Shown: positions 1 through 36,140 of the stretch, piece by piece
Layout: every line of letters begins with the position of its first letter
How positions within the stretch are numbered: position 1 is the stretch's first letter
NCBI GenBank assembly: GCA_028710605.1
Contig: JAQTTU010000018.1
Location: 1-36,140 of the forward strand
DNA length: 36,140 bases
Direction: 5' to 3'
DNA from: Sideroxydans sp.
Lineage (GTDB): Bacteria > Pseudomonadota > Gammaproteobacteria > Burkholderiales > Gallionellaceae
Notes under the pieces: generated by a model
What the model was told of the DNA's origin: nothing
Database searches by the model: none
Seen by the model: only the letters and a program-made list of their open reading frames with translations
Position numbers and translations under genes: made by a program

Positions 1-365
1 ATTGGCTCGCTCATGCGTCCCAGTGTACCGGCAACTTGTTCGGGGGATAAGCCTTGTTGCAGGCCACTGCTGACTTTGTTCCAGAGCGGATTGCCATACA
101 CCAGCTTGCGTTTGACGCGCGGCATGATAGATAAACGCCGGGCTCGCTTGTTGGCCCGGCTGGAAGAATAGCCGCCCGCCACAGCAGGGCGACCGACGGG
201 GTGCTCGACAGGAGCCTTCCATCCGTTGCGGGCCAGTTCGCGCGTGATACAGGAACGTGGCCGATCCAAACTCGCAGCAATTTCGGCAGGACTGAACCCT
301 TGCTGAAGTTGAGTTTGAATCAAGGTACGATCTTCCAATGTGATGTGTTTGTATTTTTTTGTCAT
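1..365 (-). CDS. IS30-family transposase, N-terminal part (cut by window edge)
   Basis: Reading the minus strand from the ATG at 365 gives an open frame to the window edge. It starts MTKKYKHITLEDR and continues with a helix-turn-helix region (FSPAEIAASLDRPRSCITRE, then LARNGW) and later GLSPEQVAGTL. This is the N-terminal DNA-binding part typical of IS30-family transposases; the DDE catalytic domain would lie outside the window. About 121 residues are visible. A near-perfect 28-bp palindrome at 366-393 lies directly upstream of the start codon and may be a terminal or operator sequence of the element. The frame has no stop, so the visible part is intact, but I cannot tell whether the whole element is. 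Confidence 0.85.
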   Translation of the reverse strand, partial: MTKKYKHITLEDRTLIQTQLQQGFSPAEIAASLDRPRSCITRELARNGWKAPVEHPVGRPAVAGGYSSSRANKRARRLSIMPRVKRKLVYGNPLWNKVSSGLQQGLSPEQVAGTLGRMSEP

Positions 366-680
366 GCAACATTCTTTCATGAAAGAGTGTTGCACTTGGA
401 TTTCGCGCGCGCCAATGAAAAAGCAGCGCCACCGCATGAAGATGCCCGTATTTACTGCCTTGCGGGGCAGGGGGCGTGTTGGAATCTAAAAAAATTCAAC
501 CTCGACGCAGCGGGCAAAGCGGCAGGCCTATATATTCTTGAGCGTGGAAAGATGGGGAGTTTGCTGTTAGATTGCGCAAGAGAAAGCGGCGGGGAATGGG
601 CAAAGAAGTATTGCGACGCCCCCCCTTCAATTACCTTCGGGTTATACTTTGCCAACGATTCAAATCAAGCGGGGTGTGTG
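366..680. other. Intergenic: IS30-type element end and leader of the toxin-antitoxin operon
   Basis: This stretch has no convincing gene. Positions 366-393 form a 28-bp palindrome with one mismatched pair (core CTTTCATGAAAG at 374-385), followed by TGCACTTGGATTTCGCGCG, which resembles IS30-type ends; the exact boundary is unresolved. A frame open from 201 runs through the area into the antitoxin, but it overlaps the transposase on the other strand and has no credible start. A TATACT hexamer at 643-648 could be the -10 box of the toxin-antitoxin operon, although no good -35 box sits at the right distance. Confidence 0.5.
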
Positions 681-920
681 ATGGGCTACGCAGAACTAAT
701 CAGCAAGCTGGAAGCGCTGCCGCGCGCGAAGCAGGCAGAGGTTTTTGAATTCGTCGAATTTCTTTCAGCACGCTGCGGCACATCAACTGGCAAACCGCTT
801 GCCCATACCGAATGTACGGATGCCGAGTTCTCGGAATTTTCCATGTCCCAAGCGATGCGCGGCATGGAACAAGAAACCGTCACCTACACCCGTGAAGATT
901 TGCGGGAACGCTGGCAATGA
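681..920 (+). CDS. Antitoxin of a type II toxin-antitoxin pair (DUF2281-like)
   Basis: The 79-residue protein begins MGYAELISKLEALPRAKQAE and has the short helical N-terminus (leucine-rich, then VFEFVEFLSAR) seen in DUF2281/VapB-type antitoxins. Its acidic C-terminal tail (EQETVTYTREDLRERW) would bind the toxin. I chose the ATG at 681 because GGGGTG precedes it at 671-676 and because the family's conserved start begins here; the frame is open further upstream without a good start. Its stop overlaps the toxin start by four bases (ATGA), typical of translational coupling. Such antitoxins usually repress their own operon. The family call rests on pattern recognition only. Confidence 0.7.
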   Translation: MGYAELISKLEALPRAKQAEVFEFVEFLSARCGTSTGKPLAHTECTDAEFSEFSMSQAMRGMEQETVTYTREDLRERWQ

Positions 921-1261
921 AACGTGCAGGACAGATCGTCCTCACACCCTTCCCATACACCGATCTCACCGGAACCAAACTGCGCCCCGTACTCATGTTG
1001 CGGCAAGCATCGAGGTTTGATGACTGGCTGGTCTGCATGGTGTCTTCGCAAGTGCAACAGGCCGAAGTCGGCCTCGATGAAATTCTCTCTCCAGCCGATC
1101 CCGATTTCGCCAACTCCGGCTTGAAAGTTCCGAGCGTGCTACGTCTTTCGCGGTTGGCCGTGCTGGATGGTTCATTACTGCTAGGCAGTATCGGCTCGAT
1201 CAGCGGAGAGCGACTGGTGAATGTGCGACAACGACTCGCAAAGTGGGTTGTATCAGAGTGA
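917..1261 (+). CDS. MazF/PemK-family endoribonuclease toxin
   Basis: The 114-residue protein begins MKRAGQIVLTPFPYTDLTG and continues with KLRPVLML, the pattern of the PemK/MazF fold (a GQIVLxxFPxxD start followed by KxRPxLxL). Members of this family cut mRNA and are held inactive by the cognate antitoxin. It overlaps the upstream antitoxin gene by four bases, so the two form one operon. Length is normal for the family and no frameshift is seen. A mobile element lies on one side and an AT-rich orphan gene on the other, which fits an accessory module. The actual RNA target cannot be predicted from sequence. Confidence 0.8.
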   Translation: MKRAGQIVLTPFPYTDLTGTKLRPVLMLRQASRFDDWLVCMVSSQVQQAEVGLDEILSPADPDFANSGLKVPSVLRLSRLAVLDGSLLLGSIGSISGERLVNVRQRLAKWVVSE

Positions 1262-1290
1262 AGTGCGACCACGAAAAAGTATTGCGAACC

Positions 1291-1411
1291 CGACCCCATT
1301 AATTTGTTGATCGGGATTTAGAAGTGGATTTGAAAATGCTGGCGGCTGATGCCGCCATAGAATCGTTTACTCGCTTGACGCAGGTCGGCTAATGGTCGAC
1401 CCCTTTAATTC
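1291..1411 (+). repeat. Short direct repeat pair flanking a 91-bp spacer
   Basis: The 15-mer CGACCCCATTAATTT at 1291-1305 recurs as CGACCCCTTTAATTC at 1397-1411 (two mismatches). Between them lies a 6-bp hairpin, GGCGGC/GCCGCC, at 1341-1356. The segment holds no gene. It could be the scar of a small mobile element, but there is no other support. Confidence 0.4.
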
Positions 1412-1439
1412 TTATTGCAGATAATTTTGTGAGGTTTTC

Positions 1440-2441
1440 GTGGGACAACAAATCAATATGACTTTCTCAGACTATCTCAGTATTGCCGGAATATTAGTCA
1501 GTGTCTTGTTTGGCATTTGGGGTATTTACTTAGCAGTACGTCGCGCTAAATATCCAGCGGGCATTTCATTTGTCCGAGAACAATCGGTCGCACTCTTGGA
1601 GGATTTTGCAAAGAAAATTCCAAATTTGGCTGTACGTTATAAAGATACGCCAATCGAGAAAAATATAGTTCTCCTTAGTGGATATCTAGTAAATGATGGT
1701 TCTGTAGATATTACGAAGCAGATGACTGAACTACCACTAACATGTGTGTTACCAAGTGGATGCTCATGGCTCGAATTCAAAGTTACAACAGTTGCACCCG
1801 CGCTTAAAGTAGAAAGCTTGATTGTCGAAAGTAGGAAAGTAGAACTATCGTTTGGCTTGTTTAGGCGAAACGAATCATTCTCCTTTCAAGCGCTTGTTCT
1901 ATTAGACAACGAGTTTCCCAATAGTAAGGCTGGTGATTTCGCCAGTGAAATTCTGTGGACACATAGAATTGCAAGTCTTGGTGAAATCAAGACAATATTG
2001 ATGCCTGAGCAAGAGAAGAGAGGTAAAACGAAGCAATGGGTTAGAAGGATAATCTATACGCTTCTGCCCCTGTTTTATGCTGTCACTGGATTTTCAATGT
2101 TAGCTGGTATTGGACCATTGGCTGTGGTGCCGTCAATAATTTACGAACTTCAGTCCCAAGATAAAACGACCATAGTAAAACTCGAACCAAACAGAGATGG
2201 CACGACGGCCATTATTAATATCGAAACTAAGGAGATAGAGAAGGTAGATTTAGCTGAATTTGTTAAAACGGCTAAATTTGTACCAATTTATACCGAGAAG
2301 AGAGAGAAGACTTGGATCACGTCATTAACTGGATTATTTATCATTTTGGGTTCATTTTTTATCGCTTATATGGCTTTTATTAAGGACTATAAACGCCACC
2401 AACTTTGTAAGTTGGTGGCTGCCTCAGCCAAAGAAACCTAA
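1440..2441 (+). CDS. Hypothetical membrane protein, 333 residues, family not recognised
   Basis: I do not recognise a family. The protein has an N-terminal hydrophobic segment (about residues 12-33, LSIAGILVSVLFGIWGIYLA), a soluble region of roughly 165 residues, a second hydrophobic segment near 205-232 (IYTLLPLFYAVTGFSMLAGI), a soluble stretch, and a third membrane segment near 295-313 followed by a basic tail. The start is GTG at 1440, with GAGG five bases upstream; an ATG six codons later is possible. The gene is clearly more AT-rich than tex next to it, and it sits beside a toxin-antitoxin pair and an IS end, which suggests horizontal acquisition. A role in a membrane-linked defence or stress system would be a guess. 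Confidence 0.7.
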   Translation: MGQQINMTFSDYLSIAGILVSVLFGIWGIYLAVRRAKYPAGISFVREQSVALLEDFAKKIPNLAVRYKDTPIEKNIVLLSGYLVNDGSVDITKQMTELPLTCVLPSGCSWLEFKVTTVAPALKVESLIVESRKVELSFGLFRRNESFSFQALVLLDNEFPNSKAGDFASEILWTHRIASLGEIKTILMPEQEKRGKTKQWVRRIIYTLLPLFYAVTGFSMLAGIGPLAVVPSIIYELQSQDKTTIVKLEPNRDGTTAIINIETKEIEKVDLAEFVKTAKFVPIYTEKREKTWITSLTGLFIILGSFFIAYMAFIKDYKRHQLCKLVAASAKET

Positions 2442-2602
2442 GCGATTTTTCCGCAATTTTGTGAAGAATTAGAAAAAATGTTTCGCGGTGCTCGAATATA
2501 CTCGGTCAACACTTTAATTGATCTTGATATTCTACTGCGTTGAGCTTTTCCTTCCAGACGCTCGTCTATCTTGGCATAATCCGCCCCCCACAAAAACCAC
2601 CC

Positions 2603-2630
2603 AAAGTCCTCTCTCCGCAGAGGACTTTTT
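2603..2630 (+). terminator. Terminator-like hairpin just upstream of tex
   Basis: A perfect 10-bp stem (AAAGTCCTCT at 2603-2612 with AGAGGACTTT at 2619-2628) and a 6-base loop is followed by two more T's. It lies 20 bases before the tex start codon and downstream of a weak possible promoter (TTCCAG 2552-2557, 17-bp spacer, CATAAT 2575-2580). It may end transcripts arriving from upstream or act as an attenuator in the tex leader. Confidence 0.5.
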
Positions 2631-2648
2631 AATCCAGTAAATCACTCT

Positions 2649-5165
2649 ATGCTCCCTTCCATCGAACAACGCCTCGCCGCCGAGATCGCGGCCAAACCTG
2701 CTCAAATCGCTGCTGCCATTGCCTTGCTGGACGAGGGCGCAACCGTGCCGTTTATCTCGCGCTATCGCAAAGAGGCGACGGGTGGCTTGGACGATACGCA
2801 GTTGCGCATGCTGGAAGACCGGCTGCGTTATTTGCGCGAGTTGGAAGAGCGGCGCGCGGCGATCATTGCGTCGATCACCGAGCAGGGCAAGATGACTGCG
2901 GAGTTGTTGAAGTCGGTGTCGCTGGCGACCGACAAGACGCATCTGGAAGATTTGTATCTGCCGTATAAGCCGAAGCGCCGCACCAAGGCGCAGATCGCGC
3001 TGGAGGCGGGTTTGGAGCCGCTGGCGGATGCGTTGCTGGCGAATCCGTTGTTGAACCCGGAAGAGGAGGCGGCGAAGTATTTGCGCGAGCCTTTCACCAG
3101 CGCGGCGGGCGACAACAATCCCGGCGTGGCGGATGCGAAGGCGGCGCTGGATGGCGCGCGTCAGATTTTGATGGAGCGTTTTGCCGAGGAGGCGAACCTG
3201 CTGCAATCGCTGCGCGAATATGTGCAGGAGCACGGCGTGGTGCAGTCCAAGGTGATCGAAGGCAAGAACGATGCGGCGGAAAAGTATGCCGATTATTTTG
3301 ACTACTCCGAATCCATCAACACCATTCCTTCGCACCGCGCGCTGGCGGTGTTTCGCGGTCGGCGCGAGGAGATGCTGGATGTGCAACTGCGTCTGGATAG
3401 CGAGGAAGAAAAGCCGACCTGGAGCGCGCCGCACAACCCGTGCGAGATGCGCATCGCCAGCCGCTTCGGCATCAAGGATATGGACCGGCCAGCCGACCGC
3501 TGGTTGAACGACACAGTGCGCTGGACGTGGCGCGTGAAGTGTTTCATGCATCTGGAATCGGAGCTGATGGGCGCGCTGCGCGCCCGTGCCGACACCGAGG
3601 CCATCAACGTGTTCGCGCGCAACCTGAAAGCGCTGTTGCTGGCCGCACCCGCCGGGCCGCGCGTGACGATGGGGCTGGACCCCGGCATCCGCACCGGCGT
3701 GAAAGTGGCAGTGGTGGACGAGACTGGCAAGGTGGTGGATACCGCTACCATCTATCCGCACCAGCCGCGCAACGATTGGGATGGGTCGCTGCACACGTTG
3801 GCGCAGTTGGCGAAGAAGCATAGGGTGACGTTGATTGCGATTGGGAATGGCACGGCATCGCGGGAGACGGATAAGCTGGCACATGAGTTGATTAAGATTT
3901 GTGGGAGCGCCGACGCTCTATCAGGTCGTCATTCCGGCGAAGGCCGGAATCCAGCAATCAAGACAGGCTGCGAAGCAGACAAAACCAAAGATGTTGTCCC
4001 ACCTGCGGTGGGATTTGTTAATCAACTGGATTCCGGCCTTCGCCGGAATGACGGGCTTCCTAATCCCGGTTTGAAGATGACCAGCATCGTGGTTTCGGAA
4101 GCGGGTGCGTCGGTGTATTCCGCCTCGGAATTCGCCTCGAAAGAATTGCCGGAACTGGATGTCAGCTTGCGCGGTGCAGTGTCCATCGCGCGCCGCCTGC
4201 AAGACCCGCTGGCCGAACTGGTGAAGATCGATCCCAAGTCCATCGGTGTTGGCCAATACCAGCACGACGTGAGCCAGTTCCAGTTGGCGCGTTCGCTGGA
4301 TGCGGTGGTGGAAGATTGCGTCAACGCCGTGGGCGTGGATGTGAACACCGCGTCGGTGCCTTTGCTGGCGCGGGTTTCCGGTTTGAGCAGCAGCGTGGCG
4401 CAGGCCATCGTGAATCAGCGCGACCTCAAAGGCCGCTTCAGCACCCGTGCCGAATTGCGCGAAGTGCCGCGTCTGGGCGACAAGACGTTCGAGCAGGCGG
4501 CGGGCTTCCTGCGCATTATGGGCGGCAACGATCCGCTGGATGCGTCAGCGGTTCACCCCGAATCGTATCCGCTGGTGCAGAGCATCCTCGCCGACATCAA
4601 GCAGGACATCAAAGCCGTGATTGGCAACAGCGGCTTGCTGAAGTCGCTCAATCCGGCGAAGTACGCGAACGAAAAATTCGGCGTACCCACCATCAGCGAC
4701 ATCCTCAAGGAACTGGAAAAACCGGGCCGCGATCCGCGCCCCGAATTCACCACCGCGACATTCAAGGAAGGCGTGGAAGAAATCAGAGACCTTAAGCCGG
4801 ACATGATCCTCGAAGGCGTGGTTACCAATGTGGCGGCGTTCGGCGCGTTCGTGGACATCGGCGTGCATCAGGATGGGCTGGTGCACATCTCGGCGCTGTC
4901 CAACAATTTTGTGAAAGACCCGCACACGGTAGTGAAGGCGGGGCAGGTGGTGAAGGTGAAAGTGCTGGATGTGGACGAGAAGCGCAAACGCATCGCGCTC
5001 ACCATGCGCCTGACCGACAGCGCGCCGCAAGCGGGAAGCAGGCCGGACGTGGCACAGCGCGACAATCGTCCGCAGGGCAGGGGTGCGGGCAGCAAACCCG
5101 GTCGCGCGCCCGCCAATGAGCCTGTAAGCGCGATGGCGGCGGCGTTCTTGAAGTTGAAGGGCTGA
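2649..5165 (+). CDS. tex: Tex, S1-domain RNA-binding transcription accessory protein
   Basis: The N-terminus [13 protein letters not shown] followed by [21 protein letters not shown] is typical of Tex. A YqgF-like RNase H-fold domain starts near residue 342 ([10 protein letters not shown]). Helix-hairpin-helix segments follow ([16 protein letters not shown] and related), and a C-terminal S1 domain covers about 715-790 ([20 protein letters not shown]). Tex proteins bind nucleic acid and take part in transcription and stress tolerance. At 838 residues this copy is longer than the usual roughly 770-790, because residues 419-472 (3903-4064, 162 bases) are an in-frame insertion that contains a palindromic repeat element. 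The insertion lies between a helix (HELIKI) and the strand [11 protein letters not shown] of the YqgF-like domain. No Shine-Dalgarno sequence is obvious before the ATG. Confidence 0.95.
3927..4053. repeat. MITE-like element with 28-bp perfect inverted repeats, inside tex
   Basis: The arms at 3927-3954 and 4026-4053 are exact reverse complements over 28 bases. Each contains its own smaller palindrome (ATTCCGGC...GCCGGAAT). Translated, the arms give the HSGEGRNP and LRRNDG peptides (VIPAKAGIQ on the other strand) that appear in many proteobacterial annotations as the trace of a dispersed repeat. The element has no stop codon in the tex frame. A single variant arm occurs at 28198-28225. Confidence 0.85.
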
Positions 5166-5203
5166 GACCTTTTTATTTTCGTAATACTTTTCTGGTATTT
5201 TTT

Positions 5204-5248
5204 GCGCAGAATCGGGTGGGTTCGCAACCGCCCGACCGCGCTTTTTTT
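5204..5248 (+). terminator. Intrinsic terminator of tex
   Basis: An imperfect stem (outer GCGC 5204-5207 with 5238-5241, inner TCGGGTGG with CCGCCCGA) is followed directly by seven T's at 5242-5248. It lies about 40 bases after the tex stop. Confidence 0.6.
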
Positions 5249-5333
5249 GATTATTAAAAACACCCACTCACAGTATTGGTGATTTTTTGGCTTACCAAGG
5301 GCACAATGCGTCCTTGTTCATAATGTGCTGATT

Positions 5334-6836
5334 ATGTTATCCATACGTTCAAGCGGCATTCTGCTTCATCCCACTTCCTTGCCCGGTCAGTTTGGCTCCG
5401 GCGATTTCGGTTCGGGCTCATATCAATTCGTTGATTGGCTGGTCAGCGCCGGGCAAAGCTATTGGCAAATTCTTCCGCTGGGCGAAATCGGTCCGGGCAA
5501 TTCGCCCTATATGAGTTGTTCCGCATTTGCCGGAAACATGTTGCTGATTGATCTGGAAGAGTTGTCAAAGCAGGGCTGGCTTGAAGCAAGCGATCTGGTT
5601 CCGCATCCTGAATTTAAATCCGAGCGCGTCGATTTCGAGTTGATTAAGCCATATCGTATGCAGCGTTTGCGGCTTGCGGCGCAGCGTTTCTTTGCGCAGC
5701 AGGACAAGCGCAGTCGCGCTGCTTATGCAGAATTTTGCGAGCAGGAAAAATACTGGTTGGATGATTACGCTCTGTTCAAAGCGATTGGCGAGAACGAGCA
5801 GGGGCGGGAGTGGAGCGAATGGCCGGCGGAGCTGGTCAGGCGCGATCCTCAAGCGCTTGCTGCGGCCAGCGGGCAGCATGCCGGTGAGATCGAGTTCTGG
5901 AAATTTTGTCAGTGGTGTTTCTCGCGGCAGTGGTTTGCGTTAAAGCAATATGCGAGCGACAGGGGCGTGCGCTTTATCGGTGATGTGCCGATTTTCGTGG
6001 CTTACCACAGCGACGATGTGTGGGCGCATCAGGATTTGTTCGAGCTGGATGCGAACGGTCGGCCGACCATCGTTGCGGGAGTGCCGCCGGATTATTTCAG
6101 CGAGACCGGTCAATTGTGGGGCAATCCGCTGTATCGCTGGGATGCGCATGAGCAGTCTGGATACGACTGGTGGATAGCCCGTTTGAAGCATGCATTGCAT
6201 TTATTCGATCTGGTTCGTATCGACCATTTCCGGGGTTTTGTGAATTATTGGGCAATTCCGGCTGGCGAACTCACTGCGATCAACGGGCAATGGCTGCCCG
6301 GGCCGGGCGAGAAGCTGTTTGAAGCGTTCCAGCATGCTTTGGGAAAGCTACCTATCATCGCCGAGGATTTGGGGCTGATAACGCACGATGTGATCGAGCT
6401 GCGCGACAAATTCAAACTGCCCGGCATGCGCGTGCTGCAATTCGCTTTCGGCGAAGATGAGCGCAATCTTTTTTTACCGCATCACTATGTGGACAATTCG
6501 GTGGCCTACACCGGGACGCACGACAATGACACCAGCGTGGGTTGGTGGCACTCGGCCAAAGAGCACGAGAGTAACTTTGCCCAGCATTATCTGAGTAGCG
6601 ACGGTCACGAGATCAACTGGAAGATGATTGATGCGATCTCGGGTTCCGCCTCGAATACGGTGATCTATCCGCTACAGGATGTGATCGGGCTGAACGGCGA
6701 GCATCGAATGAATTTGCCCGGAACATCTATGGGTAACTGGGAATGGCGCTTTTCCTGGGATCAATTAACCAGCGGCGATACGGCGAGATTGGCTGAATTG
6801 ACTGCGGCGAACATGCGCAATACACGAGCGGACTGA
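5334..6836 (+). CDS. malQ: 4-alpha-glucanotransferase (amylomaltase, GH77)
   Basis: Amylomaltase transfers glucan chains between maltooligosaccharides in cytoplasmic glycogen or maltodextrin metabolism. The N-terminus after the ATG at 5334 (MLSIRSSGILLHPTSLPG) is typical. The catalytic residues fall where expected: the nucleophile Asp in VRIDHFRGF (about residue 297), the acid/base Glu in IIAEDLG (about 344) and the Asp in GTHDNDTS (about 397). The substrate loop GVPPDYFSETGQLWGNPLY is also present. At 500 residues it has normal length. A GTG nine bases upstream (5325) is an alternative start; neither has a clear ribosome binding site. No other glycogen gene lies nearby, so it looks like a single-gene unit convergent with the HU gene. 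Confidence 0.95.
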   Translation: MLSIRSSGILLHPTSLPGQFGSGDFGSGSYQFVDWLVSAGQSYWQILPLGEIGPGNSPYMSCSAFAGNMLLIDLEELSKQGWLEASDLVPHPEFKSERVDFELIKPYRMQRLRLAAQRFFAQQDKRSRAAYAEFCEQEKYWLDDYALFKAIGENEQGREWSEWPAELVRRDPQALAAASGQHAGEIEFWKFCQWCFSRQWFALKQYASDRGVRFIGDVPIFVAYHSDDVWAHQDLFELDANGRPTIVAGVPPDYFSETGQLWGNPLYRWDAHEQSGYDWWIARLKHALHLFDLVRIDHFRGFVNYWAIPAGELTAINGQWLPGPGEKLFEAFQHALGKLPIIAEDLGLITHDVIELRDKFKLPGMRVLQFAFGEDERNLFLPHHYVDNSVAYTGTHDNDTSVGWWHSAKEHESNFAQHYLSSDGHEINWKMIDAISGSASNTVIYPLQDVIGLNGEHRMNLPGTSMGNWEWRFSWDQLTSGDTARLAELTAANMRNTRAD

Positions 6837-6870
6837 TTGTTGTTGCGATGAGCTAGCGTCTGAAAAACAA

Positions 6871-6902
6871 AAGGGGGTTGGATTTTTCAATCCAACCCCC
6901 TT
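6871..6902. terminator. Terminator between convergent malQ and HU gene
   Basis: A perfect 14-bp stem (AAGGGGGTTGGATT at 6871-6884, complement at 6889-6902) has the loop TTTC. On the minus strand it is followed by TTGTTTTTC, so it mainly suits the HU transcript; on the plus strand the T-tract is poor. Confidence 0.8.
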
Positions 6903-6974
6903 CTAAAATTTCCTCCAAGAGCAAGTGCGAGTCTGAAACGCTACAACTGCACTACACCTTTTTCGGGGGATTTT

Positions 6975-7259
6975 TTATTTTTTAACGCCGTTTACAGCTG
7001 CCTTCAGTGTTGCACCAGCCTTGAATGCGGGAGCTTTGGATGCTTTGATCTTCAGCTCTGCGCCGGTGGCAGGGTTGCGGCCTGTGCGGGCTGCGCGTTT
7101 ACGAACTTCGAAAGTACCGAAGCCAACCAAGGCAACGTTGTCACCCTTTTTCAGAGTGGCGGTAATGATTTCGATCAGAGCTGCGATATTGCGGTCTGCG
7201 TCAGCCTTGCTGCTACCTGTTTTGCTGGAAAGTGCGTCAATCAGTTCTTTACGGTTCAT
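6975..7259 (-). CDS. hupB: DNA-binding protein HU (beta-type)
   Basis: The 94-residue protein starts MNRKELIDALSSKTGSSKAD and carries the HU/IHF signature GFGTFEVRKRAARTGRNPATG, with the RNPATG loop that inserts into the DNA minor groove. It ends in a lysine-rich segment. HU bends DNA and compacts the nucleoid as a dimer. AGGAG lies seven bases before the ATG on the minus strand. The gene stands alone between malQ (convergent) and tRNA-Leu, with its terminator at 6871-6902. HU rather than IHF is favoured by the sequence flavour and single-gene context. Confidence 0.93.
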   Translation of the reverse strand: MNRKELIDALSSKTGSSKADADRNIAALIEIITATLKKGDNVALVGFGTFEVRKRAARTGRNPATGAELKIKASKAPAFKAGATLKAAVNGVKK

Positions 7260-7387
7260 ACGTTTCTCCTGTTAGTTTGGGGTTGAATCAACTCCGACGC
7301 GGATTGTTGTAGATATTCTTTGGTTTTGCAACAGGAAAAAATATCTATGTCTCCTCAATGAGCCATATTCCGACTTGAGAATACGGC

Positions 7388-7479
7388 TGGTGCCCGGAAC
7401 CGGAATCGAACCGGTACGCTGGTTTCATCCAAGCGACGGATTTTAAGTCCGTTGTGTCTACCAATTTCACCACCCGGGC
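7388..7479 (-). tRNA. tRNA-Leu (anticodon UAA)
   Basis: On the minus strand a 92-base cloverleaf runs from GCCCGGG at 7479 to an encoded CCA (7390-7388). The anticodon loop CTTAAAA gives UAA. The long variable arm (CGCTTGG...CCAGCG) is that of a class II leucine tRNA, and the T-loop is GTTCGATTC. The acceptor stem GCCCGGG/TCCGGGC pairs fully with one G-U. Confidence 0.95.
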
Positions 7480-7525
7480 AGGCTGTGCAATGATGTGCAA
7501 TCCATTTGCTTTTTCGGAGTCGCGC

Positions 7526-7531
7526 ATTATA
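7526..7531 (-). promoter_or_regulatory. -10 box of the tRNA-Leu promoter
   Basis: A perfect TATAAT on the minus strand is followed by a GC-rich discriminator (GCGCG), as is common for stable RNA genes. The -35 region is weak. It lies about 46 bases upstream of the mature tRNA-Leu 5' end. Confidence 0.5.
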
Positions 7532-7597
7532 CAGATGTGCTCGTAATGAATGAGTGCGATGATGAAGCAGATAAGTGAAATATTTATCGGTACTTTC

Positions 7598-7625
7598 TTG
7601 ACACGTTTCGCTTAATCCATATAAT
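7598..7625 (+). promoter_or_regulatory. Consensus sigma-70 promoter of the tRNA Gly-Cys-Gly operon
   Basis: TTGACA at 7598-7603 and TATAAT at 7620-7625 are separated by 16 bases and followed by GCG. Both hexamers match the consensus perfectly, and the first tRNA starts 18 bases after the -10 box. Confidence 0.88.
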
Positions 7626-7642
7626 GCGAACCTCGTTTTTAC

Positions 7643-7718
<76 letters not shown>

Positions 7719-7725
7719 AATTATG

Positions 7726-7746
7726 GGGAAAGCTTATGGCTTTCCC
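7726..7746 (+). other. Hairpin between tRNA-Gly and tRNA-Cys
   Basis: GGGAAAGC (7726-7733) pairs with GCTTTCCC (7739-7746) around a 5-base loop and is followed by an AT-rich stretch. It may be a processing signal or a partial terminator within the tRNA operon. Confidence 0.45.
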
Positions 7747-7776
7747 TTATTTATTAGCAGTGCAGTTCTGCTACAT

Positions 7777-7850
7777 GGCGCGATAGCAAAGCGGTTATGC
7801 ACCGGATTGCAAATCCGATTAGCCCAGTTCGACTCTGGGTCGCGCCTCCA
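7777..7850 (+). tRNA. tRNA-Cys (anticodon GCA)
   Basis: A 74-base cloverleaf begins GGCGCGATAGCAAAGCGG and has encoded CCA. The anticodon GCA lies at 7809-7811 in the loop ATTGCAAAT. The T-arm is CCCAG TTCGACT CTGGG. Confidence 0.96.
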
Positions 7851-7884
7851 TCACCTGTTGTTTTTACGCACCTGTTTTGCGTCT

Positions 7885-7960
7885 GCGGGAATAGCTCAGT
7901 TGGTAGAGCGATACCTTGCCAAGGTATAGGTCGAGAGTTCGAGTCTCTTTTCCCGCTCCA
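7885..7960 (+). tRNA. tRNA-Gly (anticodon GCC), copy 2
   Basis: Nearly identical to copy 1 over 76 bases with encoded CCA. The T-stem is GAGAG/CTCTT, so a C-G pair in copy 1 is an A-T pair here, which keeps the stem paired. Confidence 0.96.
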
Positions 7961-7963
7961 TTC

Positions 7964-7999
7964 AAAATGGTGAAGCCGATCGGCTTCACCATTTTTTAT
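7964..7999 (+). terminator. Terminator of the tRNA operon
   Basis: A long palindrome centred on GATC (7978-7981), with arms built around TGGTGAAGCC and GGCTTCACCA, ends in TTTTTT. It starts four bases after the last tRNA. Confidence 0.88.
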
Positions 8000-8064
8000 T
8001 AATAAATGCGCAATGGCGCGGTTATTTTGCGCCGATGTTTAGGTTCGTCACAATAAACGGCAAT

Positions 8065-8096
8065 AAAAAATCCCTGCGCCAAGGCAGGGATTTTTT
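8065..8096 (-). terminator. Terminator of dksA (bidirectional in form)
   Basis: The stem AAAAAATCCCTGC (8065-8077) with GCAGGGATTTTTT (8084-8096) encloses a 6-base loop. The run of A's on one side and T's on the other lets it act on both strands; it lies between the tRNA operon and the 3' end of dksA. Confidence 0.85.
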
Positions 8097-8173
8097 ATCT
8101 GGCTTTTTGTCCCGGTTATAGCAAGAAATCTGATTTTTTGATGCGAGCCTGAATCTGGAGCGGGTTTCGTAAA

Positions 8174-8596
8174 CTACTTTGCAACCTGTTTTTCTCTGAT
8201 TTCGTCCAGCGTCTTGCAATCAATACAAAGTGTGGCGGTGGGGCGAGCTTCCAAGCGATTTAAGCCGATCTCTACGCCGCATTTATCGCAAAAACCATAA
8301 TCACCCGCTTCGATTCTGCCCAACATTTTGTCGATATTCTTGATGAGCTTGCGTTCGCGATCACGATTGCGCAATTCAAGGCTCATGTCTGATTCCTGGC
8401 TGGCGCGATCATTCGGATCGGCGAAAACCGTGGCTTCGTCTTGCATGGTATGCACGGTTCGATCAATGTCCTGACTCAAACCAAGTTTGATCTCATTCAG
8501 GATGTTGCGAAAATGATCGAGCTGCTTGGAATTCATATAATCCTCCCCTTTTTTTGCTTTATATGGGGCGGAAGTTTTATTCGCTTGTGCTGACAT
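8174..8596 (-). CDS. dksA: RNA polymerase-binding transcription factor DksA
   Basis: DksA enters the RNA polymerase secondary channel and, with ppGpp, controls stable RNA and biosynthetic promoters. The coiled-coil region carries the tip motif [11 protein letters not shown] with both conserved Asp residues. The C-terminal C4 zinc finger is FCDKCG...LCIDC. I chose the ATG at 8596 (MSAQANKTS, 140 residues) because GGAG precedes it by nine bases; an in-frame TTG five codons upstream overlaps that site and is unlikely. A promoter with TTGCGA, a 17-base spacer and an extended TGG-TATTAA lies at 8638-8666. A maf-family gene is upstream on the same strand. Confidence 0.93.
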
Positions 8597-8637
8597 TGTA
8601 ACGTTCTCCAAGGAGGGCTGAATTTTTCAAGCGGGCT

Positions 8638-8666
8638 TTAATACCAGAAACGATTTTGAGTCGCAA
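8638..8666 (-). promoter_or_regulatory. Probable dksA promoter
   Basis: On the minus strand TTGCGA (8666-8661), 17 bases and TATTAA (8643-8638), with TGG directly before the -10 (extended -10). It lies between the maf-family gene and dksA and gives a leader of about 35 bases. Confidence 0.6.
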
Positions 8667-8688
8667 CAAAAAAATATGTAGGATTTGG

Positions 8689-9273
8689 CTATAAAATTCT
8701 AACTCCTTGTTTTTTTAACATATCAATCAATTTGATTAGCGGCAGGCCGATTAAGGCGTTGGGGTCATCGCCTTCAATACGCTGAATCAGTGCAATTCCC
8801 AGCCCCTCGGACTTGGCACTCCCGGCACAATGGTATGGTTGTTCTTTTAAGAGATAGCATTCAATCTCGTCATCGCTTAGGTTGCGGAAGCTGACCTTTG
8901 TCTCTACCAGTGCAGTCTGGATGTCGCTTGTGCGAGCATTTAACAAACTTACGGCGGTGTAAAAGCTAACGGTTTTTCCGCGCATGGCGCGGAGTTGGCG
9001 CACAGCTTTGTCGTGGGTGAGCGGTTTTCCCAATTGCTGACCACCCAGCAGTGCTACCTGGTCTGAGCCAATAATGAGTGCGTTAGGGTGTTGTTGCGCC
9101 ACAGCGTGTGCTTTTAGCTGTGACAGGCGTTGAGCGGTGTGTTGGGGGCCTTCTCCCGCCAAGGGAGTTTCATCGACATCGGGTGAAGCAGTTTGAAATG
9201 CCAGTTGTAGCGTGGAAAGCAACTGACTCCTATATATCGAGGTTGAAGCCAGTACAATCGGTTGAGAATTCAA
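8689..9273 (-). CDS. Maf-family nucleotide pyrophosphatase (YceF-like)
   Basis: The 194-residue protein starts MNSQPIVLASTSIYRSQLL, the Maf phosphate-binding N-terminus. It has the motifs DVDE, IIGSDQVALL and a C-terminal DPNALIGLPL. Maf proteins hydrolyse nucleoside triphosphates, mostly modified or non-canonical ones. The YceF branch, which acts on 7-methyl-GTP, is favoured by length and by its place next to yceD, rpmF and plsX as in other proteobacteria. The start at 9273 lies 58 bases from the divergent yceD start, so the two share a short promoter region. Substrate assignment is by family only. Confidence 0.88.
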   Translation of the reverse strand: MNSQPIVLASTSIYRSQLLSTLQLAFQTASPDVDETPLAGEGPQHTAQRLSQLKAHAVAQQHPNALIIGSDQVALLGGQQLGKPLTHDKAVRQLRAMRGKTVSFYTAVSLLNARTSDIQTALVETKVSFRNLSDDEIECYLLKEQPYHCAGSAKSEGLGIALIQRIEGDDPNALIGLPLIKLIDMLKKQGVRIL

Positions 9274-9293
9274 GATATTCCTTTTGCGCGTCT

Positions 9294-9322
9294 TTGACAG
9301 AGGGGGGCGGAATATATATCAT
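9294..9322 (+). promoter_or_regulatory. Strong promoter of yceD-rpmF-plsX-fab, possibly leaderless
   Basis: TTGACA (9294-9299), a 17-base spacer and TATCAT (9317-9322) match sigma-70 in 11 of 12 positions. Transcription should begin near 9329-9331, which is one to three bases before the yceD ATG at 9332. Confidence 0.75.
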
Positions 9323-9331
9323 GCGCGCCTC

Positions 9332-9820
9332 ATGTTTGCACAGCCTTTAATTGACGGGATGGACTTTGCCCGCATCGGCAGGGAATTGCACGGTGAAATA
9401 CCGGTCAAGTCGCTATCCAGGTTGGGCGATATGCTGGCGAAATCCGATGGATCGTTGACCTATGTAGTGCGCGGTTTTCGCGAAGGTGATCGATACATGC
9501 TGGAAGTTGCACTTGGCGGCATGTGTTATTTGCGCTGTCATCGTTGTTTGGGTGAAATCGAGTACCCAGTTGGAATAACGACGCGCTTGCAACTGGTTTC
9601 TGCCGAGCAGTTGGATGAAGTTGATGCAAATGACGATGAGATGGAATGCATCGAAGCGTCGTCGCAGATTGATGTGCTTGCATTGGTTGAAGATGAGTTG
9701 ATATTGGGTCTTCCTTTTGCACCCAAGCATCCTGAAGGGACTTGCAGTCCGGATATCGAGGGTTTGCAGCAATCCGTCAATGCTTTTTCAGTATTGGCGA
9801 ATTTAAAAAAGAAGCATTAG
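9332..9820 (+). CDS. yceD: YceD/DUF177 family protein, linked to large ribosomal subunit and rRNA
   Basis: The 162-residue protein begins MFAQPLIDGMDFARIGREL, as in betaproteobacterial YceD proteins. It contains the conserved Cys cluster CYLRCHRC and the motif IDVLALVEDELILGLPFAP...H, typical of DUF177. Family members sit next to rpmF (L32) and are implicated in 23S rRNA accumulation. I chose the ATG at 9332 from homologue-like N-terminal sequence; it has no ribosome binding site and lies only nine bases after a strong -10 box. An in-frame TTG at 9284 would place the start inside the promoter. It is the first gene of the fatty acid operon. Confidence 0.88.
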   Translation: MFAQPLIDGMDFARIGRELHGEIPVKSLSRLGDMLAKSDGSLTYVVRGFREGDRYMLEVALGGMCYLRCHRCLGEIEYPVGITTRLQLVSAEQLDEVDANDDEMECIEASSQIDVLALVEDELILGLPFAPKHPEGTCSPDIEGLQQSVNAFSVLANLKKKH

Positions 9821-9844
9821 AGTTGTTTTTTGTGAGGAGTTAAC

Positions 9845-10024
9845 ATGGCAGTTCAGCAGAATAAAAAATCCCCGTCCAAGCGTGGGATGCATCGCGCGCA
9901 CGATTTCTTGACCGCACCAGCACTGGCCGTTGAGCCAACTACCGGCGAACCTCATCTGCGTCACCACATCAGCCCCAGCGGCTACTATCGTGGCAAAAAG
10001 GTAGTCAACACCAAGAGCGAATAA
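9845..10024 (+). CDS. rpmF: 50S ribosomal protein L32
   Basis: This 59-residue protein, [20 protein letters not shown]..., is the L32 signature, with the later [28 protein letters not shown] lies five bases before the ATG at 9845. No cysteines are present, so this is the zinc-free form. It sits between yceD and plsX, the classic proteobacterial order that links ribosome and membrane lipid synthesis. Confidence 0.97.
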
Positions 10025-10106
10025 GCTCCTTGCACGATTTCAGTATGCATCCCTTTCTTTGGGGTGCTCCGTGCTTGACCATTTTCTCGAAATTGAGGAT
10101 CGCCTA

Positions 10107-11147
10107 GTGGATGTGACAATTGCCATTGATGCCATGGGAGGCGACCATGGGGTGTCTGTAACTGTCCCTTCTGCAATCACCTATCTTAATAAACATCCTG
10201 GCGACACCATTGTTATGGTCGGCTTGCCGGATGCGATTGAGGCGGAATTGCTGGATTTGGGGATTTCAGGCATACACCCGCGCCTGCGTGTTCATGCGGC
10301 TACCGAAGTGGTCGGCATGGATGAACAGCCGCAATCCGCGTTACGCGGAAAAAAAGACTCCTCCATGCGTGTCTCGATCAATCTCGTCAAGAGCGGAGAG
10401 GCTGTTGCCTGCGTTAGTGCCGGAAATACCGGCGCGCTGATGGCAACCGCCCGATATGTTCTCAAGACTCTTCCTGGTATTGATCGCCCGGCGATAGCCT
10501 CATTTCTGCCCACTAATACAGGGCAGGTTTGTATGTTGGACTTGGGGGCTAACGTTGATTGCACAGCCGAGCATTTGCTGCAATTTGCGCTAATGGGCAG
10601 TACTTTGGTCTCGGCTTTGGAGCATAAGGAAAACCCAACGGTCGGTCTGCTGAATATAGGTAGCGAAGATATCAAGGGCGGAGAAATGGTGAAGCAGGCT
10701 GCCGAATTATTGAGAAATAGCGACCTGAATTTCTATGGAAACGTTGAAGGCGATGACATCTTTAAGGGCATAACCGACGTGGTGGTGTGCGATGGTTTTG
10801 TGGGCAATGTCGCACTAAAAACTGCCGAGGGTGTCGCTAAAATGATGGGTGGATTCCTCAAAGAGGGGTTTAGTCGCAATCCGTTGACCAAGTTTGCCGC
10901 ACTGGTGTCCATGCCGGTGCTGAAAGCTTTCAAGCATCGGCTGGATCATCGTCGATATAACGGAGCCAGCTTCCTTGGTTTAAAAGGTATTGTGGTTAAA
11001 AGTCACGGCTCTGCCGACTCTTTTGCTTTTCTTTGTGCCATAGAGCGCGCCGCCGAAGAAGCGCGAGGCGGAATGTTGAGCCATATCAGCGAGCATGTAG
11101 AAAAATGGCATCATGCACGCCAAACAAATACGGGGGAGGCGCTTTGA
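10107..11147 (+). CDS. plsX: Phosphate acyltransferase PlsX
   Basis: PlsX converts acyl-ACP to acyl-phosphate, the donor for PlsY in phospholipid synthesis, as a peripheral membrane enzyme. The N-terminus [12 protein letters not shown], the motif [11 protein letters not shown] and the stretch [17 protein letters not shown] are typical. The start is a GTG at 10107 (346 residues) with GAGGA seven bases upstream. An upstream in-frame start at 10059 has no homologous sequence behind it. The stop codon overlaps the TTG start of fabH (TTGA), so the two are probably translationally coupled. Confidence 0.95.
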
Positions 11148-12073
11148 CCTATTCAAAAATCATCGGCACGGGCAGTTATCTGCCAGCCAAGGTACTGACC
11201 AATTACGATCTTGAAAAAATTGTCGAGACTACCCACGACTGGATTTTTTCGCGAAGCGGCATCGTGGAACGCCATATTGCGGCGGAAAATGAACTGACCA
11301 GTGATCTAGCTCTACAAGCCAGTCTTAAGGCGATTGAGGCATCCGGGATTGATGCCAATGAGATCGATCTCATCATTGTGGCAACCACCTCCCCGGATAT
11401 GTCATTTCCCAGCACTGCCTGTATCTTGCAGGACAAGTTGGGTATCAAAAATGGCAGCCCTGCTTTCGACATTCAGGCTGTGTGTGGTGGTTTCGTTTAC
11501 GGCCTAAACACAGCGGATTTGTACATTCGTGCCGGACAAGCCAAGACCGTGCTGGTGGTTGGAGCCGAAGTTCTGTCGCGCATGCTGGACTGGAATGATC
11601 GCACGACTTGCGTGTTGTTCGGCGACGGAGCGGGTGCTGTGGTTGTGCGCGCTTCTGACCAGCCGGGTATCGTCGCGGCAAAATTACATGCCGATGGTCG
11701 TCATCGCAAAATGCTAACCGCCGACCCCATGATTGCAATGGATGGTCAGGCTGTATTTAAGTTTGCAGTCAAAGTATTAAGCGATGTTGTTGAAGAATTG
11801 CTGGAAGAGCAGAAGCTCGCCGGATCGGACATAAATTGGCTGGTTCCACATCAAGCCAACATCCGCATCATCGAAGCGACGGCCAAAAAACTTGGTTTGA
11901 AAATGGAAAATGTCGTGCTGACGGTCGCCAATCATGGCAATACTTCGGCTGCTTCAATCCCTCTCGCGTTGGATACGGCCGTTCGAGATGGACGTATCAA
12001 GGCCGGGCAAAATATTTTGATCGAGGCCGTGGGTGGAGGGTTCACCTGGGGCGCAGCTCTTATCAAATGGTAG
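11144..12073 (+). CDS. fabH: 3-oxoacyl-ACP synthase III (KAS III)
   Basis: FabH condenses acetyl-CoA with malonyl-ACP to start type II fatty acid synthesis. The triad is present: Cys114 in QAVCGG, His236 in VPHQAN and Asn266 in NHGNTSAAS. The start is TTG at 11144, with GGGGGAGG a few bases upstream and the native N-terminus [13 protein letters not shown] behind it; longer frames upstream lie within plsX. At 309 residues it is about ten shorter than E. coli FabH. The shortening falls between Cys and His, in the loop around 190 ([20 protein letters not shown]), which in E. coli helps cap the acyl pocket. It is embedded in the fab operon. Confidence 0.95.
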
Positions 12074-12079
12074 GTTCAA

Positions 12080-13012
12080 ATGACTAAGTTCGCTTTCGTA
12101 TTTCCCGGGCAGGGCTCCCAATCGCGCGGCATGATGAACGGCTATGCCGATTTCGCCGCAGTGCGCGACACGTTTACCGAGGCATCGGACGTGTTGAAGC
12201 AGGATTTGTGGCAGCTGGTCGCCGAAGGCAGCGATGCCGACTTGAATGCCACAGTGAATACCCAGCCCATCATGCTGACTGCCGGTGTGGCGGTGTACCG
12301 CGCATGGCAATCGCAAAACGGCGCGAAGCCAGCCATCATGGCCGGACATAGTCTGGGCGAATATACGGCATTGGTTGCCGCAGGCGCTTTGAGTTTTGCC
12401 GATGCGTTGCCGCTGGTACGTTACCGTGCGCAATGTATGCAACAAGCCGTGCCGGAAGGTGTGGGCGGCATTGCCGCGATCCTCGGTCTGGACGACGATG
12501 CAGTGCGTGCCGTATGTGCCGAAGGCGCGCAGGGCGAAGTGCTGGAAGCTGTTAATTATAACTCTGCCGGGCAAGTGGTTATTGCCGGCAATCGTGGCGC
12601 GGTTGAGCGCGGCATGGAATTGGCCAAAGCCAAAGGCGCAAAACGCGCCATCATGCTGCCGATGAGCGTGCCGTCGCATTGCAGCTTACTGAAGGGCGCG
12701 GCGGAACAATTACGAGCCTATCTGGAAAATATTGCCGTGCAAACCCCGTTTATTCCGGTGCTGCACAACGCCGATGTGGTCGCTTATAGCGATGCTGCCA
12801 AGATTAAGGACGCACTAGTGCGCCAGTTGTATTCGCCGGTGCGTTGGGTAGAAACCGTGCTGGAATTTGGTAAGCAGGGCATTACGCACAATGTGGAATG
12901 TGCACCGGGCAAGGTGCTGGCAGGCTTGAATAAACGCATCGATACCAATCAACAAGCGATGGCAATCAACGATGGCGAAGCGTTGAAATCGGCTTTGAGC
13001 CTGCTTGTATAA
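12080..13012 (+). CDS. fabD: Malonyl-CoA:ACP transacylase
   Basis: FabD loads malonate from CoA onto ACP. The 310-residue protein begins MTKFAFVFPGQGSQ, has the nucleophile Ser91 in GHSLGE and the catalytic His200 in VPSHC. Six bases separate it from fabH, and a GGTAGG overlapping the fabH stop can serve as ribosome binding site. Length and motif spacing are normal. Confidence 0.96.
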   Translation: MTKFAFVFPGQGSQSRGMMNGYADFAAVRDTFTEASDVLKQDLWQLVAEGSDADLNATVNTQPIMLTAGVAVYRAWQSQNGAKPAIMAGHSLGEYTALVAAGALSFADALPLVRYRAQCMQQAVPEGVGGIAAILGLDDDAVRAVCAEGAQGEVLEAVNYNSAGQVVIAGNRGAVERGMELAKAKGAKRAIMLPMSVPSHCSLLKGAAEQLRAYLENIAVQTPFIPVLHNADVVAYSDAAKIKDALVRQLYSPVRWVETVLEFGKQGITHNVECAPGKVLAGLNKRIDTNQQAMAINDGEALKSALSLLV

Positions 13013-13045
13013 ATTATTTTCGTTGGCTGTGTTAAGGAGAATGTG

Positions 13046-13783
13046 ATGAGTTTAAAAGGAAAAACAGCTCTTGTTACAGGTGGCGCTCGCGGAATCGGCA
13101 AAGCGATTGCTCTGAAATTGGCCAAGCGAGGTGCAAATGTCGCCGTTCTTGATATGGGATTGGCTCCAGATACAGTTAAAGAGATCGAGGCGCTTGGGGT
13201 AAAAGCCATCAGTCTCGAAGCCAATGTTACAAAACTGGAATCGGTAGAGAAAGCCGTCGAACAAGTGATTGCCACGTTCGGCAGTCTCGATATGGTCGTG
13301 AACAATGCCGGGATCACCAAAGACAACCTTTTTTTGCGCATGAAGCCTGAAGAATGGGATATGGTTCTTTCCGTCAATTTGACCGGCGCATTTAATGTGT
13401 GCAAAGCTGTTAATAAACAGATGTTTAAACAACGTTCCGGCAAGATTGTAAATATCGCATCGGTGGTTGGGCAAATGGGTAATGCGGGACAAGCCAACTA
13501 TGCTGCCTCCAAAGCCGGTCTTATTGGCCTGACCAAGACTCTGGCCAGGGAATTCGCAGCGCGCAATATTCAAGTCAATGCGGTTGCGCCCGGGTTTATC
13601 AATACAGAAATGACCGAAAAGCTTCCGGCTGAGGTGAAGCAACATTTTGTTAATAATATCCCGGCTGGCACTTTCGGAAGTGCCGACAATGTCGCTGATG
13701 CGGTCGCTTTTCTATGCAGCGCCGATGCGGATTATGTAACCGGCCAAGTCATCAATGTTGATGGCGGAATGGTCATGTCTTAG
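13046..13783 (+). CDS. fabG: 3-oxoacyl-ACP reductase
   Basis: FabG reduces 3-oxoacyl-ACP with NADPH. It is a classical short-chain dehydrogenase with the cofactor motif TGGARGIG, the NNAG motif and the catalytic Ser139, Tyr152 and Lys156 (NIASVVGQ, then NYAASKAG). AAGGAG sits six bases before the ATG at 13046; a GTG directly upstream is less likely. Length is 245 residues, as expected for FabG. Followed by acpP after an 86-base gap that contains a promoter. Confidence 0.96.
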   Translation: MSLKGKTALVTGGARGIGKAIALKLAKRGANVAVLDMGLAPDTVKEIEALGVKAISLEANVTKLESVEKAVEQVIATFGSLDMVVNNAGITKDNLFLRMKPEEWDMVLSVNLTGAFNVCKAVNKQMFKQRSGKIVNIASVVGQMGNAGQANYAASKAGLIGLTKTLAREFAARNIQVNAVAPGFINTEMTEKLPAEVKQHFVNNIPAGTFGSADNVADAVAFLCSADADYVTGQVINVDGGMVMS

Positions 13784-13799
13784 TAGTGGTGCGGGTAGT

Positions 13800-13827
13800 T
13801 TGGAAATCGGCGCGAGTTTGGTAGAAT
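13800..13827 (+). promoter_or_regulatory. Probable internal promoter for acpP
   Basis: TTGGAA (13800-13805), a 16-base spacer and TAGAAT (13822-13827) lie in the fabG-acpP gap. An extra promoter here would suit the high demand for acyl carrier protein. Confidence 0.6.
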
Positions 13828-13869
13828 GCTCGGGCTTTTTTGTACTTTAATTAAAACGGGAGTAATGCA

Positions 13870-14106
13870 ATGTCCAATAACGAACAACGTGTAAAGAAAA
13901 TCGTCGCAGAGCAGCTGGGCGTAAATGAATCTGAAGTCAAGAACGAGTCCTCTTTTGTGAATGACTTGGGTGCCGACTCTCTGGATACAGTCGAACTGGT
14001 CATGGCTTTGGAAGAAGAATTCGGCGTTGAAATTCCCGATGAAGATGCAGAAAAGATCACTACCGTACAACAAGCACTTGATTACGTGAATACGCATTCC
14101 AAGTAA
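13870..14106 (+). CDS. acpP: Acyl carrier protein
   Basis: A 78-residue acidic protein with the phosphopantetheine site [19 protein letters not shown]; the modified serine is Ser37 counting Met. It carries growing acyl chains for fatty acid and lipid synthesis. GGGAG lies seven bases upstream of the ATG. Sequence and size are typical of proteobacterial AcpP. Confidence 0.98.
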
Positions 14107-14148
14107 TTTTGTTTCAAGGTTTAATTCCTTCATACATCGGAGTCCAGC

Positions 14149-15381
14149 TTGGCTAAGCGTAGAGTCGTAGTAACCGGCTTGGGTGCAGTTACACCCGTCG
14201 GTAATGGGGTCGCTGCAACATGGCAAAATATTGTGGCAGGAAAATCCGGCATTGGTCGCATCACTCGTTTCGACCCTTCTGCATTTGCCAGCCAAATCGC
14301 TGGAGAAGTTAAGGACTTCGATGTCACACAATTCATTCCTGCCAAGGACGCTCGCCGCATGGATCGCTTCGTGCATCTCGGCTTGGCTGCCGGGATAGAA
14401 GCGTTCAAGGACTCCGGCTTGGAAGTGACCGAGCAAAACGCTGACCGTATCGGCGTGTGTATCAGTTCGGGCATCGGCGGCCTGCCGATGATTGAAGATA
14501 CACACAATGAATATCTGGCTGGCGGACCGCGCAAGATTTCCCCGTTCTTTATCGCCGGAACGATCATTAATATGATTTCCGGCAATCTCTCCATTTTGTT
14601 TGACTTGCGTGGTCCCAATTTTGCAGTCGTTTCGGCCTGCACCACGGGAACTCACAGCATTGGCGAGGCAATGCGCATGATTCAGTATGGAGATGCAGAT
14701 GTGATGGTTGCCGGAGGATCGGAGTCATCCGTTTCGGCTCTGGCCATCGGCGGTTTCGCCGCATCCCGCGCACTTTCAACACGAAATGATGATCCTGCTA
14801 CTGCGAGCCGTCCTTGGGACAAAGATCGTGATGGTTTCGTGCTTGGCGAGGGGGCGGGCGTATTGGTACTGGAAGAATACGAGCATGCCAAAGCGCGCGG
14901 TGCGAGAATTTATGCCGAGTTAAGCGGTTACGGAATGAGTGCGGATGCATATCACATCACCGCACCAAACATGGATGGCCCAAAGCGTAGCATGCTCAAT
15001 GCCATGCGGGATGCCGGTATCACACCCGACCAGGTGCAATACGTCAATGCGCACGGAACCTCGACTCCGTTGGGCGACAAGAATGAAACCGAGGCGATCA
15101 AGGCGGCTTTTGGAAGTCACGCCAATAAATTGGTGGTCAATTCCACCAAGTCCATGACCGGGCATTTGCTGGGTGGAGCGGGAGGATTGGAGTCTCTGGT
15201 CTGCGTGCTGGCATTGCATCACCAGATTTCTCCTCCAACCATCAATATCTTCGAACAGGATCCAGAATGCGATTTGGATTTCTGCGCGAATACTGCACGA
15301 AACATGAAGATCGACGTGGCCATCAATAACAACTTTGGCTTTGGCGGAACCAACGGAACGCTGGTATTCCGTAAAGTCTGA
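14149..15381 (+). CDS. fabF: 3-oxoacyl-ACP synthase II (KAS II)
   Basis: FabF elongates acyl-ACP chains. The Cys-His-His triad is Cys164 (SACTTG), His302 (NAHGTST) and His339 (TGHLLGGAGG), and the C-terminus NNFGFGGTNGTLVF is typical. Length is 410 residues. The start is a TTG at 14149, with CGGAG six bases upstream and the standard N-terminus AKRRVVVTGLGAVTPVGN. It lies 42 bases after acpP and twelve before pabC. Confidence 0.96.
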   Translation: MAKRRVVVTGLGAVTPVGNGVAATWQNIVAGKSGIGRITRFDPSAFASQIAGEVKDFDVTQFIPAKDARRMDRFVHLGLAAGIEAFKDSGLEVTEQNADRIGVCISSGIGGLPMIEDTHNEYLAGGPRKISPFFIAGTIINMISGNLSILFDLRGPNFAVVSACTTGTHSIGEAMRMIQYGDADVMVAGGSESSVSALAIGGFAASRALSTRNDDPATASRPWDKDRDGFVLGEGAGVLVLEEYEHAKARGARIYAELSGYGMSADAYHITAPNMDGPKRSMLNAMRDAGITPDQVQYVNAHGTSTPLGDKNETEAIKAAFGSHANKLVVNSTKSMTGHLLGGAGGLESLVCVLALHHQISPPTINIFEQDPECDLDFCANTARNMKIDVAINNNFGFGGTNGTLVFRKV

Positions 15382-15393
15382 TTTTTATCAGAG

Positions 15394-16200
15394 ATGCTGG
15401 TCAACGGCTTGCCAAGCGGTTTAGTCAACGCCGAAGACCGTGGTCTGTTTTATGGAGACGGGGTATTTCGCACCTTGCGAGTTCGTCAAGGTGCGCCAGT
15501 ATCCTGGCTTCATCACTACTCCAGACTTTACCGAGACTGCGACGCGCTTAGAATCGCTTGTCCTGCCGCAGATTTGTTGTTCGCTGAACTCCAATCCCTC
15601 TGCGCTTCCCAGCAGGATTGCGTCGCAAAAATCATCATCACACGAGGCGTAGGTTCGCGGGGATATGCGCCTGCCGCTGGCGGGAATGCCACTCGAATTA
15701 TCAGCATCAGTGCAACACCTCAATACGATCCACTGTATTTTTCATCTGGCATTGCGCTACATGTTTGCCAACTGAAACTGGGACATCAGCCATTGTTGGC
15801 TGGAATCAAGCATCTCAACCGCCTGGAAAACGTACTCGCCGCCCGCGAATGCCAAGAGGCCGGATTGCCTGAAGGGCTGCTGGAAGATGAGCGCGGGTTT
15901 GTTATCTCCGGTACTCGATCCAATCTATTCTTCTTGCGTGGTGGAACACTTTACACTCCTGATCTGAGCCAATGCGGGGTGGCAGGTGTGCAACGCGAAC
16001 GCGTGATTGCTTGGGCAGATAAACACGGCCTCCCTTGTATAATCAAGAAAATCAGCATGGATGAATTGCTAAATGCGGATGAAATTTTTATGGTGAATAG
16101 CGTGTTCGGGTTGTGGCCAGTTCGCGAACTTGCCAGTTACCAACGCAACTCACATTCTGTCGCATGGAAAGTTCAAGAGTGGCTGAACGATGAAAATTAA
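15394..16200 (+). CDS. pabC: Aminodeoxychorismate lyase (PLP-dependent fold type IV)
   Basis: PabC converts 4-amino-4-deoxychorismate to p-aminobenzoate and pyruvate in folate synthesis. The motif DRGLFYGDGVFRTLR at the N-terminus, the PLP lysine Lys139 in GIKHLNRLENVLA and the segment SGTRSNLFF fit the branched-chain aminotransferase-like class IV family. The place between fabF and mltG is the usual one for pabC, which separates it from D-amino acid or branched-chain aminotransferases. Its 3' end overlaps mltG by eleven bases. Confidence 0.93.
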   Translation: MLVNGLPSGLVNAEDRGLFYGDGVFRTLRVRQGAPVSWLHHYSRLYRDCDALRIACPAADLLFAELQSLCASQQDCVAKIIITRGVGSRGYAPAAGGNATRIISISATPQYDPLYFSSGIALHVCQLKLGHQPLLAGIKHLNRLENVLAARECQEAGLPEGLLEDERGFVISGTRSNLFFLRGGTLYTPDLSQCGVAGVQRERVIAWADKHGLPCIIKKISMDELLNADEIFMVNSVFGLWPVRELASYQRNSHSVAWKVQEWLNDEN

Positions 16201-17179
16201 TACTAAATTGGCAAGCGAGTTCGTTTTTTTACTCCTAATCTTGGCTGGAGCGATTGTCTTTTTGGTATTTAGGCCTATCCCGTTGTCCCATAAACCGCTT
16301 GAATTCACGCTCAATCCAGGCAGTAGCCTGAAGAGTGCCGCAACTCAAATGAAACAAGCCGGTGTTTTGGAAAGTGAATGGTCGTTTGTTTGGCTTGCGC
16401 GAGGAATGGGCAAAGCCGGCCAGATAAAGTATGGAAACTATCAACTTGAAAAAGAGGTTTCACTGTTTGAATTATTGGACAAAATTAGTTCAGGCAGAAC
16501 AGAGCTAAGTCGGGCAATCATCATTGAAGGAATTTCATTCAAAGACTTGCGCGCCTTGTTGAATGCTCATCCGGGACTGCGTCACGACAGTTTATCTTTA
16601 TCGGACGCTGAAATATTGCAGCGTATTGGAGCGGTTGAGCCGGATGCTGAAGGACTTTTCTTTCCAGATACCTACAATTTCTCCAGCGGAAGTAGCGACC
16701 TTGCAGTGCTAAAGCGAGCTTACCAAACGATGCAACGGCATTTGCAGGAAAGTTGGAATAAGCGTGAACCGGACCTGCCGTTTGAAACTCCCTACCAGGC
16801 CCTGATACTGGCCTCCATCGTAGAAAAAGAGACTGGGCAGCCCAGCGACCGTACCATGGTTGCCTCCGTATTTGTTAACCGCTTGCGTAAACACATGCGT
16901 TTGCAGACCGATCCCACGGTAATTTACGGCATGGGTGAAAAGTTTGACGGAAATCTGCGCAAGCGCGATTTAACTGCCGACACTGCATATAATACCTACA
17001 CCCGCAACGGACTGACACCAACACCTATTGCATTACCCGGCTTGGCCTCAATTGAAGCGGTATTGCATCCAGCCCGTAGCAAAGCGCTCTACTTTGTGGC
17101 TCGCGGTGATGGCAGTTCGTATTTTTCAGAATCATTGATTGAACATAACAATGCGGTCAACCGCTACCAACTAAAATGA
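16190..17179 (+). CDS. mltG: Endolytic murein transglycosylase MltG
   Basis: MltG (YceG-like) is a membrane-anchored lytic transglycosylase that cuts nascent glycan strands. One N-terminal membrane segment (about residues 10-27, [17 protein letters not shown]) precedes a periplasmic part. Conserved motifs are [21 protein letters not shown] with the catalytic Glu (about 212-214), [12 protein letters not shown] and [18 protein letters not shown]. Length 329 residues is normal. It overlaps pabC and tmk, so it is expressed within the operon. Confidence 0.95.
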
Positions 17180-17784
17180 ACACGGCAAAATTCATCACCT
17201 TTGAAGGCGTAGATGGGGCAGGGAAGAGCACCCACTTGGAATGGTTCGCCAATGCCCTGCGCCAGCGCGGCATTGACTTGCTGCTAACGCGAGAACCGGG
17301 CGGTACGCCGTTAGGCGAACGTCTGCGCGAGATACTGTTGAACCAGCCCATGCATGCCGAGACAGAAGCCATGTTGATGTTCGCAGCACGACGTGAGCAT
17401 GTGGAGCAAGTCATCCGCCCGGCTTTACAACGCGGCACATGGGTCATCTCAGACCGTTTCAGTGATGCCAGCTTTGCTTATCAAGGCGGGGGCAGGGGTG
17501 TGCCGCTGGCCAAACTTGAACAACTGGAACAGTGGGTGCATGGCGACTTGCAACCCGACCTGACCCTGCTGTTCGACATTCCGATTGAAATCGCACGCCA
17601 GCGTCTTGCCAACAATGTCAGCCTGGATCGTTTCGAGCAGGAACGTGGAGATTTCTTCGAGCGAGTGCGACAAGCTTATCTCGCCCGAGCAGCAAAATCA
17701 CCGCAGCGTTTTGCCGTCATTCATGCCGAACAAACCATGCTGGAAGTTCAGCAGGCACTGGCAAAGATCGTCGCATCGCTTTGA
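17176..17784 (+). CDS. tmk: Thymidylate kinase
   Basis: Phosphorylates dTMP to dTDP. The 202-residue protein has the P-loop GVDGAGKST (about residues 11-19), the dTMP-binding [11 protein letters not shown] and the DR motif in [19 protein letters not shown]. Its ATG overlaps the mltG stop by four bases (ATGA). It is followed by holB one base later, as in many proteobacteria. Confidence 0.96.
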
Positions 17785-17785
17785 A

Positions 17786-18793
17786 ATGAAAACACTCTAC
17801 CCATGGCAAACCGAGTCTTGGAGAGCCCTGCAAGGACTGCGTAGCAGACTGCCGCACGCGCTGCTGCTGAAAGGCGCACAAGGGATAGGCAAGCTAGACT
17901 TAGCGCTCAATTTTGCCCAATCGCTGTTGTGCGAGAAGCCGAATGCAGATGGATTAGCCTGTCAAAAATGCAATTCATGTCATTGGTTTGGGCAAAACAG
18001 CCATCCCGATTTCCGTCTCATCCAGCCCGACGCATTGACTGCTGTCGAAGATGGTGAGGAAAAGCCCGGCAGTAAAAAACCTTCTCGCGAAATTTCGGTA
18101 GATCAGATTCGCGACCTGTCGAATTTCGCCAACATTTCGGCACATTGCGGCGGCTATCGCATAGTAGTTATTCATCCGACAGAGGCGATGAATACCAATG
18201 CCGCCAATTCCCTGCTCAAAACGCTGGAAGAACCTAGCGCCAATCTACTGTTCCTGCTGGTTACCCACAAGCCGCAACAACTGTTGCCGACTATCCTCAG
18301 TCGTTGCCTCAGTGTTGCCGTGCCTACTCCAACCCGCGAAAATGGCGCAGCCTGGCTGGCGCAGCAAGGAGTCAAACATCCAGAGCAGGCTCTCGCGCAA
18401 ACTGGTTTTGCTCCTTTGCAGGCGTTGAACTGGGCGGAGTCGGGCGAGGGGGCAGAAGAACGTAGCATCTTGCTTGCCGCTATCCGCCAACCCGCAAAAA
18501 TGGATGCACTGTCGCTGGCCGACAGTTTGCAGCGTAGCGCACCGGGTTATGTTATTCATTGCCTGCAACAATGGTGTCACGACCTGACCAGCGCCAAGTT
18601 GACCGGCAAAGTACGCTATTTCCCCGAACAAACTGAGGAAATCATCAAACTGGCGAGTGGTGTTACCGCAGTGGCGCTGATGCGCTTTCAGAAAGAATTG
18701 TTCGAGGCGCGCCGTGCTGCTTTCCATCCGCTCAATCCCAAGCTCTTTTTGGAATCACTATTATTGTCGTACCGCCACCTGTTCCCAGCCTGA
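17786..18793 (+). CDS. holB: DNA polymerase III subunit delta prime
   Basis: HolB is part of the clamp loader. I chose the ATG at 17786 (MKTLYPWQTESWRAL, 335 residues), one base after the tmk stop; longer frames lie inside tmk. The P-loop-like GAQGIGK (30-36) has no Ser/Thr after the Lys, in line with a subunit that does not hydrolyse ATP. Four cysteines (49, 59, 62, 65; CQKCNSC) form the zinc module, and LLKTLEEP is the conserved sensor-region segment. The insertion EKPGSKKPSRE around residue 92 is charged and variable. No pilZ gene separates holB from tatD, unlike the order in some other proteobacteria. Confidence 0.94.
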   Translation: MKTLYPWQTESWRALQGLRSRLPHALLLKGAQGIGKLDLALNFAQSLLCEKPNADGLACQKCNSCHWFGQNSHPDFRLIQPDALTAVEDGEEKPGSKKPSREISVDQIRDLSNFANISAHCGGYRIVVIHPTEAMNTNAANSLLKTLEEPSANLLFLLVTHKPQQLLPTILSRCLSVAVPTPTRENGAAWLAQQGVKHPEQALAQTGFAPLQALNWAESGEGAEERSILLAAIRQPAKMDALSLADSLQRSAPGYVIHCLQQWCHDLTSAKLTGKVRYFPEQTEEIIKLASGVTAVALMRFQKELFEARRAAFHPLNPKLFLESLLLSYRHLFPA

Positions 18794-18795
18794 AT

Positions 18796-19563
18796 ATGTT
18801 CATCGACTCACACTGTCACCTCAATTTCCCTGGTTTGGCGGACGACCTTGATGCCGTTTTCGCCAATATGCGCGCCAATGCTGTCTCGCATGCGCTGTGT
18901 GTATCTGTTGATCTTGCGACTTTGCCACAAGTGATTGAATTGGCTGAACAACACGACAACCTATACGCATCAGTGGGCGTGCATCCTGATTACGAACTGG
19001 AGTGCGAACCGACACAGGGTGATTTGGTTCGCTTGGCGCAGCATCCCAAAATAATTGCCATCGGCGAAACCGGGCTTGATTACTTCCGCCTGACTGGCGA
19101 TCTGGAGTGGCAGCGCGAACGCTTCCGCACCCATATCAGAGCCGCCAAGCTTTGCTGCAAACCGCTCATCATTCATACCCGATCGGCAGCTACGGATACC
19201 TTACGCATCATGTCTGAAGAAGACGCGGCAAGCGTCGGCGGGGTGATGCACTGTTTTACCGAGAATTTGGAAATTGCCCAAGCTGCTATCGAACTTGGGT
19301 TCTATATCTCTTTTTCCGGGATTCTGACTTTCAAAAACGCAACCATCATTAAAGAAGTCGCGCAAAGCATTCCGCTTGAAAAGATTTTAATAGAAACTGA
19401 TTCTCCATACCTTGCGCCGACTCCGCATCGGGGAAAGACCAATCAACCGGCCTATGTGAAACACGTTGCACAAGAGATCGCAAAGCTGCGTAATATCTCG
19501 CTGGAGGAAGTGGGTGAAACGACAAGCCTGAATTTCAGAAGATTGTTTCTGAAGCAGTTGTAA
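18796..19563 (+). CDS. TatD-family metal-dependent hydrolase (DNase)
   Basis: A TIM-barrel metallohydrolase with the TatD metal ligands: DSHCHL at the N-terminus, the Glu of GETGLD, His of IHTRSA, His of MHCF and Asp of ETDSPYL. Length 255 residues is normal for the TatD/YcfH group. Members have 3'-5' exonuclease activity and may act in DNA repair or RNA quality control. It starts two bases after the holB stop and is the last gene of the long plus-strand run; no clear terminator follows. Confidence 0.93.
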   Translation: MFIDSHCHLNFPGLADDLDAVFANMRANAVSHALCVSVDLATLPQVIELAEQHDNLYASVGVHPDYELECEPTQGDLVRLAQHPKIIAIGETGLDYFRLTGDLEWQRERFRTHIRAAKLCCKPLIIHTRSAATDTLRIMSEEDAASVGGVMHCFTENLEIAQAAIELGFYISFSGILTFKNATIIKEVAQSIPLEKILIETDSPYLAPTPHRGKTNQPAYVKHVAQEIAKLRNISLEEVGETTSLNFRRLFLKQL

Positions 19564-19693
19564 TTCATTGATACAAGACAAAATTGATTGATTTTACTAG
19601 ATGCGAAACCATCCATCCGAACATTCACAATGTGCGCATAATGTATATTATGTCAAATAATCATTATTGTGCTATATGAGTAAAGCAAAAGAA
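19564..19693. other. AT-rich gap between convergent genes
   Basis: No gene is seen. Short AT-rich palindromes occur, CATAAT/ATTATG at 19637-19652 and AATAAT/ATTATT nearby, without a proper terminator T-tract. Confidence 0.4.
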
Positions 19694-20458
19694 TTAGTCA
19701 TGAACTTGTTTTAACCACTCCCCGGCATAAGTCTCAACAGTTTCAATTTCCAGATTTGATTCTGCGCTGAGTGGACGATCAATGACTCTCTTGCCGTCAA
19801 AGCTTGCCATACGATTCGCCCCAAGACTGAACTCGTGCTTGTACTCGACGAATTCGCGTTCTGTTTTGGTTTTGAATTCTTCAAACTCTTGCTTTTCCTT
19901 CGCTACTGCTTCCGCAGATTCCTGCTTGAAAGCATCAAATTCTTCCTGCTCGGTCTTTCGGCGTATCTCGAATTCCCCGTCGTCAGGACTGGCAACACTG
20001 AGAAGTCCTTTGCGCATGCCAATTTCATTGCGATCAGCCAAATTGGTTACGAGAAACCGCGTGCCGCGTATCCCCAGCGTTGCGACACAGGTTCTGATTT
20101 CAACGGGGTGTTGTTTTTCCTTGATGAAATTTAACGCATAGTAAATCATCCCGGTGATCTGTCTAAAGAAACGTGCATTATCCTGCTTCCTGCCGAGTTC
20201 AATTTTGCTGTTCTTTTCAATTACGATATAACCGGTATCGCCAACGCGCACGATGGCGCGCCCGTTCGCCCCAGTCGTCATGATATTTTTTGTGGGCAGA
20301 ATATTTTGGGCGGCAACTGTTCGCTCCTGTTTGCCGTAAGGATCACTCGTTACAACAATCCCTTCCGCTTTGACAACCTCAATTTTGTCATCAGCGGCAT
20401 TGCCGTCAAATGCAATCACCAAACAAACCGCGCAAAGAAATACTTTAATTGGCCGCAT
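19694..20458 (-). CDS. Secreted FecR-domain protein with charged coiled-coil tail
   Basis: A signal peptide (MRPIKVFLCAVCLVIAFDGNAA) precedes a FecR domain of about residues 25-165: ANGRAIVRVGDTGYIVIEKNSKIELG and the hallmark VATLGIRGTRFLVT. A stretch rich in Glu, Lys and Phe (about 165-215: EQEEFDAFKQESAE and similar) is probably a coiled coil. No anti-sigma N-terminus or membrane segment is seen, so this is a periplasmic FecR protein of the LysM/FecR type rather than a classic iron-transport regulator. Its start overlaps the end of the upstream lytic transglycosylase gene by 14 bases, which means an operon. Its role is unknown. Confidence 0.8.
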   Translation of the reverse strand: MRPIKVFLCAVCLVIAFDGNAADDKIEVVKAEGIVVTSDPYGKQERTVAAQNILPTKNIMTTGANGRAIVRVGDTGYIVIEKNSKIELGRKQDNARFFRQITGMIYYALNFIKEKQHPVEIRTCVATLGIRGTRFLVTNLADRNEIGMRKGLLSVASPDDGEFEIRRKTEQEEFDAFKQESAEAVAKEKQEFEEFKTKTEREFVEYKHEFSLGANRMASFDGKRVIDRPLSAESNLEIETVETYAGEWLKQVHD

Positions 20459-21665
20459 CAGTTTTAGCCCATTCGTTGTACTGCCCCATCCGCCCGCTCA
20501 CTTTTGCGACGTAAGTGCGAGTCTCTTCAAACGGCAAATTCTGTTTGAGATATTCAAAAACCTGATCCGAGCTCATTGAATTGATCTTTGGTACGGCTTC
20601 TTTTACGTTGCGCTTGCCAGTAAAAGCCTTGGCCACATTCCCTGCTCCCGTGTTGTACGCAGAAATGGCACAGTACACTCTGCTCTTTGGATCGTTCACC
20701 TTGCGGAATTCCACAGTCAACAACTTTGTCAGCAATGCCGTGCCCAGTTCGATGTTATTTTCTGGAATATACAAATATTCACCGGTGACCAACACATCCT
20801 CTTTCTTTGCGAACATATAGGCATCGCGTCCCCCGGATTTTGGAACAAGTTGCATCAAACCGTAAGCAGGCACAGCGGATCTCGCCATAGGATTGAAATA
20901 GCTTTCCGTATGCATGATGGCAAAAACCAATGTGCGATCAATTCCAAATCTGTCCGCCTCTTTGAAAACCTGATCGCGATAATCCAGCGCCCGCTTCTTG
21001 TCATGGTTTGGCACCAGCTTGAGTTGCACACCGACCATGACGCGCTTAATACCGTCTTTGCCATTGATAACTTCTTTGCTCACCTCGGCAGCTTGGACTG
21101 ATTGCTCGGCAAATTTTTTAGCATTCTTTTCAGTCACCGGCTGGCCGTCTTTTGTGGCCAATTGCCCGGACAGAATTGGCTTCTTGGTCGGGCGAACTGC
21201 ATTCTTCTTTTCCAAAGGATCGTTGCCGCCTTTGGTTACGACAACCTGAGCCACCTGCTCTTTCAGCTTTTGTTCGACTACCTGCGGATTCTTGGCTTCT
21301 TCCTCGGTGACCAATACTTGCACTTTCGCAGTGCCATTTTCGAAATCTACTGAACTCCGCGAAGAATAATTTGGCTCGTAGGAGACGTACTCCTTGATCG
21401 TACTGGTCGCAACATTGTTTGCGCCCCACTTCTGTTCGATCTGTCCTTTGTATTCCTTGAATAACCGCTCCTGCTCGGCAACGTAATTGTCGTATTCTTG
21501 CGTCACCTCCTGCTTGTATTGCAGGAAATCAGCTTGCTCCTGATCCATTCCCGCTTGCTGCTCCTGCATATATTTTTCAAAATCGTCCGGCGCAGCCAGA
21601 ACTGGTGTGAAATATGCAATAGAGCTGACAACAAACGCGGCACTTAGATACTTGGCAATTCTCAT
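20445..21665 (-). CDS. MltC-like lytic transglycosylase (SLT domain)
   Basis: After a signal peptide (MRIAKYLSAAFVV..., cleavage near VLA-APDD) come a Gln/Glu-rich coiled region (about 28-80), a middle part resembling the DUF3393 N-domain of MltC, and an SLT domain from about 235. The catalytic Glu is residue 254 in HTESYFNPMARS, and AYGLMQLVP and YCAISAYNTGAGNVAKAF follow. The family cleaves peptidoglycan to anhydromuropeptides. It has no lipobox, unlike MltC itself. I chose the ATG at 21665, with AAGGGA upstream, over a longer start at 21707 that lies within the preceding gene. It lies between the DUF4384-like protein and the FecR protein on one strand. Confidence 0.88.
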   Translation of the reverse strand: MRIAKYLSAAFVVSSIAYFTPVLAAPDDFEKYMQEQQAGMDQEQADFLQYKQEVTQEYDNYVAEQERLFKEYKGQIEQKWGANNVATSTIKEYVSYEPNYSSRSSVDFENGTAKVQVLVTEEEAKNPQVVEQKLKEQVAQVVVTKGGNDPLEKKNAVRPTKKPILSGQLATKDGQPVTEKNAKKFAEQSVQAAEVSKEVINGKDGIKRVMVGVQLKLVPNHDKKRALDYRDQVFKEADRFGIDRTLVFAIMHTESYFNPMARSAVPAYGLMQLVPKSGGRDAYMFAKKEDVLVTGEYLYIPENNIELGTALLTKLLTVEFRKVNDPKSRVYCAISAYNTGAGNVAKAFTGKRNVKEAVPKINSMSSDQVFEYLKQNLPFEETRTYVAKVSGRMGQYNEWAKTDAAN

Positions 21666-21703
21666 CTTGATCCCTTTCATTAAACAGCCCGCTTGGGGGC
21701 TAT

Positions 21704-23641
21704 TCATTTGGCTTTCGTGGTGAACATCAACGAGGCTTCAGATGTTTCAGCTGTTTTTGAAAACTTTTTGATAATGGCGCGGGTTTTAACAATGCCCTCG
21801 GTATGGTTGGCGGCTGCAACAAGATATAGACCGCTGGCTGAATCAAACTTTACCGACGGCAAGGAATCGGCCAAATTTTTATTGGACGCAAACACCTGCA
21901 ATCCTTCAACACCATACGGAGGGGCTACCTGAAACTTGCCGATGTTGATCCATTTATTCGCATCAACCGCATTGACAAAATATACGAACTTTTGAGGCGC
22001 TTCGACATCCCGCAATTCCACCAGATACGAGTTTTTTTCACTATCTTTTACGGTGTGCCCGACCACATAAAAATAGCCCTGCTCGCTCAGTTTGACCATC
22101 AGTTCGATTTCATCGCCCTCTTCAAACAGCAAATCGTGGCTGCCCTGATTCGTTGAAACCTCTGCCCGTAAATTGCCGGAAACAGCAACCCCGGCTTTTA
22201 ACAACTGGTCGAAATCGGTGGTTTTTGGAGTGGTAACGATTCCTGCGTAAGCGGCTTTTGCCAAATGCACCGAATTGGTTTTTTGCGCGAGCGCACTGCT
22301 ATCCAACAGACGATAAGTAATATCTATGCCCTCGCCTGTTTCCTCATACTGCCCCAACAACATGTATGTCGCCTCGCGCGGGGTCAGCGCCGTCTTAATA
22401 TATTTTGAAAGCTTGTCGCGCATGATCGCGGAAAACTGGGTAACCTCATTTGAGTTACTTGCCCGCGCCGGAAAAATGTACACCGCCGATTCGTCGATTC
22501 CCTCGGCCATAAATTGCGCGGCCAAATCCAGACTATCCACGGCTTTTCTGGTGGCGCGCAATTGGCTTTGCAGCGCATCTTCATCCACGCCGGAGGATTG
22601 CGGCTTGCCGCCCAGATAAGTGTTCACCGTATTGAGTTTCTTGAACTCATCCAGCATGGTGAAAATATCCATGATGGCGGCGTATTGAGTCGCGCCGGCT
22701 TTTTCCTTGGATACGCGAGAATTCAGCGCTGCCATACGAGAATGCAACTCGTTCAAGCGCGCTTCGTACAAGGGCAAACTTTTTGAAGTTTCCAAGACAG
22801 CCTTGACTGAAATCTGCGAACCTTCGTTGTTGGTGACAAAATCGGCTCCCAATATGGGTAACTCGGAATTTGTTTCCATCGTGTTGTTTGCAGACTGAAG
22901 AACAACCTCGGTCTTGGTTTTTTCTACTGTGAGCGAATTCACCGTTTGGGTTGACTTGAAGCTGCTCCGCACCGTTACGCTGATCCGCGATGAAAGATCG
23001 GACAAAGCCTCTCTGCGTGCAGCCGCTTCTGTGTCGCCCCAGCCTTCCCCCACAACTTGTTGCCGTGCGGCGCGCAATTGGCTTCGCAGCACATCTTCAT
23101 CCACACCGGAAGTTTGCGGTTTGCCGCTCAGATAAGTGTTAACCGTATTGAATTTTTTGAACTCCTCCAGCAAAGCCAGAATGTCCATGATGGTGACAGA
23201 TTGCGTCGTAAGCGATTTATCCTTTGAAGCGCGGTCATTCAGCGCGGCCATGCGGGTGTGCAACTCTTCCAATCTGGCCTGATACAACGGCAGGCTTTTT
23301 GAGGTTTCCAAAACTGCTTTGACTAAAATCTGGTTGCCTTCGTTACTGCTGGTAAATTTGGCTCCCAGTATGGGCAACTCGGAATTTGTTTCCAGCATAT
23401 TCTGTGCGGCTTGGAGAACAACCTCCGCTTTCTTGTTTTGCCCTGTTTGCGCGTTTACGGTTTGAATTGACTTGAAATTACTCCGCACCGTCACGCTGAT
23501 GCGTGATGAGAGATCGGACAATGCTTCCCTGCGCGCTACGGCTTCCGTTTCGCCCCGCCCTTCCCCGACGACCTCAGATGCAAAAGCGACCTGCGCTGGA
23601 AGCAACAATAGCAAAGCAACAAGTTGAGAAATAAGCTTCAT
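21704..23641 (-). CDS. Exported LPP20/FlgT-N-like protein with internal duplication and DUF4384-like C-terminus
   Basis: The signal peptide (MKLISQLVALLLLLPAQVAFA) is followed by two copies of a 172-residue unit at 24-195 and 196-367. They align without gaps, with about 126 identical positions by my hand count. Each unit starts VVGEG.G.TEA.ARREALSDL, the pattern of LPP20/FlgT-N-type domains, and ends in a helical part with GVDED. After a linker region (about 368-500) the C-terminus (GDEIELMVKLSEQGYFYVVGHT...) resembles DUF4384, a domain often found near caspase-like, CHAT or kinase genes. It is probably the first gene of an operon with the lytic transglycosylase and the FecR protein. The ATG has AGGTG upstream. 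Confidence 0.75.
   Translation of the reverse strand: MKLISQLVALLLLLPAQVAFASEVVGEGRGETEAVARREALSDLSSRISVTVRSNFKSIQTVNAQTGQNKKAEVVLQAAQNMLETNSELPILGAKFTSSNEGNQILVKAVLETSKSLPLYQARLEELHTRMAALNDRASKDKSLTTQSVTIMDILALLEEFKKFNTVNTYLSGKPQTSGVDEDVLRSQLRAARQQVVGEGWGDTEAAARREALSDLSSRISVTVRSSFKSTQTVNSLTVEKTKTEVVLQSANNTMETNSELPILGADFVTNNEGSQISVKAVLETSKSLPLYEARLNELHSRMAALNSRVSKEKAGATQYAAIMDIFTMLDEFKKLNTVNTYLGGKPQSSGVDEDALQSQLRATRKAVDSLDLAAQFMAEGIDESAVYIFPARASNSNEVTQFSAIMRDKLSKYIKTALTPREATYMLLGQYEETGEGIDITYRLLDSSALAQKTNSVHLAKAAYAGIVTTPKTTDFDQLLKAGVAVSGNLRAEVSTNQGSHDLLFEEGDEIELMVKLSEQGYFYVVGHTVKDSEKNSYLVELRDVEAPQKFVYFVNAVDANKWINIGKFQVAPPYGVEGLQVFASNKNLADSLPSVKFDSASGLYLVAAANHTEGIVKTRAIIKKFSKTAETSEASLMFTTKAK
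22541..23572 (-). repeat. 516-bp tandem in-frame duplication
   Basis: Two adjacent coding blocks, 23572-23057 and 23056-22541, encode the collinear 172-residue units of the exported LPP20-like protein. There is no gap or overlap between them. Confidence 0.85.
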
Positions 23642-23714
23642 AAGACACCTAAAGATGTGGGTTACCGGATTTGTGGAAGCGCATTACTGCTGACTGACAG
23701 CCAACTCTGCCCAT

Positions 23715-23744
23715 CAAAACGCCTCACCGGAGTGAGGCGTTTTG
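23715..23744 (-). terminator. Terminator between lipoprotein gene and the LPP20/DUF4384 operon
   Basis: A perfect 13-bp stem (CAAAACGCCTCAC at 23715-23727 with 23732-23744) has a 4-base loop and ends in GTTTTG. It lies about 75 bases past the end of the lipoprotein gene and upstream of the next minus-strand gene. Confidence 0.75.
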
Positions 23745-23817
23745 TATTTGTGTCCAGGCAAGACTTCAGCGCAATCCAAATGCACATCCCGGCAAAAAAC
23801 CGGGTTGTGCGCCCGGA

Positions 23818-24456
23818 TTACTTGGACGGAGTGTCAATAACCTTCTGCTTGGCAATCTCGGCAGCCATTTCATCCTGACCTTTCTTGGACTGGAATTGTT
23901 GCCACAGCGCCTGATCATTTTTCATGCTGGACTTGACGGCAGTCTGGGTCAATTCTTCCACCGACCTGGAATCAATCCCCATCAACACCCAAAGCTTGCC
24001 GTCCGGGCCTTGCACGCTCTTGAGCACCTTCGAACCGCTAAGAGTTTGCTCGGTGATTTGCATGGTTACCGAAGCATTTACTTTATCGACAGTTTCATTT
24101 TGTGCCGCGCCAGTTGTTTGCGCGAATTGCTTGATCATATTGGCCACATGCACCTTGAACTGTTGCGCCAATGCAACGCGACCAGAAGTCATCGCCATTT
24201 GCTTCTGGAAATCATGTCCTGCTGCGGTGCTTTCAGCAGACCCCGGTGCTGTCACATCCCAACCCGGATATGGCTCATCGCAAACCCAACCCGGAGCCAA
24301 TTCCTGAGTGCCGGGGAATTTGCAACGGTCGTCATAAGCCTGCTGCGCCGGAGCAGCATTGGCACTGCTGCCGGCAGCAGGCCCTTCAGCGGTGACACAT
24401 CCGGTAAGAATTGTGATTAATGCCACTCCCGTACCAATTACCAATCCCTTTTTCAT
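23818..24456 (-). CDS. LPP20-family outer-membrane lipoprotein
   Basis: The lipoprotein signal ends in the lipobox LTGC, with Cys20 as the acylated residue; the +2 residue is Val, which favours the outer membrane. A low-complexity Ala/Gly/Ser linker and a segment with two cysteines (CKFPGTQ, WVCDEPYPGW) precede an LPP20-like domain (MTSGRVALAQQFKVHVANMIKQF...VNASVTMQITEQTLSG...DGKLWVLMGID). GGAG lies seven bases before the ATG. It is divergent from the first WD40-caspase gene across a 311-base gap, and it shares a domain type with the next minus-strand gene. Role unknown; an envelope-structural or assembly part is likely. Confidence 0.8.
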   Translation of the reverse strand: MKKGLVIGTGVALITILTGCVTAEGPAAGSSANAAPAQQAYDDRCKFPGTQELAPGWVCDEPYPGWDVTAPGSAESTAAGHDFQKQMAMTSGRVALAQQFKVHVANMIKQFAQTTGAAQNETVDKVNASVTMQITEQTLSGSKVLKSVQGPDGKLWVLMGIDSRSVEELTQTAVKSSMKNDQALWQQFQSKKGQDEMAAEIAKQKVIDTPSK

Positions 24457-24767
24457 TTGATCGCTCCGTAAAAGTTGAAGTTATAAAAACCACTGCCTGA
24501 CCTACGGCAGAAATCTAACCCACCTGAACTGACAAGGCAACATAGAAATTTGCAACTACCCCCCGCGTTCACGGGATAGACAAACTATCGTGTATCGTTT
24601 AGAAAACACTAGGTGTGTCGCTGGCTTTGTGAGCTCCAAGTTCTATGAGCGAGGAAAGGCAATGCGCCACTCGGTCGCCGACGTGACTGACAGCAATCAC
24701 GACAAAGAAGGGGCGGGCGAGCGGATTGAATCAGCATCTCGCTAAACGTTCTTAGAAAGGAATGACG
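24457..24767. other. Divergent intergenic region with a motif shared between caspase genes
   Basis: No gene is seen in these 311 bases, which lie between the divergent lipoprotein and WD40-caspase genes. The 23-base block at 24560-24582 (CCCCCGCGTTCACGGGATAG and three more bases) recurs with one mismatch at 28741-28763 upstream of the 1563-residue caspase gene. I found no sigma-70 promoter I trust. AAGG lies seven bases before the caspase gene start at 24768. Confidence 0.55.
24560..24582 (+). promoter_or_regulatory. 23-base motif, copy 1, upstream of the WD40-caspase gene
   Basis: The core CGTTCACGGGATAGACA follows a run of C's. Copy 2 is at 28741-28763. It lies about 185 bases before the start codon. 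The function is unknown; it may be a regulatory site or a small dispersed repeat. Confidence 0.45.
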
Positions 24768-27700
24768 ATGTTCAAGTGGATGATAAAGGCGCTGATTGCG
24801 GCGATGTGTTTTGTTGGCATGGTGGGTGGGGCGACAGCCGGGTTGCAAATCAAACCAGCGGATGAAGAGAAGGCGCAAATATTTGTACAGCTGGGGCATA
24901 CATCGTTTGTAAAGACAGCCTCCTTCTCTCCCAATGAGCGCACGATAGTTTCAGGAGGTGCGGACAATACCCTCAAACTGTGGGATATCGCCAGCGGACG
25001 AGAACTACGAACACTGCGCGGCCATAGAGATCAAGTAGCTTCAGCCGCCTTCTCACCCGATGGACGTACACTAGTTTCAGGTAGTTTTGATAAAACCCTC
25101 AAATTATGGGATGTCGCCAGTGGTAGTGAACTGCGTACATTGAGTGGACATAGCCATAAGGTAAATTCAGTTTCCTTTTCCCCCGATGGGCGCACCCTGG
25201 CTTCGGGCAGCTGGGACAACACCATCAAGCTGTGGGATGTTGCCAGCGGACGCGAGCTACGCACATTGAGCGGGCATGGTTTATTTGTCCTTTCAGTTGC
25301 CTTTTCACCCGACGGGCGCACCCTCGTTTCGGGCAGTAGTGACAACACCCTCAAGTTGTGGGATGTCGCCAGTGGACGCGAGCTGCACACTTTCAGCGGG
25401 CATAGCAATGAGGTGGAATCAGTTGCCTTTTCCCCCGATGGAAGCACCCTTGTTTCGGGTAGTGACGACCACACCCTCAAGCTGTGGGATGTTGCCAGTG
25501 GGCGCGAACTGCACACACTGAGCGGGCATGGCGGTGCTGTGCTAAAAGTTGCCTTTTCCCCCGATGGAAGCACCCTTGTTTCGGGTAGTGACGACCACAC
25601 CCTCAAGCTGTGGGATGTTGCCAGTGGGCAGGAATTGCGCACACTGCGCGGACATAGTGGTTGGGTGGAATCAGTTGCCTTTTCCCCCAGCGGGCGCATT
25701 CTCGTTTCGGGCAGTAGGGACAAGACCCTTAAGCTGTGGGATGTCGCAAGTGGGCAATATCTGAGTAGTCTGAGTGGATATGACAACGCGGTGAATTCAG
25801 TCGCATTTTCTCCCGACGCACGCACGCTGGTTTCAGGATGTGATGACAAGACCCTTAAACTGTGGGATATCGCAAGTGGGCAAGAACTACGCACATTTAG
25901 CGGGCATAGCGAGTTGGTGCAATCAGTCGCATTTTCCCCCGATGGGCGCACGCTAGTTTCAAGCGGCTGGGACCAAACCATCATGCTTTGGGATGTCTCC
26001 AGCGGACGAGTGTTAAGCACATTGAGAGGGCATAGCAACTCAGTGAGTTCCGTCGCCTTTTCGCCTGACGGTCGCACCCTTGTTTCGGGTAGTGACGACA
26101 AGACCATCAAGCTGTGGGATATCGCCAGTGGACAAGTTCTGCGCACGTTGATCGGGCATAGAAATTTGGTAACTAAAGTCGCTTTTTCCCAAGATGGGCA
26201 CACCGTCGTTTCAAGCAGTTATGACAACACTCTCAAGTTATGGGATGTAGAAAATGGTCAAGAACTACACACATTGAGCGGGCATAGCAAGGGAGTTCAT
26301 TCATTCGCTTTTTCACCCGACGGAAGAACCCTTGCTTCGGGTAGTTGGGATAAAACCATTAAGCTGTGGAATGTCGCCAGTGGACAAGAGTTACGCACGT
26401 TCAGCGGGCATAACTCAGATGTGTACGCGGTTGCCTTTTCTCCTGACGGACGCACTCTTGCTTCGGGAAGTAGTGACAATACCCTCAAGTTGTGGGATGT
26501 TGCCAGTGGGCGTGAATTTAAAACTATGAGTGGGCATGAAAACAGGATCAATCAAGTCATTTTTTCTCAAAATGGCCAAGAGGTTGTTTCAGGCAGTTCA
26601 GACGGCACTGTCCGACTATGGGATGTCGCAACGGGGGGGCTCAAGCTTACTGTAGTGAGCTTCAGTGGCGGCGAATGGATCGCGATCACCCCCGAAGGCT
26701 ACTACAACGCCTCCGCCAAAGGCGGCGACTGGCTGAACGTCCGCCTCGGCAACAAAGTACAAGGCATCAATCAGTTCTACGACGTGTTCTACCGTCCCGA
26801 CATCGTCGAAGCCAAGCTGCGCGGCGAAGACATCTCCGGCATGATTAACCTGACGATTGACGATGCGATGAAGTCTCCACCGCCCGAAGTGGCCTTCACC
26901 ACCGTGCCCGGAGCCTCCTCCGCCAGCAAAGAAAAAGTCTGCTACAAGATCACCAGCACCGGCGGCGGCATCGGCGAGGTGCGCTTGTTCCAGAACGGCA
27001 AGCTGGTGAAGTCGGATGGTTTCTACCGCGAAGCCGTGGCCAAGCGCGAAGACAAGATGATGCTGGCGAGTGCCAATGGCGAAGGCGTTTATCGCTCGAT
27101 GCGCTCGCTCAAAATGGTCAAGGGCGAAAGCCCCATCCAGACTGCCAAGAGCAAGGGCGACGTGGTGGAAGAATGCCAAGAGATTGAAGCCATTCCCGGT
27201 GAGAACGAACTCGGCGTGACGGCCTTCAATGCACCCAACACCATACAAAGCAGCATGGGGCAAGCCAGCTTCAACTCCAGCCGCCCAGCGCAAGCACCGC
27301 ACCTCTACATCCTGAGCATAGGCATCAACCAGTTTGCCGATTCCGGCAACAACCTGCACTACGCCGCCAAGGATGCGCTGGATTTCCAGAAACTGATGCA
27401 GGAGAAATCCGGCACGCTGTTCTCGCCGGAGAACATCCACGTCACTTCGCTGACCGACCAGCAGGCCAGCAAACAAGGCATCATCGGCAAGCTGGACGAA
27501 CTCTCGGGGCAGATCAAACCTTGGGATAGCTTCGTCCTGTTCGTCGCCTCGCACGGCGTGTTGATTGGCACGCAGTATTACCTCGTCTCAGCCAATTTCG
27601 ATGGCACGGGCAGCTTCGACCAACTGATAGGCTCGAACGAGATCGTCGAACTCTCCAAGAAAATCCGCGCGCTCAACCAGCTCTTCATCTTCGACACCTG

Positions 27701-28037
27701 CCATGCCGGTGGCGTGGACAACATCGTGGGCGGCCTGTACGACGCGCGCATGAGCGTGCTGGCGAAAAAAATGGGATTGCACATCTACGCCTCGGCGGGC
27801 GGCTTGCAGGAAGCGCTCGATGGCTATCAAGGCAACGGCCTGTTCACGCATGCGCTGCTCGACAGCATGAACACCAGCGGCACCACCGACAGCAACGGCG
27901 ACAAGCAAGTGAGCGTGATGGAACTGGGGGCGCGGGCGAAGCAGGAGACGACGGAAATCTCCACCAAGCTGGGTGCGCCGCAGTCGCCGAACATCATCAA
28001 CTTCGGGAAAGATAATGCGTTGTTTGGGGTGCGGTGA
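24768..28037 (+). CDS. Exported WD40-repeat caspase-like protein with 14 repeats
   Basis: A signal peptide (MFKWMIKALIAAMCFVGMVG, cleavage near ATA-G) is followed by 14 WD repeats, residues 43-631. Repeats 1-13 are exactly 42 residues long and the last is 43. Fourteen would build two seven-bladed propellers. A linker (EWIAITPEGYYNAS...FYRPDIVEAKL) and a beta-rich segment (about 705-835) lead to a C14 caspase-like domain from about 845. The dyad is His929 (VASHGV) and Cys978 (FDTCHAGG). Bacterial caspase homologues often cut after basic residues, but specificity cannot be read here. The start is ATG 24768 with AAGG seven bases upstream; ATG 24762 is too close to that site. Export of a caspase-like protein is unusual. 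Confidence 0.9.
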   Translation: MFKWMIKALIAAMCFVGMVGGATAGLQIKPADEEKAQIFVQLGHTSFVKTASFSPNERTIVSGGADNTLKLWDIASGRELRTLRGHRDQVASAAFSPDGRTLVSGSFDKTLKLWDVASGSELRTLSGHSHKVNSVSFSPDGRTLASGSWDNTIKLWDVASGRELRTLSGHGLFVLSVAFSPDGRTLVSGSSDNTLKLWDVASGRELHTFSGHSNEVESVAFSPDGSTLVSGSDDHTLKLWDVASGRELHTLSGHGGAVLKVAFSPDGSTLVSGSDDHTLKLWDVASGQELRTLRGHSGWVESVAFSPSGRILVSGSRDKTLKLWDVASGQYLSSLSGYDNAVNSVAFSPDARTLVSGCDDKTLKLWDIASGQELRTFSGHSELVQSVAFSPDGRTLVSSGWDQTIMLWDVSSGRVLSTLRGHSNSVSSVAFSPDGRTLVSGSDDKTIKLWDIASGQVLRTLIGHRNLVTKVAFSQDGHTVVSSSYDNTLKLWDVENGQELHTLSGHSKGVHSFAFSPDGRTLASGSWDKTIKLWNVASGQELRTFSGHNSDVYAVAFSPDGRTLASGSSDNTLKLWDVASGREFKTMSGHENRINQVIFSQNGQEVVSGSSDGTVRLWDVATGGLKLTVVSFSGGEWIAITPEGYYNASAKGGDWLNVRLGNKVQGINQFYDVFYRPDIVEAKLRGEDISGMINLTIDDAMKSPPPEVAFTTVPGASSASKEKVCYKITSTGGGIGEVRLFQNGKLVKSDGFYREAVAKREDKMMLASANGEGVYRSMRSLKMVKGESPIQTAKSKGDVVEECQEIEAIPGENELGVTAFNAPNTIQSSMGQASFNSSRPAQAPHLYILSIGINQFADSGNNLHYAAKDALDFQKLMQEKSGTLFSPENIHVTSLTDQQASKQGIIGKLDELSGQIKPWDSFVLFVASHGVLIGTQYYLVSANFDGTGSFDQLIGSNEIVELSKKIRALNQLFIFDTCHAGGVDNIVGGLYDARMSVLAKKMGLHIYASAGGLQEALDGYQGNGLFTHALLDSMNTSGTTDSNGDKQVSVMELGARAKQETTEISTKLGAPQSPNIINFGKDNALFGVR
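24894..26660 (+). repeat. Array of 14 WD40-coding repeats, 126-bp period
   Basis: Each unit encodes a 42-residue blade starting GH. Units begin every 126 bases from 24894 to 26532 without drift. The framework (VAFSPDGRTLVSGS.D.TLKLWDVASG) is nearly invariant. Residues 3-5 after GH, and the residue before the DxT motif, change in almost every unit. Repeats 5 and 6 share 83 identical bases. Confidence 0.92.
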
Positions 28038-28048
28038 GAGAAGTAGCT

Positions 28049-28130
28049 CCCTCCCCTTCAAGGGGAGGGTTGGGGTTTGATATGACTCAAGAACCCATCC
28101 CCATCCTAGCCTTCCCCTTGAAGGGGAAGG
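28049..28130. repeat. Two related C-rich hairpins after the WD40-caspase gene
   Basis: CCCTCCCCTT/AAGGGGAGGG at 28049-28069 and CCTTCCCCTT/AAGGGGAAGG at 28110-28130 are separated by a 40-base spacer. The form resembles dispersed intergenic repeats of proteobacteria. The first lies 12 bases after the stop codon and could help end or stabilise the transcript. Confidence 0.65.
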
Positions 28131-28197
28131 GACGGAATCCCGCAGTTTTAATTGAAATGCGCTTAATGTCAGTGCGTTGCACTGTCTGTATTATTAA

Positions 28198-28232
28198 CTG
28201 GACACCGGCCTTCGCCGGTGTGACGAATTTTT
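28198..28232 (+). repeat. Variant single arm of the tex MITE, terminator-like
   Basis: The 28 bases at 28198-28225 match the right arm of the element in tex (4026-4053) in 24 positions. The four differences form two compensatory pairs in the hairpin CACCGGC-CTTC-GCCGGTG. Five T's follow at 28228-28232, so it may terminate transcripts coming from the caspase gene. Confidence 0.7.
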
Positions 28233-28302
28233 AGAGATGCCATAAAACATGGTATGGCAATTTAAATTTAAACCCGCGAACCATAACTATTGGAGATAAA
28301 AA

Positions 28303-28704
28303 ATGACATTTTCAAAATTCCGCATCGCCGCTCTATTTCTTCTTGCCTTTCTTTTTGTTCCGTTATCGGGTTTTGCGCAGGAGCAGGCCAAGGTCGTGGG
28401 GCATTGGAAACAGTATGCGTGGGACGGTCAGCGCTGGAAAAATCTGGGGATTTTTGTTGTTTATTCTCAGGCCGGAAATTATTTGATGGCTCCGGCATCC
28501 CAAAAAAGAGACACAAATGTGATCAATACCAAAGGATTGTTTGACGTTAAATTTTCCGAAACTGCATGGCAATTCAAGTCGGACTGGGGCAATGGAGACA
28601 TTGCCGAGTTTGAACTCGAAAGAATCGGCTCGGGGGCATACCACGGCTGGGCATATCTTGAAGGCAAGAAAGTAAACGAAAATTTGTGGGTGCTTATCAA
28701 ATAG
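28303..28704 (+). CDS. Small exported protein of unknown function
   Basis: The 133-residue protein has a signal peptide (MTFSKFRIAALFLLAFLFVPLSGFA) and a mature part of about 108 residues, rich in aromatic residues and in predicted beta strands (GHWKQYAWDGQRWKNLGIFV, WGNGDIAEFELERIG). It has no cysteine in the mature part and no membrane segment. GGAGA lies six bases before the ATG at 28303. I do not recognise a family. It sits between two exported caspase-like genes on the same strand, so a partner, substrate or inhibitor role is possible, but nothing in the sequence proves it. Confidence 0.75.
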   Translation: MTFSKFRIAALFLLAFLFVPLSGFAQEQAKVVGHWKQYAWDGQRWKNLGIFVVYSQAGNYLMAPASQKRDTNVINTKGLFDVKFSETAWQFKSDWGNGDIAEFELERIGSGAYHGWAYLEGKKVNENLWVLIK

Positions 28705-28740
28705 AAGGCCTTCCCAATCTCTGATAGCGCCGACTCCTTA

Positions 28741-28763
28741 CCCCCACGTTCACGGGATAGACA
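28741..28763 (+). promoter_or_regulatory. 23-base motif, copy 2, upstream of the caspase-FGE gene
   Basis: Same motif as 24560-24582 with one mismatch (G to A in the sixth position). It lies 89 bases before the start codon and is followed by small hairpins (GGCG...CGCC at 28765, AATGCC...GGCATT at 28783-28798). Confidence 0.45.
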
Positions 28764-28851
28764 GGCGGATTTCGCCCGGCATAATGCCGTCTGGCATTGG
28801 CGTAGTTATTCACAATAAAACCGCAGCAAAAAATAATCAGGGGCTCTGCAA

Positions 28852-31800
28852 ATGATGCGCGTAAAAAATTCACTGGCCTTGATGCTGCGGGTCGCTTTTT
28901 TGTTGGTGTGCAGCCTGAATGTTGCATACGCGGGCGAACCGCCGACCGAGCCGATGTTGCGCATTGATCCGGGCGAGCACATCGTGCAGATTAACCGCAT
29001 CGCCACCGACCGGGATGGACGCTGGCTGGTGACGGCCTCCAACGACAAGACCGCGCGGGTGTGGAGTCTGGAGGATGGCCGCTTGCTCGCGACGTTGCGC
29101 GTGCCGATTGCGGGCGGACATGAAGGCAAACTCTATACCGTGGCAATGTCCCCTGATGGACAAACGGTGGCGTTAGGGGGATGGACTCAGGCGGGAGAAG
29201 AAGCCTCGGTTTCAATTTATTTATTCGACCGCGCGAGCGGACGGATGCTGCGCCGCCTTCCCGGCCTGCTCGGTTCTATTTCCAGTCTCGCATTTTCTCC
29301 CGACGGGCAAACCCTGGCGGCGACACTGAGCGGTGGTGCCGGATTGCATTTGTTCTCCGTTTCCGATGGGCGCGCGCTGGCCGAAGATATTGAATACGAC
29401 ACGGATAGTTACTCAGTCCATTTCACTGGTGACGGGCGATTGGTTACGACTTGCCTTGATGGCTTCCTGCGCCTGTATCGCTTTGATGGTGCAAACCTGA
29501 CGCTACTCGCCAAGAAATCCGCACCCGGCGGCAAGCAACCGTTTACTGCACGATTCTCTCCCGACGGACAGCGCATCGCGGTGATCTTTAACGACAGCTT
29601 TGCGGTGAATGTGCTGAATAGTTCCGATTTGTCGTTTGCTTACGCGCCGGAAACGGCCAAGGTCGATGCCGAACTGATGACAGTCGCCTGGTCGCGCGAT
29701 GGGGAAACGCTGTTTGCGGCGGGTGATGCCAGACACGTTATCAAACGCTATATCCGTCGCTGGCGCGCGCGCGGAACCGGTTCCGCGCAAGAGTGGAACA
29801 CCACGCAAATGACCGTGGTAGATCTCGCCCCGCTGCCCGACGGCAAGCTCGTTTACGCCACCGGCATGCCCGAGTGGGGAGTGTTCAGTGCGGACGGCAC
29901 GCAGCAGTTATTTCATGGCGCACCCATTGCCGATTTACGCGACAACCTGGCCGGATTCAAGCTGTCTGCCGACGGCAAAAAAGTGCTGTTCGGTTTTGAG
30001 TTATACGGCAAATCCCCGGCGGTTTTCGACATCCAAAACCGGGCTTTTGCAAATGCGGATTCGCCCGGACTCTCCTCCCCCACCATCAAGTCACCCGGCC
30101 TGGAATTAAGCGACTGGATCAATTCCGCCACCCCCAAGTTGAACGGCACTGTCGTCGAAATGAAGCAGTACGAAACCTCGCGCAGCTTGGCGATATTGCC
30201 GGGTGGAGATGGCTTTGTGCTGGGCGCGGAATGGTCGTTGCGTTGCTTCGACCGCAACGGCAAGCAGCGCTGGGTGCAGGAATCCGAGGCCGGTATCGCA
30301 TGGGATGTAAACGTGTCGCAGGACGGTCGCTGGGTGGTGGTGGCTTACGCCGACGGCACGATCCGCTGGCATCGCGCTGCCGACGGTGTCGAGCAATTGG
30401 CGTTCTATCCGCATCCCGACAAAAAACGCTGGGTGATGTGGACACCTTCCGGCTATTTCGAGGCCTCGCCCGGCGCGGAAGATTTCATCGGCTGGCATGT
30501 GAATCGCGGCAAAGACCATGCGCCGGATTTCTTCCCTGCTTCGCGTTTCCGTGATCGCTTCAACCGTCCCGACATACTCGCCAAGGTTTTGGAAACGCAG
30601 GACGAAGCCAAAGCCATCAGCCTCGCCAATGCAGAATCCGGTCGCCGTACCAGCACCGCCTCCATCGCCCAAGTGTTGCCGCCCGTGGTGGAGATCGTGT
30701 CTCCCGCATCCGATTCATCGGTGGATTCCACCACCATCAAAGTGCGCTACACCGTGCGCACCGCCGCCGATGCACCGGTGACCGCGATGCGGGTGCGCGT
30801 GAACGGCTTGCTGCAATCCGACACGCGCGCATTGAAGCTAGTCAGCAGCGTGAGCGATACGCAAGAAATCGAAGTGAAACTGCCCGAGCAGGATGCCGAA
30901 GTGCAACTGTTTGCGGAAAACAAATACAGCGTCTCCACCCCCGCCATCCTGCGTTTGAAATGGGCGGGCAAGGTGTCGGGCCAACGTGCAAAACCGAAAC
31001 TCTACGTGCTGGCCGTGGGTGTATCGAAATACAAGAACCCGGACTACAACCTGGGACTGGCGGCAAAGGATGCGCAGGATTTCGTGAGCGCACTGGAGAG
31101 CCAGAAGGGCAAGCTGTACGACGACGTGGTGGTGAGGCTGCTCACCGACGACAAGGCCACCAAGGATGACGTGCTGGACGGGCTGGATTGGCTGAAGCAG
31201 CAAGTGACGGCGCAAGACGTGGGCATCATGTTCGTCGCCGGGCACGGCATGAACGACAAGCTGGGCGGCTATTTCTTCCTGCCGCATAACGCCGACCCGG
31301 AAAAATTGAACCGCACCGGCGTGTCGCAGGACGACATCAAACGCACCTTCGCCAGCCTGCCCGGCAAAACCGTGTTTTTTGTGGACACCTGTTTTTCCGG
31401 CAGCGTGCTGGGCACGGTGCGCACCAGCGGCTTCATCAACGACATGGCCTCGGCGGAAAACGGCGCAGTAGTGTTTGCCGCCTCTTCTGCCGGACAGTTG
31501 TCGCAGGAAAACGAAAGCTGGGGCAATGGCGCGTTCACCAAGTCGGTGGTGGAAGGTTTGAGCGGCAAAGCCGATTTCCGCAAGAAAGGGCTGATTACCG
31601 CGAAGGGGCTGGATTACTACGTGGACGACCGCGTCAGGGAACTGACCAATGGCCTGCAAACGCCCGTCAGTATTGCGCCGGGCGGGGTAAGCGATTTCAC
31701 GCTTGCCAGTCTTGGCGCGCAAAGCGATGCGGAGACAGCATCCAGCGGCAGCGTCGCAGTGCCCGTGCCCGCCCCTACTCCCAAGATCAGCACGGGAATG

Positions 31801-33543
31801 CAACCCGGCACTATCTACAAGGATTGCGCGGACTGCCCCGAGATGGTGGTGATCCCGGCGGGCAGTTTCAACATGGGCACGGCTGCGGGCAGAGATGCCG
31901 AAGCCCCCGTTCATCAGGTCACTTTCGCCAAGCCTTTTGCCATGGGCAAAATCGAGATCACTCAAGCCCAATGGCAATCTGTCATGGGCAACCTCCCCAA
32001 CGAAAACCAAAACTGCGGCGACAATTGCCCGGTCGGAAATATCAGCTGGAATGAGGCTCAGGAATTCATCCAGAAGCTCAACGCCAAGACCGGCAAGCAG
32101 TATCGCCTGCCGAGCGAAGCCGAATGGGAATATGCCTGCCGCGCCGGAGGGCAGCAGGAATACTGCGGCAGCGGCGACGTGGGTGATGTCGGTTGGTATG
32201 AAAGCAATAGCGGCGACACCCCTCATCCTGCCGCGCAGAAAGCCGCCAATGCTTTCGGCTTGTACGACATGAGCGGCAGCCTGTGGGAATACGTCGAGGA
32301 CACCTATCACGACAGCTACAGCGGCGCGCCCACGGACGGCACGGCATGGACAGGCGATGGCGCTGAACGCGTCATTCGCAGCGGTTCGTGGAACGCTTCG
32401 GCAAGTTTCGAGCGAGCCGCCTATCGCATGGGCTACTCCCCCAAGTTACAGTTCAAAACCATGGGGATGCGGGTTGCCCAAGCGCTTTCCGGTGCGGCTG
32501 CCATCGCGATTCCCGCCCCTGTTCCTCCCCAAGTCTCTGCCGCAATTACATCGGGCAGCGTGTTCAAGGATTGCGCGGATTGCCCCGAGATGGTGCTGGT
32601 TCCGGCGGGCAGTTTCGATATGGGTTCGCGCCAGAACGAGACCGAACGCTATGACAGCGAAAGCCCGTTGCACCGCGTGACCATCGGCAATGCCTTCGCC
32701 TTGGGCAAGACCGAAGTGACGCAAGGCCAGTGGAAAGCCGTCATGGGCGACAACCCCAGCGGTTTCACGAGCTGCGGCGACAACTGCCCGGTCGAAAAAG
32801 TGGGCTGGAATGATGCAAAGGAATTCGTTCGCAAACTCAGCGCCAAGACCGGCCAACAATATCGCCTGCCGAGCGAAGCCGAATGGGAATACGCCTGCCG
32901 CGCGGGCGGACAACAGAAATATTGCGGCAGCGACACGCAAAGAGACGTGGCGTGGTACGGCGACAACAGTCCCAGAAGAACCTCACCTGTCGCGCAAAAA
33001 CAGGCAAACGCTTTCGGCTTGTATGACATGAGCGGCAACGTGTGGGAATGGGTTGAAGACAGCATGCACGCCGACTACAACGGCGCGCCGTCGGATGGTT
33101 CAGCCTGGTCGGAAGAAGGCGCGAAACGCTTGTTCCGGGGCGGCTCGTGGTACAGCCCGCTGCCCTATCTGAACAAGACAACGCGCTTGGGCGATTTGCC
33201 AACGTACCGCGACGACAGCGTCGGCTTCCGCGTGGCGAGAGCGGTTACCGCGCCGACCAGCGCCGCTGCCGCAAGCGTTGCCGGAACAACCTGGGCGATA
33301 AAGGATTCCGACGGGGATCAGTATTTATATTTTTTCCAAACCGACGGGGCTTTGCACTACCAGGGCAGCAACAAAACTCTATACAAAAATGGAACCTGGC
33401 AACAAAGCGCTAACAAAATCAGCATGGAAGCAAACCAGCGCTATATGGAACGTGAGGGCGAAATTTCCGGCAAACATGCGTCGGGCAACGGGTGGAATCG
33501 CCAAGGGGAAAAATGGACTTGGACTGCCGATCAAGTCGATTGA
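28852..33543 (+). CDS. Exported multidomain protein: propeller, caspase-like domain, two FGE-type domains
   Basis: A 1563-residue protein with a signal peptide (ALMLRVAFLLVCSLNVAYA). Residues about 40-525 form about ten divergent WD40-like blades (SPDGQT, SRDGET). A linker like that of the other two WD40 proteins follows (WVMWTPSGYFEAS...FNRPDILAKVL), then an Ig-like beta segment (605-715) and a C14 caspase-like domain (about 714-950) with His798 (AGHGM) and Cys847 (VDTCFSG). Two FGE/SUMF1-fold domains occupy about 986-1228 and 1235-1470; each has KDCADCPEM and RLPSEAEWEYACRAGG, but neither has the cysteine pair of true formylglycine-generating enzymes. The last 90 residues form a separate beta-rich tail. 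The start has AGGGG eight bases upstream. Confidence 0.88.
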   Translation: MMRVKNSLALMLRVAFLLVCSLNVAYAGEPPTEPMLRIDPGEHIVQINRIATDRDGRWLVTASNDKTARVWSLEDGRLLATLRVPIAGGHEGKLYTVAMSPDGQTVALGGWTQAGEEASVSIYLFDRASGRMLRRLPGLLGSISSLAFSPDGQTLAATLSGGAGLHLFSVSDGRALAEDIEYDTDSYSVHFTGDGRLVTTCLDGFLRLYRFDGANLTLLAKKSAPGGKQPFTARFSPDGQRIAVIFNDSFAVNVLNSSDLSFAYAPETAKVDAELMTVAWSRDGETLFAAGDARHVIKRYIRRWRARGTGSAQEWNTTQMTVVDLAPLPDGKLVYATGMPEWGVFSADGTQQLFHGAPIADLRDNLAGFKLSADGKKVLFGFELYGKSPAVFDIQNRAFANADSPGLSSPTIKSPGLELSDWINSATPKLNGTVVEMKQYETSRSLAILPGGDGFVLGAEWSLRCFDRNGKQRWVQESEAGIAWDVNVSQDGRWVVVAYADGTIRWHRAADGVEQLAFYPHPDKKRWVMWTPSGYFEASPGAEDFIGWHVNRGKDHAPDFFPASRFRDRFNRPDILAKVLETQDEAKAISLANAESGRRTSTASIAQVLPPVVEIVSPASDSSVDSTTIKVRYTVRTAADAPVTAMRVRVNGLLQSDTRALKLVSSVSDTQEIEVKLPEQDAEVQLFAENKYSVSTPAILRLKWAGKVSGQRAKPKLYVLAVGVSKYKNPDYNLGLAAKDAQDFVSALESQKGKLYDDVVVRLLTDDKATKDDVLDGLDWLKQQVTAQDVGIMFVAGHGMNDKLGGYFFLPHNADPEKLNRTGVSQDDIKRTFASLPGKTVFFVDTCFSGSVLGTVRTSGFINDMASAENGAVVFAASSAGQLSQENESWGNGAFTKSVVEGLSGKADFRKKGLITAKGLDYYVDDRVRELTNGLQTPVSIAPGGVSDFTLASLGAQSDAETASSGSVAVPVPAPTPKISTGMQPGTIYKDCADCPEMVVIPAGSFNMGTAAGRDAEAPVHQVTFAKPFAMGKIEITQAQWQSVMGNLPNENQNCGDNCPVGNISWNEAQEFIQKLNAKTGKQYRLPSEAEWEYACRAGGQQEYCGSGDVGDVGWYESNSGDTPHPAAQKAANAFGLYDMSGSLWEYVEDTYHDSYSGAPTDGTAWTGDGAERVIRSGSWNASASFERAAYRMGYSPKLQFKTMGMRVAQALSGAAAIAIPAPVPPQVSAAITSGSVFKDCADCPEMVLVPAGSFDMGSRQNETERYDSESPLHRVTIGNAFALGKTEVTQGQWKAVMGDNPSGFTSCGDNCPVEKVGWNDAKEFVRKLSAKTGQQYRLPSEAEWEYACRAGGQQKYCGSDTQRDVAWYGDNSPRRTSPVAQKQANAFGLYDMSGNVWEWVEDSMHADYNGAPSDGSAWSEEGAKRLFRGGSWYSPLPYLNKTTRLGDLPTYRDDSVGFRVARAVTAPTSAAAASVAGTTWAIKDSDGDQYLYFFQTDGALHYQGSNKTLYKNGTWQQSANKISMEANQRYMEREGEISGKHASGNGWNRQGEKWTWTADQVD
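31807..33240 (+). repeat. Tandem FGE-type domain duplication
   Basis: The blocks starting at 31807 and 32554 encode two related domains, both beginning with KDCADCPEM and with matching DNA over long stretches. They differ most between GSW and the final GMRVA/GFRVA motif, the end that forms the ligand-binding face in C-type-lectin-like FGE folds. Confidence 0.75.
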
Positions 33544-33590
33544 ACCAGGATTGTCTTTTAGATTATTGGGTATCACAAAATCAAGGCGTT

Positions 33591-33666
33591 GTAGGTCGGG
33601 TTTCCCCGCAGGGGTTCTCGTGCCCTCTGGGCGCAACCCGACATGTCGGGCTGAAGCCCGACCTAC
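33591..33666. repeat. Palindromic intergenic element between the second and third WD40 genes
   Basis: Arms GTAGGTCGGGTTTC (33591-33604) and GAAGCCCGACCTAC (33653-33666) pair in 13 of 14 positions. Inside lie the perfect palindrome CCCGACATGTCGGG (33637-33650) and a CCCC/GGGG hairpin (33604-33614). The form fits a dispersed MITE or REP-like repeat. Confidence 0.75.
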
Positions 33667-33703
33667 GAGTTAGCAACGCGCAAAAATTTTTGAAAGGATG
33701 ACG

Positions 33704-36140
33704 ATGTTCAAATGGATGATGAAAGCGCTGTTGGCGGCAATGTGCTTCGCGGGCATGGTGGGAGAAGCGTCGGCTGCCGACGAGGAAAAGGCGCAAATAT
33801 TTGTGCAGTTGGGGCATAGCCACTATGTAATTTCTGCTGCCTTCTCCCCTGACGGTCACACCATCGCATCGGGTAGTGAGGACAAGACCATCAAGTTGTG
33901 GGATAGCGCCAATGGACGCGAGCTGCGCACGCTTCGCGGGCATGGCGATGCTGTGAGAACCGTTGCCTTCTCACCCGATGGACGCACCCTCGTTTCGTGT
34001 AGTGCGGACAAGAGCATCAAACTGTGGGATGTACGCAGTGGGCGCGAATTACTTACCCTGAAAGGTCATAGCGACTGGGTATATTCAGTCGCCTTTTCCC
34101 CTGATGGTCGCACCATCGCTTCAGGCAGTGGGGACAAGAGCATCAAATTATGGGATGCCACCAATGGACGAACATTACGCACACTGGTTGGACATGGTGG
34201 CAAAGTGAATTCCGTTGCCTTTTCCCCCGATGGTCGCACTCTCGCTTCGGGCAGTGACGACAAAACTCTCAAGCTGTGGGATGTCGCCAGCGGACGTGAG
34301 CTGCGCACCCTGAACGGACATGGCAATTGGGTGAACTCCGTCGCTTTTTCCCCCGATGGTCACACCCTCGTTTCGGGTAGTTCGGACGAAACCATCATAC
34401 TGTGGGATGTCAACAGTGGACGCAAATTGCGCACACTGGAAGTGAATAAAGGTCAGGTAAGTTCGGTCGCCTTTTCTCCCGACGGACGCACCCTCATTTC
34501 GGGTAATACTTTCGACACCCTCAAACTATGGGATGTGGCTAGCGGGCAAGAACTGCGCGAATTGCGCGGACATTCCGACGCAGTGAAATCTGTCGCTTTT
34601 TCCCCGGACGGAAGAACTGTTGTTTCGGGCAGTCTCGACCAAACTCTCAAGCTGTGGGACATTGCCAGTGGGCAAGTGCTGAATACACTGAGCGGGCATG
34701 CCCCAATTGTGGCAGCGCTTGCCTTATCTCCCGACGGGCACACACTTGTCTCAAGCAGTAGCGACAACACTCTCCAACTATGGGACATCGACAGCGCACG
34801 TAAATTGCGCACCCTAATCGGGCATAGCACAGCTGTGATTTCCACCGCCTTCACCCCCGACGGGAGAACCCTTTTATCGGGAAGTAGAAACAACATTATC
34901 AAGCAGTGGGATGTCGCCAATGGAAAAGAACTACGCGAGCCGAGCGGTCAGTCTCCATTTTCCATTTCTCCCGACGGACGCACCCTTGCTTCAGGTGATG
35001 ATTTAGGCAATGACGTTCATCTGTGGGATGTCTCCACTGGGCGCGAGCTGCGAAAACTGAGCGGATATGATCAGGGGATGCATTATCAGAGCGGGTATGT
35101 AAATTCAGTCGTCTTTTCCCCTGACGGAAAAACCGTCGCCGCAAGTTGTGCGGATAACACCATCAGGTTGTGGGATGTCGGCAGCGGGCGGGTTTTGCGA
35201 ACTTCGAATAGTTTTCGGATTAATGTGACAACCCCCATTGTTTTTTCTCCAGACGGACGCTCCATCGCTTTTGGCAATATGGAGAACATTCTAAATCTAT
35301 GGGATTTCACCAAGGGGAACACGCTGCGTACTCTGGGAGCGAAATCAAAAAGCTATGACCAAATTGCTCAAGTCGCATTTTCTCCCGATGGACGCACCGT
35401 CGTTTCTGGCAGTACGGACAACACCATCAAGATATGGGATGTTGCCAGCGGACGGGAGTTGCGTACACTGAACGAACACCATGGAGGTGTGACTTCTCTG
35501 GCATTTTCTCAAAATGGCAAACTGCTTATTTCAGCGAGTTATGATGGCACGGTTCGACTCTGGGATGCCGCAACGAACAATCTCAAACTGACTTTAGTGA
35601 GCTTCAATGACGGCGAGTGGATCGCCATCACCCCCGAAGGCTACTACAACGCTTCCGAAAAAGGCGGTGACTGGCTAAACGTCCGCCTCGGCAACAAAGT
35701 GCAAGGCATCAACCAGTTCTACGATGTGTTCTACCGTCCTGACATTGTTGAAGCCAAGCTGCGCGGCGAAGATATTTCCGGGTTGATCACCCTGACCATC
35801 GACGACGCGATGAGGAGTCCTCCGCCCGAAGTGGCCTTCACCACTGTGCCCGCCCCCTCCTCCGCTAGCAAAGAAAAAGTCTGCTACAAGATCACCAGCA
35901 CCGGCGGTGGCATCGGCGAGGTGCGTCTGTTCCAGAACGGCAAGTTGGTGAAGTCGGACGGTTTTTACCGCGAAGCCGTGGCCAAGCGCGAAGACAAAAT
36001 GATGCTGGCCAGTGCCAATGGCGAAGGAGTGTATCGCTCGATGCGTTCGCTCAAGATGGTCAAGGGTGAAAGCCCCATCCAGACCGCAAAGAGCAAGGGC
36101 GACGTGGTGGAAGAGTGCCAGGAGATCGAAGCGATACCCG
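33704..36140 (+). CDS. Second exported 14-repeat WD40 protein, caspase domain expected beyond window (3' partial)
   Basis: The frame is open from ATG 33704 to the window edge (812 residues). AAAGG precedes the start, exactly as in the first WD40-caspase gene. The signal peptide (MFKWMMKALLAAMCFAGMVG, cleavage near ASA-A) is almost the same. Fourteen WD repeats follow from 33812. Nine are regular; numbers 6 and 10-13 are irregular, and number 10 is short (GQSPFSISPDG). The linker and beta segment from about 35610 on are nearly identical to the first gene; the last stretch of over 80 residues (VCYKITSTGGG... to EAIP) is identical. The paralogue has about 280 more residues with the caspase domain, so the same is expected here. 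Confidence 0.88.
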   Translation, partial: MFKWMMKALLAAMCFAGMVGEASAADEEKAQIFVQLGHSHYVISAAFSPDGHTIASGSEDKTIKLWDSANGRELRTLRGHGDAVRTVAFSPDGRTLVSCSADKSIKLWDVRSGRELLTLKGHSDWVYSVAFSPDGRTIASGSGDKSIKLWDATNGRTLRTLVGHGGKVNSVAFSPDGRTLASGSDDKTLKLWDVASGRELRTLNGHGNWVNSVAFSPDGHTLVSGSSDETIILWDVNSGRKLRTLEVNKGQVSSVAFSPDGRTLISGNTFDTLKLWDVASGQELRELRGHSDAVKSVAFSPDGRTVVSGSLDQTLKLWDIASGQVLNTLSGHAPIVAALALSPDGHTLVSSSSDNTLQLWDIDSARKLRTLIGHSTAVISTAFTPDGRTLLSGSRNNIIKQWDVANGKELREPSGQSPFSISPDGRTLASGDDLGNDVHLWDVSTGRELRKLSGYDQGMHYQSGYVNSVVFSPDGKTVAASCADNTIRLWDVGSGRVLRTSNSFRINVTTPIVFSPDGRSIAFGNMENILNLWDFTKGNTLRTLGAKSKSYDQIAQVAFSPDGRTVVSGSTDNTIKIWDVASGRELRTLNEHHGGVTSLAFSQNGKLLISASYDGTVRLWDAATNNLKLTLVSFNDGEWIAITPEGYYNASEKGGDWLNVRLGNKVQGINQFYDVFYRPDIVEAKLRGEDISGLITLTIDDAMRSPPPEVAFTTVPAPSSASKEKVCYKITSTGGGIGEVRLFQNGKLVKSDGFYREAVAKREDKMMLASANGEGVYRSMRSLKMVKGESPIQTAKSKGDVVEECQEIEAIP

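Follow-up and report, generated by a model that had tools for sequence, protein, structure and literature searches.

The window analysed here is a stretch of 36,140 nucleotides from Sideroxydans sp. To the right of a presumed tatD gene, it holds an accessory island of propeller-caspases with predicted export. The eight consecutive genes of the original prediction, g1 to g8, were all recovered at the same positions. The features are as follows.

18796..19563, + strand: presumed tatD, left flank of the island, with 77-82% identity in five same-genus genomes
19694..20458, − strand: g1, FecR-domain protein, predicted to be exported, with a C-terminal FxxYK segment (PF04773, E 4e-7; signal script)
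19820..19945, − strand: FxxYK coil segment of g1 (enzyme-only profile, E 4.4e-5)
20445..21707, − strand: g2, MltC-like lytic transglycosylase, accessory copy without a lipobox (SLT, E 5e-23; Mltc_N, E 4e-17)
21432..21587, − strand: FxxYK coil segment of g2, with motifs at residues 43 (read by eye), 61, 72 and 83
21704..23641, − strand: g3, predicted exported protein with two LPP20-like copies, an LpoB/TolB-N-like domain and a DUF4384-like end (Pfam, two profile stretches, AlphaFold model, fold search)
21878..22126, − strand: DUF4384-like domain of g3 (Pfam, E 2e-4, below cut-off), within the Ig-like part of the model
22256..22537, − strand: LpoB/TolB-N-like domain of g3 (model residues 180-273)
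23818..24456, − strand: g4, LPP20 lipoprotein (PF02169, E 4e-8; lipobox LTGC)
24457..24761, no strand: divergent intergenic region between g4 and g5, 305 nt
24762..28037, + strand: g5, WD40-caspase, predicted to be exported (Pfam, signal script, H/C dyad)
27312..27926, + strand: caspase (Peptidase_C14) domain of g5 (PF00656, E 2.9e-16)
28303..28704, + strand: g6, 133-aa protein without a family, predicted to be exported
28852..33543, + strand: g7, WD40-caspase with two FGE-sulfatase domains, predicted to be exported
30994..31641, + strand: caspase domain of g7, residues about 715-930 (NF047832, E 1.4e-21; PADLOC caspase model, E 1.2e-10)
31834..33240, + strand: the two FGE-sulfatase domains of g7 (PF03781 at 31834-32478 and 32581-33240)
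33698..36140, + strand: g8, WD40-caspase paralogue, predicted to be exported; the contig ends before the caspase domain

Export signals and context of the island

Export-type N-termini had been predicted for all eight genes, and all eight were supported when judged by a simple hydrophobicity/charge script and by eye rather than by SignalP. As controls, four neighbouring genes were scored with the script: tmk, tatD and gltX came out low and mltG, presumably a membrane protein, high. In three of the five same-genus genomes checked, tRNA-Val and gltX lie directly 3' of tatD. The island most likely continues on a second contig, C30, and terminates there at tRNA-Val/gltX; C30 starts with an 85-aa caspase end that is 94% identical to the C-terminus of g5. 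When a direct repeat of the tRNA-Val region was sought in the island, only short matches were found, the longest being 16 nt at 94%. An Rfam scan returned four tRNAs and nothing else. Promoter-like sites in the divergent intergenic region were near the shuffle mean in number, and the counts of the promoter and terminator scan, likewise close to that mean, are given no weight. No match was obtained in plasmid records with the whole of g3 or in phage records with g3 residues 190-645.

The caspase genes

WD40 domains are present in g5, g7 and g8. Judged by sequence, g5 belongs to Peptidase_C14 through PF00656 and g7 through NF047832, each with a caspase domain and an H/C dyad, and the NF047832 match of g7 sits below that model's own cut-off. 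The PF00656 scan matched g5 and not g7; g7 shares 61% identity across 970 aa with a caspase at another locus (L053) that PF00656 does match. The C-terminal half of g5 is modelled as a caspase fold, whose best structural matches include MALT1 and GSU0716. Two caspases with His/Cys dyads and a paralogue of one of them had been proposed; the dyads were found in g5 and g7, and in the 174 residues that follow the propeller g8 and g5 have 96.6% identity. Four more caspases on C30 carry the dyad. The tandem paralogues have divergent propellers (54-62% identity) followed by a nearly constant segment (95-98%), which suggests several inputs and one output. The small protein g6 matched no Pfam family at E≤0.01.

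The FGE-sulfatase domains of g7 were not part of the original prediction, and the L053 caspase, unlike g7, stops before any such part. A diversity-generating retroelement acting on these domains was considered and rejected, since no reverse transcriptase of that type was found in the genome. Two RVT_1 matches exist there: one is a group II intron reverse transcriptase, above cut-off, and the other is closest to group II/DRT models, under cut-off.

The divergent genes g1 to g4

Pfam matches agreed with the predicted content of the divergent strand, namely an LPP20 lipoprotein (g4), a DUF4384-like protein (g3), an MltC-like enzyme (g2) and a FecR protein (g1). The assignment of g4 to LPP20 is supported by a PF02169 score of 33.9 bits (cut-off 25.9) together with its lipobox. 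The g1 protein is 46% identical to the FecR protein at L053. FecI/FecR iron signalling finds no support, as no sigma-factor or receptor family occurs among the scanned island proteins (small ORFs left out); the FecR domain alone is common to g1 and such a system.

The g2 gene shares 14 nt with g1 and 4 nt with g3 at its ends and encodes the second Mltc_N copy of the genome. Its SLT and Mltc_N domains are those of MltC. It scores 208.8 bits against an NCBIfam equivalog cut-off of 375 for MltC and no lipobox was found in it, so we regard it as an MltC-like paralogue. It also differs in its N-terminal FxxYK segment, whereas four housekeeping MltC proteins from the genus each carry an LPAC lipobox and lack the segment. 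In a tree of nine MltC sequences, g2 lay on a long branch between the housekeeping copies and those from g3 loci; given this branch and the midpoint root, the tree does not place it.

The g3 protein matched LPP20 (E 3.5e-5) and DUF4384 below the Pfam cut-offs; with 21.8 bits against 27 for the latter, it is named DUF4384-like. The AlphaFold model of residues 190-645 has a pLDDT of 86. Both profile (E 7.6e-6) and fold matched g3 to HP1454 of the LPP20 family, and the match spans the LPP20-like and LpoB-like parts but not the DUF4384-like end. An initial scan of genome contigs with g3 alone as query found no relative.

Recurrence of the gene sets

The g3 search yielded 42 named loci from several phyla. 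A caspase is present at 22 of them, and at 18 of the 42 the nearest caspase ORF lies within 400 nt. In total, our own broader caspase profile gave a count of 28 ORFs, of which one is a fragment next to another, against an expectation of 0.64 derived from PF00656 density in 41 genomes. CHAT proteins, of the caspase clan, occur at 4 of the 20 g3 loci without a caspase, with the H and C motifs intact in all six examined, and are in tandem in Psychromonas; 16 of the 42 loci have neither. The H/C dyad was found in 33/33 alignable caspases, the 34th being a fragment without the dyad region. Of the 15 partner caspases checked, 12 have export-type N-termini and the remaining three have doubtful starts. 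An OmpA domain occurs in one of the partners, and another is a lipobox-bearing PPIase-caspase. By sequence criteria, the island holds a series of propeller-caspases whose N-termini are of the export type and whose H/C dyads are intact, and beside them g3, which is found repeatedly next to caspase-clan peptidases.

MltC, FecR or LPP20 accompany g3 in a minority of loci. MltC lies near g3 at 4 of the 42 only, and another coil-bearing enzyme at four different loci. Sets of g3, FecR, coil enzyme and LPP20 were found at L104, L130 and L143, with a caspase as well at L104 and L130. CHASE2-cyclases accompany FecR at L098 and L143. The neighbourhood first proposed is thus conserved, both in the caspases at g3 loci and in the MltC, FecR and LPP20 genes near g3 in distant taxa.

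A coil segment common to FecR proteins and enzymes

The FxxYK segment is common to FecR proteins and enzymes, with a spacing that is often 18-11-11. A coil profile built from the enzymes recovered all six FecR proteins, the next unrelated ORF having an E of 0.4 (594 ORFs). The coil occurred in 34 of 44 g3-positive and 7 of 36 g3-negative genomes (p 4e-7); when the nine genomes that seeded the profile were removed, it occurred in 25 of 35 and 7 of 36 (p 1.3e-5). In the Sideroxydans sp. genome it matched g1 and g2 only. A further coil enzyme, found in relatives and outside the window, is called transglutaminase-like after a presumed motif. It has invariant C, H and D columns, PF01841 matched one of six members at E 0.18, and a PDB profile search with it returned nothing at E≤10.

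Discussion

Two conserved sub-modules, one of a peptidase with g3 and the other of FecR with a coil enzyme and LPP20, are joined in this island and separable elsewhere. The original prediction of one unit holds in that both are conserved and combined here; it does not hold throughout, as g3 occurs without a caspase-clan peptidase (16/42), the coil without g3 (7/36 genomes) and the FecR set without caspase or full g3 (4/4 same-genus loci fetched). A joint machine in which proteolysis is coupled with wall cutting would be one interpretation.

We tentatively favor, at a little short of even chance, an accessory protease module that is located in the envelope, is triggered by damage and is coupled to the opening of peptidoglycan. 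The caspase propellers would sense envelope state in the periplasm, such as misassembled protein or glycan, or damage. The g3 protein, near the outer membrane with the LPP20 lipoprotein g4, may scaffold or restrain the peptidases through its Ig-like end. Upon a trigger, the caspase domain would cut envelope proteins. FecR may dock the transglycosylase through the common FxxYK segment and bring about local opening of peptidoglycan. The outcome would be regulated remodelling, or lysis when run to its end.

It is a credible if rather doubtful alternative that two independent systems share one island, the peptidase with g3 being one and the other, FecR with the coil enzyme and LPP20, a general apparatus of the outer membrane and peptidoglycan that does not depend on a caspase. 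The same-genus loci fit this reading, as do a coil MltC amid unrelated genes in Sulfurimonas (G835, L195) and, in genome G823, a coil set (L194) on a different contig from the caspase-g3 pair (L103). However, the two sets are neighbours in the window, at L104 and L130 and, in another phylum with a partial g3, at L142; LPP20 genes are found with both sets, and the G823 coil-set contig also holds two caspase matches further along.

Less probably, the island serves conflict or altruistic death, with propellers as envelope detectors of phage, toxin or kin signals and a caspase and transglycosylase that lyse the cell. The position of the accessory island next to a tRNA gene, at a site that varies, the tandem CHAT genes of Psychromonas and the tandem paralogues with their divergent propellers and nearly constant segment would agree with such a role, but gene conversion alone could explain the constancy. 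Among the eight proteins scanned with PADLOC (g8 left out), moreover, no system-specific model of a known anti-phage system was matched and two hit the generic caspase model only. No NTPase or toxin family was found among the scanned island proteins, and cytoplasmic targets would be out of reach for exported peptidases.

A flagellum-like or outer-membrane ring accessory, with g3 and g4 as LPP20/FlgP-like parts and the caspases as structural or processing parts, is quite improbable. It draws on the HP1454 match, as HP1454 interacts with FlgP and FapH in H. pylori according to PMC11756786, and on a weak FlgO match in one g3 homologue (E 0.005). Against it, the catalytic dyads are conserved, CHAT and FGE-caspases are among the partners, and the scanned island proteins include no flagellar family except for Sel1 repeats that matched MotX-type models below cut-off. 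That unrelated exported genes lie together by chance is hardly credible: each family is common and the FGE domains of g7 are missing from its L053 counterpart, but the recurrence far above density expectation, the replacement of caspase by CHAT and the coil common to FecR and enzymes largely contradict it for caspase with g3 and for FecR with the coil enzyme.

The island caspases resemble prokaryotic metacaspases and orthocaspases in their H/C dyad and predicted caspase fold, and their WD40 and FGE-sulfatase partners also appear in a metacaspase survey (10.9% and 4.9% of sequences, respectively; PMC3501461). That survey reports three metacaspases at most per predicted operon, whereas about seven propeller-caspases with predicted export lie in this single island; FecR, transglycosylase and periplasm are absent from its main text. 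DUF4384 has been linked to caspase-family domains (PMC7475262, PMC8283722, PMC6426788), including 23 cyanobacterial orthocaspases fused to it as given in PMC8283722. In the island, by contrast, the DUF4384-like domain belongs to a separate protein, predicted to be exported, that also has LPP20-like and LpoB-like domains. The FecR-CHASE2 BiofilmReg operon, which has an exported FecR protein, a CHASE2 sensor and a lipoprotein-type gene, is similar in the first and last of these; as described in PMC5192318 it is without a transglycosylase or caspase, and no CHASE2 family occurs among the scanned island proteins of the window. Literature searches by phrase for periplasmic, exported or secreted caspases, for any three of FecR domain, LPP20, transglutaminase, transglycosylase and CHASE2, and for Gallionellaceae with caspase found none.

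Bacterial caspases are mostly treated as cell-death or defence enzymes, and their localisation is mostly unknown. The recurrence of these gene sets in several phyla suggests a little-studied system acting in the bacterial envelope. It is somewhat unlikely, in our estimate, that they represent an undescribed, general envelope "caspase box" of diderms, in which exchangeable exported C14 or CHAT peptidases, under the control of an LPP20-LpoB-like-DUF4384-like partner, would be linked by a hendecad-like FxxYK docking segment on FecR to exchangeable wall enzymes and would carry out programmed proteolysis and peptidoglycan opening from the periplasm, not the cytoplasm. If an exported set with envelope partners is conserved, the long-open function of bacterial caspases would become testable in the periplasm. 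DUF4384/LPP20 proteins would become candidates for partners of peptidases, and the docking segment between FecR and envelope enzymes would be a concrete prediction.

A probable accessory island encoding predicted exported proteins

The window is contig C14 in full, from a genome of 3.36 Mb. The eight genes originally predicted from 19,694 onward were confirmed, and export-type N-termini were predicted by script for all eight as well as for the caspases on C30, another contig of this genome. Read by eye, the genes left of 19.6 kb are of housekeeping type, the last before the island being what we take to be mltG-tmk-holB-tatD. The genes for the LPP20/LpoB-like/DUF4384-like protein (g3), the MltC-like transglycosylase (g2) and the FecR protein (g1) overlap by 4 nt (g3/g2) and 14 nt (g2/g1), which suggests that g3-g2-g1 form an operon; the LPP20 lipoprotein gene (g4) is located 176 nt upstream of g3.

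C30 starts with an 85-aa caspase end that is 94% identical to the C-terminus of the WD40-caspase g5. Four caspase genes follow, called at 1224, 1063, 1315 and 1159 aa; the propeller matches of the latter two stay below threshold. The contig also encodes a 299-aa LPP20-like protein and one of Sel1 type, after which come tRNA-Val and gltX. In three of five same-genus genomes examined, tatD, tRNA-Val and gltX are adjacent; the fourth has one additional ORF within this run, and both gltX and tRNA-Val are missing from the 19 kb fetched for the fifth. Because of this adjacency and the content of C30, C14 and C30 most likely border a single accessory island, which would measure about 34.6 kb without the gap.

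The caspases

A PF00656 search of the genome gave six matches, of which four are on C30, one is g5 and the last lies apart on contig C10; the WD40-caspase g7 was not among them. The catalytic His/Cys dyad was intact in all 33 alignable caspases, six from this genome and 27 from the named comparison loci; one more caspase was a fragment without the dyad region. The model of the C-terminal part of g5 (mean pLDDT 73) matches MALT1 paracaspase, GSU0716 and caspases. Among g5, the WD40-caspase g8 and the 1224-aa paralogue, identity is 54-62% in the signal-plus-propeller part and 95-98% in the 174 residues after the propeller. This pattern could reflect gene conversion or, alternatively, sensors that diversified while the output stayed constant. 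Two FGE domains are present in g7 and none in its L053 counterpart (61% identity). A standalone FGE-domain protein at locus L016 (7847-8950) is 60% identical to the first of them and may have donated the fused domains. By eye, the 133-aa exported protein g6 (28303-28704) seems to resemble the C-terminal tail of g7 (33250-33540).

The available portion of one survey describes WD40- and FGE-metacaspases, likely signal peptides, operons linked to surface functions, and as many as three metacaspases in a single operon (PMC3501461). DUF4384 fused to orthocaspases is likewise already known from excerpts of other reports (PMC7475262, PMC8283722, PMC6426788).

Caspase and g3 as a conserved pair

Caspase and g3 form a genuine conserved pair. 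g3 is rare: among the 119 other genomes of the relatives sample, three have it. With the window's own genome counted each time, full-length copies are present in 6 of 399 genomes at the order level and 3 of 369 at the class level, and the matches in a further two and 16 genomes, respectively, are partial. A profile built on 11 g3 homologues yielded 42 named loci, two sharing one genome, from Betaproteobacteria, Sulfurimonas, Helicobacteraceae, Methylococcaceae, Psychromonas, Vibrio, Colwellia, Spirochaetes, Deferribacteraceae and others. Since they were retrieved through two peptide patterns, these loci are not a random sample, and some of the genomes are related. The caspase profile matched in 22 of the 42 loci, and the nearest caspase ORF was at most 400 nt away in 18; at L142 this ORF is a fragment, the dyad-bearing piece lying 1.3 kb off. 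The 41 genomes carry 138 PF00656 matches in 136.5 Mb; at that density the loci, 0.63 Mb in all, should contain 0.64, against the 28 ORFs found there with a caspase profile broader than PF00656.

Four of the 20 remaining loci (L113, L114, L126 and L128) encode TPR-CHAT or CHAT proteins whose N-termini look, on visual reading, to be of export type. HG and SACE motifs were present in all six CHAT proteins examined; Pfam was applied to five, and those of L114 were identified by a custom profile only. Neither caspase nor CHAT was found in 16 of the 42 loci, seven of which are shorter than 9 kb. In Psychromonas, four tandem CHAT ORFs per locus stand right after the g3 homologue (L113 11323-21323; L114 11405-21317); the N-termini that were inspected look lipobox-like by eye, and the arrangement parallels the caspase array.

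L124 (13119-15173) encodes a putative lipoprotein in which a PpiC-type isomerase and a caspase domain are fused, close to a set of g3, MltC and LPP20 genes. L101 (1-4963) has one protein frame with kinase-like (by eye) and g3-like C-terminal parts, and a caspase fragment on the same short contig. L018 (5735-7378) encodes a reverse transcriptase akin to group II and DRT-type antiviral enzymes, with every match below the NCBIfam cut-off.

A segment common to FecR proteins and exported enzymes

An FxxYK coil segment is found at the C-terminus of the FecR proteins and at the N-terminus of g2-type MltC and of another exported enzyme. The latter has invariant C, H and D residues and from its motif is presumably transglutaminase-like; the Pfam transglutaminase family matched one of six members (E 0.18). 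The FxxYK spacing is 18-11-11 in g2, the MltC of L142 and L143 and the enzymes of L104 and L133. The FecR proteins g1, L130 and L137 show 18-11, and departures from these spacings are seen in L120, L124 and L139 as well as in three other FecR proteins (L104, L142 and L143). A profile from nine enzymes recovered all six FecR proteins (E 5e-11 to 0.003; first unrelated ORF 0.4). The reverse search recovered g2 (2e-6), L142 and L143 (1e-4 to 2e-4) and, more weakly, L120 (0.006), L124 (0.022) and L139 (0.27), with three enzymes unmatched; the best of six shuffled controls reached 0.028. The segment was present in 34 of 44 genomes with g3 versus 7 of 36 without (p 4e-7), and in 25 of 35 versus 7 of 36 after removal of the nine seed genomes (p 1.3e-5), kinship being ignored in both. 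The seven g3-negative carriers comprised 7 of 13 same-genus genomes and none of 23 others.

g2 is an accessory MltC; the other MltC of the genome is of the housekeeping type. Of 24 same-genus genomes, 16 have this housekeeping type, as against none of the 16 examined from other families. g2 and the four MltC copies of g3 loci lack a lipobox and bear N-terminal FxxYK motifs; in four housekeeping copies, LPAC lipoboxes are present and FxxYK motifs are absent.

FecR, coil enzyme and LPP20 as a second conserved set

FecR, coil enzyme and LPP20 form a second conserved set. Within the 42 g3 loci, profiles matched MltC in four, the other coil enzyme in four, FecR in five and LPP20 in ten. The combination of g3, FecR, LPP20 and an enzyme is seen four times: in the window, L104 and L130, each of which has a caspase as well, and in L143. 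At L143, g3 is truncated by the contig end and LPP20 is below threshold. L142 has MltC, FecR, caspase pieces, a g3 reduced to its C-terminal part and, by eye, an LPP20-type gene. One run in the Helicobacteraceae locus L143 (1087-8075) holds FecR, a CHASE2-cyclase, coil MltC, an LPP20-like gene and an MlaE permease gene, which hints at a link to lipid transport.

In all four loci fetched from same-genus, g3-negative genomes (L190, L191, L192 and L193), FecR and a coil enzyme are grouped with one LPP20 gene or two, at another site. A search of all their ORFs gave no caspase match by either profile, and for g3 one weak partial match only (E 4e-7, 350-aa ORF). These loci probably represent a core envelope system of the genus. 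Since the only two coil matches in the window's genome are g1 and g2, this genome may have swapped the genus-typical FecR-enzyme pair for the FecR-MltC pair of the island.

Two conserved sets in one island

The original prediction placed the caspases and the LPP20, DUF4384, transglycosylase and FecR genes in one envelope unit. The observation is borne out, and this interpretation has partial support: conservation holds for both the caspase/g3 pair and the FecR/coil enzyme/LPP20 set, and the two are combined in the window. The literature searched yielded no published account of a caspase/g3/FecR/coil enzyme module. FlgP and FapH are given as interaction partners of HP1454, a profile and fold match of g3, in the accessible part of one study (PMC11756786). 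The best explanation we can offer for the combined genes, and a tentative one, is that an envelope trigger would lead to proteolysis with local opening of the wall.
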